DNA from: Armatimonadetes bacterium Uphvl-Ar1
GTDB taxonomy: Bacteria > Armatimonadota > Fimbriimonadia > Fimbriimonadales > Fimbriimonadaceae
Assembly (NCBI GenBank): GCA_002162075.1
Contig: CP021423.1
Coordinates: 1,674,001 to 1,738,000 of the forward strand
Direction of reading: 5' to 3'
Length of the DNA stretch: 64,000 nt
Shown piece after piece: positions 1 through 64,000 of this stretch; within the stretch, counting starts at the first letter, position 1, and each line of letters starts with the position of its first letter. The notes under the pieces were generated by a model that was given only the letters and a program-made list of their open reading frames with translations, had not been told where the DNA came from and searched no databases. A program made the translations under genes and the position numbers.

Positions 1-288
1 GACGCGAAGGCCTGTGTAGTCAGAGACATTTCGAGCAAGCCTGTCGATTTTTGGGATGATGACGACGGTCGGCGGGGGTGTTGTATCAGCGCAAAATCGG
101 AGCATTTCTTGAAGAATTGGTCGCTGATCGGTCTTGGCACTTTGCCCCTCTTCCCGGAAGATTCGAACCAAGCAATATCCCTGATTTTCAGCGTACGTCT
201 TTACTTGCTTCTCCTGAGTGTCCAGGGAACTACCATCGTCAACTTGCTTCTGGGATGAGACGCGGATGTAGGCTACTGCTGTTTCCAT
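1..288 (-). CDS. Serine recombinase (resolvase/invertase family), N-terminal part, cut by window edge
   Basis: Read on the minus strand from the ATG at 288, the 96 visible codons give a typical serine-recombinase catalytic domain. The nucleophile motif YIRVSS is near residue 8, followed by SLDTQEKQ, and later IPKIDRLARN, the conserved Arg-containing helix region. These enzymes cut and join DNA through a phosphoserine intermediate and integrate or resolve mobile elements. The C-terminal part lies outside the window, so I cannot tell a small resolvase from a large integrase. The start overlaps the end of the upstream minus-strand ORF by 16 bases, suggesting one transcript. It is the only recombinase visible in the window. 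It probably serves the plasmid-like element at 1-5.9 kb and not necessarily the tRNA-flanked modules further right. Confidence 0.85.
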   Translation of the reverse strand, partial: METAVAYIRVSSQKQVDDGSSLDTQEKQVKTYAENQGYCLVRIFREEGQSAKTDQRPILQEMLRFCADTTPPPTVVIIPKIDRLARNVSDYTGLRV

Positions 289-665
289 TCCTTGTAAGCG
301 TTATAGATTAGCTGGGCGAGTGCGCGAGCTTCCTCGCGCTTAATGTCGCGTATTTCTTCCTCGTTGGCAAGCTCCTGTTGAACTTTGAATGGACTCGCGT
401 CCATGTCACCTCGGAAGGTGAGTATTTGAAGGGGTGTGCTGGGGAAGGGTGACTTGGACATGAATCCAAGCCTAGACGGCGAATAGAAGCTCGAAAAACC
501 GTTCCAAAGCCCCGCACCGCTTGCATCGACGTACAAGGACTTGTCGGCTTTTGTTCGGTCTGGTGCAATGGGTGCATGCACAAACCACCCCCAACCCAGG
601 CCTTCGGGCCGGTCATCAATCGGGTTTCCGATCTGATGATTCACACCAATCGGTACGCTTTCCAC
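273..665 (-). CDS. Hypothetical protein upstream of the recombinase
   Basis: A 130-residue reading frame whose end overlaps the recombinase start by 16 bases, as in translationally coupled genes. The C-terminal third is charged and helical (EEEIRDIKREEARALAQLIYNAY). I recognise no family. The start is uncertain: the ATG at 665 lies inside the divergent HTH gene, and an internal ATG at about 461 is an alternative. The arrangement suggests an accessory protein of the mobile element, but no function can be claimed. Confidence 0.45.
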   Translation of the reverse strand: MESVPIGVNHQIGNPIDDRPEGLGWGWFVHAPIAPDRTKADKSLYVDASGAGLWNGFSSFYSPSRLGFMSKSPFPSTPLQILTFRGDMDASPFKVQQELANEEEIRDIKREEARALAQLIYNAYKEWKQQ

Positions 666-1010
666 GGCGTCACTCGTCTGGCTGTCGATGCTAAGGTGAG
701 TCCTTCATCAGTCTCCCGGCTGATCAACGGCAAGATGAACCCAAGCTTCGCCCTGGTTGCCCGGATCACCACTGCCCTGGAGCAAACGCTCGGCTACCGG
801 ATAGACCCGAGAGACTTGGTGGCTGAGCTTGGAAGGTTCTTGACACCGCATACCTGCGATCTAGCTAGTTGCCAGGGGTGCCTCCCTGAGAATGCAACCG
901 ATGAATTTGGTGATATCAAACCTACCTTTGCCGGGGTTAAACCCGGGAAATGGGTGACCTCACGCCATCCAAAAGGCTATCTCGAAACAAAGAAAGGAGA
1001 ATCAAAATGA
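636..1010 (+). CDS. XRE-like helix-turn-helix regulator
   Basis: About 124 residues from the ATG at 636. The open frame extends upstream to 576, but the HTH begins soon after 636. The N-terminal half is a Cro/CI-type HTH (LAVDAKVSPSSVSRLINGKM, then FALVARITTALEQTLGYRI), the arrangement of DNA-binding regulators of phages and plasmids. The C-terminal half has a small Cys group (CDLASCQGC) of unknown role. The stop overlaps the next start as ATGA, so it heads a four-gene run to 2068. It is divergent from the recombinase pair and probably controls the element. Confidence 0.7.
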   Translation: MIHTNRYAFHGVTRLAVDAKVSPSSVSRLINGKMNPSFALVARITTALEQTLGYRIDPRDLVAELGRFLTPHTCDLASCQGCLPENATDEFGDIKPTFAGVKPGKWVTSRHPKGYLETKKGESK

Positions 1011-1513
1011 CTAACCAAACGATGCTTCATGTTTTGCAAGGAAGTTCCTTGCACAGTCTTTTGTTACTGACTTCAAAAGTGCTTTCTCGGTCAGGATTTG
1101 GTGAAGTCCAGGTGCTAGATCGCAGGGAAACGCGTCAAAAATCTCGCTTCGGCGGACATGAGCTGATGTGCGAGAGCACGTTTGGCTCGCTTCCCGTGAA
1201 AGTGATTGTCAAGGTGATCAATGATTCAGTCCGGCTCAGGATGCTGGATGAACTCGTTGGAGCGGTCCAGCGCACGAAGGCTGATCTCGGAATCATTGTC
1301 TCCCCTCGTCACGTTACCGCCTCCGCCCGAAAGCTTCAAGACCACTACAAAGCCTCTCGGGTGAACATCATTGATGGGACTGAACTTGCGGACCGACTCA
1401 CTCGCCTCGGCATTGGTGTAAGACCCAAGGGTGACGTGGACTTCCAGTTCTTCGGCGCGTTGGAGGAGGTCGGACACCGGGTCACCGCGTTCATGAAAAT
1501 GGGGGCGCGATGA
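1007..1513 (+). CDS. Mrr-like restriction-endonuclease-fold protein
   Basis: 168 residues from the ATG at 1007, chosen because AAAGGAG lies just upstream and the start overlaps the previous stop. The order of motifs resembles the Mrr catalytic domain (PD-(D/E)xK fold): GFGEVQVLD, then a strand ending VKVIVKV where Mrr proteins have QxK, then LDELVGAVQRTKADLGIIVSP and a terminal IIDGTELADRL. Family members cut modified DNA or act as nuclease parts of mobile elements. Here the usual Asp and Gln positions are not obvious, so activity is doubtful. It sits in a plasmid-like operon between an HTH protein and a replication-type protein. Confidence 0.55.
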   Translation: MTNQTMLHVLQGSSLHSLLLLTSKVLSRSGFGEVQVLDRRETRQKSRFGGHELMCESTFGSLPVKVIVKVINDSVRLRMLDELVGAVQRTKADLGIIVSPRHVTASARKLQDHYKASRVNIIDGTELADRLTRLGIGVRPKGDVDFQFFGALEEVGHRVTAFMKMGAR

Positions 1514-1920
1514 GCCTTGATCGGAAGACAAAGCTCGCGGTTGAGCTGTACAAACTGGGCGTCTCCAAAGATGGCGTGATCGAACTCCTCGCCCACTTCA
1601 GTGAGGACGAAATAGAGCGACAACTGATCTACCTTCCGTACCGCCGCGCAAAACGAAAAGAAGCCTTCATAGTGGATGCAATAAAGAAAAGCTACTCACC
1701 TCCTAAGGAATACTACTATGCCCAGACTAAAGCTGACCTTGCCGCCGCCTTCGACGCCGTGGACCAAGGTTCCCAACGTGCTCTTCGACAAGGTGATTCC
1801 GAATCTCAAGGACACGGAACTCCGGATTCTCCTGATCCTGATCCGGCAAACCTCGGGCTGGCAGCGAGAGAACCAGACGATCATGCTGACCTACCGAACT
1901 TTGATGGCACGATCCGGTAG
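1510..1920 (+). CDS. Hypothetical protein of mobile-element operon
   Basis: Starts in ATGA overlap with the Mrr-like gene. The first roughly 75 residues look like genuine protein: a helical, basic segment (RKTKLAVELYKLGVSKDGVI, then EIERQLIYLPYRRAKRKEAF) similar in style to plasmid or phage replication accessory proteins. The last roughly 65 residues are low-complexity and overlap the next gene by 203 bases in another frame, so the real protein may be shorter or the overlap may be genuine. No family is recognised. Confidence 0.5.
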   Translation: MSLDRKTKLAVELYKLGVSKDGVIELLAHFSEDEIERQLIYLPYRRAKRKEAFIVDAIKKSYSPPKEYYYAQTKADLAAAFDAVDQGSQRALRQGDSESQGHGTPDSPDPDPANLGLAAREPDDHADLPNFDGTIR

Positions 1921-2068
1921 AGGTCATGATGCGGTTTCCCGTGCTTTACGAACACTGCGAGACCTCGGACTTATCCACAAGCGACGTTCATTCGTGCAAC
2001 GAACAGCGGCAAACTCAGAACTTGAACTGCATGGAAATCGGACAGCAACAATAGACAGAAAGAATTAA
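1718..2068 (+). CDS. Replication-initiation-type winged helix protein
   Basis: 116 residues from the ATG at 1718, with AAGGAA eight bases upstream. The sequence PSTPWTKVPNVLFD, then LKDTELRILLILIRQTSGWQR and SGRGHDAVSRALRTLRDLGL, matches the pattern of the N-terminal winged-helix domain of phage and plasmid replication proteins. These bind the origin and recruit helicase. The protein is short, so it may be only the DNA-binding module or a regulator built from it. It is the last gene of the run 636-2068 and is followed by a strong hairpin. Confidence 0.6.
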   Translation: MPRLKLTLPPPSTPWTKVPNVLFDKVIPNLKDTELRILLILIRQTSGWQRENQTIMLTYRTLMARSGRGHDAVSRALRTLRDLGLIHKRRSFVQRTAANSELELHGNRTATIDRKN

Positions 2069-2208
2069 AAAGACAACGGCGCGCTCGCCTGTTATCCCCA
2101 AGCCGAATGATTCTGAGGGATCGAGGGAGTGACGAACGGAAGTGAGGAGTGAGTGAGAGACCTCAGACAATGAGGGTTGAGAAACTCGTCCAACCTGACT
2201 CAGGTTCA

Positions 2209-2238
2209 AAACCCCCGACTAGCATTGGTCGGGGGTTT
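2209..2238. terminator. Bidirectional hairpin terminator
   Basis: An 11-bp stem (AAACCCCCGAC paired with GTCGGGGGTTT) with an 8-base loop lies between the converging ends at 2068 and 2311. The T run on one side and A run on the other allow termination in both directions. Confidence 0.75.
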
Positions 2239-2310
2239 GGTCGTACCCCTGCAACCCTGAAACCACGACAAACATGCAACGAAACAACAGGGCGGGTGGG
2301 CGGGAACATA

Positions 2311-3468
2311 CTACGAACCAACTTGAATCATGAGGTGTCGCTCCAGCCTTGCGAGGTCATGCTCAGCCAGTCTCCCATGGTAAAGATCAAGTGACTCGGT
2401 GCAGTTTTCAATCACGCGGTCGAGATACTCGGCACTCGCTTCGGGTGACTTCCTTTTGGCAATGATCCTTGCGTTAATCACTCCAGAGACCTCATAAGCG
2501 TTTAGGTTCTTGATATCTCCCGACTTGAACGACTGTTCCAGCAGCTCCTCGGCTAAGAATGCTTGATCGAGCAAGAGATACATCCGGGCCAGGAGCTGTG
2601 CGAGTCGAGACTTCTCCTGATACGATTTCACTTCCTTTAGCCTCACTTCGATTCGAGTCTTGAGTTTCTTGATGAGACCATCGTCCCGAATGATCTGATC
2701 TCGCTCCATGAGCGTCACCAGCGTGTTGATTCGCTCAACTTCCAGCACCTCGTACGTGACCATCAAATAGGGCGGAGCAGGTTTCCCGAGCGGTTCAGAC
2801 ATCGCGAGGAGTGCCTCGGCTCGATCCAAAACATGAATAGTCTCGCGTTCTTTTGCATCTGCCATTCCTCGCATGACCCGACCTCCTAGGCAGTATCCGG
2901 TTGCGGCCCTTCGCAGGTCACCACGTTTGATTGCGCCCTCGGCAATGATGCGGGCGACTCGCATAGCTTGCCCCGGCTGATCGAGGCGTTGCCTGGCAAA
3001 GAAGGCACGGTCGAGCAGCCGTTCCCGCATTGTGGGGTCATCCGTTCTTTGTGCTGCCTCGGTGGCTGTTTTGGCTGCAAGCGTGAGCCGAGATTCCCTG
3101 ATTTGCCGATCAACACGCCGAACCGTCTTCTCGGTGATCTTCTTGCCTACCAGTGGCTCTCCGGATTGATGCAGGATGTCGGTCCCAAAACACTCTCGCA
3201 TCCAAGCTTCAACAATTTGCCGTTTATGCTCCTTGCTTCGAAGTTGATCCAGGACTTTCTGGATGGTTTCCGGCTTGAGATTGCTTGGGTTCCCAAAGAT
3301 TTGCGATACGCGACTCTTATCCACGCCAAGCACGTCAGCAATATCCTGATTCTGTGCGCAGTCTAGTTCTAGGAGAAAAGCCTCCTTCACCACCCGCTCA
3401 AATGACGCGGGATTTTCATACGGTTGAGCCCCGGCTAAATAATCAAGCTCTTCATCCCCATGCTGCAT
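2311..3468 (-). CDS. HTH regulator with helical TPR-like repeat region
   Basis: 385 residues. An N-terminal helix-turn-helix (AQNQDIADVLGVDKSRVSQIF, about residues 35-60) is followed by a long all-helical region with tetratricopeptide-like pairs (for example RAFFARQRLDQPGQAMRVAR and RMYLLLDQAFLAEELLEQSF). This layout is typical of Rgg/PlcR-like or mobile-element regulators whose TPR part binds a peptide or partner protein. It is transcribed away from the coupling ATPase at 3510 with 41 bases between them, so it probably controls that promoter. Confidence 0.65.
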   Translation of the reverse strand: MQHGDEELDYLAGAQPYENPASFERVVKEAFLLELDCAQNQDIADVLGVDKSRVSQIFGNPSNLKPETIQKVLDQLRSKEHKRQIVEAWMRECFGTDILHQSGEPLVGKKITEKTVRRVDRQIRESRLTLAAKTATEAAQRTDDPTMRERLLDRAFFARQRLDQPGQAMRVARIIAEGAIKRGDLRRAATGYCLGGRVMRGMADAKERETIHVLDRAEALLAMSEPLGKPAPPYLMVTYEVLEVERINTLVTLMERDQIIRDDGLIKKLKTRIEVRLKEVKSYQEKSRLAQLLARMYLLLDQAFLAEELLEQSFKSGDIKNLNAYEVSGVINARIIAKRKSPEASAEYLDRVIENCTESLDLYHGRLAEHDLARLERHLMIQVGS

Positions 3469-3509
3469 TCCTGTTCTGACACGCTCCTATAAGGAGAAGT
3501 TACCGCACA

Positions 3510-4880
3510 ATGCAGACACAACAAAATAGGCTCCCGCAGTGGATCGGGGTAAAGAAGGGATGGCAGGTTGAGTCCTCCAATCCTCTGGAGCACCTCGTTT
3601 CAATCACTCCCGCCATGCTCAAGACCCATGCACTCGTGATCGGGGCAACGGGTAGCGGCAAGACCAATTTGATGCACCATCTGATTGCTCAGGACATCGA
3701 GCGAGGGCACTCGGTGGGCGTCCTCGATCTACGGGGTGATCTAGTTGACTCGGTGTTGGAGCTTGCGGCGGGCAGAGTGAATCCAGCCAACGTCACCCTG
3801 ATTGACTTGCGTGAGAAGGAACAGCCACACGGATTCAACCCGCTCTTTGGTCCGGGCGAGCCTTACTTCAGGGCATTGGGTGTTCTCGATGCTATAGCCC
3901 ACGAAGCGGACTCATGGGGAGTTCAACTTTCCGAAACGCTGCGATTTGCTTTGATGCTCTTCGCTGAGATTGGCAAGCCAATCACCCAGCTCGATCAGCT
4001 CTTTTACAACGCTTCATTCAGGCTCCAGTGCCTCGCCTCAGCCGAGAACTCTCCCACGAGCGACTTCTGGGAACGGTTCCACGCCCTTTCACCGGACAAG
4101 CAACAGTCCCTAGCCATGCCCGTTCTCAACAAGCTGAGCATGCTCACTGCAACTCGCTCCCTTCGCAAGGTGCTCGGTCACCACAATCCAGTAGACCTGG
4201 ATGAGCAGCTCAATACTCCTGGAAGCGTTACGCTGGTCTCCCTGGCGATTGACGAATTGCACGGGGCGGCAAAGATGATGGGCAACATGATCCTCTCCTC
4301 AATCTGCCGGGAAATCTTCTCACGGGTACAGGTGGGTGAGCACAACCGCAACCCGGTGAGGCTCTACGTGGATGAGTTCGAGCACTTTGTGCTTCGCGAC
4401 TTTGAATCATTCCTCGCGGAGGGTCGGAGGTTCGGTCTCTCGTTGGTGCTAGCTCACCAAACTCTTGCTCAGCTCACCCCAAAGATGCGCTCAATGATCC
4501 TAGGCAACGTCGGGGTGAAGCTAGTATTCAGAGCTGGTAGAGAAGATAGTCAGACGCTATGCAAAGACCTCACTGGTGATCCTAGCCTCATCGACCTCAA
4601 TGATCTCCGAACGGGTGAGGCTCTGATGTGGATTCGAGGCGAGGGGATCGAGATGGTTGAAATCAATGAGCCTCTCCTGCCCTCAACTGGATTCCTGAGC
4701 CGTGAAGCTCGTGACTTCCGAGCGCAGGTTCTAGCCTGCCGCGATTCTTCTGACGATGATGACCCGGGAACTCCCGCGCTGCCTCAGATGCCTAATCGCC
4801 CCATACTCCCTTCGGGCAACCTGCGAGATCGAGTTGTACGTAAGGGTGAGCAACCGCTGGAGGATTGGTTGTGCAGCTAA
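3510..4880 (+). CDS. TraD/VirD4/HerA-like conjugative coupling ATPase
   Basis: 456 residues of the FtsK-HerA ATPase superfamily. Walker A is GATGSGKT near residue 46, a conserved VLDLRGD strand follows, and Walker B is LYVDEFEHF near residue 285. A TraM-recognition-site-like segment (EGRRFGLSLVLAHQTLAQL) comes next, then a sensor-like stretch NVGVKLVFRAG. Such proteins couple DNA to a transfer channel or translocate it. There is no clear N-terminal membrane anchor, so it may be a soluble coupling protein of a mobilisable element. AAGGAG precedes the start. The stop overlaps the next start, linking it to the replication-relaxation gene. Confidence 0.8.
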   Translation: MQTQQNRLPQWIGVKKGWQVESSNPLEHLVSITPAMLKTHALVIGATGSGKTNLMHHLIAQDIERGHSVGVLDLRGDLVDSVLELAAGRVNPANVTLIDLREKEQPHGFNPLFGPGEPYFRALGVLDAIAHEADSWGVQLSETLRFALMLFAEIGKPITQLDQLFYNASFRLQCLASAENSPTSDFWERFHALSPDKQQSLAMPVLNKLSMLTATRSLRKVLGHHNPVDLDEQLNTPGSVTLVSLAIDELHGAAKMMGNMILSSICREIFSRVQVGEHNRNPVRLYVDEFEHFVLRDFESFLAEGRRFGLSLVLAHQTLAQLTPKMRSMILGNVGVKLVFRAGREDSQTLCKDLTGDPSLIDLNDLRTGEALMWIRGEGIEMVEINEPLLPSTGFLSREARDFRAQVLACRDSSDDDDPGTPALPQMPNRPILPSGNLRDRVVRKGEQPLEDWLCS

Positions 4881-5557
4881 CCAAGCGCGATCTCCAAGTC
4901 CTGAGAGATTTGGCCTTGAGCCACGTCCTGAGCCGTGATCAACTTCTCGCACTTGGCTATTTCTCCACCGTAACTCGGGTGAACACGCGGCTACGGGAAC
5001 TGATGGGAGTTGGCTTGGTGAAGCGACTTGAGACCCCCTTCTTTACCCAGAGCCTCTACATGGCAAGTGCTTCGGCAACCGAAGTGATTGGAGAGCGCAT
5101 CGCTCCGCTCCTCACCTCTCGGTCTGGCTCTCCTCGCTTTCTGCAACATGCGCTCTCGGTGACCAACGCTAGAATTTCGCTCCTCGGCAAGGGAGCTTCG
5201 GCTTGGCGTTTCGAACAGCAACTCCGCGCCACGTTTGCCGTAGGCGGCAAAGAACTGGAGGTTCGACCCGATGGCTTGGCAGTGATCCCAAACAAAGGAC
5301 TCCTTGTGGTTGAAGTAGACCTCGGCCACGTCAATCCAGCCAAGTTCGCCGAGAAGCTTGGAGCCTACGACGCATTCATCGCAACTGGTGAATGCGAACG
5401 CGCATGGGGTGAATCAACCTTCCGACTTTTGACGCTGACCACCGGCTCACTACGCGCAAAGCACTTGACCCGATCTCTCCCCTCGGGATCAACTTTGATC
5501 CACGACGTTTTGACCTTCGACCAGTTTGGCGTGCAAGCCGCATCCAACTGGAGCTAA
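4871..5557 (+). CDS. Replication-relaxation (Replic_Relax) family protein
   Basis: 228 residues from the GTG at 4871, chosen because GGAGG at 4859-4863 is seven bases upstream; the TTG at 4865 is too close. It begins with a winged-helix pattern (LTKRDLQVLRDLALSHVLSR, RVNTRLRELMGVGLVKRLE) and ends with a nuclease-like fold (LLVVEVDLGHVNPAKFAEKL), the standard layout of the Replic_Relax family found on plasmids and integrative elements. It overlaps the coupling ATPase gene, a pairing common on mobilisable elements, and probably takes part in DNA processing for transfer or replication. Confidence 0.75.
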   Translation: MQLTKRDLQVLRDLALSHVLSRDQLLALGYFSTVTRVNTRLRELMGVGLVKRLETPFFTQSLYMASASATEVIGERIAPLLTSRSGSPRFLQHALSVTNARISLLGKGASAWRFEQQLRATFAVGGKELEVRPDGLAVIPNKGLLVVEVDLGHVNPAKFAEKLGAYDAFIATGECERAWGESTFRLLTLTTGSLRAKHLTRSLPSGSTLIHDVLTFDQFGVQAASNWS

Positions 5558-5581
5558 CCCAAGAACATAAGGAAACAAACC

Positions 5582-5898
5582 ATGAAAGACCTCACATCCC
5601 TCCCGCGTCCGTTCGCTATCAGCTCTCAAAAGCTGACCACTTCGTTGAACAGGGCCGTCCTGCCGAAGCCAAGAATGCACTCGCCGAAGCTCTGAAAACG
5701 TTAGCTCAAACGAACCCTGAGTATTGTGCACTAGTGCTGGGGACGCAGCTCGGATTCAAAGAATTGTCGGGGACACAGAAGAACACCACAACCACGACAA
5801 CCCGCATGAAGAAGAGGGTGCTCGGAGTCTGCTACGGCGAAGATGTCACCACCGTGACCACCGAGAATGTGACAACTCGGTCGCTCCGGTTTTCCTGA
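5582..5898 (+). pseudogene. Small mobile-element gene, apparently frameshifted after its start
   Basis: An ATG with upstream AAGGAA at 5582 opens a frame of only 37 codons. The neighbouring frame, open from about 5413 to the stop at 5896-5898, reads as convincing protein: IPPASVRYQLSKADHFVEQG, then RPAEAKNALAEALKTLAQT and a Thr-rich tail ending RSLRFS. That frame has no ATG, GTG or TTG before its middle. Loss of one base in the C-rich stretch at about 5597-5605 would explain both facts and give a protein of about 105 residues. The helical RPAEAKNALAEAL segment is TPR-like. No family is recognised. An unusual start codon is the alternative. Confidence 0.5.
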
Positions 5899-5956
5899 TA
5901 AAGGCCACTGAGATCAAATTCTCTGAGTTCGCCGATGTCATACTTTTGGTATAAGA

Positions 5957-6032
5957 GGCCCTGTAGCTCAATGGATAGAGCAGACCCGTCCTAAGGGTAA
6001 GGTTGGCGGTTCGAGTCCGTTCGGGGCCGCCA
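5957..6032 (+). tRNA. tRNA-Arg (anticodon CCT)
   Basis: A full cloverleaf of 76 bases: acceptor GGCCCTG/CGGGGCC with one G-T pair, D-arm GCTC/GAGC, anticodon loop GTCCTAA reading AGG, T-loop TTCGAGT, discriminator G and an encoded CCA at 6030-6032. It sits between the plasmid-like region and the copper module. Its last 45 bases match 35 of 45 positions of the tRNA 3' fragments at 16681, 35625 and 42384, so it is a relative of the gene those copies came from but not the source. Confidence 0.9.
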
Positions 6033-6109
6033 AACAGAATTGATGCCCTGCCGAGGCGATATCTGGATACTTGTGGAACTGTTTTGGGTTAGACTGTGTT
6101 AGGACTTCT

Positions 6110-6484
6110 ATGCGAGGGAAACAGGCAGTGCTGAATATGCTGGCTCTCTTCGTATTCGTGCTGGCACAACTGCCCGTGAATGCGATTGCCTCGCTGTTCC
6201 AGCACATCGACTGTTCGATGCCGTGTTGCACCGGCAATTCGGCGTCAAGCGATGATGTCAAGCCAGAAGCTGCCTCAGCGTCTCACTGCGGAACCAAGCA
6301 GACGCCCCACCCGTGCAAAACAGAGAGTGAGAAACAGTCAATCTCTCGATCCGAGGTGAAGAATTGCGGATGCGAAATTTCAGCTCCCACAAATCTTGAC
6401 CCACCGACAGTCGTGTTGCTCACGACCAATCAGACCCAGGTAAGCCAAATTGATGTTGCTTTACCCCCGGAACGCTTCTCGTAG
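6110..6484 (+). CDS. Secreted Cys-rich protein heading the copper module
   Basis: About 124 residues from the ATG at 6110, with AGGA upstream. An N-terminal hydrophobic signal segment (MLALFVFVLAQLPVNAIA) is followed by a Cys-rich mature part: CSMPCC, HC, HPC and CGCEI. The paired Cys and nearby His suggest thiol-based metal binding outside the cytoplasm. No family is recognised. A similar Cys-rich secreted protein precedes the Czc operon (41698-42153), so such proteins seem to accompany metal modules here. Confidence 0.6.
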   Translation: MRGKQAVLNMLALFVFVLAQLPVNAIASLFQHIDCSMPCCTGNSASSDDVKPEAASASHCGTKQTPHPCKTESEKQSISRSEVKNCGCEISAPTNLDPPTVVLLTTNQTQVSQIDVALPPERFS

Positions 6485-6535
6485 TGACTTTCGAGGTTCG
6501 AGACCGGCAACCTGGAATACTGGGCTCTGACTCAG

Positions 6536-6554
6536 GGCCGCCGCTTTCGCGGCC
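6536..6554. terminator. Hairpin in the gap before the YHS-like gene
   Basis: GGCCGC and GCGGCC form a GC-rich stem with a 7-base loop, 50 bases after the Cys-rich gene. No strong T run follows, so it may be a weak terminator or a transcript-stabilising element. Confidence 0.4.
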
Positions 6555-6676
6555 TCATTGCGTCTGGTTTGGACGCGCCCCTCCTACGTTCCTTGCGTAA
6601 AGCCCGAGCTCTCCTTCTGGGATGAGTCTTGGGTTCTGTTATTTGACGCAAGTCCCAACCGAACATAGGAAATTCA

Positions 6677-8362
6677 ATGCTAAACACAATCGTCATTGCG
6701 GCGGTTCTGCTTGGGCAGGCACAAGATATGAAGTGTCCTGTCATGGGCGGCCCCGTTGCCAAAAATTCATCATTCGTCGAGTACGCAGGATCAAAATTCT
6801 CGTTCTGCTGCCCTGGGTGCGAAGGCAACTTCGCTAAGTCCCCGACCAAGTTTCTAGAGACGCAGGTCAAGGCTGGAAGCACTGTTGGTGAGTTCCTCTT
6901 CGACCCGGTTTCTCGGGTTAGGTTGGACTCAGAGAAAGCCGAAGCTTCGGCTGATTTTGAGGGGATCCGCTACCCGTTTTCCTCGGAGGAGTCCAAGAAA
7001 ACGTTCCTGGCAAATCCGAACCGGTACGCATCGGTTCCATCACGGGAAGCCTTGTACTGCCCTGTTGGAAAAGAGGCCGTTGCCTCCTACTCCAAGGCGA
7101 GCGACTACGTGGATCACGACGAGGTGCGCTGGTACATGTGCTGCGTAGGCTGTGGCGATCCTTTTGAAAGAGATCCAATCAAGTACATGGTCGCTGGGAT
7201 ATCGGCACACATCAAGCCTGCGAGTGTGCTTGCGACAAAATTGCGGCATCACTCGGCTGGAACCCCCGCATCGGAAGTTACCAAGGTCACTTTTGGTAAA
7301 TACCAAGCTGAACTGCGAATGCCAGAAGAGGGACTATTCGCGGGTGAGGAAGTCGATGTCGAATTTCGAGTCGTGGACACCACTCAGAAGGATGCTGTCG
7401 AGGAAGGATTCAAGGGTGTCGGAGGCATCGAAGCGACTGCAGTTATGACCATGCCGAGCATGCAGGGCATGCCAAAGGCAAGACCGAATGTGCACCGAGA
7501 GGGAGTTCCGGGCGACTACGGGATCGAACTGTTCTTCCCCCATGGAGGAGATTATCAGATCGATCTGGCACTGAGCATCCCTGGAGATACCCCGAAAAAG
7601 ATCTCGTTCAAGGTGGACGTCAAGGACGAGCGACCTGCAACTGCTTCGCGGGTACAACCTTACCAGCTCAAGGTCGTTGACTGGCCGAAAACCGCAAAAG
7701 CCGGAACGCCAACAACCCTCAAGCTCCAGGTTGTGAACTCCAAAACGGGAGCGATCCAAACGAAGTTCGATCTTGCACATGAAAAGTTCTTCCACTTACT
7801 TATCGCCAGCAAAGACCTGAACTGGTTTCTGCACGAGCACCCGGAAATGGCTGCCGACGGAACATGGTCGATTCCGATCACCTTCCCGGCTGGAACGGAC
7901 TATTGGGTGTATGGCGACGTTGCGCCAAGCGGAAAAGGCTCTCGGGTACTTATCTCGTCGGTTAAGGTAGCTGGACCGAAGCCAACCTGGGATACCAAAC
8001 TTTCTCTCAGCAGAACAGGGATTGATGGAAATCTCAAGGGTGTTCTTTCAACCCAAGAGCCGATTGAAATTGGTCGGAAAGCGACGATTCAGGTTAAGTT
8101 GTTCGACGCCAAAACGGGACAACCAGTTGGGGATACCGTGAAGTGGCTCGGTGCAGCTGGCCACATGATGATCTTCCACCAAGATGGAATGACTGTGGTC
8201 CACAGTCATCCAGCCGAGGACGAAGAGAACACGGCCCTGGTCAAGCGAGGCATCGTCCGATTCACTGGACGCTTCCCGAAAGCCGGAACCTATAAGGTGT
8301 ACGCCCAGTTCGACTGGCAGGGTGCTATTCGCACGCTGCCGTTCGCGGTCGAGGTTAAGTAA
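6677..8362 (+). CDS. Exported protein with two TRASH/YHS-like metal motifs and beta-sandwich domains
   Basis: 561 residues; AGGAA precedes the ATG at 6677. A short signal-like N-terminus (LNTIVIAAVLLGQAQ) is followed by two Cys modules: CPVMGG with FSFCCPGC (residues 20-48), and YCPVGK with YMCCVGC (about residues 128-160). Both resemble TRASH/YHS motifs that bind copper or other soft metals. The rest looks like repeated all-beta domains of the YtkA/FixH type (TFPAGTDYWVYGDVAPSG; RFTGRFPKAGTYKVYAQFDW) with scattered His and Met, including HEHPEM and HMMIFHQDG. It is probably a periplasmic metal-handling protein of the copper module. The stop overlaps the start of the next small gene. Confidence 0.7.
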   Translation: MLNTIVIAAVLLGQAQDMKCPVMGGPVAKNSSFVEYAGSKFSFCCPGCEGNFAKSPTKFLETQVKAGSTVGEFLFDPVSRVRLDSEKAEASADFEGIRYPFSSEESKKTFLANPNRYASVPSREALYCPVGKEAVASYSKASDYVDHDEVRWYMCCVGCGDPFERDPIKYMVAGISAHIKPASVLATKLRHHSAGTPASEVTKVTFGKYQAELRMPEEGLFAGEEVDVEFRVVDTTQKDAVEEGFKGVGGIEATAVMTMPSMQGMPKARPNVHREGVPGDYGIELFFPHGGDYQIDLALSIPGDTPKKISFKVDVKDERPATASRVQPYQLKVVDWPKTAKAGTPTTLKLQVVNSKTGAIQTKFDLAHEKFFHLLIASKDLNWFLHEHPEMAADGTWSIPITFPAGTDYWVYGDVAPSGKGSRVLISSVKVAGPKPTWDTKLSLSRTGIDGNLKGVLSTQEPIEIGRKATIQVKLFDAKTGQPVGDTVKWLGAAGHMMIFHQDGMTVVHSHPAEDEENTALVKRGIVRFTGRFPKAGTYKVYAQFDWQGAIRTLPFAVEVK

Positions 8363-8493
8363 TGGAATCGGTGGGCACGGCTATCCTCATTTCCGTCGGG
8401 GCTGGAATCTACCTTTGGCTTACATTCCGTAAGTTCAAATCAACAGATTGTGGATGCGGATCGCGCTCGGCATGCAAAGGAAAACGGCGATGA
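8362..8493 (+). CDS. Small FeoB-associated-type Cys-rich membrane protein
   Basis: A 43-residue protein whose ATG at 8362 overlaps the previous stop (TAATG) and whose stop overlaps the next start (ATGA). One N-terminal transmembrane helix (AILISVGAGIYLWLTF) is followed by a basic stretch and the Cys motif DCGCGS then AC, the pattern of FeoB-associated Cys-rich membrane proteins. The tight coupling on both sides is strong evidence that it is translated. It probably binds metal ions at the membrane. Confidence 0.7.
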   Translation: MESVGTAILISVGAGIYLWLTFRKFKSTDCGCGSRSACKGKRR

Positions 8494-9284
8494 GAGTCGC
8501 ACTTTCCTTGCTCGTCATCGCGTTTTCTACGGCGAGTGTGTTCGCCACTCCCGAGGACATGGAGAAGTTCCACGAAGTTACGCGGATGAAGGAGTCATCT
8601 CGAATCTCGCAAGACTCGTGCATGACGTGTCACACCGAACCACCAGAACATAACTCGTTTGGAAAGGACCTCAAGCTTAACCTCCGCGCAAGTCAAAAGA
8701 GTCGATTGGACAGTCTGATTATTCAATCAGTTGCCTCGAAAGACTCTGATAACGATGGGTGGACCAACGGGCAAGAGTGGAAGGCCGATACATTACCGGG
8801 TGATCCAAAAAGTCACCCGGAAGGAGTGCCCGCCAAACTTGAAGATGGGGCGAAGAATGAAAGTGGACCTACGGTGGGCATGGTCGATCAGCTGCTTCCA
8901 AAGCACTCAATGCACCCGCTCGTAATCCACTTTCCTATTGCATTGTTCCTTTTTGGAGCTGTGCTGGAACTTGTCGGGATACGAAAAAGGTCGGATGACC
9001 TGCGCAAAAGCGCATGGCTATGCCTGCTATTCGGGGCAATCAGTGCATGGTTCGCAGTCCCAACTGGTCTTCTCGCGTTCTTCCGAGTTGGATTCAGTTG
9101 GACCGGATATGCCCTCATCCACTTTTTTCTTGCCACCATTTCAACCCTACTCATGACGGGCTTGGTTCTGTTTCGCAGGCGTGGGGCACACACATCAATT
9201 AGCTACATCGCACTGCTCATTGCGGCCACGGCTGCTGTGGCTAGTGCAGGACACTTCGGAGGCCTCTTGGTCTACGGAAACTAA
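8490..9284 (+). CDS. Membrane protein with c-type haem motif and DUF2231-like domain
   Basis: 264 residues from the ATG at 8490, chosen for its ATGA overlap and upstream AAAGGA. The signal peptide (RVALSLLVIAFSTASVFA) is followed by a single haem-binding motif CMTCH, an EF-hand-like DSDNDGWTNGQEW segment, and a C-terminal part with four hydrophobic helices beginning HPLVIHFPIALFLFGAVLEL, the signature of the DUF2231 membrane family. It looks like a membrane-bound cytochrome c, probably moving electrons in the periplasm for metal redox chemistry. The pairing of the haem motif with DUF2231 in the copper module is notable. Confidence 0.7.
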   Translation: MRVALSLLVIAFSTASVFATPEDMEKFHEVTRMKESSRISQDSCMTCHTEPPEHNSFGKDLKLNLRASQKSRLDSLIIQSVASKDSDNDGWTNGQEWKADTLPGDPKSHPEGVPAKLEDGAKNESGPTVGMVDQLLPKHSMHPLVIHFPIALFLFGAVLELVGIRKRSDDLRKSAWLCLLFGAISAWFAVPTGLLAFFRVGFSWTGYALIHFFLATISTLLMTGLVLFRRRGAHTSISYIALLIAATAAVASAGHFGGLLVYGN

Positions 9285-9298
9285 CTTAGGAAAAAACA

Positions 9299-9727
9299 AT
9301 GAAAACAAAAACACTTATCTCACTCGCAATCGCAGCTCTCGCAGTTGCTTCAATCGCTTCCGCCCTCGGAGGCGCACCAGACGAATCATGCTGCTCCGGC
9401 ATGTCGGCACAGCACGGCCAGACCAAGAACGACAAGCCTGTTCCTGCAAAGGAAGTCAAAGGAGTTCAGACGCTAACCGTAACCATCGCTGACGGCAAGT
9501 ACAGCCCTGCACTGATCTCGGTCAAGAAGGGCAAACCAGTTGCACTCACCTTCAAGGGTGGGAAGGACATGGGGTGCGGTTCTACGGTCGAGTTCAAGTC
9601 GCTCAAGCAAAAGCAGTCTGTGAAGGAAGGCAAAACGGTGGTCTTCAAGTTCACTCCAAAGGAAGCTGGCGAAATCAAGTTCGCTTGTTCCATGGACATG
9701 ATCCAAGGCAAAGTCGTCGTCAAGTGA
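9299..9727 (+). CDS. Exported cupredoxin-like protein
   Basis: 142 residues; TAGGA lies upstream of the ATG at 9299. It has a signal peptide ending ASIASA, then a CCSG and HG segment, then a cupredoxin-like domain (LTVTIADGKYSPALISVKKG, FTPKEAGEIKFACSMDMIQG). The C-terminal Cys-x-Met-x-Met and the CGS segment match the EfeO/plastocyanin-like pattern of copper ligands. It is a probable periplasmic copper carrier within the module. Confidence 0.75.
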   Translation: MKTKTLISLAIAALAVASIASALGGAPDESCCSGMSAQHGQTKNDKPVPAKEVKGVQTLTVTIADGKYSPALISVKKGKPVALTFKGGKDMGCGSTVEFKSLKQKQSVKEGKTVVFKFTPKEAGEIKFACSMDMIQGKVVVK

Positions 9728-9744
9728 ATCAGGAATCCAAACAA

Positions 9745-10227
9745 ATGAAAACTCAACTTTTCTCAAAAACCATTGCTGCTCTCGCCGTTTTCGGCCTTCT
9801 CGGCATGACGTCAATTGCATCTGCTCACGAGGCAGATTGCCCGTATTGCAAGCTCCAGCTTGTTCAGAACATAAAAACCCAAGACAACGAAGTTGTCGTT
9901 AAGGTTGGAAACAAACGGATCGAGTATCGCTGCATTTATTGCGTGATCAAAGATCAGAAACGATACAAAGGCGACCTGGTCGTTTACTCTCCAAGTGAAA
10001 AAGTTGGTGAGCCAGTCGTATTGAAGCGAACGGAAGGCCAATGGACTGGGCCCGAGGACGCGGTGTTCTTGAATACGTTCAAGAAGCATGTTGAGTGCGC
10101 GGAACTCTCCCGGGCATTTAGCTCGAAAGCCGCATTCGATAAGTACGTGAAGAACAACAATGTTGCGGACGCAAAGGCTCTGACTCTTTCCGAGTTCATC
10201 ACACTCGTGACAAAGCCTGCGAAGTAA
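9745..10227 (+). CDS. Exported NosL-like Cys-pair protein
   Basis: 160 residues from the ATG at 9745; the open frame runs further upstream but the signal peptide (TIAALAVFGLLGMTSIASA) begins here. The mature part has two Cys pairs, CPYCK and RCIYC, followed by an AVFLNTFKKHVECAELSRAF segment. This pattern is repeated in the C-terminal domain of the next protein (CAHC, MVRCMMC, VVFLEVFGQHPECSSWSRAF), so the two are paralogues. The spacing resembles NosL-type copper lipoproteins, but no lipobox is present. It is probably a periplasmic copper chaperone or sensor. Confidence 0.6.
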   Translation: MKTQLFSKTIAALAVFGLLGMTSIASAHEADCPYCKLQLVQNIKTQDNEVVVKVGNKRIEYRCIYCVIKDQKRYKGDLVVYSPSEKVGEPVVLKRTEGQWTGPEDAVFLNTFKKHVECAELSRAFSSKAAFDKYVKNNNVADAKALTLSEFITLVTKPAK

Positions 10228-10242
10228 GCAGAACCAGACAAG

Positions 10243-10260
10243 CCCCGGTATGGTCCGGGG
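10243..10260 (+). terminator. GC hairpin before the 522-residue protein
   Basis: CCCCGG-TATGGT-CCGGGG lies directly between the stop at 10227 and the start at 10270. It has no T run. It may attenuate transcription or set the stoichiometry of the two neighbouring genes. Confidence 0.4.
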
Positions 10261-10269
10261 CGAACCACG

Positions 10270-11838
10270 ATGAGAACAACAATGAGACAATTTTTTGCCG
10301 TTACAGTGGCGTTTGCTCTCCTTCCGAACGCCTGGGCGCAAATGCCTGGCGTGGAAATGAAGGAAGGGATGAAATCGCGAATGCCTACCATGCCGTCTGA
10401 GCTACCGCGCTGGATGAACAGCCGCGGGCTTGACGAGATTTTCTACAAGCGCGGCCCATACAACTGGGCGATTGACCGCATTCCTGCTTTTGCCAAGGAC
10501 ATGTACGCAACCGGGGTCGGTCATGCCATGGCCTACGAAGCCCTCGTCACAGGACAAGCGAATCAGTTGGAATCAAAGGTCTTTTCGAAGATTGACTGGG
10601 TACTCCAGCATCCGCCTTCAATGCCAGTTGATGAAGCTGCTATTTCGCCACGATTTGTCCAGAAGTATGGATACCTTGAAAAGGTTTTCGATTGGGCGCA
10701 CACGTTGCACTTTCAGACAATCGACGTATTCAGTCACCCCGGGATGACAGATGCGGAGAAAGAAGTGGAGATCGACCGACTGTGGAAGTTCTATCAGAGC
10801 GAGCCGTATGCGATCACAGGTCTTCCAATGAACATGGAGTACCTCGACAGTTTCCCCTACAGCATGACGTTTCGCACGAACTATCCAAAGGTGAACGGAC
10901 TGTTTTGGGGATACCACTGGTTGCAAACCGTCAACTACGACATGCTTTACCGCGTTCCGGTTAAGGATCATGTTCCGCAGTACGAGGTGCTAGGTGAGCA
11001 GTATCGAACTTCTGAGCTTTACAAAACTGACCGGGATTTCATGCCCATGACCGCCGAAATGAGCCCCCGGTTTGCAAAGCGGTTTCCCTACATTGCGAAC
11101 GCCTTCGACAATCTCCATATGCTTCACGACAACGTGAACGACATTCTCGCCTACCCTGGCTTGACGGAGATACAGAAGGAACATCAGATTAAAATCGCGA
11201 TCTATCGTGTTCTTGAGACTACGCATGCGGGTCAAAAAGCAGGAGAAGGCGAACCGATGACCTTGCACGATCACCGACATCCACCGAGCATCCCGGGGAT
11301 GGGAATGATGAAAGGGAGTGAGGATGACGTTATGTTCATGTCAGGGATGGGCTGGATGGACATGAGCGAGTGTGCACACTGCTCGATTGCCTTGCCAGAG
11401 GAAGGCCCTTGGGGAGCTACGGTTTCTGCCAACGGCTGGACAATGATGGTACGGTGCATGATGTGCGCCCGTGATATGGCTGCTGAAACTCCTGGAAGAG
11501 CCATCATCCGCGCGGCTACAGAAGACGAAAATCGGCTACTTGTCATGATCTCTGATGAGGAGGGCAACTGGACTTCAAATATCAAGGACGTCGTATTCCT
11601 AGAAGTATTTGGTCAGCATCCAGAGTGCTCCTCATGGTCGAGGGCATTCACCTCACAGGCTGCGTTCGAGAAGTTCGTCCAAGCCAATCCTGAACTTAAG
11701 GAGATTAAGCCTCTGTCGCTTGAGGCTTGGTCAAAGCTCAACTACGGGACGCCGGAAACCTATCGAAAGATCGACCGACCCAATCCCTATCGCTCTGGGG
11801 GTGGTGCAACGCCGCCGTCTGATGGGGGCTCAAAGTGA
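10270..11838 (+). CDS. Exported helical-repeat protein with NosL-like C-terminal domain
   Basis: 522 residues with a signal peptide (FFAVTVAFALLPNAWA). Residues about 40-320 are helical and contain an internal duplication: SPRFVQKYGYLEKVFDWAH at 126 onwards resembles SPRFAKRFPYIANAFDNLH at 265 onwards, each followed by a HPGMTDAEKE or YPGLTEIQKE turn. A His/Met-rich linker (HDHRHPP, GMGMM, MFMSGMGWMDM, about 333-365) leads to a C-terminal domain with CAHC, MMVRCMMC and PECSSW, paralogous to the preceding gene. I know no characterised family for the N-terminal part. The linker is what one expects of periplasmic copper binding. An ATG at 10282 is an alternative start. Confidence 0.65.
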   Translation: MRTTMRQFFAVTVAFALLPNAWAQMPGVEMKEGMKSRMPTMPSELPRWMNSRGLDEIFYKRGPYNWAIDRIPAFAKDMYATGVGHAMAYEALVTGQANQLESKVFSKIDWVLQHPPSMPVDEAAISPRFVQKYGYLEKVFDWAHTLHFQTIDVFSHPGMTDAEKEVEIDRLWKFYQSEPYAITGLPMNMEYLDSFPYSMTFRTNYPKVNGLFWGYHWLQTVNYDMLYRVPVKDHVPQYEVLGEQYRTSELYKTDRDFMPMTAEMSPRFAKRFPYIANAFDNLHMLHDNVNDILAYPGLTEIQKEHQIKIAIYRVLETTHAGQKAGEGEPMTLHDHRHPPSIPGMGMMKGSEDDVMFMSGMGWMDMSECAHCSIALPEEGPWGATVSANGWTMMVRCMMCARDMAAETPGRAIIRAATEDENRLLVMISDEEGNWTSNIKDVVFLEVFGQHPECSSWSRAFTSQAAFEKFVQANPELKEIKPLSLEAWSKLNYGTPETYRKIDRPNPYRSGGGATPPSDGGSK

Positions 11839-12599
11839 GACGGCTCATCACGCTCGGATGCTGCGCTCTGATTGCGTCAGTTTCCCTTGCAAGCGATCAT
11901 AACAATCTCGATAAAGAACGGCCACTGAGATTTGAAGACGCGTACTCGATTGCTTACCGATCCTTCGAATTTCAAAATGGACTCAGGCTTGATACGTTTC
12001 GACGAGGGAAGCCAGTCTACAACTTCCGATCCGAGATCCAGTACGGGTTCTCCAAGAACAAAGACATTGCGATTGGATTCGAGCCCTCGTATTCATCGGA
12101 GTCGCGCAAAGCCGTTGGAAATGCCGTGGAGTTCAGCTATTTTGAAGGATTCGCACGTGAGATTGGTGATAAGCCCGCACTTGGATATCGTGTCGATGTT
12201 GGCATACCTGTCTCCGGCGGGAAAGGCGTTGCTCTTCGCGCACGTGGAATTCTCACAAAAACGGTTGGGCAGTTCGACAAAATTCACGTGAACGTCGACG
12301 TTCTTCACTCCACAGAGGCTGAACCCAATACGCGTCAGATGAGCCTCGGCGCGGTTATTGGGTACTCGAGGCCACTCGGGTATCCCCGTCGTTTTGACCA
12401 GACGCTTCTGGCGGAGTTTGGAGTTGAGCAATCCCGGCAACGGGGAGGCAATCTCAATGGCTGGGTCGGACTTGGAATGCGCAGGCAACTGTCTTCAACG
12501 GGCGTGCTTGACTTTGGGATTCAGACCGATCTGTTCCGGGATAAGCTGGAGCAAGCCTCACCTGTTCGGTTGACTGTTGGCTACTCGGTCAACTTCTGA
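11835..12599 (+). CDS. Outer-membrane beta-barrel protein of the copper module
   Basis: 254 residues from a GTG that overlaps the previous stop (GTGA). A signal peptide (LITLGCCALIASVSLAS) is followed by alternating amphipathic strands rich in aromatic ends, such as NFRSEIQYGFSKNKDIAIGF and a final PVRLTVGYSVNF ending in Phe, the usual sign of an outer-membrane barrel. It resembles the phenol-degradation MetA/transporter-like barrel group seen beside metal systems. It probably lets solutes or metal cross the outer membrane. It is the last gene before the CsoR promoter. Confidence 0.65.
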   Translation: MRRLITLGCCALIASVSLASDHNNLDKERPLRFEDAYSIAYRSFEFQNGLRLDTFRRGKPVYNFRSEIQYGFSKNKDIAIGFEPSYSSESRKAVGNAVEFSYFEGFAREIGDKPALGYRVDVGIPVSGGKGVALRARGILTKTVGQFDKIHVNVDVLHSTEAEPNTRQMSLGAVIGYSRPLGYPRRFDQTLLAEFGVEQSRQRGGNLNGWVGLGMRRQLSSTGVLDFGIQTDLFRDKLEQASPVRLTVGYSVNF

Positions 12600-12608
12600 C
12601 CGATTGCC

Positions 12609-12644
12609 TTGACCCCATTATACTCCCTGGAGTATAATGGGGTC
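12609..12644 (+). promoter_or_regulatory. CsoR promoter-operator: perfect 16-2-16 palindrome
   Basis: GACCCCATTATACTCC, two bases, then its exact reverse complement covers 12611-12644 and ends at the base before the csoR ATG. Within it lie -35 TTGACC (12609-12614) and -10 TATAAT (12633-12638), 18 bp apart. The -10 ends six bases before the ATG, so the csoR transcript would begin at the ATG itself. The half-site AGGAGTATAA recurs just before copZ (12945-12956). This is the expected position for self-repression by CsoR, relieved by Cu(I). Confidence 0.8.
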
Positions 12645-12938
12645 ATGGAAGCAGAAACCCGCACGAAAACGGATCGGCGCTTGGCTCGCCTAGAAGGGCA
12701 GGTTCGTGGCATTCGACGGATGCTGTCAGAGGACGCGTACTGCTGTGATGTCCTGCAGCAGATTTCAGCAATCACATCAGCCTTGAACCAGGTTGCGGCA
12801 GCCGTCGCCGCTTCACATATTCGCACTTGCATCCTCGATCATGGCTCCCCAAGTTCGCATGAGCAGACGAAAAGAATGACCCGGGAAGAAATGATCGATG
12901 AGCTTGAGGATGTAATGTCGAGGCTCGTAAAAGCGTAG
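12645..12938 (+). CDS. csoR: CsoR family copper-sensing repressor
   Basis: 97 residues from the ATG at 12645. All-helical CsoR/RcnR family: RRLARLEGQVRGIRRMLSED, then the metal ligands as Cys (YCCDV), His (SHIRTC) and Cys (RTC), the Cys-His-Cys triad of Cu(I)-sensing members. Apo-CsoR binds a palindromic operator and Cu(I) releases it. The perfect palindrome that carries its own promoter lies immediately upstream, and copZ and copA follow, so it should control all three genes. Confidence 0.92.
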   Translation: MEAETRTKTDRRLARLEGQVRGIRRMLSEDAYCCDVLQQISAITSALNQVAAAVAASHIRTCILDHGSPSSHEQTKRMTREEMIDELEDVMSRLVKA

Positions 12939-12958
12939 ATACCCATAGGAGTATAAAA

Positions 12959-13156
12959 ATGAAAACAACCATCAAAGTGTCCGGAATGACTTGCCAAAAC
13001 TGCGTGAAGCACGTGAAAGAAGCTATCGATTCGCTCGAGGGAGCCTCTGAAGTGAGCGTTGATCTAGCTTCTGGAACCGCTTCTTTCACGGGCATTGATC
13101 CTGAGCGAGCTATAGCGGCAGTTAATGAGGAAGGCTACATAGCCTCACGAGAATGA
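12959..13156 (+). CDS. copZ: CopZ-like copper chaperone
   Basis: 65 residues forming one heavy-metal-associated domain with GMTCQNC at residues 9-15, the Cu(I) site, and the usual VSVDLASGTASF strand and GY loop. AGGAG is eight bases before the ATG. It carries Cu(I) in the cytoplasm and hands it to the ATPase encoded next, whose start overlaps this stop (ATGA). Expression should follow CsoR. Confidence 0.92.
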   Translation: MKTTIKVSGMTCQNCVKHVKEAIDSLEGASEVSVDLASGTASFTGIDPERAIAAVNEEGYIASRE

Positions 13157-15363
13157 ACAACCACTCCGATCACCTGAAAGAGACGAGGCTGTCCATCCAG
13201 GGAATGACCTGCGCCTCTTGTGTGCGCCGAGTTGAGCGAGCCCTTGCCAAAGGAGACTCTGTCACGGATGCGACTGTCAACTTCGCCTCGCATGAGGCGA
13301 CTGTTCTGCATGGCCCAACTATCTCCACCGACGAATTGGTTGCCGCAGTTGACTCAGCGGGATATTCCGCGCGAGTGATCCCGAGTGACCCCCACGCTGG
13401 CCATTCGGCTTCCGAGCACGCAGAACACCTGCGGTTGGAATCGGAAGAATCCAAAAAACTGATGCAGAGAAACCTCTTGCTCTCGGCGATTCTCACTGCA
13501 CCATTATTCGCCCTCTCAATGTTTTGGCATCCAAGGCCAGAATGGGCAAACTGGTTACTCTTTGCGTTGGGAACACCTGCAATCCTCTGGTGCGGACGAG
13601 GTTTCTTCGTCGTGGCAGCAAAGGCCGCGTGGCATGGAACCACGACGATGGACACGCTCGTTGCCATGGGCACAGGTGCGGCGTGGATTTACAGTACCTA
13701 TGCCCTGTTTGCCTACTCCGGGCATGAGCAAAGTGAGCACATCTACTTTGAAACTGGTGCTGTAATCGTAGCCCTGATCTTGCTTGGTAGATACATGGAG
13801 GCAAAAGCTAAGTCGCGGATGTCCGATGCCATCCGAAAGCTTATGGACCTCGCTCCAAAGTTGGCGACCATTGTCGAGGCTGATGGAAGTGAGCGCGAAG
13901 TGCCGGTTTCCGAGGTACTGGTTGGGATGACAGTCGTGGTCAAGCCTGGGGGGCGTATCCCTGTCGATGGCGAGGTCGTATCAGGGGAATCTTTTGTAAA
14001 TGAATCCATGGTGACCGGGGAGCCTATTGCCGTGCGGAAGACTCCAGGTGATTCGGTTACCGGTGGTACGGTGAATGAGCAAGGGGCATTTACCTTTCGG
14101 GCTGTCCACGTGGGCTCTGAGACTATGCTCGCCCAGATCGCGGCTCTCGTAAAGCGGGCCCAAGGTTCAAAAGCCCCGCTCCAAGGTCTAGCCGATCGAA
14201 TCTCATCCGTGTTTGTTCCCGTAGTGATTGGTATTGCTGCCATGACCGCCCTCGTCTACGTCTTTTCTGGGAGGGGTCTTGAAACTGGATTACTCGCAGC
14301 CGTAGCAGTCCTTGTCATCGCCTGTCCCTGTGCCCTCGGATTAGCAACACCAACCGCCTTAATGGTTGGAACAGGACGCGGAGCGGAACTCGGAATCTTG
14401 ATTAAGGACGGCGAGGCGCTGGAACGCGCTGGGCGTATTCGGTCGGTTCTGCTCGACAAAACCGGAACGATCACCGAAGGCAAACCACGCCTCACCGACA
14501 TAATCACTTTCGGCACTTGGACGCGAACCGATGCTCTTCGAATCGCTTCCGCGCTGGAAGCGAAGAGCGAACATCCCGTCGCGAAGGCGGTCTTGCAGGC
14601 GGCAAAGGCCGAAGACTTACAGTGGGAAGAGCCCACAACGTTTGAAGCTATTGGAGGAATGGGCGTCACGGGCGACGTAGCGGGGCAGAAGGTGAGTGTG
14701 GGTAAGCCGGACTGGGTGATTGGGAGCGAACTCACAACTCCTAAGATCGCTGAGGCAGTTGAAAACCTAGAGAGTCAGGGCAAAACAGTGTTCGTTGCAA
14801 AGGCAGGAGGAGACGTCGCCCTATTCGCTGTTTCAGACGTTATCAGCGAGTCGAGCAAAGAGGCAATCTCACTCCTTAGGCAAGCTGACATTGAAGTAGT
14901 TATGGTCACCGGGGACAATCACCGAGCTGCCACCGCAGTTGCCCAGCAAGTTGGCATCTCGAAGGTACACGCGGGAGTTCTCCCTGCAGACAAGGCCCAG
15001 CACGTTCAGGCATACCAGGAAAAAGGCTCTACTGCGATGGTGGGTGATGGAATAAACGACGCGCCCGCACTCGCGCAAGCAGACCTAGGAATTGCGATGG
15101 GGCACGGCACGGAAGTCGCAATCGACACTGCTGGAGTTACCTTATTACGAGCTGACCTACGTGGCGTTCCACAAGCAATCCGCCTGGCCATAGCTACGCT
15201 CGGAACGATTAAGTGGAATCTCTTTTGGGCGTTTATCTATAACATCGTGATGATTCCGCTCGCCGCACTTGGACTCCTCAGCCCAATGCTTGCGGCAGGT
15301 GCAATGGCTTTCAGTAGCATATCGGTGATCCTCAATTCGCTCCGACTCCGACGGTTTGAATGA
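13153..15363 (+). CDS. copA: Cu(I)-exporting P1B-type ATPase CopA
   Basis: 736 residues. One N-terminal metal-binding domain (GMTCASC, residues 17-23), six or more predicted transmembrane segments, the actuator motif TGEP, the membrane CPC at 391-393 (Cu(I) specificity), the phosphorylated Asp435 in DKTGT, an HP motif in SEHPVAKAV, and the hinge GDGINDAPAL. A His-rich stretch (HAGHSASEHAEH) links the metal domain to the first helix. It exports Cu(I) from the cytoplasm. It is the last gene of the csoR-copZ-copA run and feeds the exported copper proteins encoded upstream. Confidence 0.95.
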   Translation: MNNHSDHLKETRLSIQGMTCASCVRRVERALAKGDSVTDATVNFASHEATVLHGPTISTDELVAAVDSAGYSARVIPSDPHAGHSASEHAEHLRLESEESKKLMQRNLLLSAILTAPLFALSMFWHPRPEWANWLLFALGTPAILWCGRGFFVVAAKAAWHGTTTMDTLVAMGTGAAWIYSTYALFAYSGHEQSEHIYFETGAVIVALILLGRYMEAKAKSRMSDAIRKLMDLAPKLATIVEADGSEREVPVSEVLVGMTVVVKPGGRIPVDGEVVSGESFVNESMVTGEPIAVRKTPGDSVTGGTVNEQGAFTFRAVHVGSETMLAQIAALVKRAQGSKAPLQGLADRISSVFVPVVIGIAAMTALVYVFSGRGLETGLLAAVAVLVIACPCALGLATPTALMVGTGRGAELGILIKDGEALERAGRIRSVLLDKTGTITEGKPRLTDIITFGTWTRTDALRIASALEAKSEHPVAKAVLQAAKAEDLQWEEPTTFEAIGGMGVTGDVAGQKVSVGKPDWVIGSELTTPKIAEAVENLESQGKTVFVAKAGGDVALFAVSDVISESSKEAISLLRQADIEVVMVTGDNHRAATAVAQQVGISKVHAGVLPADKAQHVQAYQEKGSTAMVGDGINDAPALAQADLGIAMGHGTEVAIDTAGVTLLRADLRGVPQAIRLAIATLGTIKWNLFWAFIYNIVMIPLAALGLLSPMLAAGAMAFSSISVILNSLRLRRFE

Positions 15364-15434
15364 GTAATAGTTTTTTTCACTTGGCCAACTTGGCAACACT
15401 TTAGATTCAAACGGTGATTTGATACACTATTTAC

Positions 15435-15746
15435 ATGATGCGCCTTATAAATTTAGCCCTTGCGCTACTAATTGCAACTCATTCGATATCTGACATTTCC
15501 GTGCCACACGGTGATTTCGCGGCGGAACTGCAAACGGTCGCTTGCGACCGCATTCTGGTAGTTTCTTCATTCGCAAAATCCGGACTAGAACAGCTACTTA
15601 TACTATTGCCAAGCCAAGAGCTACTCAGTATCGAGTCTGCATATGGAGCGCGAAACACAGACCAGCAAGTAATTCAGCCCAATGTACGCCCGGCGTTCGT
15701 GACCCAAATTTCGGAGGGCATAACTCAGAGGACGACCTACGGCTAA
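15435..15746 (+). CDS. Possible small exported protein
   Basis: 103 residues from ATGATG at 15435, with a hydrophobic start (LALALLIATHS) that could be a signal peptide. No ribosome-binding site is seen. GATACACT upstream could be a -10 for a leaderless transcript. Only one Cys is present. No family is recognised, and the frame may be chance, since a shorter overlapping frame also exists at 15542. Confidence 0.3.
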   Translation: MMRLINLALALLIATHSISDISVPHGDFAAELQTVACDRILVVSSFAKSGLEQLLILLPSQELLSIESAYGARNTDQQVIQPNVRPAFVTQISEGITQRTTYG

Positions 15747-15800
15747 ATACGCAAACTGATTAGGTCACTAATCTGATATCACATTCACTAATCAAGCAAC

Positions 15801-16358
15801 ATGAAGCAGACAAAATCTAAAGTACTGGTCGTTTGGCTAATTGCAATCCTCTCGGTCACGGCGATAGGAATCCTCATTGCCAGGCCAACTGAGGCAAAGA
15901 ACGACAAGGCATTTATCGAAGAGATGATTCCACACCACGAAGAAGCCGTTGCATCGTCGAAGCTCATCCTGACTGTTGCCTCGGAACCTCAAGTCCGGCA
16001 AATCGCTGAAGCTGTGATTGCAGCTCAAGAGAAGGAGATTTCTCAGATGAACTCATGGTTTCAAGCATGGTTTGGTGCGCCGTACAAGACGACAGGCGTT
16101 TATAAGTCAATGATGAGCTCGATTGACGGAATGTCCGTCCGGGAGGCCGAAGCTCAGTACACTTCTGAAATGATCAATCATCATGAACACGCAATCTTCA
16201 TGGCGAAGGAGCTCTTGAAGACTACAGAGCGCAACGAACTCAAACTGCTTGCTAATGACATTATTCGCTCTCAGGAAAGTGAGGTTAAAGAGCTAAAGGA
16301 GCTGCTCACCGGCAAATATGGTCAGACCCCGGAAGTGATGGATCACTCTTCACATTAG
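15801..16358 (+). CDS. DUF305 (CopM-like) exported protein
   Basis: 185 residues. An N-terminal hydrophobic segment (VLVVWLIAILSVTAIGILIA) anchors or exports it. Two DUF305 halves follow: FIEEMIPHHEEAV at about residue 38 and YTSEMINHHEHAIFMAKELL at about residue 118, each with the His-His-Glu core. Family members such as CopM bind copper or silver in the periplasm. The tail ends MDHSSH, adding His ligands. It closes the copper module just before the first tRNA-fragment junction. Confidence 0.85.
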   Translation: MKQTKSKVLVVWLIAILSVTAIGILIARPTEAKNDKAFIEEMIPHHEEAVASSKLILTVASEPQVRQIAEAVIAAQEKEISQMNSWFQAWFGAPYKTTGVYKSMMSSIDGMSVREAEAQYTSEMINHHEHAIFMAKELLKTTERNELKLLANDIIRSQESEVKELKELLTGKYGQTPEVMDHSSH

Positions 16359-16479
16359 TTAACCGTCGAACCGATAAGCCGAGTGATGATGCAGCAACAG
16401 GCTTGACAGAATTTTGAGTTGGTTCTCCGCCTGGACGGAGGCTCAAGCGGGGCGGCGACCAATTCAGTCGCGGGAGAAT

Positions 16480-16830
16480 AGACTGGTTTCAGGAATTGAG
16501 AGACCAATTGAGTGACCACGCCGAGTTCATTGGTGAACTAGAAAGAGAGACCTGTTAGAGGTGGTACTAAAGAAATTCGCCCAGGTCTCTCTAAAGGTCT
16601 CTCTTAGCCACTGGATTTCGTGAGACTTCCTGAGACGTCTGTAGACTCAAATCAGAGGTTTTTCGACCTATTTTTCTTCAGTCCTAAGGAGGGCGTCGGG
16701 GGTTCGATTCCCTCCGGGGCCGCCAAGATTTTGAACCTAAACTCGGTTGAAAATGGATCAACTTGAGTCAATCTGGCCATGTGGTCTCTCCTAGGTCTCT
16801 CAAACAGATTTGAGAGACCATCACTAGGAT
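16480..16830. other. Junction region 1 with GGTCTCTC/GAGAGACC arm repeats
   Basis: The 539-base gap between 16358 and 16897 holds no gene. It has repeated GAGAGACC (about 16498, 16538, 16808) and GGTCTCTC (about 16583, 16596, 16782, 16793) on both sides of the 45-bp tRNA fragment. From about 16583 to 16725 the sequence is nearly the same as 35530-35669. TTGAAC follows the fragment five bases later, as also at junction 2. This looks like an attachment site with integrase arm sites. Confidence 0.65.
16681..16725 (+). repeat. tRNA-Arg(CCT) 3'-end fragment, copy 1 (att-like core)
   Basis: 45 bases beginning in the anticodon loop (GTCCTAAGGAGG) and running through the T-arm to GGGGCCGCCA. It is identical to the copies at 35625 and 42384. 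No D-arm or 5' acceptor half is present upstream, so it is not a working tRNA gene. Such 3'-end copies are what tRNA-directed integrases leave behind. Confidence 0.85.
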
Positions 16831-16896
16831 TGCACTCGATAACCGAGTTCGAATCAAGGGTTTAGCACTCTCCGCACCACGGAGGGCGTTAATCTC

Positions 16897-17937
16897 TCAG
16901 CCAACGAACGACCGATCTTCCATCGCTGCCAGTTGGTTGATGGCGATGAGTTTGCGCTTCTCGGCAGGTGACAGATTTTGGTGATCTCCGAAGTCAACGC
17001 CGACTTCCTTCATGACCTCGACCAAATCATCGTGGTGTAGCTTCGATTGATACTCATCCCCGGAGCGAGCACATACCGCTTTTGGGCCTTCAATTCCCGC
17101 TTCCTTGTAATAAGCAACCCCAAGCTGAGCCGGGCGTTGAATCACGTGAAAGAGCTTGCCGAACGGCATCCAAAGCAAAAGGATGATCACGGTGAACGCA
17201 TGCAGCAGCGAGATAAAGCTAAAGTTGGCCCCACCCATCAGCTTGTAGCTCGCCGTGATCATCAGGCCGGTGATGGAAACCGCAAAAAGCAAAACGAGCG
17301 GAATCAAGTCGTTTTCAATGGACTGGACGGCATGGGCCCCGTGCTGGAAAACGCGCCGGTGCATCGCAAGGCCGATCCCCCCGAGAACCAGAAACGCGCT
17401 GATGTTGAGGCCGTTGAAAAGAAACCATCCAACGACACTATTCGGGTCGAACGAAAACTGAGGAATGCTCATGAATTCGACTTGATAATTGTATCCATCC
17501 GGTGCGACGCCAAACTGAATCCAACCCCAGCTCAACGGAAAGGTAATCGCAAAAGCGATCAAGCAACCCCATGCCATGCCCATGTGAGCCAGCCAACGCG
17601 TGGTGCTTCGTTTTCCGATGAACTTCTGCAGAACAATATTGTTGATGAGCAAGCCGACAAGCTTGAAGATGTTTCGGATCAGCTTCTTCGGTTGCACGAA
17701 TAACTTCCAAGAGGCGATAAAGTACCGCCACGTGGCCGGTCGCTGAATCCACATCAAATATCGGTAGGCAAACGCGAATGCGGCAAAAATGGTCGCTGCT
17801 GTATAAGCCGCCAGCGGCGAATCAAATCGCGTGAGCTTGCCCGAACCGAAGTAGATCCCAGCCAGGAGTCCGAGTGAACAGATCAAGCCACCGGTGATCG
17901 CGATGGGGAGTGGATTTTTGGGTGGACTCTTGGTCAT
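16897..17937 (-). CDS. NarI-like membrane cytochrome b subunit
   Basis: 346 residues with about six hydrophobic segments. The segment HMGMAWGCLIAFAITFPLSW, later LLFAVSITGLMI and ISLLHAFTVIILLLWMPFGKLFHVIQ, carries the spaced His residues expected of the nitrate reductase gamma/HdrE-like cytochrome b family, which takes electrons from quinol. The C-terminus is soluble and may contact a partner. It is coupled (ATGA) to the CMD-family gene upstream and lies in the nitrate module, so it probably feeds the reductase encoded at 29472-33299. A small hairpin (16868-16886) follows the stop. Confidence 0.65.
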   Translation of the reverse strand: MTKSPPKNPLPIAITGGLICSLGLLAGIYFGSGKLTRFDSPLAAYTAATIFAAFAFAYRYLMWIQRPATWRYFIASWKLFVQPKKLIRNIFKLVGLLINNIVLQKFIGKRSTTRWLAHMGMAWGCLIAFAITFPLSWGWIQFGVAPDGYNYQVEFMSIPQFSFDPNSVVGWFLFNGLNISAFLVLGGIGLAMHRRVFQHGAHAVQSIENDLIPLVLLFAVSITGLMITASYKLMGGANFSFISLLHAFTVIILLLWMPFGKLFHVIQRPAQLGVAYYKEAGIEGPKAVCARSGDEYQSKLHHDDLVEVMKEVGVDFGDHQNLSPAEKRKLIAINQLAAMEDRSFVG

Positions 17938-18254
17938 GGCTTTTCCTCTTCAAGAACCGCATCAATCCAGCTAAGGCAAGCCATCATGTGCGGGAATCCC
18001 AACGTCGGCGCGGCGAGCAAAGCAGCATGGCGCAACTCCTCAACGGTCGCTCCAGCTTGGAGGGCCTTGTGAGCATGGCTCTTTGCCCCCCCTTCGAGAC
18101 GGGCTCCGAAAGACATCGCGAGTTTCATGAGGCATCGGGTCTTTTCGTCGAGCGGGCCTGCGGTTGCCACTGTCTCCCCAAAGGTCTCGTAGGCCTTCCC
18201 GACCTCGGGAAAGTCTTCAAAGAACCGAACATATCGTTTTGGCAACCGTGCCAT
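17934..18254 (-). CDS. Carboxymuconolactone decarboxylase/AhpD-fold protein lacking Cys
   Basis: 106 residues from the ATG at 18254; the TTG at 18260 is an alternative. The helical CMD core is clear (KTRCLMKLAMSFGARLEGGAKSHAHKALQAGA, given here only as a region at about residues 40-70). The CxxC of AhpD peroxidase enzymes is absent, and a His pair (SHAH) sits nearby. I take it as a small redox or scaffold protein of the nitrate module, function unknown. ATG at 18254 is 42.5 bp from the centre of the Fnr-type palindrome at 18290. The stop overlaps the NarI-like start. Confidence 0.65.
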   Translation of the reverse strand: MARLPKRYVRFFEDFPEVGKAYETFGETVATAGPLDEKTRCLMKLAMSFGARLEGGAKSHAHKALQAGATVEELRHAALLAAPTLGFPHMMACLSWIDAVLEEEKP

Positions 18255-18264
18255 AGTCAAGAGT

Positions 18265-18873
18265 ATGGAAGGCCAGGTGGGGGCGCATTATGATATCGAT
18301 CATGCTGACCAGTCTTCTGTCTTGTTGACCGGAGGGGCAAGCCGGCGGATGGGCTTCGATAAGGCTTTGATTTCGATGGGAGGCGAGCCGCTTGCCGTCC
18401 GGTTAGCCCGCATTCTGCGGGAAGCAGGCTGGGAACCCACGATCTTGGGCCGCGCCCCCCTTGATGGATACCGCTTTCAACCTGATGATGAGGTTGAGCG
18501 CGGGCCGCTCGCGGCAATTTGTGATTTCGCCCCGACCAGCCAGCTTGTCTTCGTGCTCTCATGCGATGTGCCCCTCTTTGACCGGGCCGTCGCGAGGGCT
18601 CTCAAATCCTGTCTCGGTGAGAAAGAAGCTGCGGTTCCCTCTATCAATGGACGATTGCAACCTTTGTGCGCAGTTTATCGTCGAGGGGCCTGGGAGAGGC
18701 TACGCGATGTTGACTCGCCCAGAATCATTGATTGGGTGGAGGCTTTGGACGCGGAAATCGTCAACGAATCGGACTTGCTACGGCACGGGGTTCAGCCCGA
18801 TTGGTGCAGAGGAGTCAATACGCCGTCGGAGCTCAAGACTTTACTGGAGTCGGCCAATTGGGCGGTCGAATAG
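18265..18873 (+). CDS. mobA: Molybdenum cofactor guanylyltransferase MobA
   Basis: 202 residues. The nucleotidyltransferase P-loop-like motif LLTGGASRRMGFDKAL lies at residues 20-35, then ERGPLAAI and the metal-binding LSCDVPLF. It joins GMP to Mo-molybdopterin to make the bis-MGD cofactor that the nitrate reductase catalytic subunit needs. The ATG at 18265 gives about 15 extra residues before the motif; GTG 18277 or TTG 18322 are alternatives, so the palindrome at 18290 may lie inside or just upstream of it. The 3' end overlaps the convergent Crp/Fnr gene by 82 bases. Confidence 0.85.
   Translation: MEGQVGAHYDIDHADQSSVLLTGGASRRMGFDKALISMGGEPLAVRLARILREAGWEPTILGRAPLDGYRFQPDDEVERGPLAAICDFAPTSQLVFVLSCDVPLFDRAVARALKSCLGEKEAAVPSINGRLQPLCAVYRRGAWERLRDVDSPRIIDWVEALDAEIVNESDLLRHGVQPDWCRGVNTPSELKTLLESANWAVE
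18290..18303. promoter_or_regulatory. Fnr-type palindrome 1 (CMD/NarI operon)
   Basis: ATGAT-ATCG-ATCAT, centre 18296.5. The ATG of the leftward CMD gene (18254) is 42.5 bp away, so a site at -41.5 would place the transcript start at or one base before the ATG. Confidence 0.65.
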
Positions 18874-19544
18874 AGCCCGGCACGATCAAGGATCGTGAGG
18901 CTCTTGTGACCAGCTTGGATCATGCCCGCTTTGTTCCAGCGGGAGGTAATTCTGATGGCACTTTCAACTGTGGTGACGCCTATCTCAGCCAATGCCTTTC
19001 GAGTGAGATGGATCGGAGTCGCCGGGCCATGATCGCGGGCATTGATGTCATCGAGCCGCAAGAGTGCGAGCGCCAAACGAGCTTCAACTTCGCCGGTAGC
19101 CATGGCCGCCATAAATCCGTAGCCTCCTAACATTCGCGTGATAGCCGCACTGGTCGCTTTTCTGAACAACTCTGGGTCATTGAAGGTTGCATCGCGCCAG
19201 GCATCACTGTCAACGATTAGGGCTTCAACATCGGTCAGAGCCAAGCAGGAGAACGGGTGAGTAACGTTACCGAGGGTCGCGAGCAAGCCGGTGCAATCGC
19301 CGGGGCCAAGAAGCTCTACCACCACCTGCTTTCCACAGGGCGCCTTTTGAGTAAGTCTTACCAAGCCGGACACGAGAACACAGAAGAATCTTGCTGGAGT
19401 CCAGCTATGCCAGAGGTAGGAGCCTTCCTCGAATTTGTTCAGCTCGCTGGCGGCTAGGAGGCGGTCTAGGCTCGCAGGGTTGCTGCCAGTTCCGAGGCCA
19501 CAGCCATCCAGAATGGTTCGAATCGAATCAGCAGGTTGCCGCAT
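18792..19544 (-). CDS. Crp/Fnr family regulator A
   Basis: 250 residues: a cyclic-nucleotide-binding-type beta-roll (about 30-130), a long dimer helix, and a C-terminal winged helix with recognition helix TTVESAIRITSRW (about 203-215). The five Cys residues do not match the Fnr iron-sulfur spacing, so the signal sensed may be NO, haem or something else. The recognition helix is nearly identical to that of regulator B (34617), so both may read the ATGAY-N4-RTCAT sites of this module. The start overlaps the NnrS gene end by 17 bases. It is probably co-transcribed from the palindrome at 20937. Confidence 0.8.
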   Translation of the reverse strand: MRQPADSIRTILDGCGLGTGSNPASLDRLLAASELNKFEEGSYLWHSWTPARFFCVLVSGLVRLTQKAPCGKQVVVELLGPGDCTGLLATLGNVTHPFSCLALTDVEALIVDSDAWRDATFNDPELFRKATSAAITRMLGGYGFMAAMATGEVEARLALALLRLDDINARDHGPATPIHLTRKALAEIGVTTVESAIRITSRWNKAGMIQAGHKSLTILDRAGLYSTAQLADSSKVLSSDGVLTPLHQSG

Positions 19545-20901
19545 AGGTCTGGCTCCTTCGTAACAAGAATCGGAGCATCACCGTGGCCCAAATCCCAAGA
19601 CCGAGCAACTCGACAAAGCCGGTCCAGCCCATCGGGGCGAAGGCAGATCGATTCAAGTCCGTGATGATTTCCAAGCCGACCCTTGCCGCATTGCCCACGT
19701 TAAGCAGAATAAAGACGCTCCACAGTGCGGGAACCTTGCGCTCATCCAGCATCAGCATTTTCGTGACCAAGTGGTAGCCAACCGCCACGATCATTTGTGA
19801 AATGAATCCCACCGTAACCGCGTGGCGGATCGCGCCAGTGTAGGCGTGTGAAAACGGAGCGCCTATCGCCCGCAAATGCAGGGGTTCCAAGATTAGAAGC
19901 GCGCCTGCAATTAGCAACCAGGCAAATGCAGAGCGGATGAACTTTTGACTGGGATTGGCATGGCGCACGGGGCTGAAGACACCCAAAGAAAGGGTCATCG
20001 CCCCTGCCCCTAGAGCCAAGAGTACGCCGCCAAATCGAAACCACGTGTCCATACCTGGCATGAGTCCAGATTGAAAATACACGTTCCAGCCCACCACGCG
20101 GACGATCAGCCCACTCGACCAGAGTCCGAATGCGGCAAGGCCCCAACTCGCGTCAGCGGCTCGAAAACCAAGACATCCGGGGAACTTGCTCGCCGCGACG
20201 CCAAAAATCATCATCGCCACAAAGCCCAAAAATTGCAGTTCCCGAAGAGGCGTGAACCATTGGGCGACAAAGGCAATCGACGCCTCTCGGCTCGGCTGGT
20301 GACTGAGCGCAAACACGACGGGCTCGGCAAGAGAGACCAGGAGCAAGCATCCCAACGAGGCGAATACGAACGCAGTCGGCCACGTGAGGGGTTCCGCCTT
20401 GCGGTATCGGTTTGCTCCGATGTTGTAAAGGAACAACGCCACTGCGACGATCTGTAGGCTTGCGGAGGCTGGCCCTAACCAGAGCCAGCGTGAGGCATCT
20501 TGCTGGGCGAGCGGTTCGGCTGCGAATCGCAGCGTAATACCCGTTCCCATGCTGCCTAGAGCCCACCAGGCGATCTTATGAAACGACGCGCTCTTGGCGA
20601 GCGTGGTCCCGTGCTGTTGCATGGCAAACCCCATGACAAAAAAGCCAACCCACCCAAAGAGCTGCGAGTTGGCGTGGGCCAAAACGTAGGGGGTCCAGAC
20701 GGAAGCCGTATAGCTTCCTTGACGAGCGATGCCCATCAAGGAAATCGCCCCGAGCAGGCAACCCACCGTGAGCACGGTGATGATGCCGCATACAAAGAAG
20801 GGGCGGTACACCTGGGTTTCCGCGCGATCCGTGCCCGACTTGGCGACGGGAATCGTCGAACGCATCGGAAGCAGAGTCAACGAAGGCCGCTCTTTGATCA
20901 T
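19528..20901 (-). CDS. nnrS: NnrS family haem-copper membrane protein
   Basis: 457 residues from the ATG at 20901, with about twelve hydrophobic helices. AHANSQLFGWVGFFVMGFA and later HAYTGAIRHAVTVGFISQMI carry the conserved His residues of NnrS, a membrane haem/copper protein linked to protection from nitric oxide and nitrosative stress. The start at 20901 rather than 20910 is preferred because it lies 42.5 bp from the centre of the palindrome at 20937, as for other genes here. It is followed by Crp/Fnr regulator A in the same operon. Confidence 0.8.
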   Translation of the reverse strand: MIKERPSLTLLPMRSTIPVAKSGTDRAETQVYRPFFVCGIITVLTVGCLLGAISLMGIARQGSYTASVWTPYVLAHANSQLFGWVGFFVMGFAMQQHGTTLAKSASFHKIAWWALGSMGTGITLRFAAEPLAQQDASRWLWLGPASASLQIVAVALFLYNIGANRYRKAEPLTWPTAFVFASLGCLLLVSLAEPVVFALSHQPSREASIAFVAQWFTPLRELQFLGFVAMMIFGVAASKFPGCLGFRAADASWGLAAFGLWSSGLIVRVVGWNVYFQSGLMPGMDTWFRFGGVLLALGAGAMTLSLGVFSPVRHANPSQKFIRSAFAWLLIAGALLILEPLHLRAIGAPFSHAYTGAIRHAVTVGFISQMIVAVGYHLVTKMLMLDERKVPALWSVFILLNVGNAARVGLEIITDLNRSAFAPMGWTGFVELLGLGIWATVMLRFLLRRSQTYAATC

Positions 20902-20936
20902 GCTCTTCATTATCGAGGGCTCAGTCGACCGCCGCC

Positions 20937-20950
20937 ATGATGATTGTCAT
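20937..20950. promoter_or_regulatory. Fnr-type palindrome 2 (nnrS)
   Basis: ATGAT-GATT-GTCAT, centre 20943.5, 42.5 bp from the nnrS ATG at 20901. The rightward neighbour ends here, so only the leftward gene is served. Confidence 0.65.
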
Positions 20951-20972
20951 ACCGGGAAAGGCCGCTCGATGG

Positions 20973-22304
20973 CTAGCAGGGTTTTTCAGCCCCTTTTCGG
21001 GAGTAGAACCACCAGTTCAGGCCGATATTGATCACGTAGAAAATGGCAAGGCCTACGAAGAACGGGGCCGCATTACGGCCCGATCCGAGCACCGCGCCCA
21101 GAATCACGCTGAATGCGAACGGCCCGTAAGCGGCAATTGCGGATGTCCAACCGATAACTCCCCCCGCCTGGCGTGGAGGAAAAATCATGGGGATTTGCTT
21201 GAACGTGCTGGCATTACCGATGCCGCTGAAGAAGAAGATGCCGAGCATCAGCCAGAGGAAACCCGTCCAGCTTGTCATTGATGTTGGATTCGCAAATGGC
21301 AGGATCGCGATGCTGCACCCCAGCATCCCAAGACCGCTGACCATCGTGACCTTTGCCCCTCCAACTTTGTCTGCGACTGGCCCTGCGGTAGCGCGGACTC
21401 CAGCACCAACCAGCGGCCCCAAAAACGCAAAGGCCAACGGATCAGGTGCGCCATCGAATCCGCCGTAGAGTTGCTTGATCATTAGCGGAAATGCAGCTGC
21501 TAGGCCACTAAACGACCCGAAGGTCATGACGTAGAGTGACGTCATGACCCACGTGTGCTTTTCCTTGAAGATATCGAGTTGCTCCCTAAAGCTTGCCTGA
21601 ACCGGCACGTCCCGAAGCCCAAACCAAGCGACCACAGCACCTAAGAGCACAAGAGGCACCCAAATCAGTGCCCCGTTCTGAAGATAGATGTTGCTGGTCG
21701 CACCGGTCTTGGGGTTCGTCAGAGTTTGCGAACCACCCATAAGGGCGATCCCGATAATGGCGGGGATGAGGAACTGGGCAACACTTACGCCGAAGTTGCC
21801 GATTCCCGCTTGAATCCCCAGCGCCGTGCCTAACTTTGACTTAGGAAAAAACAACGATGTGCTCGGCATGAACGAACTGAAGTTGCCCCCACCCAAACCG
21901 GCGAGAAAGGCCAGAACCAAAAAGGTAGAGAGCGGAGTCTGAGGGTTCATGACCGCGAACCCCCAACCCACGCAGGGGATCGCCAAGAGAAGCGTCGATA
22001 CACTCACGGTCTTGCGCGTTCCAAATATGGGGATGAGAAAAGTGTGGACAATGCGCAAAGTTCCGGCAGCTAATCCAGGCATGGCGGTCAGCCAGAATAG
22101 TTCCTGTGGAGCGAACTTGAATCCAATCCCTGAGAGCTTCACGACCAGAGCGCTCACCATAAACCAGGTGGAAAAGCTAAGGAGAAGGCAGAACGTGGTG
22201 ATCCAGAGGGTGCGCCAGGCGACCGGCTTTGCGGTTGACTCCCAAAAGGCAGGGTCATTGGGTTGCCATTCTTGAACTATTGGGGCTTCGGTTTGATTAT
22301 TCAT
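20973..22304 (-). CDS. narK: NarK-type nitrate/nitrite transporter 1
   Basis: 443 residues, twelve predicted helices of the major facilitator superfamily. The NarK nitrate signature region is visible as AGLGGGNFSSFMPSTSLFFP near residue 135, with a second GIFFFSGIGNASTFKQIPMI near residue 360. It imports nitrate and/or exports nitrite. A 17-base leader is expected from the palindrome at 22356, containing a GGAGG-like site, so this is the one gene of the set that does not look leaderless. It works with the reductase and the second NarK encoded in the module. Confidence 0.88.
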   Translation of the reverse strand: MNNQTEAPIVQEWQPNDPAFWESTAKPVAWRTLWITTFCLLLSFSTWFMVSALVVKLSGIGFKFAPQELFWLTAMPGLAAGTLRIVHTFLIPIFGTRKTVSVSTLLLAIPCVGWGFAVMNPQTPLSTFLVLAFLAGLGGGNFSSFMPSTSLFFPKSKLGTALGIQAGIGNFGVSVAQFLIPAIIGIALMGGSQTLTNPKTGATSNIYLQNGALIWVPLVLLGAVVAWFGLRDVPVQASFREQLDIFKEKHTWVMTSLYVMTFGSFSGLAAAFPLMIKQLYGGFDGAPDPLAFAFLGPLVGAGVRATAGPVADKVGGAKVTMVSGLGMLGCSIAILPFANPTSMTSWTGFLWLMLGIFFFSGIGNASTFKQIPMIFPPRQAGGVIGWTSAIAAYGPFAFSVILGAVLGSGRNAAPFFVGLAIFYVINIGLNWWFYSRKGAEKPC

Positions 22305-22355
22305 GGGTCGGACTCGTTGCCTCCCTCATTGTCGACGATCCGCAACAGACGCGCT

Positions 22356-22369
22356 ATGATGCCCGTCAT
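22356..22369. promoter_or_regulatory. Fnr-type palindrome 3 (narK 1)
   Basis: ATGAT-GCCC-GTCAT, centre 22362.5, 58.5 bp from the narK ATG at 22304. Flanking bases extend the symmetry (CTATGAT, GTCATAG). Confidence 0.65.
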
Positions 22370-22433
22370 AGAATCTCAAATCGCCGAAGCACCAATCAGC
22401 CAATGCGCTTTGGTGAGCGCGCTAATCCGCCGA

Positions 22434-23921
22434 CTACTCTGTAGCCGGTGCCTGCTTCGCCATCTTGAGGATCGTGACGTGCATCCAAACCAGGCACACA
22501 ACACTTATGAGTGCAAGGAGGAGCCAGCAAGAAGTCCAGAGTCCCGTCACTTTAAGGAGGTAGCCGAAGAGAATGGGGCACACAAATCCACCTAGCCCAC
22601 CGATGACCCCTACGATTCCACCAACAACGCCAACATCATTCGGAAAATAGTCGGGAATGTGGCGATACACGGCGGCCTTACCGATCCCCATCATGATTCC
22701 CGCCAAGAAAACGATGGTCGTGAACACCCACACGTTGGCCTGAAAGTAAACGTGAGTCACCCCACGGGCTAGAAGCTCTCGCTTCTTAACCTTTTGGCCC
22801 ACTTGCACCACCGGCTCTTGCCAGGACTGACTTCGGGGGAGGATGATCGTGCCCTCAGAAAGACTTGAACCCTTGCTCGACAGGGTTTGAGTCGAGCCAC
22901 GGGCCATCTTCAAACCATACGACTTATCATCAATTTGAACCCGATCTTGACCGACCTGCGTGACGGTTCCGGCTCGATCGGCCAAAACTCCTTCCCCTGG
23001 GGACATGATGTCCATGCGTGGCGCGATGACTAGCGCGAACAAAACCACGCAGCTCGCCAGCACCCAGTACATCGTAGCCCTGGCCCCAAACTTATCGCTC
23101 ATCCACCCTCCAAGCGCACGAACCAAACCGCTCGGAAGGCTAAAGATGCTCGCCATGAGACCCGCCATTGCGAGGCTCATTCCATAGACGCTGAGATAGT
23201 AAGGTACGAGCCATTGAGCCAGGGCGACGAAAGCCCCAAAGACAAGAAAGTAGTACGCGCCGAATCGCCACACTCGGACGGACTTGAGAGGGGCAAGCAT
23301 GGTGCGAATCGTCTTTTGGCTGGCTCCTTCCGTGACCCTGTTCTTTGTTAAGAGCGCAAACAGGATCGTCATTCCAAACAGACATGCCGCATAAATCAGA
23401 GGCAAAGTTCGCCACCCTTCCAATTCGTTTCCCTCTTGAGTGAGTCTTTGCAGTGCGAGCGGAGCCAGCAGCGTTGTCAAAGCCGAACCCGCGTTTCCAA
23501 CGCCAAAGATGCCGAGCGCGGTTCCTTGCTTTTCCTTGGGAAAAAACACGGACGTGTATGCGATGCCGACCGCGAAAGCCGCTCCACTCATCCCAAAAAT
23601 GAGCCCCGAGATCACGAGATGGACGAACGTGGTTGCGAAGCTTACCGATGCAACTCCGGCAGTCGCAAGTAGCATCACGCCGATGTAGACCGGCTTGCCC
23701 CCAAAACGGTCCGTGAGTAGCCCGACCGGCAACCGCATGATCGATCCCGTGAGAATGGGGACACCTAGGAGCCAACCGAGTTGTTCTTTAGAAATTGGGA
23801 AGACCTGCTTATCGGCCAAAAAAGCCCCCAGCACACCGTACATCGTCCACACGGCAAAGCACACCGTGAAGGCAATCGTGTTGAGGGTGAGCATGCGGTT
23901 GGCAAGGGCTCGATCTGGCAT
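22434..23921 (-). CDS. narK: NarK-type nitrate/nitrite transporter 2 with inserted extracytoplasmic domain
   Basis: 495 residues, MFS. The family loop motif DRFGGKP is at 71-77 and GGWMSDKFGAR at 271-281; the nitrate signature region is GMSGAAFAVGIAYTSVFFP near 110-128. Unlike transporter 1 it has about 90 extra residues (302-392) between helices 9 and 10, on the periplasmic side. The end of the insert, VVQVGQKVKKRELLARG, resembles the beta-turn of a lipoyl/barrel-sandwich hybrid fold. The ATG at 23921 lies exactly 41.5 bp from the palindrome at 23956, shared with moaA on the other side. Confidence 0.85.
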   Translation of the reverse strand: MPDRALANRMLTLNTIAFTVCFAVWTMYGVLGAFLADKQVFPISKEQLGWLLGVPILTGSIMRLPVGLLTDRFGGKPVYIGVMLLATAGVASVSFATTFVHLVISGLIFGMSGAAFAVGIAYTSVFFPKEKQGTALGIFGVGNAGSALTTLLAPLALQRLTQEGNELEGWRTLPLIYAACLFGMTILFALLTKNRVTEGASQKTIRTMLAPLKSVRVWRFGAYYFLVFGAFVALAQWLVPYYLSVYGMSLAMAGLMASIFSLPSGLVRALGGWMSDKFGARATMYWVLASCVVLFALVIAPRMDIMSPGEGVLADRAGTVTQVGQDRVQIDDKSYGLKMARGSTQTLSSKGSSLSEGTIILPRSQSWQEPVVQVGQKVKKRELLARGVTHVYFQANVWVFTTIVFLAGIMMGIGKAAVYRHIPDYFPNDVGVVGGIVGVIGGLGGFVCPILFGYLLKVTGLWTSCWLLLALISVVCLVWMHVTILKMAKQAPATE

Positions 23922-23955
23922 GACTCAGTTATGGCCTGCACTCTCGGCGAGGTTT

Positions 23956-23969
23956 ATGATAGATGTCAT
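23956..23969. promoter_or_regulatory. Fnr-type palindrome 4, divergent (narK 2 and moaA)
   Basis: ATGAT-AGAT-GTCAT, centre 23962.5. The leftward narK ATG (23921) and the rightward moaA GTG (24004) are each exactly 41.5 bp away. At -12 to -7 of each start lie CATAAC (left) and CACAAT (right), passable -10 boxes. One dimer could therefore drive two leaderless transcripts. Confidence 0.75.
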
Positions 23970-24003
23970 GGTTCCACGCGGCGACCTGCCGCACAATCCA
24001 ACC

Positions 24004-24996
24004 GTGACCACACGAGCGGACCTGCTGACGGACCGGTTTGGTCGATTCCACGACTACCTGCGGGTGTCGATCACGGATCGATGCAACTTTCGGTGCGTCT
24101 ATTGCATGCCCGAAGAAGGCGTGGCCTGGCAACCGCGCGAAGATATCTTGACTTTCGAGGAGATCGAACGGTTAGCTCGGTTTTTCGTTGAGCGTGGCGT
24201 GCGGAAGATTCGGCTTACCGGCGGCGAACCATCTCTCCGCAAGGGCTACCTCAACCTCGTTGAAGCGCTTGCCGCCATTCCGGGTTTAAGGCAACTTGCT
24301 CTCACAACCAACGGAACCCGCTTGGCCCAAGACGCGGTAGCGCTCAAGGCGGCTGGACTGGCAAGCGTAAATGTGAGTTTGGATACACTGCGGCAGGATC
24401 GCTTCCTTGAGATCACGCGGCGCGACGAGTTACCCAGGGTTCTCCAAGGAATTGAGGCCGCCCATGCGGCGGGACTAAAGATCAAGGTCAACGTGGTGGT
24501 CCTGCCCGGAGTGAATGAGGATGAGATCATCCACTTTGGCGAGTTTGCCTGCGAGCACAGCCTCACCGTGCGATTCATTGAATTTATGCCGTTTCTGGAC
24601 AATGGTTGGAGCGCAGAGCGGGTCGTCACTTCTGCAGAGATTCGTGCTCGACTCTCGAATCAATTTGAGCTTCAACTCCTTGCCTCTGGGGCCTCGGATC
24701 TTGCCCGGGAGTATGCAATCAACGGCTCCGAGGGCCGGGTCGCCTTTGTCTCAAGCGTGACCGAGAGCTTTTGTTCAGGCTGCAATCGCCTTCGCTTGAC
24801 GGCAGACGGACAGCTCAAATCGTGTCTCTTCCTACCGCCGAGCGTCTCTTTGCGGGACTTGATTCGAGGAGGAGCACCCGACGCAGAACTGGAGACAGCT
24901 GTGCAGGAGTGCCTCGATGGCAAGTGGAGCGCCCATCCACCGATGCGAAACTGGGCTCAACGAGATAACTTAACCATGGTGCAAATCGGCGGATGA
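24004..24996 (+). CDS. moaA: GTP 3',8-cyclase MoaA
   Basis: About 330 residues. Radical-SAM motif CNFRCVYC near the N-terminus, GGEPSLR, and a C-terminal second cluster CSGCNRLRLTADGQLKSCL. It begins molybdopterin synthesis from GTP. Its C-terminus ends IGG, close to the GG end known for MoaA. I choose the GTG at 24004 because it is 41.5 bp from the palindrome centre and begins right before the conserved LTDRFGR segment. The ATG at 23968, inside the palindrome, is the alternative and adds 12 residues. It heads a run of overlapping genes to 29427. Confidence 0.92.
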   Translation: MTTRADLLTDRFGRFHDYLRVSITDRCNFRCVYCMPEEGVAWQPREDILTFEEIERLARFFVERGVRKIRLTGGEPSLRKGYLNLVEALAAIPGLRQLALTTNGTRLAQDAVALKAAGLASVNVSLDTLRQDRFLEITRRDELPRVLQGIEAAHAAGLKIKVNVVVLPGVNEDEIIHFGEFACEHSLTVRFIEFMPFLDNGWSAERVVTSAEIRARLSNQFELQLLASGASDLAREYAINGSEGRVAFVSSVTESFCSGCNRLRLTADGQLKSCLFLPPSVSLRDLIRGGAPDAELETAVQECLDGKWSAHPPMRNWAQRDNLTMVQIGG

Positions 24997-25895
24997 GAAA
25001 CGTTTCCTTTAAGAACACGACCAAGCGAACGGCCCTCGCACGTGCTGAACTCACGGCGAGCGCGGAGACGATTCGCCGCGTCCAGAATGGCGACACGCCC
25101 AAGGGCGATCCGGTCCCCGTCGCCAAGGTTGCGGCTATCCAGGCGACGAAGAAAACAACCGAGTGGATTCCTTACTGCCACAACATCCCAATTGAGCATG
25201 TGCGGGTGGAGTTTGAGTTCCTAGCAGACCGGATCGCGGTCGAGGTCTTCGTTGTTTCCGTAGCCAAGACCGGGGTCGAGATGGAGGCCATGACCGGGGC
25301 CGCTGCCGCCGTGCTCACCCTCTACGACATGCTGAAAATGATCGACGACGACATGGAAATCGTCGGCGTTCGCCTGCTCTCAAAGACAGGCGGTAAGAGC
25401 GATCTTCCCAAGCGCAGTGACTGGAGCGCGCAAGTGCTGGTGATGTCAGATCGAGCGCATCGCGGCGGTTACGACGATCGAAGCGGCCCAAGTCTTGAGC
25501 AGGCGCTCATGGACCACGGCGCGGGCTCTGTCTCGGTCAAAGTTCTGCCCGATGAATCGGATTTGCTGGTCGATGAGGTTCGAGCTGCCGCTGAAAGAGG
25601 TATCTCATTCCTCGTGATCACCGGGGGCACGGGAGTTGGCCCGAGGGATATCACTTCTGATTCAATCGCACCGCTCCTCGAAAAAAGCCTTCCTGGTGTA
25701 GTCGCGGCATTCCAGTCCTACAGCCACTCACGGCTTCCGACCGCGATGTTCGCCAGGCCAATCGCTGGGATCATTGGTCAAACGGTTGTGCTGGCAATTC
25801 CGGGCAGTCCGGGAGCTTGCGAGGATGCCATGGCCTGCCTGATGCCGAGCCTGTTGCATGTTCATTCGATGCTCGCCGGGGAGGGCCACCCGTGA
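24993..25895 (+). CDS. moaC-moaB: Fused MoaC-MoaB molybdopterin protein
   Basis: 300 residues in two domains. Residues 1-140 are MoaC (cyclic pyranopterin monophosphate synthase): KGDPVPVAKVAAIQATKKT, PYCHNIPIEHV, VEMEAMTGAAAAVLTLYDM. Residues about 146-300 are MoaB/MogA (adenylation of molybdopterin): VLVMSDRAHRGGYDDRSGPS, LVITGGTGVGPRDITSD, IPGSPGACEDAM. One protein thus covers two steps of the pathway. It overlaps moaA at its start and moeA at its end by four bases each. Confidence 0.9.
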   Translation: MRNVSFKNTTKRTALARAELTASAETIRRVQNGDTPKGDPVPVAKVAAIQATKKTTEWIPYCHNIPIEHVRVEFEFLADRIAVEVFVVSVAKTGVEMEAMTGAAAAVLTLYDMLKMIDDDMEIVGVRLLSKTGGKSDLPKRSDWSAQVLVMSDRAHRGGYDDRSGPSLEQALMDHGAGSVSVKVLPDESDLLVDEVRAAAERGISFLVITGGTGVGPRDITSDSIAPLLEKSLPGVVAAFQSYSHSRLPTAMFARPIAGIIGQTVVLAIPGSPGACEDAMACLMPSLLHVHSMLAGEGHP

Positions 25896-27052
25896 TTTCG
25901 GTCGATGAGGCGCTTTCTATCATTCGTAACCATCGACCGACCATACCAACGGAACGAGTGGAATTGATTCACGCCCTGGGCCGGGTTTTGGCGAAAGATG
26001 TCGTTTCCCCATTTGATCTTCCGCTCTTTGATAACTCCGCCATGGACGGCTTCGCCGTCGGGAGTCCGGAGGGGCCCTGGGAGATCGTTGACGAGGTTGC
26101 CGCGGGGGCGACGGCTCCTATAGGGATCCAGCCGTGTGAGGCCGTACGCATCTTCACGGGAGCCCCCGTGCCAAGTAGAACCTACGGCATCATCGCGCAA
26201 GAAGACGCTTCGGAACAAGAAGGCTTGGTCGTGGGAGAAGTTCGAAAGGGCGGGCATGTGCGGTTTCAGGCTGAAGAAGCTCCGGCGGGGCATCACGTCG
26301 CGCAGAAGGGAGCGACTTTGACACCACCCCATCTCGCCGCGTTGGCGAGTTGCGGTCTTGCCACGGTTGACGTCCACGGTCTGCCAAATGTCGCCATTCT
26401 CAGCACCGGGAACGAAGTCGTGCCTCCTGGTCAGTCACTCCTATTCGGTCAGATTTTCAACTCCAATGCGACCGCCCTTTCTTCGGTTTTGGCCCTCAGA
26501 GGCATCTGCGCACGAGTGAGGCACACCCGAGACTCTCAAGAAGAGTTGCGCGCCCGAATCCACGAGTTGATTCAGAACTCCGATCTTTTGATTACGACCG
26601 GCGGGATTTCTGTCGGGGCTCATGACCTCGTTCGTTCGGCAATGGAAGAGGCGGGTTTCCACGTGAGGTTCCACGGGGTCGCCGTGAAACCGGGCAAGCC
26701 GATTGCTTTCGGAGTGCGCGAAGATGGGAAAGCATGGTTTGGTCTCCCGGGCAATCCTCTCTCGACATGGGTGGGTTATCTGGTTTTCGTTAGTACCTGG
26801 CTGGGTGATGATCTGCCCTGTGAATCCAGGCGAGTGGCGAGAAAGATGGATAGGAAGCCGGGACGCGAAGAGTTTCTCCCGGCGAAGCTACTATCCAGCG
26901 GTGAGGTTACGATCCGAAACGTCATTGGCTCCCACGCGAACTTTGGCCTATTGGAGTGCGACGGACTTGTGAGGATCAACCCTGAGAACAGCATCATGGC
27001 CCAAGGCGATCACATCAAGTTCTTGCCTTTCCCATGGAGTCGAAACCCATGA
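25892..27052 (+). CDS. moeA: Molybdopterin molybdotransferase MoeA
   Basis: 386 residues from a GTG overlapping the previous stop, with GGGGAGGG upstream. Motifs: PLFDNSAMDGFAV (about 45-57), RIFTGAPVP, VAILSTGNEVVPPG, TTGGISVGAHD and WFGLPGNPLSTWV. It inserts molybdate into adenylated molybdopterin. It lies between the MoaC-MoaB fusion and moaD in an operon where every junction overlaps by four bases, pointing to strict co-translation. Confidence 0.92.
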   Translation: MISVDEALSIIRNHRPTIPTERVELIHALGRVLAKDVVSPFDLPLFDNSAMDGFAVGSPEGPWEIVDEVAAGATAPIGIQPCEAVRIFTGAPVPSRTYGIIAQEDASEQEGLVVGEVRKGGHVRFQAEEAPAGHHVAQKGATLTPPHLAALASCGLATVDVHGLPNVAILSTGNEVVPPGQSLLFGQIFNSNATALSSVLALRGICARVRHTRDSQEELRARIHELIQNSDLLITTGGISVGAHDLVRSAMEEAGFHVRFHGVAVKPGKPIAFGVREDGKAWFGLPGNPLSTWVGYLVFVSTWLGDDLPCESRRVARKMDRKPGREEFLPAKLLSSGEVTIRNVIGSHANFGLLECDGLVRINPENSIMAQGDHIKFLPFPWSRNP

Positions 27053-27291
27053 AGACCGTCACAATCCGCTATTTTGCCGTCCTGCGAGAGCGCCGTGGGC
27101 TTGCCGTTGAACAGAAAACGACCTCATGCGAGACCGTGCGCGAACTCGTCGATACGCTCATCGCCGAGCACCGGCTCGGTCTTCCGTCCGCACTGATTCG
27201 GGTTGCCATTGACCATGAGTTTGTCGATCCAGCTGACCCACTGCAAGAAGGAAGTGAACTTGTTCTGATTCCCCCGGTGGCAGGCGGATGA
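27049..27291 (+). CDS. moaD: Molybdopterin synthase sulfur-carrier subunit MoaD
   Basis: 80 residues from the ATG at 27049 (overlap ATGA, GGAG upstream). Ubiquitin-like fold: TIRYFAVLRERRGL at the start and the C-terminal PPVAGG, whose last Gly is made into a thiocarboxylate by the MoeB-type enzyme. It forms MPT synthase with MoaE, which is encoded as part of the next fused gene. Confidence 0.92.
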   Translation: MKTVTIRYFAVLRERRGLAVEQKTTSCETVRELVDTLIAEHRLGLPSALIRVAIDHEFVDPADPLQEGSELVLIPPVAGG

Positions 27292-28694
27292 AGTTCTCAC
27301 TAAGCGATGCCCAGATTGCCGCTGAGCCGATAGCCCACGATGCGGCGGGCGGATTTGTCGTCTTTGAGGGCAAAGTACGCAATCACGCCGAGGGGCGGTC
27401 CGTTGTTGGGCTCGAGTATGAGGCATTCCCCGAAATGGCCCTTTCCCAGGGGGAAGCGCTTGTTCAAGAGGCCATCGAGCGGTTTGGGCTCTTGGAAGCA
27501 AGAGTGATCCATCGCGTCGGTCAACTCGCCATCGGGGACACGGCGGTCGTGGTTCAAACCGCATCGGCCCACCGGCGAGAGGCCTTTGAAGCCTGCGAGT
27601 GGATCATGGATCAACTCAAATGCCGGGTTCCCATTTGGAAGCGCGAAACCTACGCCAGCGGGGTCTCCGAGTGGGTTGTCCCTGGTGAAGCCTCTTCTAG
27701 CCTGGTGGACGATGAGATGTTCGCCCGGCAAATGCGGCTTCCCGAAATCGGACCCGAGGGTCAAGCGTCGCTTGCCGGGGCAAGGGTATTGCTGGTCGGG
27801 GTTGGGGGCCTGGCGGCAGGGAGCCTGCCTTCACTGGTGGGATCAGGCATCGGGACGCTGGGCCTGGTAGACGCCGACCTGGTTGAACTCTCGAATCTTC
27901 ATCGCCAAACCCTGTTTGCCTCCTCGGATGTCGGGCGATTGAAAGTCGAACGTGCCGCGGTATTCGCGCGTCGTCTCCGGCCCCAACTTGCGGTCCACGC
28001 ATTTCCCGTGCGCCTCTCTGAAGCCAATGCCGAACAACTCATTTCCGGCTACGACTGGATCGTGGACGGAACCGATTCCCTAAGCACCAAGCTCTTGCTC
28101 GACCGCGTTTGCCAGAGCCTCGGCCGCCCCCTCGTCTCTGCCAGCGTCCACCAATTTGAGGGCCAACTGATGACAGTTCGGCCTGGAGGGTCGTGCCTCG
28201 CCGATCTCTTCCCGGAACCACCGCCCGACCACTGCGTTGGAACTTGCGCCCAATCCGGAGTGCTTGGCGTTGTTCCCTCGTTGATGGGGGTTCTACAAGC
28301 GAACGAAGTCATCAAAGGCATCCTTGGGCTACCGGTCTTGGACGACAAATTGCTCTTGTTTGATTTCCGCACCTTAGAAGCAACCATGATCCGTCGCACG
28401 GTATCCGGCGAACGCAGTTCCGGGGGCAGTGTTTGGGATGTTGATGCGGTCTCGATCAATCTTGAAAATTTCGATCTTGTGGATATTCGGGAGCCAGACG
28501 AAACTCCCGAGATCAACCAGCCTCATCGACGTGTGCCGATAGCGAAGTGCTACGAGGCGGAATGGGAACGACCTACCTTATTCGTTTGCGCCTCCGGAAG
28601 GCGTAGTTACCGCCTAGTAGCCGACCTCAGGGCACGGGGTGTTCGCGACGTCTTCTCGCTCCAAGGAGGAGTCGAGTATCTTGAACGTGATTGA
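27288..28694 (+). CDS. Triple fusion MoaE-MoeB-rhodanese
   Basis: 468 residues in three domains. MoaE (1-130) has GGFVVFEGKVR, AHRREAFEACEW and VPIWKRETYASG with the catalytic Lys. The E1-like MoeB/ThiF domain (about 143-370) has LLVGVGGLAAG and DADLVELSNLHRQTLF, and a Cys in TCAQSGVLG (Cys320). The rhodanese domain (about 385-468) has the active loop FVCASGRRSYR (Cys434). MoeB activates MoaD and rhodanese supplies sulfur, so the fusion joins all MoaD-charging and MPT-synthase steps. The paired Cys that bind zinc in standard MoeB are missing: SCLADL stands where CxxC is expected, and the later pair is absent. Confidence 0.88.
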   Translation: MKFSLSDAQIAAEPIAHDAAGGFVVFEGKVRNHAEGRSVVGLEYEAFPEMALSQGEALVQEAIERFGLLEARVIHRVGQLAIGDTAVVVQTASAHRREAFEACEWIMDQLKCRVPIWKRETYASGVSEWVVPGEASSSLVDDEMFARQMRLPEIGPEGQASLAGARVLLVGVGGLAAGSLPSLVGSGIGTLGLVDADLVELSNLHRQTLFASSDVGRLKVERAAVFARRLRPQLAVHAFPVRLSEANAEQLISGYDWIVDGTDSLSTKLLLDRVCQSLGRPLVSASVHQFEGQLMTVRPGGSCLADLFPEPPPDHCVGTCAQSGVLGVVPSLMGVLQANEVIKGILGLPVLDDKLLLFDFRTLEATMIRRTVSGERSSGGSVWDVDAVSINLENFDLVDIREPDETPEINQPHRRVPIAKCYEAEWERPTLFVCASGRRSYRLVADLRARGVRDVFSLQGGVEYLERD

Positions 28695-29427
28695 GCCTTG
28701 GCTCTTTATCGGGGTCTTCGCCGTGGCCCTTGGCTACAGTATGGTCGGCCATGGCGGAGCCTCGGGATACCTCGCTCTGCTTGCATTCACCGCGATTCCA
28801 AGCGCGGTCGGGGCCACGACGGCGCTCGTTCTCAACGTCTTTGTCGCGGGTATCACCCTGGTGGTTTTTGGACGAGCGAAGCACTTTGATTGGAATCTTG
28901 CATGGACGCTCTTGCTGGGTTCGATTCCCTTTGCCTTCCTAGGCGGTCGCCTCAAGTTTGAGAATCGAACCCAAGACCTCATACTTGCCGTGGTGCTTCT
29001 TTATGCCGCTGGAGTGCTGATCTTCAGCGTCCCCGCGAAAGACGGCGAGAGCCAACCACCTGTTCGTCCTATCCTCGTGGGGTCGGGGGCTGGCATTGGT
29101 TTCTTGAGCGGGCTTGTCGGGGTCGGCGGAGGGATTTTCTTGTCTCCGCTGATGATCCTGAATCGGTGGGCGCAGCCGCACAAGGTGGCGGCCCTTTCGG
29201 CAGGATTCATCTTCGCGAACTCGCTGGCCGGTCTCTCGGCTCGACCCTTTGATCTCCTGCGAGAAAGCCTGAGTCTCTGGCCGCTGATCACCGTTGGCAT
29301 TCTTGGCGCAGTCGGTGGCAGCTTCCTCGGAGCCCATCGAGTATCAAGTCTTGCCCTGCGGCGAGCCTTGGGATTGGTTTTGTTGCTTGCGGTGGGAAAG
29401 CTACTCCAGAAGGGGCTGGGGCTATGA
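28681..29427 (+). CDS. TSUP (TauE/SafE) family membrane transporter
   Basis: 248 residues from a TTG at 28681, eleven bases after AAGGAGG; GTG 28687 is an alternative. About eight hydrophobic helices. The family hallmarks are an N-terminal GYSMVGHGGASGYLALLA and a mid-protein repeat GFLSGLVGVGGGIFLSPLMI. Members move sulfite, sulfonates or other sulfur-containing anions. In a molybdopterin operon it may deal with sulfur supply, or it could carry an anion linked to nitrate use. The substrate is not visible from sequence. Confidence 0.8.
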   Translation: MNVIEPWLFIGVFAVALGYSMVGHGGASGYLALLAFTAIPSAVGATTALVLNVFVAGITLVVFGRAKHFDWNLAWTLLLGSIPFAFLGGRLKFENRTQDLILAVVLLYAAGVLIFSVPAKDGESQPPVRPILVGSGAGIGFLSGLVGVGGGIFLSPLMILNRWAQPHKVAALSAGFIFANSLAGLSARPFDLLRESLSLWPLITVGILGAVGGSFLGAHRVSSLALRRALGLVLLLAVGKLLQKGLGL

Positions 29428-29437
29428 CGCCTGTCAT
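29424..29437. promoter_or_regulatory. Fnr-type palindrome 5 (nitrate reductase)
   Basis: ATGAC-GCCT-GTCAT, centre 29430.5, exactly 41.5 bp from the ATG at 29472. TAAACT at 29460-29465 occupies -12 to -7. The outer bases extend the symmetry (GGGGCTATGAC, GTCATAGCCCC), so the same sequence could also form the terminator hairpin of the preceding gene. Confidence 0.75.
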
Positions 29438-29471
29438 AGCCCCAACCCCCCAGCGAGACTAAACTTCAGAT

Positions 29472-31655
29472 ATGGCTAAGCCCCCTGTCTCAGTCGAGAA
29501 GCTGATCGAAGATTTCGGTCCGCACCCCGCTCACACGCCCCCCGGCGGTTGGGTGGGCAGGGATGATCCCGACAAGCTGGTGAAGACGCACTGTTGCTTC
29601 TGCGGCATGCAGTGCGGCATCCAGTTGAAGGTGAAGAAAGACCAGGTCATCGGCTTCGAGCCGTGGGAAGAGTTTCCGTTCAACAAGGGCAAGTTGTGCC
29701 CTAAAGGTGTGAAGCGATACCTGCAAGGAGGCCACCCTGATCGACTGCTCAACCCGATGAAAAACGTGCCGGGCCAAGGATTCATCTCGATCTCTTGGGA
29801 AGAAGCCTTCAGCACCACCATTAAGGCCATTCAGGACGTTCGGGCCAAAAACGGCAAGGACTCCGTAGCCTTTCTCTCTGGCGTTTCTCTCACCAATGAA
29901 AAGAGTTATCTGATCGGGAAATTCGCACGACTCGGATTGCAGACCGCCAACCTCGACTACAACGGTCGCTTATGCATGGTGAGCGCCGGGGCCGGGAACA
30001 AGAAGGCGTTCGGGCTTGACCGAGCCTCAAACTACTGGGAAGATATTGTCCATGCTGAGGTGATTCTTCTGGCCGGAACTAACGTGGCCGAGTGCTCGCC
30101 CATCACGACCGATTACATCTGGCGGGCCCGGGATCGCGGCGCGAAACTGATCGTGATTGATCCACGCGTGACGCCCATCGCCCGCACCTGCGATCTTCAC
30201 CTCCCTGTTCTCCCAGGAACGGATTCGGCGCTGTTGCTTGGCATTCTCCGGGTTCTCATTGAAGAAGGCCTGACGAACGAAGAGTTTATCGCTGAATACA
30301 CTTCGGGTTGGGAAGAAACGAAGGCGGCGGCCCTTGCCCTTCCGCTGGAAGAGGCGAGCCGAATCAGTGGGATCAAGGTCGAAGACATCGTTCGGGCCGG
30401 AAAAATGTGGGGCGAAGCGAAGACCAGCTTCCTGATGCACGCCCGAGGGATCGAGCACAGTTCCAAAGGCGTGGACAATGTGGTTAGCTGCATCAACCTC
30501 GTTCTTGCCACCGGACGAATCGGGCGCAAAGGCTGCGGATACGCAACTATCACAGGCCAAGGCAATGGTCAAGGAGGGCGCGAACACGGCCACAAGTGCG
30601 ACCAACTCCCCGGCAATCGGGATATCTCTAACCCGGCTCACCGTGAGTACATCTGCTCGGTATGGGGCTGCACCGATGAAGAACTCCCGGGCAAAGGCCA
30701 CACCGCACCCGAGATCATGGAAATGATCCACGCCGGTGAGATCAAAGCCCTCATCTCTATTTGCTTCAACCCGCTCGTGTCGCTTCCGGACTCCAACTTC
30801 ACCCGAGAGGCTCTCAATAAACTGGAGCATTACACGGCCATCGACTTCTTCCTAAATGAAACAGCTCACCATGCCGATATTGTCATGGCCGGATCGCTTC
30901 ATGAAGAGGAAGAGGGAACCAGCACCAGCGCCGAGGGACGGGTGATTCGGATCAAAAAGGCGGTGAATCCTCCGGGTAACGCGAAAGCCGACACCGACAT
31001 CATTCTGGAACTCGCGCGGCGACTCGGACGAAGCAAGTTCTTCGACCACTTCAAGACGTCGGAGGACATTTTCAATGAGCTGCGAGTGGCCAGTAAGGGT
31101 GGCACGGCCGATTACTTCGGCATCACCTACGAGCGAATCGAGAATGAACTCGGCGTCTTTTGGCCCTGCCCCGAAATTGGCCACCCGGGCACCCCTCGCC
31201 TGTGGGAGGACCTGAAGTTCAAGACCCCAGACGGCAAAGCCCACTTCAATGCTGTGAAGTACCGGCCACCGCTGGAAGAACCGGATGACGAGTATCCGGT
31301 GGTTCTGACGACCGGACGCGTAGTATCGCACTATCTCAGCGGAACGCAAACCCGCCGAATAGGAGGCTTGGTCGATCTCTGTCCTGATCCCTACGTGGAG
31401 ATTCACCCGACGTTGGCCGCAAGATACGGCATCGCCGACAAGGACTGGATGCGAGTCACCAGTCGGCGTGGCGAAGTCGTGCTCCAGGCCAAGGTGGTCA
31501 CCACGATTCGCCCGGACACCGTTTTCATCCCGTACCACTGGCCCGGGCGCAAGGCGGCAAACAATCTCACCATCCGCTCCTACGATCCCGTCAGTGGCAT
31601 CCCTGAATACAAACGGGCGTGCGTGAAGATCGAGAAGTCTGAGCCGCCGCAATGA
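29472..31655 (+). CDS. Assimilatory-type nitrate reductase catalytic subunit (Mo-bis-MGD, 4Fe-4S)
   Basis: 727 residues. The N-terminal 4Fe-4S ligands are Cys41, Cys44, Cys48 and Cys76 (CCFCGMQC, KLCPKG). The probable Mo ligand is Cys168 in NGRLCMV, as in NasA/NarB/NapA rather than NarG, which uses Asp. Further motifs are GTNVAECSPITTDYIW, VIDPRVTPIA and the C-terminal VVLTTGRVVSHYLSGTQTRR. No twin-arginine signal is present, so it is cytoplasmic. Its neighbours are a Rieske protein, a four-cluster ferredoxin-like protein and, at a distance, a NarI-like cytochrome b, which suggests quinol-fed rather than ferredoxin-fed nitrate reduction. The start is leaderless by the palindrome rule. Confidence 0.88.
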   Translation: MAKPPVSVEKLIEDFGPHPAHTPPGGWVGRDDPDKLVKTHCCFCGMQCGIQLKVKKDQVIGFEPWEEFPFNKGKLCPKGVKRYLQGGHPDRLLNPMKNVPGQGFISISWEEAFSTTIKAIQDVRAKNGKDSVAFLSGVSLTNEKSYLIGKFARLGLQTANLDYNGRLCMVSAGAGNKKAFGLDRASNYWEDIVHAEVILLAGTNVAECSPITTDYIWRARDRGAKLIVIDPRVTPIARTCDLHLPVLPGTDSALLLGILRVLIEEGLTNEEFIAEYTSGWEETKAAALALPLEEASRISGIKVEDIVRAGKMWGEAKTSFLMHARGIEHSSKGVDNVVSCINLVLATGRIGRKGCGYATITGQGNGQGGREHGHKCDQLPGNRDISNPAHREYICSVWGCTDEELPGKGHTAPEIMEMIHAGEIKALISICFNPLVSLPDSNFTREALNKLEHYTAIDFFLNETAHHADIVMAGSLHEEEEGTSTSAEGRVIRIKKAVNPPGNAKADTDIILELARRLGRSKFFDHFKTSEDIFNELRVASKGGTADYFGITYERIENELGVFWPCPEIGHPGTPRLWEDLKFKTPDGKAHFNAVKYRPPLEEPDDEYPVVLTTGRVVSHYLSGTQTRRIGGLVDLCPDPYVEIHPTLAARYGIADKDWMRVTSRRGEVVLQAKVVTTIRPDTVFIPYHWPGRKAANNLTIRSYDPVSGIPEYKRACVKIEKSEPPQ

Positions 31656-31930
31656 ACGGGCCTTCGCGCTGGAACCGTTCTCTCGGGATCATAATGACGG
31701 CCCGCATCTCGCTCGGGTGCTCAAACAAGAGCGTCCAGAGGTTCCCGCGCTGGCTGGCGAGGCTTGGGAGTTGTGAGCTTGCCGACCACTTTGCCGAAGA
31801 GGAGCGACTCCTCGGCCCGCTGGCAAGCGGCGATTCCGCTAAACGATTGGCTCAGGAAGCTCTCAAAAATGGACCATCGCCTGTGGGGGACCTGCCCAAA
31901 CCAGACGGAAACTGTGCAACCCCGGCTTGA
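31652..31930 (+). pseudogene. Decayed hemerythrin-like (HHE) gene
   Basis: The annotated frame starts in ATGA overlap with the reductase, but its first 35 residues look random. The neighbouring frame reads FALEPFSRDHNDGPHLARVL, the usual opening of an HHE hemerythrin domain, and stops at WEL; the first frame then continues ELADHFAEEERLLGPLA, the expected second helix with its HxxxE. An extra T at about 31771 would join these, and another indel near the start is needed. Non-haem iron HHE proteins often accompany nitrate/NO genes. The gene seems broken twice, or the sequence has errors. Confidence 0.45.
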
Positions 31931-31956
31931 CCGCCTTCATTCCAGCGCTTAACGAC

Positions 31957-32190
31957 TTACTCCATCTTCATCAGCCGCTTCACCCCGGCGAGCATCCAGA
32001 TGTTGACGCCAAGAATCAAGAAACTGAACGCTGAGGCTTGAATCACCATGTCAGTTTTTCCGGCCAAGCTGTTCTCGAGCACCATCACGAACAGCCAAAG
32101 CTGGATGAGAAACAGGATCAACGCAAACAGCAAGAACCCGACGAAGACGACTGCCTTTTGGCGACGACGATGGAATTGCGGCGTATTCAT
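31957..32190 (-). CDS. Small two-helix membrane protein
   Basis: 77 residues with two long hydrophobic helices (AVVFVGFLLFALILFLIQLW and ASAFSFLILGVNIWMLAG) and basic ends. It overlaps the Rieske gene by one base and is the last gene of the Fe-S/Rieske operon, so it is probably a membrane anchor or assembly subunit of the same complex. No named family is recognised. Confidence 0.65.
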   Translation of the reverse strand: MNTPQFHRRRQKAVVFVGFLLFALILFLIQLWLFVMVLENSLAGKTDMVIQASAFSFLILGVNIWMLAGVKRLMKME

Positions 32191-32687
32191 CAGTGGTTAC
32201 CCTTGATCGCGCCTATCGCCCAGATCTCGCTGTCGCGAACTTCAATTTTCACTTGAGGTAAAGGATGAGGTGGTGGCCCTTGGATCACGCTCCCATCCTC
32301 TAGAGAAAATGCGCCATGGTGGCAAGGACAGTAAAGGAGTTCGCGCTCGTTCTTGACTTCGTACTCTACAGGGCAGGACAGATGTGTACATCGACGTTTA
32401 TAAGCAACAAACTCACCATTCTGTTTTCGAACGAGAATACACAAATCAACCGGTCGAGGATAGCTGAAAGCCAGGGCGGAACCTGGCTTCAAATCTTCAG
32501 TCGAGCATATCTTTGCGGCCTCAAACTTGATTTCTTCCCTCGGAATTTGGGCGTAAGCCGCCAGTGCCGCCGTGCCAACCGCTACACCACCACTCGCTAA
32601 CGTGAGAAACTTGAAGAACTCACGGCGGGTCACAAAGTGGTCGTCTTCCCACTCAATCGGAAAATCTTCTTTCAGTTTATCGTTCAT
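32190..32687 (-). CDS. Rieske 2Fe-2S protein with Tat-type signal
   Basis: 165 residues. The N-terminus carries a twin-arginine motif TRREFFKFL followed by a hydrophobic stretch (LASGGVAVGTAALAAYA), so it is exported and probably stays anchored. The Rieske cluster motifs are CTHLSC and CPCHHG, each with the Cys and His ligands, followed by the GPPPHPLPQ loop. It carries electrons on the outer face of the membrane. Its place between a ferredoxin-like subunit and a small membrane protein implies a quinol-oxidising complex linked to nitrate reduction. Confidence 0.88.
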   Translation of the reverse strand: MNDKLKEDFPIEWEDDHFVTRREFFKFLTLASGGVAVGTAALAAYAQIPREEIKFEAAKICSTEDLKPGSALAFSYPRPVDLCILVRKQNGEFVAYKRRCTHLSCPVEYEVKNERELLYCPCHHGAFSLEDGSVIQGPPPHPLPQVKIEVRDSEIWAIGAIKGNH

Positions 32688-32693
32688 CTTGGA

Positions 32694-33299
32694 TTAGCAC
32701 TCCACTTGCCGCACGGCGGTCAATAGGTCAGTTCGGCGAACAACGGCATCGGGCATAACCGTGAGCCGTCTTGCCCCTTGAGGCATCATGAGGTGAACCT
32801 TGGTGGTGATCTTCTTGTCGCCAAATATGAACTCGTTGATCGGGGTTCCTGATCGTTCGGCGGCGAGTTCTTCGGGCGTACCGTAGAACAGAGCACCGGA
32901 AGGGCAAACCGTAGCGCACATGGGTTTTAGGCCGATGGACGTGCGGTCGTAGCACATGTCGCACTTCATCATCTGGTCAACCTCAACGTCGTATTTGGGT
33001 ACTCCGAATGGACAAGCGAACAGGCAATTAGTGCACCCGATACACCTTGGTTTAAGCGAGCTTTGCACGACTCCATTGGGGGTTTTTTTGATGGCGTCCG
33101 CCGGACAAACCATCGCGCAGGCGGGCTCGTCACAATGCATGCAAATGATCGGAGTGGTCTGCACGGTATCAGCGCGCTGTACTTGCTCTAAGTGGATCAT
33201 CGAGACGCCCGGGTGAGTGTCGCACTCGGCACACGCCTGAACGCAGGCATTACAACCGATGCACCGGCTTGGGTCTATGTAGAACTGCCGCTCACTCAC
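32694..33299 (-). CDS. Four-cluster 4Fe-4S electron-transfer subunit (NarH/DmsB-like)
   Basis: 201 residues from a GTG at 33299. Four Cys groups follow the DmsB/NrfC pattern: [35 protein letters not shown] and CDMCYDR with CATVC. Such subunits pass electrons between a membrane cytochrome and a molybdenum subunit. The GTG is 42.5 bp from the palindrome centre at 33341.5, again a leaderless start. It is followed by the Rieske gene. Confidence 0.88.
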
Positions 33300-33334
33300 A
33301 ACGACTATGGTTGCACGCCGAGCAACCGCCCAAC

Positions 33335-33348
33335 ATGATATCCATCAT
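33335..33348. promoter_or_regulatory. Fnr-type palindrome 6 (Fe-S subunit operon)
   Basis: ATGAT-ATCC-ATCAT, centre 33341.5, 42.5 bp from the GTG at 33299 of the leftward Fe-S gene. Confidence 0.7.
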
Positions 33349-33396
33349 AAAGCCGGGAGCACCTAGTTGAAGCTCGCTCTTCGGATCATTCCACAT

Positions 33397-33410
33397 ATGA
33401 TCGATGTCAT
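33397..33410. promoter_or_regulatory. Fnr-type palindrome 7 (porin)
   Basis: ATGAT-CGAT-GTCAT, centre 33403.5, exactly 41.5 bp from the porin ATG at 33445. TAAAGAT lies at the -10 position. Sites 6 and 7 are 62 bp apart and each serves one of two divergent genes. Confidence 0.7.
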
Positions 33411-33444
33411 AGAAATCCAAGAAGCAATCAGTAAAGATTGACTC

Positions 33445-34614
33445 ATGCCGATCCCTTTGGATAACTTCGACAGTCGCGACATTCAGATCAAGCCAATACT
33501 GGAGTTTCGCGCCAGGTACGAGCGGCGGTTGGATTCGGACTTTCAACCCGACCGGGGTGATAATCGAAGCAACCTGTTGCTCCGAGGTCGAGTCGGTCTG
33601 CAAATGAGTAGAGACGGTCTCACCGGCAGAATCGTGTACCAACACGCGAGCTCCCTGAACTGGCTCCCTGCCGGAAACGGTATTGCGATCCGAAGCGATC
33701 TTCTTGAGGCCAACGTCAGCTTCAAAAGTGGAGGGACTACCTACACTCTCGGGCGGCAACGTTTCGGGTTGGGCAATCGAAGGCTCATCGGCGAACTAGA
33801 ATGGAACAATGTTGCCAATGCCTTCGAGGGCCTCAAGGTTGAAGACCGAACTTGGACCTTTTTCCTGATGCGTGCAGGCGTGTTGCCAACTCCCTCGAAG
33901 GGTTTAGTTTTATCAGGAGTCAGCTTCAAGAGGGCGTCCAACACGACGGCGCTTATCATCAAGGTTGATGATGCGAAGGGGGTAGATCAGACTCGGTATA
34001 CGCTTTCGAACGAGGGAACGCTGAAGCCGAATGCGAAAACGACCATGAATTATCAAATCGCCTTCCAGGCGGGTCATCAGGACGGGAAAAGCGTCCAAGC
34101 TTGGGCGGCAAATGGAAGGTACGGGATGGAAATCACGCCAAAGGTAGAGGCGTACAGCGAACTTAACATCGCCAGCGGCGGCAGTAGTAATCGAGTCAAC
34201 GCCACTTTTGATCAGCTTTATCCCAGTGGGCATGATCGGCTTGGATTGATGGACACAACCGGGTGGAAGAACATTGTTTCTGCAACCGCCGGAGTGAAGT
34301 TCAAACCAAGTGCCAATTCGTCTCTCCGGCTCAGTTACACCTGGCTACAGCTTTACGACAAGCGTGACTCTTGGTACGGAGTAGGCGGAGCGATCAATGC
34401 CTTTGGCGCAACACTCTATAGAGATCCAACCGGGAACTCCGGTCGCGATATTGGGCAAGAGTTCAGTCTGGATTACTCTTCGACGTTGGCCAATGGCTTC
34501 ACCTTGAGTGGTGGTGCTGGAGTCTTTCTTCCTGGTCGGTTTGTGAAATCTTTCGGTGGAACCAGGTCTGGGAATCAGACTTTCGGATACGTGATGCTCG
34601 GCTGGAAATTCTAA
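33445..34614 (+). CDS. Alginate-export-type outer-membrane porin, no visible signal peptide
   Basis: 389 residues of alternating strands (for example RYERRLDSDF, LLLRGRVGLQMS, GRIVYQHASSLNWL) ending in YVMLGWKF with a terminal Phe, the pattern of AlgE/alginate-export family barrels. These often act as nitrate or anion porins in such gene clusters. The N-terminus MPIPLDNFDSRDIQ has no hydrophobic signal, and a stop lies just upstream in frame, so the protein as read should not be exported. Either export is unusual or the start was altered. Confidence 0.7.
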   Translation: MPIPLDNFDSRDIQIKPILEFRARYERRLDSDFQPDRGDNRSNLLLRGRVGLQMSRDGLTGRIVYQHASSLNWLPAGNGIAIRSDLLEANVSFKSGGTTYTLGRQRFGLGNRRLIGELEWNNVANAFEGLKVEDRTWTFFLMRAGVLPTPSKGLVLSGVSFKRASNTTALIIKVDDAKGVDQTRYTLSNEGTLKPNAKTTMNYQIAFQAGHQDGKSVQAWAANGRYGMEITPKVEAYSELNIASGGSSNRVNATFDQLYPSGHDRLGLMDTTGWKNIVSATAGVKFKPSANSSLRLSYTWLQLYDKRDSWYGVGGAINAFGATLYRDPTGNSGRDIGQEFSLDYSSTLANGFTLSGGAGVFLPGRFVKSFGGTRSGNQTFGYVMLGWKF

Positions 34615-34616
34615 AC

Positions 34617-35318
34617 CTAGCGTACGGCCAAAAGCAACTTGTCGAGATCTTTAACAAGAATATGGCGTGATTGAGTTTCTATCCATTCCTGTTTCTGCCA
34701 GCGACTCATGATACGGATGGTGGACTCTACAGTCGTACCCGCGAGTTCAGCAATATCTTGCCTAGTGAGAGGAACATCCAGGAGGATCCCATTCGGACAT
34801 TCCTGGCCAAATGACCGTGTCAACACAAGGATCACCGCAGCCACACGTTGTTCAACTGTCCCCACAGAGAGGTGGGCGATCATGTCAAATGACTGCCTTA
34901 GTCGGTGCGTCGTGCGCTTAAACAACTGCTCTTTCAGCACCACATTTTGTTCATAAACTGGCAAGAACCCTGATTTCGGAACTTTGAGATACCAGGTCCC
35001 TGTGATTGCCTTTGCCGACTGCGGACACCCAGTGCCATCGATGGCCCCCAACAAACCGAACACGTGTCCTGGCCCCATGATTTCGGTCGTGATTTCTTGA
35101 TGGCCAGGCCCCACTGTGGTCATCTTGATGAACCCAGCCCCCACGACGCCAAAATAAGAAACACTGCTACCGCTGAGCCAAATGGTCTCACCTTTTTCGG
35201 CATGCGCCATGCGAGAATTGACGACGAGTTCTCCGACCTGATCATCCGTTAGCCCGCTGAGCAACGTGCTACTCAAGAAAACCTCCCGGCGCGACGGTGC
35301 TTCGGCTTGCTCAGACAT
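34617..35318 (-). CDS. Crp/Fnr family regulator B
   Basis: 233 residues: beta-roll sensor (about 15-125), dimer helix (128-170), and winged helix with LTRQDIAELAGTTVESTIRI at 184-203. The recognition helix keeps the Glu and Arg used by Fnr to read TGAT, but differs at the Ser position, in keeping with ATGAT rather than TTGAT half-sites. There are only two Cys, so it has no Fnr-type Fe-S cluster. It ends three bases from the convergent porin gene. No palindrome is seen at its own promoter. It is a likely controller of the nitrate module. Confidence 0.82.
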   Translation of the reverse strand: MSEQAEAPSRREVFLSSTLLSGLTDDQVGELVVNSRMAHAEKGETIWLSGSSVSYFGVVGAGFIKMTTVGPGHQEITTEIMGPGHVFGLLGAIDGTGCPQSAKAITGTWYLKVPKSGFLPVYEQNVVLKEQLFKRTTHRLRQSFDMIAHLSVGTVEQRVAAVILVLTRSFGQECPNGILLDVPLTRQDIAELAGTTVESTIRIMSRWQKQEWIETQSRHILVKDLDKLLLAVR

Positions 35319-35479
35319 CCTCTAAGTTTGGCATGCTCCGCCCGTTCACGTTAGCCCATCCTGAAGCTAATGAGCAGTTAGAAGGCATCTTTGACCTGAA
35401 GCCCTGCTCCTTCAATGTTGATCCTGACAACGCCACATCCCCCTACGTTTGCAGTCTCTCGATCTTGGCCCCCGGATGA

Positions 35480-35750
35480 GAGACCAAATGGAGGGATTAA
35501 AGAGACCTCAACCTCAGGTCTCTCTTAAGGTCTCTCTTAAGGTCTCTCTTAGCCCCTGGATTTCGTGAGACGTCCTGAGACGGCGGTAGACTCAACTCAG
35601 AGGTTTTCGACCTATTTTTCTTCAGTCCTAAGGAGGGCGTCGGGGGTTCGATTCCCTCCGGGGCCGCCACCCATTTGAACCTAAAAGTGCACTGCAATGG
35701 ATGCAGAGGGACGATTTGGTCTCTCAAGAATCTCTTTTTGATCTCGGAGG
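35480..35750. other. Junction region 2 with GGTCTCTC arm repeats
   Basis: The 488-base gap between 35318 and 35806 holds no convincing gene. GAGAGACC at about 35481 and three tandem 12-base units of the type AAGGTCTCTCTT (about 35515-35551) lie left of the tRNA fragment, and GGTCTCTC (about 35718) lies to the right. About 140 bases up to and including the fragment are nearly identical to junction 1. Confidence 0.65.
35625..35669 (+). repeat. tRNA-Arg(CCT) 3'-end fragment, copy 2 (att-like core)
   Basis: Identical 45 bases to copy 1, followed five bases later by TTGAACCTAA, also shared with copy 1. It separates the nitrate module from the Czc module. Confidence 0.85.
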
Positions 35751-35752
35751 GC

Positions 35753-35791
35753 GTCGCCTCTGACTACCGCTCAAAGGCAATCAGAGGCGAC
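35753..35791 (-). terminator. Hairpin after czcA
   Basis: GTCGCCTCTGA and TCAGAGGCGAC form an 11-bp stem with a 17-base loop, 15 bases beyond the czcA stop. It lacks a clear T run on the minus strand. Confidence 0.5.
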
Positions 35792-35805
35792 AAGCTACTT
35801 TCCCT

Positions 35806-38800
35806 TTAGGACGCTGCATCCCGCTCGAACAAAGTGTACAGGGCCGGGAGCACAACGAGTGTCAATAATGTTGCCGAGAGAATCCCGCCGATCACTACTG
35901 TTGCAAGTGGTCGCTGAACTTCAGCTCCGATTCCCGTATTCAAAGCCATCGGGATAAACCCAAGTGCTGCGACGAGAGCAGTCATGAGGACAGGGCGTAG
36001 CCGTTGGGAAGCGCCTTCCTTAACAGCTTCCATTACCGACATTCCCGACTCGCCCCTCAATCTGTTGATCGCCGAAACCATCACAACTCCATTGAGCACC
36101 GCCACGCCCGAAAGCGCAATGAAACCGACTCCCGCCGTGATGCTGAAGGGCATTCCGCGAAGAGCCAGTGCGAGGATGCCACCAGTTGCCGCGAGCGGCA
36201 CTCCAGTGAAGATCAATGCAGCCTGCTTCATCGAGCCAAAAGTGGAGAAAAGAAGCACGAAGATCAGTCCCAAAGCAACTGGCACGACGATGGTGAGGCG
36301 TTGGGAGGCTCTTTGAAGGTTCTCAAACTGCCCGCCCCAGGTCACGTAATATCCTTCTTCAAGCTCTAGGTCAGACTTCACCTTGCGTCGTGCTTCGGCG
36401 ATGAACGAGCCCAGGTCACGACCCCTAACGTTGAGCGTAACCACGACTCGCCGCTTACCCATTTCTCGGGAGATTTGGGCGGGAGCCACCTTATCACCGA
36501 TGGTTGCCAAACTCGAAAGAGGAACAGAGCCGCCCATGGGGGTCTCGACTCTCAGAGACTTGATCGCTTCGGGATCATTGCGCACATCCTCGGGCAGTCG
36601 CACCGCAAGCCCAAACCGACGATCTCCTTCCACGATCTGCCCCACTTCCTCGCCGCCCAGTGCCACCGAGACAATGTGCTGGATGTCCGCAATGCTAATT
36701 CCCAGCCGGGCGATGGCCTCCCGGTCAATGTCAATCTGAAAGACCGGAACGTCATCCACTTGCTCGACCTCGATGTCAGTTGCTCCGGGAATATCCTGCA
36801 TGAGGGCTGCGATTTCATCGGCTTTTGATTTGAGTTCAGCGAGGTCCTCCCCGAACACCTTGATCCCCACGTCCGCCTTTACGCCGGACACGATTTCGGC
36901 AAACCGGAGTTCAATTGGCTGGCTGAAGTTATAGCCTTGCCCGGGAACTTGCTGAATCTTGGATTGAAGCTCAGCTATGAGTCCTTCCTTCGTGATCCCT
37001 GGACGCCACTCGGACTTAGGCTTGAGCGTCAGGAAGCTATCGGTCAGGCTGAGGGGCATCGGGTCGGTCGCGATCTCCGGAGTTCCTGTGCGCGACACCA
37101 CCGTCAGCACCTCAGGCACTTCCAGAACCTTCTTCTCGTAGGCAGTGACGAGTTTGATCGTTTGCTCCAGGTCAACCGTGCGAATACGAATCGGTTGAAT
37201 CACAAGCGACCCTTCATCGAGCTTCGGAACAAACTCTGATCCGATCCGAGTGAAGAGGAAGCCACTGCCCAAGAGGAGAACCGCAGCGGCCCCAATCACC
37301 CACGCTCTGCGCTTGAGGGCAAAGGCAAGCGTTGGGGCGTAGAGCTTTTCGAAGAACCCCAGAAGCCGACTGTGCTTCTCCTGAGTATCTCGGCTCAAGA
37401 AGAGCGAGCAGAGCGTGGGAATCAGCGTGAGCGAGAGGATGAGCGCACCGACAAGCGCAAGAATGAACACCAGCGCCATCGGCCTGAACATCTTGCCCTC
37501 CACACCTTCGAGCGCGAGAATCGGGATGAAGGTGGCGATGATGATCATCTCGCCAAACTGCGTCACCTTTCGAACTTCAGAAGTGGCCTGCTTGATCACT
37601 CCCGCATGCTCCTCCTTCGTGAGCGCTCGTCCAAGCACCGCCCGAGCTTCCGAGAGCCTCCGAACGCAGTTTTCAACCATGATCACCGCGCCGTCCACGA
37701 TGATTCCAAAGTCAATCGCGCCAAGGCTCATCAGGTTGCCACTGATCCCAAACTGCTTCATTCCCAGGACGGCGAACAGCATGGCGAGCGGAATGGCGAT
37801 GGCGGCAATAATCGCGCCCCGGAAGTTCCCGAGCAGGACGATGAGCACGATGATGACGAGAGCCGCACCTTCCAGCAGGCTCTTTTCAACAGTGTGCAAG
37901 ACCTCGCCAACGAATTCAGCCCGGTCGTAAGTGGTTGTCAATGTGACATCTTGAGGAAGTTGGCCTTTGATTTCCTCGATTCTCTGGTTCACCGCATTTG
38001 CGACGGTCTGCCCATTCGCGCCCTTGAGCATCATGACTATGACCATGAGGCTCTCCTTGCCGTCCTTCGTCGAGATCCCGGTCAGCACAGGAACTCCGAG
38101 TTCCACGTTTGCTACGTCGCGTATCAGAACGGGAATTCCGTCTTCGGACTTAACGACGATCTGTTCTAAATCGGATGAGGTTTGAGCGAGCCCAACACTT
38201 CGAATAAGCATTCGCTCACCGTTGCGTTCAAGAAGGCCCCCTCCGGCGTTCTCGTTATTGTTCTGAAGCGCGGCAACTACGTCATCAACCGATACGCTTC
38301 TTGCAAGCATCGCTTGGGGTGAAATGACCACTTGATATTGCTTGACACTTCCATCAGTGGCGTTGACTTCGGCTACCCCAGACACGGTTCGGAGCTGAGG
38401 AGCGATGACCCAATCTTGGAGCTCACGTAGCTGAGCCGGAGTTCGATTCGGACTTTCAAGCGCGTACATGTAGATGTCGCCAAGCCCAGTTGAAACCGGA
38501 CCCATCGTCGGCGAACCAACTCCATCTGGCAATTCATCATTCACGCCATTCAGGCGTTCCGATACAAGCTGACGGGCAAAGTAGATGTCCTTATCATCGC
38601 GAAAAACAACGTTGACTTGGGAGAGACCGAACTGGCTTAGGCTTCGGACCTGCTCCACCCCGGGGATTCCTCCCATCGCGGTTTCTATCGGGAAGGTCAC
38701 GAGCTTTTCGACTTCCTCCGGGCTCATTCCTCCCGTCTCGGTGTTGATCGAAATCTGGTTGGTCGTTATGTCAGGAACAGCATCCAGGTTGACCTGAGGC

Positions 38801-38892
38801 CAAGCCAGAATGCCGAGAATGACGAGCAAGATCGCTCCGAGCACGACGACGAATCGTTGCCTAAGACTGAATTCAAGTGCACGTTCAAGCAT
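35806..38892 (-). CDS. czcA: Heavy-metal RND efflux pump CzcA
   Basis: 1028 residues, the full length of an HME-RND pump: twelve membrane helices in two halves with large periplasmic loops. The fourth helix carries the proton-relay and family motif DFGIIVDGAVIMVEN. It expels divalent or monovalent metal ions (Co, Zn, Cd, or Cu/Ag) across the envelope with proton exchange. The exact metal cannot be told from sequence. It follows czcC and czcB in one operon, with a one-base overlap with czcB. Confidence 0.93.
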   Translation of the reverse strand: MLERALEFSLRQRFVVVLGAILLVILGILAWPQVNLDAVPDITTNQISINTETGGMSPEEVEKLVTFPIETAMGGIPGVEQVRSLSQFGLSQVNVVFRDDKDIYFARQLVSERLNGVNDELPDGVGSPTMGPVSTGLGDIYMYALESPNRTPAQLRELQDWVIAPQLRTVSGVAEVNATDGSVKQYQVVISPQAMLARSVSVDDVVAALQNNNENAGGGLLERNGERMLIRSVGLAQTSSDLEQIVVKSEDGIPVLIRDVANVELGVPVLTGISTKDGKESLMVIVMMLKGANGQTVANAVNQRIEEIKGQLPQDVTLTTTYDRAEFVGEVLHTVEKSLLEGAALVIIVLIVLLGNFRGAIIAAIAIPLAMLFAVLGMKQFGISGNLMSLGAIDFGIIVDGAVIMVENCVRRLSEARAVLGRALTKEEHAGVIKQATSEVRKVTQFGEMIIIATFIPILALEGVEGKMFRPMALVFILALVGALILSLTLIPTLCSLFLSRDTQEKHSRLLGFFEKLYAPTLAFALKRRAWVIGAAAVLLLGSGFLFTRIGSEFVPKLDEGSLVIQPIRIRTVDLEQTIKLVTAYEKKVLEVPEVLTVVSRTGTPEIATDPMPLSLTDSFLTLKPKSEWRPGITKEGLIAELQSKIQQVPGQGYNFSQPIELRFAEIVSGVKADVGIKVFGEDLAELKSKADEIAALMQDIPGATDIEVEQVDDVPVFQIDIDREAIARLGISIADIQHIVSVALGGEEVGQIVEGDRRFGLAVRLPEDVRNDPEAIKSLRVETPMGGSVPLSSLATIGDKVAPAQISREMGKRRVVVTLNVRGRDLGSFIAEARRKVKSDLELEEGYYVTWGGQFENLQRASQRLTIVVPVALGLIFVLLFSTFGSMKQAALIFTGVPLAATGGILALALRGMPFSITAGVGFIALSGVAVLNGVVMVSAINRLRGESGMSVMEAVKEGASQRLRPVLMTALVAALGFIPMALNTGIGAEVQRPLATVVIGGILSATLLTLVVLPALYTLFERDAAS

Positions 38893-40460
38893 TAGTGTTC
38901 GTGCCCTTTGAGCTCAGACTTCTTTTGCTCACTCGCAAGAATGAACGCGCCTTTCGAAGCGATTGTCTCGCCTTCCTCAATTCCGGAGAGAACTACAACG
39001 CGATTTCCGTCTTGTTCTCCTAGCACCACTTCATGCTTCTCGAAGGCTTCGCCATGCTTCGCGAAGACAAAGGTCTTGCCCCCCTCCATGACAAGAGCCG
39101 ATTTCGGGATCACAAGTCTTTGGGTGGGTTGACCAACGCCAATGAAGACTTTGGCAAACATTTCAGGCTTTAGGAGTCCATTTGTTTCGGTCACCAGGCA
39201 CTGAACGGGGATTGAGCGCGTCTTCGGATCAACCCTTGTGCCTACCACCTGAATGATCGCCTCAAACTCGCGGCCTGGGAGCGAGGCAACATTTAGTGTT
39301 GCCGTTGCACCTTTGCGAACCTTCTCGATTTCTGACTCGGGAATATTCGCTGTTACCCAAACTGAACGAAGGTTCTCGACTTCCAATAGCACCTGGGTTC
39401 GATCAACCGCTTGCCCCCTGGTGACATCAAGATGCGTAATCACGCCGGAAATGGGCGCTACCAATGACACTCGGCCCACTGAGGCTCCGCCGCTTCCAGA
39501 ATTGGCGCGGTAGACGGCCTGAGCATTGCTGATCGCCCGGTTTGCATTCGCAAGCGAAGATTCCGCTGCCCTAACTCTGATCCTTGCTCGTTCGAGTTCT
39601 AGTTCACTGGACTTCACCTCGGCTTCGGCAGATTGAAGCTCTTTTGCATTGAGAAGGCCCCGCGCTGCGATGTTCTTCTCGCGCTCGTAGGTTGCCTTCG
39701 CGGCTTCGATCTTTACCTTGGCGCGATCCAATTTGATCTGGTCCTGCTGAAGTTCAAGCCGCGCTGCTTCCAGTTCAGATTTCGAAACAATGCCGTCGCG
39801 ATAGAGATTCTCTAGCCTGCGCACTTGCTCTGCGTGACTGGCTTGCTCCTTCTGAATACTGAGGAGTTCGCTCTGGGCATCATTCAATTCGCTCTGCGCC
39901 TGCTGGACTGGAGCTTGGCTGAACGCACCAGCCTGCGCTAACTGCCGCTGACGAGTTAGGCTGGCCTTTGCCGCACTCAGTTTTGCCTGCGACAATCGAA
40001 CTTCAGAACGAGCTTGCTCGACATCTGACTTAGCGGCGTCTCTGATCCGAGTCGCATCGGCAATCGCGGACCAAGCCTGGGACAGTTCGGGAGATTCGAT
40101 GGTCGCGAGGGTTTGGCCTTGACGTACGGCGTCGCCCAGCCGCGCCGAAATCGATATGACACGGCCCGCGACCGGTGGAGTGACGACGGCTTTCCCTCTG
40201 TCCGTGCTTGAGACGGTTCCGGGCACCTGAAGTATAGGCTGGAACGATTCCATCCGAACGACCGTGGTTTCGATTCCCGCAATCGCTTTCGCTTCGTCGC
40301 TCAGCGTGACTCCAATTTCAGAATGCCCCTCCTCTTCGTGTCCGTCGGTCTTTGCTGCTTCCGCCTCATGACCGTGTTCGTCAACCTTGGGAGGTTCGCT
40401 CTTATTTCCGCAACCCGACAACAGCACGAGCGCGATTAGATAGAGCGCAACCTTCTTCAC
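38892..40460 (-). CDS. czcB: RND periplasmic adaptor lipoprotein CzcB
   Basis: 522 residues from a GTG at 40460 that overlaps the czcC stop; the longer open frame from 40529 has no signal. It begins with a lipoprotein signal (VALYLIALVLLSGC), then a His-rich linker (DEHGHEAEAAKTDGHEEEGH) suited to metal binding. Next come the lipoyl halves (VAGRVISISARLGDAVRQGQ), a long coiled-coil hairpin (about 150-330) and the beta-barrel domain. It bridges CzcA and CzcC. The coiled coil is unusually long, with extra Gln/Ala-rich heptads. Confidence 0.9.
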   Translation of the reverse strand: MKKVALYLIALVLLSGCGNKSEPPKVDEHGHEAEAAKTDGHEEEGHSEIGVTLSDEAKAIAGIETTVVRMESFQPILQVPGTVSSTDRGKAVVTPPVAGRVISISARLGDAVRQGQTLATIESPELSQAWSAIADATRIRDAAKSDVEQARSEVRLSQAKLSAAKASLTRQRQLAQAGAFSQAPVQQAQSELNDAQSELLSIQKEQASHAEQVRRLENLYRDGIVSKSELEAARLELQQDQIKLDRAKVKIEAAKATYEREKNIAARGLLNAKELQSAEAEVKSSELELERARIRVRAAESSLANANRAISNAQAVYRANSGSGGASVGRVSLVAPISGVITHLDVTRGQAVDRTQVLLEVENLRSVWVTANIPESEIEKVRKGATATLNVASLPGREFEAIIQVVGTRVDPKTRSIPVQCLVTETNGLLKPEMFAKVFIGVGQPTQRLVIPKSALVMEGGKTFVFAKHGEAFEKHEVVLGEQDGNRVVVLSGIEEGETIASKGAFILASEQKKSELKGHEH

Positions 40461-41653
40461 TTGAGCACCTCGACTAGGTAGCCAGATGCCTCGTATTGCT
40501 TGATCACCGCGAAAGCAAGCTGCTGCCACGCTTCCACGAGTTCCTGCTCTACTTCTCGAAGCGCCCTGGTCGCTTCAAGCACATCCACCTGCGTTCCAAA
40601 GCCCTCCGAAAATCCCTTTTGGGACTTCACTACAAGGTCCTTAGCAGAGACAAGAATCGCTTCGTAGCTCTTGATTCGCGCCTGCCGAGACTCCAACTCG
40701 ATCTGGACGGCGGCAAGTTCTTGCTCGGCCCTGGCGGTGGCATCCGAGAGTGCTTTGGCTGCTGCTTCAGCCCTGAGGTTTGCGGCCTTCACCTCGTTTC
40801 GTGACCGGCCGTGGTCCCACAGATTCCATGAGATTTGCGCCCGCCCGATGAAGTATCCCCGGTCGTTTGACCAAGGTGACCGAACGACTTGAATGCTAAA
40901 TTCAGGTCGAGAGGTTGCCTTGGCAAAGCCTGCTTCCGCCGTCGCCTTTGCCACCTCGGCTTTGATTTCTAGAATGTCAGGACGATCCATGATGTTCGGG
41001 ACCGCGACGGGGTCAATAGCGGCATCCGGAACGACGCTGAGTTCGCCCTGAGGCACAGCAATTAGGCTTGCGAGCCTCGTCATGGCGGCTCGGTAGTCGG
41101 CACCTTTGAGATCCCTCGTCTGCTTTGCTCGCTCAGACTCGATGGTTGCTCTTGTCACCTGAAGCTCTGCTACCTTTCCTTCATCAAATCGTCGCTTTGT
41201 GGCGTTGAGGAGTCCCTCAGCGACGAAGAGCAGTTCGGCTGCAACGTCGCTTTGGTGGCGGGCAGATACGGCAATGGCAAACGCGGTGAGCACCTCTGAT
41301 TGGAGCAATCCAGCCTCTCGCCGGTACGTGGCGAGTGCAAGCTGTACGTCAGCTTCTCCAACTCGGCCCGAAGCGCGTCTTCTGCCAAAAATGTCGATTT
41401 CATGTGTGAGAGCTAGGTCTTGGTCTGTCGCGCCAACTTCGCTTCGCGAACTTGCCCCTGCGGCGAGGTTGAGCGGCGGAAGTGCGCTCAATGCCCGCGC
41501 AGAAAGGCGAGCTTGTTCAACTCCGAGTCGAGATGCCGCAAGACTGGGACGGTTTTGAGACGCCAGTTTGAGGGCGTCAGTGGCTGAGATTTGAGTTTGT
41601 GCTTGGCAAAATGCTGATGCCAGCAATACAGGAATGATGAGTGTTCTCTTCAA
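40457..41653 (-). CDS. czcC: Outer-membrane efflux factor CzcC (TolC-like)
   Basis: 398 residues from a TTG at 41653, chosen because GGAG lies six bases upstream and a signal peptide begins there (KRTLIIPVLLASAFCQAQ). Two long coiled-coil repeats typical of TolC/OEP proteins follow (LGVEQARLSARALSAL; ATARAEQELAAVQIELESRQ). It forms the outer channel of the Czc tripartite pump. The stop overlaps the czcB start. Confidence 0.88.
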   Translation of the reverse strand: MKRTLIIPVLLASAFCQAQTQISATDALKLASQNRPSLAASRLGVEQARLSARALSALPPLNLAAGASSRSEVGATDQDLALTHEIDIFGRRRASGRVGEADVQLALATYRREAGLLQSEVLTAFAIAVSARHQSDVAAELLFVAEGLLNATKRRFDEGKVAELQVTRATIESERAKQTRDLKGADYRAAMTRLASLIAVPQGELSVVPDAAIDPVAVPNIMDRPDILEIKAEVAKATAEAGFAKATSRPEFSIQVVRSPWSNDRGYFIGRAQISWNLWDHGRSRNEVKAANLRAEAAAKALSDATARAEQELAAVQIELESRQARIKSYEAILVSAKDLVVKSQKGFSEGFGTQVDVLEATRALREVEQELVEAWQQLAFAVIKQYEASGYLVEVLK

Positions 41654-41697
41654 TGGATGCTCCAATGCGTTTCAGGGCTGGAGCAGAGAACGAGCGG

Positions 41698-42153
41698 CTA
41701 CGCCATAGACTCGACCTTGCGTCCAGCAGACGGCTGAACGAAAAGGAGATTAGGGGGCCCGCGGGATAAGTGAACAAGGGGTGGTCCGGTCGCCGGAGCC
41801 CCGCTAGCAAATGGAAACGACTTCCACGGGACGCCGCCATCCATGACCTCCGGCAGAGCCAGAGGCTCGGGGAGAATTGCGAAATCGAACGCAAACTGCT
41901 GGCTGGGCGCGGAAGTTTCAAAAGCCTTTGGCGTCTCGCATTCTCGAATTTCACAGCAGTCATGGCAGTCGCCATGTGGCTGATCAATTTCACGCTCACC
42001 CGCACCGTGATCGTCGATGACCAGGCACTCTCGGCAAACTTCGCCAGAGTCGCGCACGTAAATTGATTCGCAGAAGTGGAACTGGGTCAGCACAAGTACC
42101 AGAGCAAGCAATGCTCGCCCTGCCACCGATTTCACCGCGCCGAAAACTTCCAC
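41698..42153 (-). CDS. Secreted Cys-rich protein heading the czc operon
   Basis: 151 residues from a GTG. A hydrophobic segment (AGRALLALVLVLTQFHF) precedes a Cys/His cluster: CRECLVIDDHG, then HGDCHDCCEIREC. The tail is Pro-rich. It is the first gene of the czc operon, 45 bases before czcC. No family is recognised, but position and composition parallel the Cys-rich protein at 6110, so a role as an extracytoplasmic metal binder or signal is likely. Confidence 0.6.
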   Translation of the reverse strand: MEVFGAVKSVAGRALLALVLVLTQFHFCESIYVRDSGEVCRECLVIDDHGAGEREIDQPHGDCHDCCEIRECETPKAFETSAPSQQFAFDFAILPEPLALPEVMDGGVPWKSFPFASGAPATGPPLVHLSRGPPNLLFVQPSAGRKVESMA

Positions 42154-42331
42154 GTTCCGTCAGTATGACGTAAACCAAGATTCAAAAGTGCCACAACATT
42201 GCAGGACTGGACGCGCCAGGCGAGGAGAAAGCGAACTCTTCGGAGTTGCCGAAGAGTTCAATGAAGCTGGGTTATACGCGGAGTTTTGGTCTCTCCAAGG
42301 TCTCTCCAACGCGGTGGAAAACGGCGGTCAT

Positions 42332-42374
42332 CTAGGTTCAACGGCGGACGAACGCTTAGCCTCGTTGAACCTAG
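42332..42374. repeat. Perfect 12-bp inverted repeat beside junction 3
   Basis: CTAGGTTCAACG (42332-42343) and its exact reverse complement (42363-42374) surround a 19-base loop, ten bases before the third tRNA fragment. The arm TTGAACCTA also occurs just right of fragments 1 and 2. Two GGTCTCTCC copies (about 42291 and 42299) lie further left. The whole 42154-42654 gap holds no gene. Confidence 0.7.
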
Positions 42375-42383
42375 AAAATGTCA

Positions 42384-42428
42384 GTCCTAAGGAGGGCGTC
42401 GGGGGTTCGATTCCCTCCGGGGCCGCCA
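42384..42428 (+). repeat. tRNA-Arg(CCT) 3'-end fragment, copy 3 (att-like core)
   Basis: Identical 45 bases to copies 1 and 2, followed after two bases by TTGAAC. GGTCTCTC repeats occur only on its left side, as expected for the right end of an inserted array next to chromosome. Confidence 0.85.
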
Positions 42429-42654
42429 TTTTGAACTTTGACTCTGCAGAGCCGTAATGAGGCATCGAGACACTTAGCATTGGCTACGTTGATTCCGGGC
42501 TTAATCTGTCTTCCTGTCAAAAATACCAGAAATTAGCATTTTGCTTGACAATTCCGAGGGGGGGGGTAAGAAGACCGTAAGCGAATTTTTGGGGGTTACC
42601 CAAGTCGCTTCGTTATGATCTCCGCTACACGGAGGATCTGGAAAGGAAGAAAAA

Positions 42655-43287
42655 ATGAAACAGACAAATATTCGTTCGGTTGCGGCTTTCGTGGGCTGCA
42701 TCGCCACTTTTGGTGCGGCAAATGCCGTCGTCTTGGATCCGTTCACCACAGTTCAGGCTGGCGGAGGAGCCGGTGCACCTTGGTCTAGCATTTCAAGCTC
42801 GCTTTTTGCGGAGCGGCGAGTGCAACGATTCAACGACTCAACGGCCTCCGTCGGAAGCGGTGCGTGGACGTTTGCCTTCACCAAAACTGGCGGCACTGCG
42901 AATCTCGCCTATCGGCAGAACAGTTCCTTCTCAACGATCGATCTCAGCGGGATTGCGTCGATGTCGTTCGACATCGCCGTGACCGGTACGGTCAACCTGA
43001 ACTGGTATCTCGAGGATCAGAATTCCGCCAATCTCATTCAGTTTGGTGCACTAGTCCCTGTGACGGGAACCGGCACCCAGACCCTGAACTTCAGCACCGC
43101 GACCATCGATCCCGGCTTTGACCTGAGCGCCGTTACTGGAATGACCGTCCAGTTCTTCACCGTTTCGCAAACCGCGAATGCGACGGTCTCGAACTTCACT
43201 TACGAGGCAGTTCCAGAACCTGCAACCATGGCAACTCTCGGATTGGGGGCTGTCGCCCTCGTCCGCCGACGTCGGTTGAAAAGCTAA
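42655..43287 (+). CDS. PEP-CTERM sorted secreted protein
   Basis: 210 residues; GGAAAGG precedes the ATG. A signal peptide (VAAFVGCIATFGAANA) is followed by a beta-rich Ser/Thr/Asn-rich body and the sorting tail VPEPATMATLGLGAVALVRR with a basic end. PEP-CTERM proteins are processed at the membrane by an exosortase and placed at the cell surface or in the matrix. It is the first gene beyond the array of tRNA fragments. Confidence 0.85.
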   Translation: MKQTNIRSVAAFVGCIATFGAANAVVLDPFTTVQAGGGAGAPWSSISSSLFAERRVQRFNDSTASVGSGAWTFAFTKTGGTANLAYRQNSSFSTIDLSGIASMSFDIAVTGTVNLNWYLEDQNSANLIQFGALVPVTGTGTQTLNFSTATIDPGFDLSAVTGMTVQFFTVSQTANATVSNFTYEAVPEPATMATLGLGAVALVRRRRLKS

Positions 43288-43309
43288 TCCATCGCGGTTG
43301 TCCATTAGT

Positions 43310-43340
43310 CTCGGAGGGCCGAGTCCCTCCGAGGCCGCCA
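43310..43340 (+). terminator. Hairpin after the PEP-CTERM gene, resembling a tRNA 3' end
   Basis: CTCGGAGGG and CCCTCCGAG form a 9-bp stem with a short loop, followed by GCCGCCA. No T run follows. The last 14 bases differ from the tRNA-fragment end by one base, so this may be a degenerate fourth copy reused as a hairpin. Confidence 0.45.
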
Positions 43341-43470
43341 CTGTCTATTGATTTCATTTCTTAAACTTTATAAACACTGCACACCGCATTTCTTCTCCGA
43401 AGTCGTAACGCCATTCGCTCGACGAAACAATACGCCCATACGAAACAAACTCGTGGTTCAAAAAAAAGCT

Positions 43471-43493
43471 GGGGTCGGCAAATCGCCGACCCC
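43471..43493 (-). terminator. Rho-independent terminator of the NHL-repeat gene
   Basis: GGGGTCGGC paired with GCCGACCCC around a 5-base loop; on the minus strand it is followed by AGCTTTTTTTT. It lies 22 bases beyond the stop at 43515. Confidence 0.85.
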
Positions 43494-43514
43494 AAGTCTC
43501 CGAGTCACCAACTC

Positions 43515-46040
43515 CTACGGCACGAGCGGCTCAAGCGAATAGATTGCCGATCCTTGTCCAACGAAAAGCCGACCCGTAGCCCGGTTCACCGCCATGTGCC
43601 GAGGACTAAATGAAAAGCCCTGAACGAACCCATCACCTGAATAAGCGCCGCCAATCAGCACTGTTCGGATCTGACCGTTGCGAATTACTCGAATCCGCCC
43701 TCCATTGGAACTACAGTAAACTGAGTCACTGTTATCCACCGCGATGAAGCGCATTGCATTCAAAGTTCCTGCCGTGTCGTCATCGCCGAAGGTACCAGTT
43801 CCCGCATGCGTGGTGACGTCTCGGTCCAGCGCGATCTTACGAATCCGCGCATTGCCTGCGTCTCCTACGTACAAATTACCTAGCCGATCCAAGGCTAATC
43901 CCTGGATTTGACCACCGAACTGTGCCGAAGTTCCATTCAGATCGGCAAAACCCGAAGTACCTGAACCAGCATAAACGGACGAATTCCAATTTGTCGGTGT
44001 AAAGATGCTGCCACCCTGATGACGAATCACCTCAACTTCTGCCTGGCTAAAGCATGTTGCGAAAATTGTCCGTTCGTCTTCCGAAAGGGCAACTCCTCCA
44101 ATATCTGAATATCGGGCGGTGTCTCCGTCTCCATCAACGTCGCCCCCCGTACCGTCGTTTGAACCAGCAATCTTGAAGAAAAACCACGCCCCTGGATTCA
44201 TAATGTCACTACCTAAATTTCGTGTTCCCATATAAATGGTTGAACTCGTCGAAATCACAACTGTCGTACCATCTTTGTTGCATGCCAACCCTCGAATGCT
44301 ACTTCCCGCAAAAACAACCGACTCTCCCGACCCGATAAGACTGTTACCAGATACTTGGGCTTTATTCGCAATTGTTCGCACGGTTCCGTCGGGAGCAACA
44401 ACTCTTACCGCTAGACCGTCATTAAAGAAGACAAAGTCGGTATCCGTTGCTGCTATGGCATTGCTACCGATAATGCGAGCTGCGCCGCCAACGCCATCAA
44501 CTCTTACAAATGATGACGATGTCGAACCAGCGAGCAATCTCAAGAAGACTCCTCTCGCATTGTCATTTACTGATCCATCGAGCGGCACCGTTCCGTTAGT
44601 TCCTCCCGTCACCGTCACAAAAAACGTCATCGAAGCACCAAACTGAACAGTAAACGCAACATCCTTGGTCGTTGTCTGGCCCGCCGCAAGCGTTCCAAGC
44701 TCATAAATGCCCTGGTTGCTCGGCGTAAACTTCTCCGTATTCGTGAACACTGCTGGCTGGGTCGAAAATCCACCCAAGAAGTTCGGCAAAACCAATCGGC
44801 GAACCCGGTGGTTCGTCGAATCGCACATAAAGACATTGCTCGATCCACTGCTCATCAATTGCGGAGCATTAAACTGAGCGTTGATCCCATCCGCAAATCC
44901 CGCCGCGCCACCAAGCGTTCCCTCAATCTGCCAACTCGATGCTTCAAATGGACTTGCCCCAGAACCTGTTCGCAAAACCGTGATTTGGTTCGTACTGGAT
45001 GCCACCAAGACTCGATTCTCACGAATCGTCGCCCCGGTCAAATTGGGAGTTAAGGTTCGAATAACTGATTTCACTCCAGTTGTAGGATCAATCAAGAAAA
45101 CCTGCCCAGTACCAGAACTTGTCGCTACGAGAAGTGATCTTCCTTCAATTGTTCCGTACCCAATTCCAAGACAAAGCGGAATTCCCGAAGCCAAAGTCGA
45201 AACTGACGGACTGGTATCGGGATTACTAATAGCTTTCACTTTGCCGTTGACATAATCAGCGACATAAAGAATTCCGGTATCAGGATTACTGGTCAAACCA
45301 ATCGGAGTATTGAACCGAGCATTCGCCCCCGATCCGTCCGCATCTCCCGGACTCCCATTTCCAGCAACAACATTTCCCTGCTTCCCGTCCTTCCGCAACC
45401 GGATAATCCGGTGAGAACCCGTTTCGCAGAAGTAAAGAAAATCTGAACTAGGATTTCCGGTTATTCCCCGGGGAGAATTGTAAAGAGTATTCAACGTCGA
45501 AACAGAACCGTTCCGCACCGAACGAATCGCTCCATCAACACCCTGGCTAATGAACATTGTCCCATCAACATCCTCCCAAACCCCACTCGGTGATCCAACC
45601 GCCGCCGAAGCCACCGATCCGTCCGTCCGGGCTCCCACTCCAATCCCTACTTCCGTACTTGCCGTCAAGCCCGGAGTTGCCGCTCCAATCAAAAATCGTA
45701 GACCTCCATTTGCGCCAAAATCAACCTGAGAATTGTTCTTAAAGGACAAGCGAAGTGTACGTGCCGATGTGGAACTTCCCGTAACCCGAAAAACTTCTGC
45801 ACTGCTCACCCCAATCGCACCCGAACCAAAAACCGCACGAGAAGTAGCGCCCAACGGCGTAATTTCCGTTTGACCTGTCTCCAAATTCACCGTCACCTTC
45901 GCCGTCGCACCTTGTGAATTGGAGTTATCCGAAAATGTCGGTACACCCCCACCACCAATTTCGGCACCACCACCACCACCGCAACCACTCATTAAAAGGC
46001 CAAGACCAATCGCCGGAAGGAACACATGCTTCATCCTCAT
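43515..46040 (-). CDS. Secreted NHL-repeat beta-propeller lipoprotein
   Basis: 841 residues. The signal ends in a lipobox (LGLLMSGC) followed by a Gly-rich spacer. Repeated NHL-type blades occur, such as GITGNPSSDFLYFCETGSHRI, GLTSNPDTGILYVADYVNG, ALSEDERTIFATCFSQAEVE and ALDRLGNLYVGDAGNARIRK, indicating one or two beta-propellers. Such proteins bind ligands or partners at the cell surface; no enzyme motif is visible. It is transcribed alone and ends at a strong terminator. Confidence 0.8.
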   Translation of the reverse strand: MRMKHVFLPAIGLGLLMSGCGGGGGAEIGGGGVPTFSDNSNSQGATAKVTVNLETGQTEITPLGATSRAVFGSGAIGVSSAEVFRVTGSSTSARTLRLSFKNNSQVDFGANGGLRFLIGAATPGLTASTEVGIGVGARTDGSVASAAVGSPSGVWEDVDGTMFISQGVDGAIRSVRNGSVSTLNTLYNSPRGITGNPSSDFLYFCETGSHRIIRLRKDGKQGNVVAGNGSPGDADGSGANARFNTPIGLTSNPDTGILYVADYVNGKVKAISNPDTSPSVSTLASGIPLCLGIGYGTIEGRSLLVATSSGTGQVFLIDPTTGVKSVIRTLTPNLTGATIRENRVLVASSTNQITVLRTGSGASPFEASSWQIEGTLGGAAGFADGINAQFNAPQLMSSGSSNVFMCDSTNHRVRRLVLPNFLGGFSTQPAVFTNTEKFTPSNQGIYELGTLAAGQTTTKDVAFTVQFGASMTFFVTVTGGTNGTVPLDGSVNDNARGVFLRLLAGSTSSSFVRVDGVGGAARIIGSNAIAATDTDFVFFNDGLAVRVVAPDGTVRTIANKAQVSGNSLIGSGESVVFAGSSIRGLACNKDGTTVVISTSSTIYMGTRNLGSDIMNPGAWFFFKIAGSNDGTGGDVDGDGDTARYSDIGGVALSEDERTIFATCFSQAEVEVIRHQGGSIFTPTNWNSSVYAGSGTSGFADLNGTSAQFGGQIQGLALDRLGNLYVGDAGNARIRKIALDRDVTTHAGTGTFGDDDTAGTLNAMRFIAVDNSDSVYCSSNGGRIRVIRNGQIRTVLIGGAYSGDGFVQGFSFSPRHMAVNRATGRLFVGQGSAIYSLEPLVP

Positions 46041-46158
46041 CGTATAAAGAACGTTACCTGGGAAAATTACTGAATGAGCAAATATATTTTTCTTACCCTA
46101 ACCAATGTTAACACCATGTCTGACCCAGACTAGCGAAACCCCCAAACCCCTCAAAAAA

Positions 46159-47498
46159 TCACCGCCTCTTCCGCAACAACTCCACCCCACTCGCCCCCTC
46201 CAATTTTAACCGCTGAGCCCCCGCCGCATCAACCTTCACCTCCCGAACCGTCCGCCACCGACCATCAAACCGACCGATCACTCGATAATCCCCCGCCTCT
46301 TCAACTCGGCCCACCCACTCCGACCCCGACTTGCGCAAAACCACCGGTGCCGGACGCCACCCCGCCCCAAACCGAGGGTGCGGAGCCTGACCATTCCGTT
46401 TCACATCATAAATCGCCGCCAGCTCTCTCGGAAAAACATCCAAAACCCCCCGACTAAACCACCAACAGTGCCCCCCCGCTGCCGTCTCACGCACCAAATC
46501 CACATGAGGAGCAATCTCCTCCGATTTCAAATCCGGCCCGTCCCCACCATCCGAATCCCCGCAATCAAATCCTTCTTCCGATCACCCATGAAACCAACCT
46601 GCTGAACCCAATCTCGTGCAAATGCCCCGTAATTCATCCGATAAACCTGCGGAATGTACTCATCCCAAGTCGGCCCATCCGTCCACCGTGACCAGCTCGG
46701 CCAATCGATTAAGTAATTCTCCAAAGCCCAAGGGTGCGGACCCGGTGAAAGCGATATTATAAAGTTTGGCCCCGCTGCTTCTCGTATCTCACGGACAAAT
46801 CGCTTCGAAAACGCCTCAACCTTCTTCTTGCGCCACTCAACCCAATCCGGATCCAAATGGTCAAGCGGGGGACGCCGACCCCCATTCTCCGAAGCATACA
46901 AATTCTGCGTAAACTCGTCGTACCCCATATCAACGTAAGGCCAAACAATCCGATCATCCAGCTGAATCCCATCTAAATCATATTTCTTGATTGCATCTTT
47001 AACTATTCCAATAAGCAACGCCTGAGCATCCGGATGCAACGGATTTAACCAAACAAAACCATTCTTCGCAATCTCATTCCCATTTTTGTCCAAACTCAAC
47101 CAGTCTTTTCGCGCCTGTAACTCATTCTGAGTCCCCTGATGAGCTGCCATAAATCCATATTCAAACCACCCAACATAGACTAATCCGTTTCGATGAGCTT
47201 CAATCATCGTCTCCTCAAGCAAATCACGCTGAATCGCCGGACCACCCGGAGATGGATTCACCCGCATCTCCACCCCCACCGCGCGCTTCATCGTCTCACT
47301 CGGAAACTCCGTGTACCCATTCTTCCAAACCTCAACATAAACCGTATTCAGCCCCATCTCCCGCAATGTTCGCATCGTCCGTGCTGTCCGCTCCGGCGAA
47401 CTAATCGCCTCGTTAGCGGTCGTTGTGAGCCAAGTCCCTCTCACCTCTGGAGCCGCACCACCAAGAACCAATCCCGCTACCACTGAACTCACAAGCAC
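46159..47498 (-). pseudogene. Glycoside-hydrolase-like GHL10/UPF0748 protein, split by a frameshift
   Basis: Two frames, 47498-46527 (323 residues) and 46530-46159 (123 residues), overlap by four bases. The first has a signal-like start, EVRGTWLTTTANEAISSPE, GLNTVYVEVWKNG and DLDGIQLDDRIVWP, the GHL10/YngK pattern of (beta/alpha)8 glycosidase-like proteins. It stops at MVGTGRI, while the second begins LKSEEIAPHVDLVRETAAGG and GGHCWWFSRG, the normal end of the same barrel. A one-base change in the G-rich stretch near 46545 joins them (for example as GIRM, GGDG, PDLKSEE). It may be a sequencing error. Confidence 0.75.
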
Positions 47499-47571
47499 AA
47501 CTAATCAAACGACTCAATCATCATCCGCGATTCAAAGCAACTCAACAATCTGTCCAAACGTCAAAAAGAAA

Positions 47572-48219
47572 ATGGCCGCTAAGCCAAACCGCAAAAGAAT
47601 TACCAAGCTCCTAGTTCTTCTTGCCGCAATACCGGCGATTGCCACAGCAGGTCATATCGCCGTCATCCACCATTTCAAAACTCTCCCCCTCAATCCATCT
47701 CCCGCCCCCAAAACTGCACTCACCCTCCATCCTGAACTCGTCTACCCAATCCACCAATATCAAAAACTCGGAAGCCGATACAAGTGGGGAACCAATGACT
47801 GCAGCACATTTGTCACCGACTACCTCCGCGCTTCCGGCAAGCCAACTTTCAAACGCCTGGTTACCGCAGACCTCTACGACAATCAGACGATGAGGATGCA
47901 AGGATTTTCCGAAACCTCAGAAGAAAATCTTCGACCGGGCGACATCATTGTCTTTCGCTACACCGGTCGGTACAACACCATGCAGGGCCACGTTGGAATC
48001 GTGATCGATGCGGGCCGCGAGAACCAAGTAATCCACAACTCCCTCACCCACCGCGGGCTCAAAGTCGAATCCGTCTCCTCCTTCCTAACAGTCGCCAATC
48101 GAGTTGCCGACCGACAAGGCGACGGCAAAATGGTTAAATTCTTCACTCGGTCTGATTACGCTCTATGGGAGATCGGCTACAAGCACCGCAAAAGCAAAGT
48201 AACCGCTACAAATTCCTAA
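47572..48219 (+). CDS. NlpC/P60-like cysteine peptidase, membrane anchored
   Basis: 215 residues from the ATG at 47572; the open frame upstream overlaps the divergent gene start and is ignored. An N-terminal helix (KLLVLLAAIPAIATAGHIAV) anchors or exports it. The catalytic Cys is in WGTNDCSTFVTDYL, followed by LRPGDIIVFRY and GHVGIVID with the catalytic His, then a third polar position in VIHNS. Such enzymes cut peptide bonds in peptidoglycan stems or related substrates. It lies 26 bases before the PhoD-like gene. Confidence 0.75.
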   Translation: MAAKPNRKRITKLLVLLAAIPAIATAGHIAVIHHFKTLPLNPSPAPKTALTLHPELVYPIHQYQKLGSRYKWGTNDCSTFVTDYLRASGKPTFKRLVTADLYDNQTMRMQGFSETSEENLRPGDIIVFRYTGRYNTMQGHVGIVIDAGRENQVIHNSLTHRGLKVESVSSFLTVANRVADRQGDGKMVKFFTRSDYALWEIGYKHRKSKVTATNS

Positions 48220-48244
48220 CAATCGAAGCGGGTAGCCTCGCAAC

Positions 48245-49596
48245 ATGCGACTGATCCTCGCCCTCCCAACTCTCGCTTTCGCGGCCCTATCGCTCGCTCA
48301 ATCCCATCCCCTGCTCAGCAGTGGCCCCATGCTGGGCTACAGCGAAATGACCGAAGCATCCATCTGGGTGCAAACCACTCAAAAAGCCACGGTTCAAATC
48401 CACTACAAACCAAAAAATTCTGAAACGTGGCTCAAGTCAAACCCCACTCCCACCACAACCGATAACATCGCAACCGTTGTCATCCCCAACCTCCCCACCG
48501 GAACGAAATTCGACTACAAATTAACGATCAACGATCAGGAAATCAAGCGAAACTACCCCCAAGAATTCCAGACCCAACCCCACTGGCGCTGGGCAACCAA
48601 TCCTCCGCTCCCCCCGCAAATCAAAATCGGACTCGGATCGTGCGCCTATTTCAACGAATCACGCCCCGGATTCGATCGCCCAGGAACCCCATACGGTGGT
48701 GATTATGAAATCTTTGATGCCCTCCATAAAACCCGACCCGATCTCATGCTCTGGCTCGGAGACAACTTCTATCACCGGGAGATGGATTGGCTCACCGAAC
48801 AAGCCATGCGCTACCGCTGGCGCACCGACCGCGCCCACCCCAGCATCCAACCCCTCCTCGCATCCACCAACAACTACGCCACCTGGGACGACCACGATTA
48901 CGGCCCAAATAACTCCGATGCCAGCTTCCGTCTAAAAGACGTCAGCCTTCAACTCCACAAAGAGTATTGGCCGCAAGTAGTCTATGGAACGCCCGAAACC
49001 AAAGGCGTCTTCACCCGGTTCGAATGGGGCGACGTCGAATTCTTTATGCTCGATAACCGCTACCACCGCACTCCAAACGATTACCCCGGTGGCCCCGGAA
49101 AAACCATGCTGGGAAAAGGCCAACTCGAATGGCTCAAGCAATCCCTCATCAACAGCGACAAAACCTTCAAGATCATTGCGTGCGGCGGACAGATGATCAA
49201 CCCTCTCGTCCTCTTTGAAGCCTTCGGACAATTCCCTACCGAACAAAAAGAACTGTTCGACTTTATCGCCCAAAACAACATCTCCGGGATCATGTTCCTC
49301 TCCGGAGATCGTCACCACACTGAACTTCTCAAAGTTCAATGGCCCGGCGCATCCTATCCCTGGGTGGAATACACATCCAGCCCCTCGGATCAGGTACTGG
49401 TGCTCGACCGAATGAACAAAATAATCCCGCCCGAGTCCCCGGAACCCTCGTCACCGAAAAGCGAAACTACGGGCTCATCCAAGTCTCCGGTCCCTGGCGC
49501 GACCGCAAACTCACCCTCACAGCCCACGACAAATCTGGCAGTGAACTCTGGAAACATGAAGTGAAAGAATCAGAAATGCGAGCCCCCCGAAATTAG
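48245..49596 (+). pseudogene. PhoD-like phosphatase, C-terminus split by a frameshift
   Basis: The ATG at 48245 starts a secreted protein with a signal peptide (LILALPTLAFAALSLAQ), an N-terminal Fn3-like domain (GPMLGYSEMTEASIWVQT) and a metallophosphatase core: GLGSCAYF, LWLGDNFYHREMDW, ATWDDHDYGPNNSD, MFLSGDRHHTEL. After WVEYTSSP the listed frame becomes low complexity and ends at 49564. The next frame continues sensibly (NPARVPGTLVTEKRNYGLIQ, LTLTAHDKSGSELW) to 49596. One missing C in the CCCC run near 49384 explains this. Real mutation or sequencing error are both possible. Confidence 0.8.
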
Positions 49597-49610
49597 TGGT
49601 CGATACGAAA

Positions 49611-49644
49611 AAGGGTCTGACTCTACAGTTAGAATCAGACCCTT
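49611..49644. terminator. Bidirectional hairpin between PhoD-like and PEP-CTERM genes
   Basis: AAGGGTCTGA and TCAGACCCTT form a 10-bp stem with a 14-base loop between converging genes. The left side has an A run, helping the leftward transcript. Confidence 0.65.
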
Positions 49645-49654
49645 AAGCAGTTGC

Positions 49655-50455
49655 TTAGTTCTTTCGATTTCTACGAGCAACCGCAGCCGCTGCAAGACCA
49701 ACTAAAACCATGGTTGCTGGTTCCGGGACTGCCTCGATCGAGCTCGATGCAACTCCGAGGGCAAGCGCATTTTCTGCGGACATTGCTCCATCATAAATTG
49801 CCCAGTTCGCAACTCTCATTGAAGACGGCATCTCACCATCGTTATCAGCAAATGCCAAAATGCTGGTATCCAGCGAGTGCCGACCATCAACTCCGCCGAG
49901 ACCCTGAGTTCGGGCAAGCGTGCCATTGAGATAGGTGTTGATTGTCGAAGTCGTCAGATCGACCGACAAAATGATTCTGTTCCACTGGTTACGAACAACG
50001 GTTGTTCCTGTGTAATTCCCACTCACTCCAAAAAGTGAATCTGTGTTTCGGATCCAATAGTCACCGTCATTCGTATTTGCCGTACTCGTTTGGTAAAGCG
50101 ATACCCAAGTGTTTTCTGTCGGCAACTCAATATCCATCAAAATTGAATACTGGTTGACAAAACCACCGCCACCGTTTGCCGGGATCAAGTGATTCACTAC
50201 AAAGAAATCGAACTGATTCATTGCCAAAACTGTATCGGTTGATCCATCGGCGAGTGTCACGCCAGCACTGAAAGTCGCTGACGCAGCTGAACCAAGACCG
50301 GATACTCCTCCCGTATTCCTAAGCTGAGCGGCATTTCCGCCGCCAGCGGCTTCCAACGTATTGTTGAAATCGTAGTGAACCGTAGGATTCAAGAATTGAG
50401 CCTGACCAATCGAAGTGAGCGCGACCGCACCCATGAGCACAATGTTGTTTTTCAT
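49655..50455 (-). CDS. PEP-CTERM protein with LamG-like domain
   Basis: 266 residues. The signal peptide (IVLMGAVALTSIGQAQ) is followed by a concanavalin/LamG-like body: VHYDFNNTLEA, NQYSILMDIELP, QWNRIILSVDLTTSTINTYL, and a final EMPSSMRVANWAIYDGAMS. The tail VPEPATMVLVGLAAAAVARR is the exosortase sorting signal. It is transcribed alone, with a long leader region (50456-50560) upstream. Confidence 0.85.
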   Translation of the reverse strand: MKNNIVLMGAVALTSIGQAQFLNPTVHYDFNNTLEAAGGGNAAQLRNTGGVSGLGSAASATFSAGVTLADGSTDTVLAMNQFDFFVVNHLIPANGGGGFVNQYSILMDIELPTENTWVSLYQTSTANTNDGDYWIRNTDSLFGVSGNYTGTTVVRNQWNRIILSVDLTTSTINTYLNGTLARTQGLGGVDGRHSLDTSILAFADNDGEMPSSMRVANWAIYDGAMSAENALALGVASSSIEAVPEPATMVLVGLAAAAVARRNRKN

Positions 50456-50619
50456 TTTTTCTCCAAAGCATGTGAAGCTGATTCCAACGAATCAGATCAA
50501 GCAAAGGATTTCAACCAAGCATCAACAAACGGTTAACTAACGATCATTGGACTAAAAGCTTAATGGACTGCTAACAATACTTGCCCGGAAATTCCATGGG
50601 ATAATCTGAGTTAATTCAG

Positions 50620-51300
50620 GTGAAACTCCCCGACAACCCCTTCCCGGAACCTTACAACGTCCCCAACTGTGTAGACGATCAGCCCTACCCCGACAAAATC
50701 CGATTCATCAAACGTACCCTCGTCGGACACCTCGTCACCATTTTCCTGATCGCCATTTCCGCCCAAGCCCTAACAATCCCCCTCACTGACCCTCAACTCC
50801 TCGTCCTGCTCGGCATTCTCCTGTTTCTCATGACCATCGTCCGGCTCACCCTCAAATCCGGCCGACTTGAACAGTTCCTTTCCCTCGTCGCACTCGCCGC
50901 CGCCATCCCCCTCCTCGGTCAGCTGTGCAAAGACATTCATAACGCCGGCTACCCCATTATCTCCCTCCTGATCGCCGCAGCCCTTACTGGACTGTACACC
51001 CTTCTCGCCGGAAGAGATTTCAACTTCAGCGGAATGGTCGCGATCTGCAGTCTTGCTCTCATCCCGATTCTGATCACTCTCCGCTACCAGCAAGTCGAAG
51101 CCATATCCTCCATCCCGTTCGCCTGGCTTATCTCCACTGTCTATCTCGCCTATGTCGCCTACAACCTCTCAATGATTCTCAAACGCCGACAGCCATCAGA
51201 AGTCCCCACCGCCGTCGCCGATTTCTATCGCGACGCCCTGAATTTCCTCACCTATCCCGTCCGCGTCTATTTCCACTGGCGAAACTACCAATTCCAATAA
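50620..51300 (+). CDS. Multi-helix membrane protein of unknown function
   Basis: 226 residues from a GTG. It has about six to seven hydrophobic helices (LVTIFLIAISAQALTI, LLVLLGILLFLMTIVRL, LSLVALAAAIPLLGQL, SLLIAAALTGLYTLL) and a soluble C-terminus (TAVADFYRDALNFLTYPVRV). The C-terminal LYTLLAGRDF then FYRDALNFL resembles Bax-inhibitor/UPF0005-like proteins, but I am not certain. It lies four bases from the PII gene and is probably co-transcribed with it. Confidence 0.55.
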   Translation: MKLPDNPFPEPYNVPNCVDDQPYPDKIRFIKRTLVGHLVTIFLIAISAQALTIPLTDPQLLVLLGILLFLMTIVRLTLKSGRLEQFLSLVALAAAIPLLGQLCKDIHNAGYPIISLLIAAALTGLYTLLAGRDFNFSGMVAICSLALIPILITLRYQQVEAISSIPFAWLISTVYLAYVAYNLSMILKRRQPSEVPTAVADFYRDALNFLTYPVRVYFHWRNYQFQ

Positions 51301-51304
51301 ACCC

Positions 51305-51652
51305 ATGACCCAAATCGTCCGCATCTTCGCCTACATCCGCCCCCACCGACTCCAAGAAGTCAAATCGGCCCTCGCCCTCCTCCCCATCTCCGGTCTAACC
51401 GTAACCGACGCCCGTGGCTCGGGTAACCACCCCGAAAAATCCGTCAACTTCCTCGGCCAAGACCGCATCGTCCCCCTTCCGATCCGCACCAAGATCGAAG
51501 TCGTTGTCGCTCAACCTCTCCAGGAAGATGTCATCGAAGCGATCTCCCGAGCTGCCCACACGGGAGAACCCGGCGACGGCAAAATATTTGTGGAAAACAT
51601 CGAAAAAGCCATCAGAATTCGCACCGGAGAGCAAAACGACGAGGCCGTCTAG
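51305..51652 (+). CDS. PII family nitrogen regulatory protein
   Basis: 115 residues with the PII fold: VRIFAYIRPHRLQEVKSALA at the start and GDGKIFVENIEKAIRIRTGE near the end, the family signature. The T-loop region (GSGNHPEKSVNFLGQDRIV) lacks the Tyr that is uridylylated in enteric GlnB, so control is probably by ATP/ADP and 2-oxoglutarate only. It belongs to the native chromosome side and not to the nitrate module. Confidence 0.85.
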   Translation: MTQIVRIFAYIRPHRLQEVKSALALLPISGLTVTDARGSGNHPEKSVNFLGQDRIVPLPIRTKIEVVVAQPLQEDVIEAISRAAHTGEPGDGKIFVENIEKAIRIRTGEQNDEAV

Positions 51653-51707
51653 TTACCTCAGGCAAAATCATTCGTCATAATCCAACGCGAGGCCAAAAAA
51701 ACCACCC

Positions 51708-53404
51708 ATGTTTGCGAAACGATTTCTCGGTGCCACCCTACTCAGTTCCATTGCCGCCCTCTCGATGGCGTCCCTCACCATGACCACCAACGTCAGCGAC
51801 GGACAGTCTATCAAAGGCAACTTCAAATTCGATATCCGCGTGACCAGCAGCGTTCTCGTCTCAAACGTCGAATTCTATGTCGGCGATGACCTCAAAGAAA
51901 CCGACGACAGCACGCCATACAATTTCCAACTGGATACGATCAACGAAGCCGAAGGGCCAATCAAAGTCACCTTTGCCGCCTACAACACCAACGGCGAAAG
52001 CGTCAAAAAGTCTACAACCTGACCATTGACAACGGCATCGCCAAAGGCGTGGATTTCCATGTCGAAGAATCCACCAACTACACCCGAGACGGCAAATACA
52101 AAGAGGCCATCGACTCAGCCCGGATTGCCCTCAAAATTGACGGCACAAACGTCAAAGCCAAAATGGCAATGGCTCGCGCAAACTACGCATCCGGCACTTT
52201 CGATATCGCCCAAAAGTTCAGTGAAGACGTCCTCACCGCCGATCCAAGCAATGCAGATGCCAAGTCACTTCTGAGCGCAATTAGCCTCCGACGTGCCTTT
52301 TTTGCTGGCGGGAACAACCCCGCCGAACGAAACCAAACCGTCGCCAACGCCCTCAAAGCCGCCGCCGAAAACTACTCCAGTATCTCCAAGGCCGCCGCTG
52401 ATTCAACTCCGCTGACAACCGACCCCAAATCAATCGACGTTCATCTCAACGCTCACAGGTACGCCGCCGTCGCCGCACTTCTTCGCACCAACTGGGAAAA
52501 GAATATTGACAACCCTGTCCTGACCAACCGGTTTGTCTACGCCCTCACCATGGGTGGCCGGCTTGAAGAAGCATCCAGAACTCTCAGCACGGTCAAGCGC
52601 TACGGTTCACCCGATGCCTACACCTTCGCTCTCAATTCCATCGTGACCCAAATGCGCGGCGATACTGCGGGTTCAGAAGCTGCAGAGAAGGAAGTCATCC
52701 TGGAAGATCCGAGCGGTAACACTACTAAGTACACCCAGCTCTACCTCGCCCTCAACCGAGGCAACTTCGCCAGCATGACCGGGTACATCGCCGATCTCGA
52801 AAAGTCAAACCCCAACAGCATCGGGGTCAACTTCTATCGGAGCGCGACTCAATTCTTGAGCGGCAACTACAACAACGCGACCGAGCCTGCACAAAACGCT
52901 CTTCTTGCCGACCCGTCAAACACCACAATCCTCGTGGAGCGGGGCTACCAAATCCTCCAAGGAGTCTTCGCCCAAAGCCTCACCGGGAACGACCTCAACA
53001 ATCAAGTTGGATTAGCGATGGCTTATTTTGAAGCCGCGCTTGCCGCAAACCCTAGCTCAATCGAAGGACTCACCGCCGTCAGCACGGCCCATATGGTAAA
53101 AGGCGACTCGGCAAAAGCCCTCAGCTTCGCCCGCGCCGCCGTCGGAGCCGCCCCCGAATACGCCGGAGCCCACTTCGTGCTCGCCGGTGCTCTTCGACTC
53201 TCCCAAGTGGATGCCCTCAAGCAAGGCAACAATGCCCAAGCCACCGCATTCCGCGACCAAACCGAAGAAGCCCTGCGTACTGCCGGAATCCACGACTCAC
53301 GACTCAAAGGGCGATTCGCACCCGGAGCCGAACAAGCCTGGATTTATCTCTACCGCAACGGTCGGCTCCCCTTGATGCCCCTCCCTCCCGTCGATTCGTT
53401 CTAA
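51708..53404 (+). pseudogene. Exported TPR protein, split by a frameshift
   Basis: The ATG at 51708 begins a signal peptide (LGATLLSSIAALSMASLT) and an immunoglobulin-like beta domain (GNFKFDIRVTSSVLVSNVEF, PIKVTFAAYNTNGES). It ends at VKKSTT (52022). In another frame YNLTIDNGIAKGVDF follows at once and runs to 53404 with clear TPR pairs (GKYKEAIDSARIALKIDGTN; AMARANYASGTFDIAQKFSE). One missing A in the A5 run near 52011 would restore a single protein of about 565 residues. The product would be a periplasmic scaffold. Confidence 0.8.
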
Positions 53405-53427
53405 CCTGCGAATCACCTACGCAACAA

Positions 53428-53467
53428 AACCTCCGGATTTACCCCAAAGGGACCCCGGAGGTTTTTT
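53428..53467 (+). terminator. Rho-independent terminator after the TPR gene
   Basis: AACCTCCGG and CCGGAGGTT form a 9-bp stem around an 18-base loop, followed by TTTTT. It precedes the tRNA gene by 30 bases. Confidence 0.85.
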
Positions 53468-53496
53468 AACGCCAAAAGGCTATAATATCCATGCGT

Positions 53497-53572
53497 CGGG
53501 GCATGGCTCAGCTTGGTAGAGCGCTTCTCTGGGGGGAAGAGGTCGAGAGTTCGAATCTCTCTGCTCCGACCA
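53497..53572 (+). tRNA. tRNA-Pro (anticodon GGG), compact anticodon loop
   Basis: Cloverleaf of 76 bases with acceptor CGGGGCA/TGCTCCG, D-arm GCTC/GAGC, T-arm GAGAG/CTCTC with TTCGAAT, and CCA encoded. The anticodon stem pairs CTTCT with GGAAG, leaving only six loop bases (CTGGGG) rather than seven. The anticodon is GGG after T33. TATAAT lies 15 bases upstream. Confidence 0.85.
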
Positions 53573-53651
53573 TATCCTCTTATTAACGTCTCTCAGGTAA
53601 CCAACCATACGCGGTGGTACAGTTCTTGCCAACAATCAAGGTGAATCAAGG

Positions 53652-54539
53652 ATGAAACACATAATCAAAGTGATGAGGCCCAAACAGTGGGCCAAAAACC
53701 TCCTCGTATTCGCCGCCGTGATCTTCACCGGCAAACTCGCCGATCTCCCCTTCCTCACCGATACCCTCATCGCATTCGTCGCAATGTGTTTCATCAGTTC
53801 CGCAACCTATATCGTCAACGACATCGTTGACGCTCCCCGCGACCGACAACATCCCAAAAAGAAAGAACGCCCAATTGCATCCGGCAAGCTTTCTGTCCCG
53901 ATTGCCGCCACAATCGCCGCATTTCTAACGGTTTCTAGTTTCGCCCTCGCCTACATCGCCGGAACCTGGGGCTGTGTCACCATCATCGGCGTCTACATCC
54001 TCATTCAGGTTCTCTATAACCTCAAACTCAAGCACGTCGCCATTATTGACGTTTTTGCCATCGCCGCCGGATTCGTCCTCCGAGCTGCCCTCGGGGCTGA
54101 AGCAATCAATGTCCCTATGTCTGGCTGGATGTTTATCGTCACAGGCGTTCTCGCGCTCACCCTTGGGTTTGCAAAGCGGCGCAACGAATTCATCCTCATG
54201 GGCGAGGATCGCACCACCTCCCGCGCCGTCCTCAATGAATACAGCAAAGCCACCCTCGACATGCTCGTCCTCCTCTTCAGCGGGATGTCCTGCATGGCCT
54301 ACTGCATCTACACCATGGAATCCCAAACGGGCAAACAACATCCTGCCCTCGTTCTGACCGCCCCAATGGTTCTCTACGGCGTTGCCCGATACATTCAGCG
54401 CGTATTCAAAGATGATGAAGGCGGAGAACCCTCAGACCTCTTATTCAAAGACCCCCACATTCTCATCTCGGTCGTCCTCTTCATTATCGTCGCCGCATTC
54501 GCCATGACCACCGTCGCAACCGTCCCCATCATCGAATAA
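53652..54539 (+). CDS. UbiA-type decaprenyl-phosphate phosphoribosyltransferase-like protein
   Basis: 295 residues with eight to nine helices. The two Asp-rich motifs of UbiA prenyltransferases are present: NDIVDAPRDRQHPKKKERPI near residue 56, and a second site around RNEFILMGED near residue 176. The first motif (NDxxDxxxDxxHPxKxxRPI) matches the Rv3806c-like group that transfers phosphoribose to decaprenyl phosphate. Directly downstream are an SDR and a DprE1-like oxidase, the remaining steps of decaprenyl-phosphoryl-arabinose synthesis, which supports this reading. Confidence 0.8.
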   Translation: MKHIIKVMRPKQWAKNLLVFAAVIFTGKLADLPFLTDTLIAFVAMCFISSATYIVNDIVDAPRDRQHPKKKERPIASGKLSVPIAATIAAFLTVSSFALAYIAGTWGCVTIIGVYILIQVLYNLKLKHVAIIDVFAIAAGFVLRAALGAEAINVPMSGWMFIVTGVLALTLGFAKRRNEFILMGEDRTTSRAVLNEYSKATLDMLVLLFSGMSCMAYCIYTMESQTGKQHPALVLTAPMVLYGVARYIQRVFKDDEGGEPSDLLFKDPHILISVVLFIIVAAFAMTTVATVPIIE

Positions 54540-54541
54540 TC

Positions 54542-55273
54542 ATGCCCACAAAAGTCATCGGTCAAAAAGCCATCATCGTCGGCGCATCCAGCGGAATCGG
54601 AGCCGAACTCGCCCGACAAATCGCCGAAGGTGGAGGGCTCGTTGCCACCGTCGCACGCCGAACCGATCGTCTCCAACCCCTCGCCGATAAATATCCCGAA
54701 CGAGTGTTTCCCTTCACTCACGATGTCACCAATTACGCCGAAGCCCCCGAAGTATTCCAAAAATGCACCGACGCCCTCGGCGGACTCGATTTCATAATCT
54801 ATTGTTCTGGGGTCATGCCCGAAGTCGGCCCCCACGAATACAACACGGATAAAGATCTCTCTATGGTGGACGTCAATATCTCCGGAGCCGTCGCCTGGCT
54901 CAATGCCGCCGCAACCCGGATGGAATCAACTGGTCACGGCAGCATCATCGGCATCGGAAGCGTCGCCGGAGATCGGGGCCGATGTGCTCAACCCGTTTAC
55001 AACTCAAGCAAGGCCTTTCTCCACACCTATCTCGAAGCCCTCAGGAACCGCCTTGCCAAAAAAGGCGTTAAAGTGGTCACCATCAAACCCGGCCCAACCG
55101 AATCCGAAATGACTCAAGGCATGAAAGGAACAATGCCCGTCAAAGATGCCGCCGCAAAAATCATCAACCTCAAAGATCGCACCGGTGAGCACTACCTCAA
55201 AATCACCCACCGCATCGCCTTCTTCATCATCAAGCGCATCCCATCCCCCATTTTCCGAAAACTCAAAATCTAA
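54542..55273 (+). CDS. Short-chain dehydrogenase, DprE2-like
   Basis: 243 residues, two bases after the UbiA gene. Rossmann motif AIIVGASSGIGAELARQIAE, then the active residues Ser in GIGSVAGDRG and YxxxK in YNSSKAF. In mycobacteria DprE2 reduces the 2-keto intermediate made by DprE1. Placement between a DPPR-synthase-like gene and a DprE1-like gene suggests this role, although SDRs are widespread and sequence alone is not decisive. Confidence 0.75.
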   Translation: MPTKVIGQKAIIVGASSGIGAELARQIAEGGGLVATVARRTDRLQPLADKYPERVFPFTHDVTNYAEAPEVFQKCTDALGGLDFIIYCSGVMPEVGPHEYNTDKDLSMVDVNISGAVAWLNAAATRMESTGHGSIIGIGSVAGDRGRCAQPVYNSSKAFLHTYLEALRNRLAKKGVKVVTIKPGPTESEMTQGMKGTMPVKDAAAKIINLKDRTGEHYLKITHRIAFFIIKRIPSPIFRKLKI

Positions 55274-55279
55274 CCGCCC

Positions 55280-56692
55280 ATGCACCTTTCCCTCGACCGA
55301 CTCGCCAACGTCACCGGTTTCGGAATGACCGCCGGAGCCGACGGGTATCTCTACCGCCCCACCCAAGTCGAAGAATTCCACCAAATCCTTGCCCTCGCTC
55401 AACAGTCGGGGCGTCAAATTTCCCTCCGAGGTTCCGGCAGAAGTTACGGCGACGCGAATATCGGATCAGAATCAATCCTCCTCGACATCACACGATTCAA
55501 TCGAATCCTTGACTTTGATCCGACAACCGGTCTGATCAACTGTGAAGCTGGAGTCACTCTCGAACAACTCTGGCGTTACACTCTCGAATCCGGATTCTGG
55601 CCCCCCGTTGTCAGCGGAACGATGTTCCCCACTCTCGGTGGTGCCCTGGGAATGAATCTCCACGGAAAAAACGCATTCAAAGCCGGCCCCATCGGCAACC
55701 ATGTCACTGAAATCGAAGTCCTCTTCCCTAACGGAAATCAAGAGATTCTCACCCCCGAACAGCCTCTCTTCCACCAAGTCATCTCCACGGCGGGACTCCT
55801 CGGCATCATCCTCCGGGTCAAGCTCAAAATGAAGCGAATTTCCAGCGGCGATCTCCGAGTCCTCCCCATTTCCATCCCCAACTGGGACGGACAATTCCGC
55901 GTTTTTGAACAAGAACGAGAGCAAGCTGATTATATGGTCAGCTGGATCGACTGCTTTGGTCGGGGCAAATCCGCCGGCCGCGGTTTGTTCCACGCTGGAT
56001 ACTACACCGAAGACCCCAGCCCCAACCCAATCACGCTTCGACCCGAACACCAAGATTTGCCCGACACAATCCTCACCTACTTCCCAAAATCCATCGTCTG
56101 GCGCTTCCTCAAAAAGCTGAACAACCGCCCGGGAATGAACTTCGTTAACTGGGCGAAGTACACATCCAGCCGCATCCTCGGAAACGGACGCCCCCACCCC
56201 CAATCCCTCGTTGGATTCAGCTTTCTCCTCGATTACGTCCCCAATTGGCGACTCGCCTACGGCTCGTCCGGCTTCATTCAATACCAAACCTTCGTCCCCG
56301 CCGAACATGCGCCTCGAGTATTCGCCCGCCAACTCGAACTTCAACAAGCCACCAAGCTCGAGTCATTCCTTGGCGTCATGAAACGCCACATTCCGGACAA
56401 ATTCCTCTTCTCCCACGCCGTGGATGGCTATTCCCTCGCCCTTGATTTCAAAATCACCGAGCGCAATAAAGACGCCGTCTGGCGACTCGCCCATCAAATG
56501 AACGAACTCGTTCTCGAAGCCGGCGGTCGCTTCTACCTTGCCAAAGATTCCACCCTCACCCCAGAGCATTTCGCCCAGTCGATTGGGATGGACGCGCTTG
56601 AAACATACGCCAAGCTCAAAACAACCCTCGACCCCCAAGCCATCCTCACCTCCGACCTCGCAAAACGACTCCACCTCGATCCAAGAGCCTGA
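55280..56692 (+). CDS. FAD-dependent oxidase, DprE1-like
   Basis: 470 residues of the VAO/PCMH FAD-binding family. FAD region: ISLRGSGRSYGDANIGSESI (about 44-65), GVTLEQLWRYTLESGFWPPV and TLGGALGMNLHGKNAFKAGP. The His in NLHGKN matches the DprE1 HGKN motif. The substrate domain follows, ending in DALETYAKLKTTLDPQAILT. In mycobacteria DprE1 oxidises decaprenyl-phosphoryl-ribose. With the two upstream genes it makes a three-gene set with almost no spacing. Outside Actinobacteria such a set implies an arabinose-containing polymer or glycolipid. Confidence 0.8.
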   Translation: MHLSLDRLANVTGFGMTAGADGYLYRPTQVEEFHQILALAQQSGRQISLRGSGRSYGDANIGSESILLDITRFNRILDFDPTTGLINCEAGVTLEQLWRYTLESGFWPPVVSGTMFPTLGGALGMNLHGKNAFKAGPIGNHVTEIEVLFPNGNQEILTPEQPLFHQVISTAGLLGIILRVKLKMKRISSGDLRVLPISIPNWDGQFRVFEQEREQADYMVSWIDCFGRGKSAGRGLFHAGYYTEDPSPNPITLRPEHQDLPDTILTYFPKSIVWRFLKKLNNRPGMNFVNWAKYTSSRILGNGRPHPQSLVGFSFLLDYVPNWRLAYGSSGFIQYQTFVPAEHAPRVFARQLELQQATKLESFLGVMKRHIPDKFLFSHAVDGYSLALDFKITERNKDAVWRLAHQMNELVLEAGGRFYLAKDSTLTPEHFAQSIGMDALETYAKLKTTLDPQAILTSDLAKRLHLDPRA

Positions 56693-56693
56693 T

Positions 56694-56791
56694 CCCCCTC
56701 TCCGTGTAAATGGAGAGATAGTCAGACTCCCCCTCTCCGTGTAAATGGAGAGATTGTCAGACTCCCCCTCTCCGTTTTAATGGAGAGGGGG
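56694..56791. repeat. Three tandem 35-bp hairpin repeats
   Basis: Units at 56694-56728, 56729-56763 and 56764-56791 (partial), each beginning CCCCCTCTCC and containing CTCTCC...GGAGAG, a 6-bp hairpin with an 8-base loop. They fill most of the gap between the convergent dprE1-like and pyk genes and probably act as terminators. Confidence 0.8.
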
Positions 56792-56884
56792 CTAGGGGGA
56801 GAGGTCATTCAATGTTTATCAATGCCAATTGATTCTCTTAAGAACTCAACATCAAGCTCTATGTATTGAATCCAAAATCGAACC

Positions 56885-58269
56885 TTAAACCGTCAAAACC
56901 TGTATCAAGTTCGTATTCCCAGGCTGACCTACCGGAACCCCCGCCGTCACCACAACCTGATCCCCAATCCCAATCAACTTCCGCCGCAAAAACGCCGTAA
57001 CCGTCGCTCGAATCGCATCATCCGTATTCAGCGGCGGATCGACCACCAAAGCAAAAACGCCCCGCACAACGCACAACTGACGCTGAACCCGCTCCGACCA
57101 GCAAGCCACAAAAATCGGCTGATCCGGCCGATATTTACTCACCATACAGGGAGTCTTTCCACTCGCACTTGTGGTCAAAATCGCCTTGGCTTTGACTCCC
57201 CGGGCGATCGCCACCGCCGATTCCGCAACAACGTCCGTCGCAACCCCCGTCTTATTCTCGCCACCAGTATGAACCTTGACATGCGACTCCGTTGCCCGAG
57301 CAATACTCGCCATCGTCCGAACTGCTTCCAACGGATATTCCCCGCTCGCCGTCTCCCCGCTGAGCATCACCGCATCCGTCCCATCCAAAATCGCATTCGC
57401 AACGTCACTCGCTTCAGCCCGAGTGGGACGACTTGTTGTGATCATGCTCTCCAGCATCTGCGTCGCCGTAATCACCGGTACTGCCGCCCGATTACACCGC
57501 GCAATAATTTTCTTCTGCGCCGCCGGAACATCCTGAACCTCCATTTGCAAACCTAAATCCCCCGGGCAACCATGATCACATCGCTCAGTGAAATGATCGC
57601 ATCAATCTCCTTCAAAGCCTCCCGAGTTTCAATCTTCGCAACCAGCTTCACACTCGGGTCGAGCCGATCCACAATGTCGCGGAGTTCCCGCATGTCCGCC
57701 GCACTCCGAACATAACTCAAAGCAATATAGTCACAACCCGCCTCAATCGCCTGAGAAATATCTCCCAAATCCTTCGTCGTCAAAGCCGGAATATCAAAAG
57801 ACCGCCCAACAATTGTCACCCCTTGCTTGGTCTTCACCGTCCCCCCGGCAACAACTTTCGCCGTAAACCGTGTCCCCTCTCCACTCACCAATTTGAGTTC
57901 AACTTGCCCGTCTCCTAGCAAAATCCGATCCCCTTTCCGCATCGATGCAACCAACTCCGGTGACCCGACCGGAAGCTCCACTTCTTCTCCAAGCCCTATT
58001 GTTGTCGATGCCCCCGTGTCAAAAGTAATCGCCCCCCCTGCCAAAACTCCGAGCCGAGTTTTCGGCCCCTGCAAATCCGCCATGATTCCGATAGGAGCCA
58101 AGTCTGGGCTCTCCGCCTTAATCCACTCAATAAATTTGCGCTTCCCATCCCAGTCCCCATGTGAGCAGTTTAATCGGGCCAGATTCATACCTTCCTTGAT
58201 CAATCCCGCGACCATCTTCTGGCTTTCAACCGCCGGACCCAATGTACACACAATCTTCGTCTGCCGCAT
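56885..58269 (-). pseudogene. pyk: Pyruvate kinase, split by a frameshift
   Basis: From the ATG at 58269 (AAGGGAAAG upstream) the frame reads MRQTKIVCTLGPAVESQKM, NLARLNCSHGDW, IMADLQGPKTRLG and IALSYVRSAAD, and then stops at IMVARGI (57553). In the next frame [52 protein letters not shown] and [12 protein letters not shown] follow to 56885. Adding one G to the G5 run near 57558-57562 restores the standard VARGDLG motif. The enzyme converts phosphoenolpyruvate and ADP to pyruvate and ATP. A core gene broken at a homopolymer points to sequencing error. Confidence 0.9.
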
Positions 58270-58335
58270 TCTTTCCCTTACCTCAATATCGGGACGACCC
58301 AATGAATTCAAAAGGAGTCGAGGAAGTAAAAGAAC

Positions 58336-58899
58336 CTAAGCCGTTCGAACAAGCCGGTTCCAATACATCATTTCCACCCGGCTCAGACCCGCAAATCTAA
58401 AAATCGCCAAAAACCCCTTCCCCCGCGCATGGCAAACCGTTACATACCCTTCAGTCGTGATCCGGCGCTCATCTTCAATCACCGTAATCGCGAGCTTAGT
58501 CTGGGCCGGAATCGCCTCTGTTAGCTCAATCGCCATACCCCCCTCCCCACCGGCAACCGCAAATGTCTTCACCGTGCGGTAATTCAGCTTAAACTCAACC
58601 GGAACCTTAGCCAGAAAAATATTGAGATCAGTGTCAGTCGCATGCTCAACTACCGAACCAATCCCGTTCACACTCACCGTATCAGGCCGAAGAGCCGCCC
58701 CTACCTGCGCTGGGAAAAGAAGGTGACGATTAGCGGAAAACATTTCAACGATCAATTTGCCGTGCGGAGGAGCTGAATCCCGAAGCTCTAAATTGAAGAC
58801 CATTTCATCATCCACCACATTCAATAACTTAGCCGGAACAATCGCCCCGGTCTCGACAACCGTGAACCTTGCCCGCTTTCCCGTGAGTTTCTCCAGCAT
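58336..58899 (-). CDS. Hypothetical protein, possible PilZ-like beta-barrel
   Basis: 187 residues from the ATG at 58899, chosen for the GAGGGAGA just upstream. Beta-rich sequence with two similar halves (GKRARFTVVETGAIVPAKLL; GGEGGMAIELTEAIPAQTKL then YVTVCHARGKGFLAIFRF). The layout resembles proteins with a PilZ-type barrel, but the RxxxR and DxSxxG motifs for cyclic di-GMP are not visible. It lies upstream of pyk on the same strand, with 66 bases between. Confidence 0.45.
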   Translation of the reverse strand: MLEKLTGKRARFTVVETGAIVPAKLLNVVDDEMVFNLELRDSAPPHGKLIVEMFSANRHLLFPAQVGAALRPDTVSVNGIGSVVEHATDTDLNIFLAKVPVEFKLNYRTVKTFAVAGGEGGMAIELTEAIPAQTKLAITVIEDERRITTEGYVTVCHARGKGFLAIFRFAGLSRVEMMYWNRLVRTA

Positions 58900-59008
58900 T
58901 CTCCCTCTAACCGATTGAATCTTGCGCTCCAAATCGCAATATCTTTACCCCCAATGAGACGTGTGGCACCATCAAGAAGGTTTCGACCGTCTAAATTTTA
59001 GGTAACTC

Positions 59009-59518
59009 ATGAGACGATCTTTCGCCACTTTTGCACTTTTCTTGGCCATTGCCGCCATTCCCGCCATCGGGCAAGAAAACTCAACCCCTAACCCCCTCCA
59101 AGTCGTCTCATCCCTCAACGACAATCAAATCAGAGAAATCATCACCAGCGCCAAAATCCCAGGTCAAAAAATCACAATCCGCGAAGAACAAGATGCCGAA
59201 GGGCTTACCGCCTTTTACGTCTATGACGGTGAATCGATTCTCCTTGCCCTCTACCAATACACCGACCAACCCGCCGGACAAGTCACTAGCCTTGGACTGA
59301 ACGTCGGTAACCGAATCGCCCGAGGCGCAGACCTCCGCAAAATCAATGACTGGAACGCCCGCACCCGATACGTCAAAGCATATGTCGATTCAGAAGGCGA
59401 CGCCATGCTCAGCACCGACCTCCTCCTAAGCCCAGGTGTAACTCGACTCTCCATTCAAGAATGGATTCGGATGTTCGCCAAATTCTCTGGGGAGTTCACC
59501 GACTTTCTGAAAAAATAA
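59009..59518 (+). CDS. Exported YbjN-like protein
   Basis: 169 residues with a signal peptide (FATFALFLAIAAIPAIG). The body resembles the YbjN fold: TSAKIPGQKITIREEQDAEG, YVYDGESILLALYQYTD, VGNRIARGADLRKINDWNAR, YVKAYVDSEGDAMLSTDLLL. YbjN-type proteins have no known enzyme activity and may bind partner proteins. TAAATTTTAGG precedes the start region. It is followed by the DUF4434-like gene. Confidence 0.6.
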   Translation: MRRSFATFALFLAIAAIPAIGQENSTPNPLQVVSSLNDNQIREIITSAKIPGQKITIREEQDAEGLTAFYVYDGESILLALYQYTDQPAGQVTSLGLNVGNRIARGADLRKINDWNARTRYVKAYVDSEGDAMLSTDLLLSPGVTRLSIQEWIRMFAKFSGEFTDFLKK

Positions 59519-59543
59519 CCGGCCAACGGCTAAAATCCCGGCG

Positions 59544-60458
59544 ATGCTCAAAATCACCGGCACATTCCTCGATGAAATTACTCACGATATCCCCAGCCAA
59601 AACTGGGGAGAACGAGAATGGCGACGAGAATTTGCCCTCTACCAAAAAATCGGCATCGACACCGTCATCATTATCCGGGCCGGATACCAAAACAAGTGCA
59701 TCTTCCCCGCCCATTCTGTCCCCAACCTCCTCCCCCTCAAAGCTGATCTTGCACAAATGTTTCTCGACCTCGCCGGCGAGCACAACCGTCAACTCTTCTT
59801 CGGCACATTTGACAGCGGCTCCCACTGGTACCGACGATCCTATTGGAAAGAAGTCGATCTCAACAAAGCCTTTCTCGACGAAGTCGGGCAAAAATACGGC
59901 AACCACCCCGCCCTCGCCGGGTGGTACCTCTGCCACGAAACCAGCAAAAACGAAGCCCATATCATCGAACTCCACAATCAAATCGGTGCTCATTGCAAAT
60001 CAATCAAGGATGTACCCGTCCTCATCAGCCCCTTTCCTCAAGGAACCAAGCAATTTGCAACCGGAGACGCCTTCACCCTAGAGGAATCACTCGACCACTG
60101 GAACCGAATATTTGACGAAACCAAAGACGTCGTTGACATTTGCGCCTTTCAAGATGGTCAAATCCAATATCACGAACTCCCAGAATTCCTGAGAGGTGTG
60201 AAATCGATAGCCAACAATCACGGCATCACCACATGGTCAAATGTCGAGACGTTTGACCGCGACATGCCCATCAAATTCCCGCCCGCCGACTGGCGCTACC
60301 TTGAGCTCAAAATGGAAGCTGCTACCCAAACAGCAGAAAAAATTATCACGTTTGAGTTTGCCCACTTCATGTCCCCCTACTCCTGCTACCCGAGCGCGCA
60401 CAATCTGTTCCGACGGTACTGCGAAGCCCACAATCTCAATCATGAAGAACTCATCTAG
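59544..60458 (+). CDS. DUF4434-like (beta/alpha)8 protein
   Basis: 304 residues without a signal peptide. ITGTFLDEITHDIPSQNWGE, EFALYQKIGIDTVIII, HPALAGWYLCHETS, and later VVDICAFQDGQIQYHELPEF match the general course of DUF4434 glycosidase-like barrels, with acidic residues at strand ends (HET, QDG, NVETFD). It probably acts on sugars or glycans inside the cell, but the substrate is unknown. Confidence 0.65.
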   Translation: MLKITGTFLDEITHDIPSQNWGEREWRREFALYQKIGIDTVIIIRAGYQNKCIFPAHSVPNLLPLKADLAQMFLDLAGEHNRQLFFGTFDSGSHWYRRSYWKEVDLNKAFLDEVGQKYGNHPALAGWYLCHETSKNEAHIIELHNQIGAHCKSIKDVPVLISPFPQGTKQFATGDAFTLEESLDHWNRIFDETKDVVDICAFQDGQIQYHELPEFLRGVKSIANNHGITTWSNVETFDRDMPIKFPPADWRYLELKMEAATQTAEKIITFEFAHFMSPYSCYPSAHNLFRRYCEAHNLNHEELI

Positions 60459-60575
60459 ATTAAGCAGTAGGACCATAGAAAATTACGGAACCTTCAATAC
60501 TCAATTCCTGTAATGCTCTTCAACTGAAGCAATTCCTCCCGGGAAGATGATCAAGCGAACAGTTGGAGGCAAGAA

Positions 60576-60905
60576 ATGAAACCATTAAACAAAAGAGTTG
60601 CCGGATCTATCACGATCCTCGCTGCGCTTGCTCTCACCGCAATCGCATACTTCCCCCTCATCAACGATCAAACTCGAACCGCAAAACAGCTCACACCAAT
60701 GATTGAGATGCCTCCGGCGAACAACAATGCTTCGGCTATTGCTATCCAAGGAGATGAGGTTTTTGTACTACAAAATCAAAACCTTCTCAAAATTGATCGC
60801 AATACGTTAAAGGTTAAACAGTCCCAAGAACTAACCTCTAACAACCACATTCCCGTTCAACCTATCCAAAAGCCGGTTAGAGATGAAATTCGCACCGTGC
60901 GATAA
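60576..60905 (+). CDS. Hypothetical single-helix exported protein
   Basis: 109 residues; GGAGGC is eight bases before the ATG. An N-terminal helix (ITILAALALTAIAYFPLI) is followed by a short beta-like segment (ASAIAIQGDEVFVLQNQNLLK) resembling one blade of a propeller, and a basic tail. No family is recognised. It may be a remnant of a longer propeller protein, since only one blade is present. Confidence 0.5.
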   Translation: MKPLNKRVAGSITILAALALTAIAYFPLINDQTRTAKQLTPMIEMPPANNNASAIAIQGDEVFVLQNQNLLKIDRNTLKVKQSQELTSNNHIPVQPIQKPVRDEIRTVR

Positions 60906-60928
60906 ATTCACCAGGTAACCTGCCCGCA

Positions 60929-62029
60929 ATGGCAAAGCGGGCAATTCTCATCGTCCTCGACGGGTGTGGTGCTGGTGCCGCACCCGATTCCCTTGCGTAC
61001 GGCGACCAGCCCACCGTCGCGACTGTCAAAAATGTGTTCACTCACGTCAATGGCTTCCATGCCCCCAATTTGCACAGAATCGGATTCCTCGCTGCCTGTG
61101 GAATCGGCGATCCTCAGCCTAACTCTGGCCGGCTCCAACCCACCGGAAAAGGCAAAGATTCCGTCACCGGCCACTGGGAAATGATGGGTATAGATATCCC
61201 CAATCCCTTCCCAACATACCCAAACGGATTCCCACAGAACCTCATTCAAGAATTCGAGTCCAGAATTGGACGAACAACGATCGGCAACAAATCCGCTTCC
61301 GGTACCGCAATCATCCAAGAGCTTGGCCCCGAACACATCAAATCCGGTCACCCCATCCTCTACACTTCCGCTGATTCAGTTTTTCAAATCGCCACCCACG
61401 AAGACGTCGTGCCGATCGAAACCCTCTACGAATGGTGCCGCATTGCCCGCGAAATCTGCACCGAACCAAACAACCTTCAGCGCGTCATCGCTCGCCCCTT
61501 CACCGGTACCCCCGGCAATTTCAGTCGAACCGAACGAAGGAAAGACTTCCCCGTCGTTCCTCCACCCAACATCATTGATGAAATTTCCGCAGCGCACGGC
61601 CCCGTCATGGGAATCGGAGTCGTCCCCGAATTATTCACAGGTCGAGGATTCCTCGCCACCGCAAGAACCCAAAGCAACCCCGAGCACTACCGCGCCCTCC
61701 ACGACGCCATGCAAGAAGATCATGCCTTTATTTTTGCTAACTTCGAAGATTTCGACATGCTGTATGGTCACCGGAGCAATCCGACCGGATTCGCTGAATG
61801 CATTGAAGAATTCGATGTCTATCTTGGCAAAATCCTCGCCGAACTAAACGAAGAAGACCTCCTTATCATCACCGCAGACCACGGAAACGATCCCACCGAC
61901 GCATCTACCGACCACACCCGAGAATTCATCCCCTGGGCCGTCGTTTCTTCCGAACCAGACACCTGGCTCGGTGACCAAAAGGGCTTCCGCATCATCGGCG
62001 ACAAAATCAAATCTTGGCTTTCTGAATAG
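60929..62029 (+). CDS. deoB: Phosphopentomutase DeoB
   Basis: 366 residues of the alkaline-phosphatase-like metalloenzyme family. Motifs: ILIVLDGCGAGAAPDSLAYG (first metal Asp), GKGKDSVTGHWEMMG with the Thr taken to be phosphorylated in the family, PNGFP, FANFEDFDMLYGHRSN (metal Asp/His), and ITADHGNDPTDASTDHTREF. It interconverts ribose-1- and ribose-5-phosphate (and deoxy forms) in nucleoside salvage. It is close to full family length. Confidence 0.92.
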   Translation: MAKRAILIVLDGCGAGAAPDSLAYGDQPTVATVKNVFTHVNGFHAPNLHRIGFLAACGIGDPQPNSGRLQPTGKGKDSVTGHWEMMGIDIPNPFPTYPNGFPQNLIQEFESRIGRTTIGNKSASGTAIIQELGPEHIKSGHPILYTSADSVFQIATHEDVVPIETLYEWCRIAREICTEPNNLQRVIARPFTGTPGNFSRTERRKDFPVVPPPNIIDEISAAHGPVMGIGVVPELFTGRGFLATARTQSNPEHYRALHDAMQEDHAFIFANFEDFDMLYGHRSNPTGFAECIEEFDVYLGKILAELNEEDLLIITADHGNDPTDASTDHTREFIPWAVVSSEPDTWLGDQKGFRIIGDKIKSWLSE

Positions 62030-62084
62030 AAGAATCGAAGGAACCTCGGTATAATCACTGGCAACCTGCCAAGGAAGGCAACCC

Positions 62085-62345
62085 ATGAAGCGACCAATCA
62101 TCATCGCCCTCACCATCTCTTGCGCCATCACCACCGGGCTCATACTCTCAAAATCCTCTTGGGAAACTCTCCAAACCCAACGCCAAGCCTACAACGAAAA
62201 AATCCAGGCATCGCGCAAAATCGAAACCGACCGAGCTGAACTTCTTAAGAAAACCGCTCAACTCGACTCACCCTACGGCAAAGAACAACGTGCTCGCGAA
62301 CTCGGATACCGCAAACCGTACGAAAAGCCCCTCACTCTCGACTAA
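62085..62345 (+). CDS. DivIC/FtsB-like septum protein
   Basis: 86 residues. A single N-terminal membrane helix (IIIALTISCAITTGLIL) is followed by a coiled coil (TLQTQRQAYNEKIQASRKIE) and the family end motif PYGKEQRARELGYRKP. DivIC/FtsB proteins join FtsL and FtsQ at the division site. AAGGAAGG precedes the start. It lies between deoB and comM. Confidence 0.75.
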   Translation: MKRPIIIALTISCAITTGLILSKSSWETLQTQRQAYNEKIQASRKIETDRAELLKKTAQLDSPYGKEQRARELGYRKPYEKPLTLD

Positions 62346-62387
62346 CCATCTCGGAACGACCCCCAGCCTGGGTAACCTCAAACGAAT

Positions 62388-63895
62388 ATGGTCGCCCAGG
62401 CTCACGCCGCCACTCTTAACGGAATCGACGCTCTCCCAATAATCGTCGAAGTCGATCTCCGCGGCGGACAAGCCAAACTCCTCATCGTCGGACTCCCCGA
62501 CAAAGCCGTCCAAGAATCCTCCGAACGCGTCGCCACCGCAATCCGAAACTCCGGACTCACCTTCCCCAACGGCCTTCTCGTCTGCAATCTCGCCCCGTCC
62601 GACGTCCGCAAAGAAGGCTCCGGATTCGACCTCCCCATCGCCATCGCCATCCTCGCCGTCTCCGGGCAAGTCGCATCCCAAACCCTCCGCGAAACCCTCA
62701 TCATTGGCGAACTGGGTTTAGACGGAAACCTCCGCCGCATTGATGGTGCTGTCAACATCGCCATCATGGCCCACCAACAAGGATTCAAACGCCTCATCGT
62801 CCCCGAATCCAACGCCCCCGAAGCCGCCATCATCCCCGAGCTCGAAGTCTACGGCCTCAAATCCCTTCTCGATGTCGTCGAACTTCTCAACGGCTCAATC
62901 CTTCACCAGCCTCATAAACTCCAAATTCAACCATCTGGTCAAGCTGACGAATACCCCATCGATTTCAGCGATGTCAAAGGCCAATCTCAAGCCATCCGAG
63001 CCCTCGAAATCGCCGCCGCCGGTGGACACAACATCCTCATGACTGGTCCACCGGGTTCCGGCAAAACCATGCTCGCCCGTCGTCTCCCCACCATTCTTCC
63101 CCCCTCACCCTCGAAGAAGCCATTGAAGTCACCCGCGTCTATTCTTCCGCTGGCGAACCTCGAGATACCAACGGCCTCGTCTGGCGACGCCCTTTTCGAT
63201 CCCCCCACCACGCCACCAGCTACGCTGCAATTGTCGGCGGCGGCAAAACCCCCAAGCCCGGCGAAGTCTCCCTTGCCCACAACGGCGTGTTGTTCCTCGA
63301 TGAAATGCCCGAATTCGGTCGCGATGTCCTCGAAGCCCTGCGCCAACCCCTAGAAGATGCCGTCGTCACCGTCGCCCGCGTCCAATCCACCCTCACCTTT
63401 CCCGCCGCATGTATGCTCGTCGGAGCGATGAATCCCTGCCCATGTGGGTTCAAAGGCTATCCCGAGGCCAACTGCATCGGGGCCGCCCAATGTCTCAAAT
63501 ACGGAGCCAAAATCTCCGGTCCCCTCCTCGACCGCATCGACCTCCACGTCAACGTCCCTCGCCTTAAACCCGAAGAACTCACCGCAATCCCCGCCGGATC
63601 ACCTAGCGCAACCATTCGCGAACGCGTCATCGCCGCCCGCGCTGCCCAAGCCGCTCGTCTCGGACCCGCCCGCACCAACGCCAGCATGACTCCTCGCGAT
63701 CTCAAAAGCCTCATCCAAATGGATGACGAATCCAAGTCCTTCATGCAATCCGCCGCTCACAAACTTAACCTTTCTGCCCGTGTCTTCGACCGCCTCCTCA
63801 AAGTTGCCCAAACCATCGCCGACCTCGACCACTCCCCCAAAATCACCCGCACCCACCTCGCCGAAGCCGTCCAATACCGCTCCACCAACGAGTAA
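62388..63895 (+). pseudogene. comM: ComM/YifB AAA+ protein, split by a frameshift
   Basis: The frame from 62388 reads [20 protein letters not shown], the ComM N-terminal Lon-like domain ([20 protein letters not shown]), then Walker [21 protein letters not shown] near residue 220, and then turns to Pro/Ser nonsense. The second frame continues at [17 protein letters not shown] and carries Walker [26 protein letters not shown] and the C-terminal domain to 63895. One missing C in the C6 run near 63095 explains the break. ComM is a helicase that extends branch migration in natural transformation. Confidence 0.9.
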
Positions 63896-63910
63896 CGAAA
63901 AAAACTCATA

Positions 63911-63926
63911 ACGGGCTAAATCCCGT
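63911..63926 (+). terminator. Short hairpin after comM
   Basis: ACGGG and CCCGT form a 5-bp stem with a 6-base loop, followed by ATAATAA. It is a weak terminator candidate. Confidence 0.35.
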
Positions 63927-63940
63927 ATAATAACCTAATT

Positions 63941-64000
63941 ATGATGCGGATTAAGTCACTTCCCCTGCTGGCTGCGGTGCTTTTAGCAGGAACTGCATTG
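63941..64000 (+). CDS. Start of an exported protein, cut by window edge
   Basis: ATGATG at 63941 opens a frame of 20 codons to the window end. It begins with two basic residues and a hydrophobic run (LPLLAAVLLAGTAL), a clear signal peptide. Nothing more can be said about function. Confidence 0.5.
   Translation, partial: MMRIKSLPLLAAVLLAGTAL

Follow-up and report, generated by a model that had tools for sequence, protein, structure and literature searches.

The closest described systems are the class II promoters of the Crp/Fnr family, such as those of Escherichia coli FNR and CRP, in which the activator sits at -41.5, the palindrome lies over the -35 region, and the mRNA has a leader with a Shine-Dalgarno sequence. 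E. coli FNR reads TTGAT (as TTGAT-N4-ATCAA) through a recognition helix of the form E-x-x-S-R, with E209, S212 and R213 at the helix positions. A second precedent is the lambda cI mRNA made from PRM, which is leaderless and whose activator, CI, binds at OR2, centred near -42. Regulators of the DNR, NNR and NarR types form a third; NnrS, for example, is commonly regulated by NnrR. Deinococcus and mycobacteria are known to have leaderless transcription (PMC9031893), and predictions put it in 21.6% of bacterial species (PMC9581028). The literature that we searched held no report of it for Armatimonadota or Fimbriimonadales, although subscription papers could hold one, and on leaderless transcription from CRP class II promoters at -41.5 we found only an unrelated Streptomyces study.

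The nitrate cluster described here lies in a window of 64 kb (the whole stretch of DNA that was analysed, positions 1674001-1738000 of a single-contig genome of 2,985,450 bp); the host belongs to the Fimbriimonadales, Armatimonadota. It resembles class II Crp/Fnr promoters in its Crp/Fnr-family genes, its nitrate-respiration targets, the palindrome over the -35 region, and the same 29.5/30.5-bp distance from palindrome centre to -10. It differs from the E. coli promoters in that the start codon lies at the predicted transcription start, whereas theirs is preceded by a leader with a Shine-Dalgarno sequence. The parallel with PRM is a start codon that coincides with the predicted transcription start and an activator that would bind some 42 bp before it, but PRM serves one phage gene through an unrelated activator, whereas the present regulon comprises many nitrate genes and is conserved across genera. 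With clades such as Deinococcus and mycobacteria it shares a -10-like hexamer at -12 and the scarcity of Shine-Dalgarno sequences in first genes. With the DNR, NNR and NarR types it shares Crp/Fnr-family regulators that have no clear Fe-S cysteine set, and nitrate, nitrite and NO genes including nnrS; the E-x-x-I-R helix and the ATGAY half-site set it apart from them. We consider it very probable that a Crp/Fnr activator (crpB, probably also crpA) drives a leaderless nitrate-respiration regulon from class II sites in this cluster, the features of which are as follows.

17934..18254, minus strand: CMD gene (carboxymuconolactone decarboxylase family, PF02627); revised ATG at 18254; predicted leader 1 nt
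18262..18267, minus strand: -10-like hexamer CATACT of the CMD gene; predicted transcription start 18255
18290..18303, centre 18296.5: putative operator ATGATATCGATCAT upstream of the CMD gene; conserved before CMD orthologs at two relatives' loci (L070, L164)
18792..19544, minus strand: crpA, Crp/Fnr-family regulator (Pfam cNMP_binding and HTH_Crp_2); helix TTVESAIR
19528..20901, minus strand: nnrS-like gene; revised ATG at 20901, conserved in L068 and L069; predicted leader 1 nt
20909..20914, minus strand: -10-like hexamer GATAAT of nnrS; predicted transcription start 20902
20937..20950, centre 20943.5: putative operator ATGATGATTGTCAT upstream of nnrS
20973..22304, minus strand: narK1, NarK-family nitrate/nitrite transporter (TIGR00886, E 2e-88, under the model's curated cut-off); predicted leader 17 nt
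22328..22333, minus strand: -10-like hexamer GACAAT of narK1; predicted transcription start 22321
22356..22369, centre 22362.5: putative operator ATGATGCCCGTCAT upstream of narK1
22434..23921, minus strand: narK2, NarK-family transporter (TIGR00886, under cut-off); predicted leader 0 nt
23928..23933, minus strand: -10-like hexamer CATAAC of narK2
23956..23969, centre 23962.5: putative operator ATGATAGATGTCAT, common to the divergent narK2 and moaA
23992..23997, plus strand: -10-like hexamer CACAAT of moaA
24004..24996, plus strand: moaA, GTG start (TIGR02666, above cut-off); predicted leader 0 nt
29424..29437, centre 29430.5: putative operator ATGACGCCTGTCAT upstream of nasC; kept in most relatives examined
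29460..29465, plus strand: -10-like hexamer TAAACT of nasC
29472..31655, plus strand: NasC-like nitrate reductase catalytic subunit; predicted leader 0 nt
32694..33299, minus strand: 4Fe-4S ferredoxin subunit (DmsB/FDH-beta like), GTG start; predicted leader 1 nt
33307..33312, minus strand: weak -10-like hexamer AACCAT of the Fe-S gene, in a stretch conserved in relatives; predicted transcription start 33300
33335..33348, centre 33341.5: putative operator ATGATATCCATCAT upstream of the Fe-S subunit gene
33397..33410, centre 33403.5: putative operator ATGATCGATGTCAT upstream of the porin gene
33433..33438, plus strand: -10-like hexamer AAAGAT of the porin gene
33445..34614, plus strand: outer-membrane porin-like protein (Alginate_exp family, PF13372); predicted leader 0 nt
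34617..35318, minus strand: crpB, Crp/Fnr-family regulator (Pfam match)

The NasC-like protein has its best match in NF047855 (800 bits against a cut-off of 1100), and moaA is the first of the molybdenum-cofactor genes. The window's NnrS-like protein itself has no Pfam match; for an ortholog (L265) the Pfam NnrS score is 28.1 bits, barely over the cut-off of 28. As a sharer of the CMD site, mobA (18265, plus strand) has no start at 41.5 or 42.5 bp in the window; in one relative (L271) a mobA start lies at 41.5 bp.

A preliminary description of this DNA had listed seven Fnr-like palindromes, ATGAY-N4-RTCAT, at 18290, 20937, 22356, 23956, 29424, 33335 and 33397, and our recount returned the same coordinates. 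These are the only exact matches in the window, where shuffles give an expectation of 0.21 and none reached seven, and all of them fall in the nitrate cluster. The resemblance to Fnr sites extends to the TGA-N6-TCA core and stops at the outer base, which is A and not Fnr's T; no exact TTGAY-N4-RTCAA site occurs in the window. Our searches used exact palindromes only, and in relatives the operator extends weakly to T-ATGAY-N4-RTCAT-A/G.

CrpA and CrpB both exceed the gathering scores of PF00027 and PF13545, which places them in the Crp/Fnr superfamily. The FNR-type N-terminal cysteine cluster is absent from both proteins (CrpB has no N-terminal cysteine and CrpA has one), and CrpB scores 64.6 against the NCBIfam FNR model, whose cut-off is 228. 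Thus, the label 'Fnr' should not imply an Fe-S oxygen sensor, and the signal may equally be NO or some other redox cue. The recognition helices read TTVES[T/A]IR, with E-x-x-I-R in both window proteins and in each CrpB-type protein read out, where FNR has E-x-x-S-R; the half-site here is ATGAY, where that of FNR is TTGAT. The comparison suggests that the isoleucine at the FNR serine position goes with the altered outer base of the half-site.

Its co-occurrence with the promoter pattern defined below and its E-x-x-I-R helix make crpB the best candidate reader of the operators. It is rather unlikely that crpA is instead the main reader or that each paralog controls a subset. CrpA carries the same recognition signature (TTVESAIR), its gene follows nnrS with overlapping ends (the crpA start overlaps the nnrS end, and the two are probably cotranscribed), and one genome (G060) has three matches to the promoter pattern defined below with only a crpA-like gene. 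However, close crpA orthologs are absent from G001, G002 and G051, which retain the sites and crpB. In G085 crpA is present and crpB gave no match, but the contig with its cluster ends close to the expected place of crpB. On the simplest reading, both paralogs would recognise the same operator.

In the model that we propose, a Crp/Fnr-family activator (CrpB, probably together with its paralog CrpA) uses the seven palindromes as operators. A dimer centred at -41.5 would stand in for a -35 element and recruit RNA polymerase to the -10 hexamer at -12 to -7, as in class II activation. Seven of the eight mRNAs would then be leaderless, beginning with the start codon itself or with the base just before it; narK1 would have a leader of 17 nt. 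The inducing signal may be nitrate, NO or low oxygen. Binding, activation, the 5' ends, leaderless translation and the signal are all features that we infer from the DNA sequence.

The spacing on which this model depends is regular. Distances from palindrome centre to start codon, which the earlier description had put at 41.5 or 42.5 bp for all genes but one, came out the same when recomputed: 42.5 bp for the CMD gene, nnrS and the Fe-S subunit gene, and 41.5 bp for narK2, moaA (with its GTG), nasC and the porin gene. The sole exception among the eight genes is narK1, at 58.5 bp. The site at 23956 is exactly 41.5 bp from both divergent start codons. When the transcription start is set 41.5 bp from the site centre, all eight hexamers land exactly at -12 to -7, and leaders come to 0-1 nt in seven of the eight genes and 17 nt in narK1. 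Three of the starts had been re-chosen in the earlier description. All three revisions find a counterpart in relatives, where the moaA GTG is kept at 41.5 bp and the nnrS and CMD starts at 41.5-43.5 bp. A simple sigma-70 promoter scan of the region gave no excess over shuffles; this is uninformative taken alone and is consistent with absent -35 elements.

We compared about 30 loci from relatives; where relatives of the nitrate reductase carry a name, they come from Armatimonadetes/Fimbriimonadales assemblies (FIMBRI1, SZAS-8, TGS_ARM1, Fimbriimonas sp. and others). Orthologous genes retain the palindrome despite diverged spacers, and the shared narK2/moaA arrangement, 41.5 bp on each side, is retained in five loci (L065-L069). 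In relatives, non-redundant in-frame starts peak at 41.5 (n=27), 42.5 (n=19) and 43.5 bp (n=6), against about 2 per typical other distance; spacers at least 70% identical had been removed to lessen dependence, and orthologous promoters are still not fully independent. For ortholog start conservation the start nearest 42 was taken if several were possible, and a count of all starts gives the same peak. The -10-like hexamer lies 29.5/30.5 bp from the palindrome centre (spacer index 22/23) in every start-distance group, including 10 of 22 cases in the long-leader group. As this distance is constant across the groups, long leaders included, it is the palindrome, rather than the start codon, that appears to fix the predicted transcription start, and therefore leader length would equal the centre-to-start distance minus 41.5. 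The key result is that the predicted transcription start goes with the operator and that most start codons have been placed on it. Leaderless genes are marked by a -10 directly before the start codon and by the lack of a Shine-Dalgarno sequence; both marks are seen here, and the -10 positions predict leaderless mRNAs for seven of the eight genes.

The same class II promoters could have 5' ends that are slightly further upstream or heterogeneous, giving leaders of about 3-8 nt in place of strictly leaderless mRNAs. The choice of transcription start in bacteria varies by a few bases, and several promoters with the start codon at 42.5 or 43.5 bp have a -10 hexamer beginning at index 22. Against this, the main peak (27 cases) has the start codon exactly at the expected transcription start and distances of 44.5-50.5 bp are rare in relatives; there is also no room for a Shine-Dalgarno sequence, and SD-like motifs occur in 7/52 leaderless cases versus 8/11 long-leader cases. 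We regard these very short leaders as improbable.

Class II promoters have a fixed distance from site to -10 and a poor or absent -35, and both are found here. Both in the window and in relatives the -10-like hexamer keeps the spacing expected for class II, which supports the earlier class II placement as measured from predicted transcription starts, and relatives' promoters with the site mostly match TTGACA at 2-3 of 6 positions, a poor -35. In the nasC promoters of two genomes (G082 and G083; loci L063 and L058) the operator has been lost and TTGACC, 18 bp, TATCAT, 5 bp and ATG stand instead. This apparent swap of the operator for a near-consensus -35, with the -10 still beside the start codon, is what class II activation predicts, as a post hoc observation. 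An alternative idea is that the palindrome is a repressor operator or a translation-acting element rather than an activator site. Position alone is no proof of activation, and a protein bound at -41.5 would cover part of the -35, where it could obstruct RNA polymerase. But where the site is present the -35 consensus is mostly missing and the -10 keeps its class II spacing from the site, and one site serves two divergent genes at 41.5 bp each, so that we hold this idea to be most improbable. The nasC homologs of Bacteroidota and Verrucomicrobia do not share the site: upstream of about 70 loci there is a single core match.

The whole host genome contains 21 copies of the palindrome. The 14 outside the cluster are near chance (P = 0.12, the genome-wide expectation being about 9.8) and most sit within open frames. 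The 14 were rejected as further targets because all of them lack a plausible gene start at 41.5/42.5 bp.

We also scanned 113 genomes of the order Fimbriimonadales (a class-level search gave the identical 113) for the operator followed by 22-23 bp, NANNNT, 6-7 bp and RTG; the control was the same pattern with the first gap 10 bp shorter. The pattern gave 193 matches in 61/113 genomes and the control 26 in 21/113. In the host genome there were seven matches versus one for the control, seven being the cluster's number of leaderless promoters. Genes matched elsewhere include narK, nnrS, mobA, a second molybdopterin oxidoreductase with its Fe-S subunit, and ResB-like proteins, which is mainly the same physiology as in the cluster. 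The pattern is present in 52/58 genomes with a strong crpB ortholog versus 9/55 others (Fisher p ~5e-16), leaving six crpB-bearing genomes without the exact pattern; the shifted control has no association with crpB (p 0.63). These counts and the co-occurrence with crpB support the claim of a regulon. That a common short palindrome happens to lie near genes whose starts were picked to fit has practically no chance of being right: three starts had indeed been re-chosen and the other 14 copies resemble background, but the density in the cluster and the conservation over diverged spacers argue against it, and the genome-scale shifted control rules it out.

Leaderless starts do not look confined to this regulon. 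In a background sample of 18 host stretches of 20 kb (360 kb) plus the window flanks, the first gene of a transcription unit had a -10-like hexamer at -12 from the start 19 times, where the background is 4; because the gene calls were crude, 19 is a lower bound. The same first genes have no Shine-Dalgarno peak. Leaderless starts thus fit the organism as a whole. LEADERLESSNESS does not look special here, and the regulon appears to follow a general habit of the genome. The earlier idea of a leaderless nitrate regulon therefore stands for the predicted 0-1-nt leaders of seven of the eight genes and for the relatives' start peak at 41.5-43.5 bp, and needs the qualification that leaderless starts look general in this genome. 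It is conceivable, though we doubt it, that in many genera selection keeps the activator-to-start distance at 41.5-43.5 bp and that leaderless initiation is itself regulatory, beyond what a leaderless-rich genome would give; nitrate genes might then, for example, be translated preferentially by 70S ribosomes under oxygen limitation.

In sum, what is new is the predicted joining of class II activation and leaderless starts in a conserved multi-gene nitrate regulon that has its own operator and recognition helix. One rule at the level of DNA would predict operators, transcription starts and translation starts jointly, in a phylum with few described species, and the spacing corrects gene starts. 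A candidate regulator can be named, in which altered recognition residues (E-x-x-I-R) are paired with an altered half-site (ATGAY). Fimbriimonadales are indicated as a leaderless-rich clade, in which a classical activator geometry would work without any leader, in a layout conserved over dozens of species.

NasC, the nitrate reductase catalytic subunit (29472-31655, +), is 93-98% identical across different genera of the family (loci L041-L064), whereas the copies in G004 and G006, two genomes of the window's own genus, are 78% identical. This contrast suggests that the nitrate cluster may have moved between genera. The nasC promoter differs in two relatives, at loci L058 (genome G083) and L063 (genome G082). 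Here the palindrome ATGAY-N4-RTCAT is absent and TTGACC-18 bp-TATCAT lies near the ATG; the activator site has apparently been swapped for a -35 element.

If its first ATG (18265) is taken as the start, mobA (18265-18873, +) overlaps the operator of the carboxymuconolactone decarboxylase family gene. In L271, a relative's locus, a separate operator lies 41.5 bp from the mobA start.

In the final 20 kb of the window (44000-64000) GC skew is strongly negative, at roughly -0.22 to -0.31, whereas it is approximately zero before.

Two genes of the window encode Crp/Fnr-family regulators:
34617-35318, - strand: crpB
18792-19544, - strand: crpA

CAAACT lies a short way before the crpB ATG (35318), and crpB has no palindrome. 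Thus, crpB also looks leaderless, as a prediction, but outside the control of the palindrome operator. The first 17 bases of crpA are also the last 17 of the nnrS-like gene (19528-19544), so the nnrS operator probably drives crpA as well. If it does, crpA would be autoregulated.
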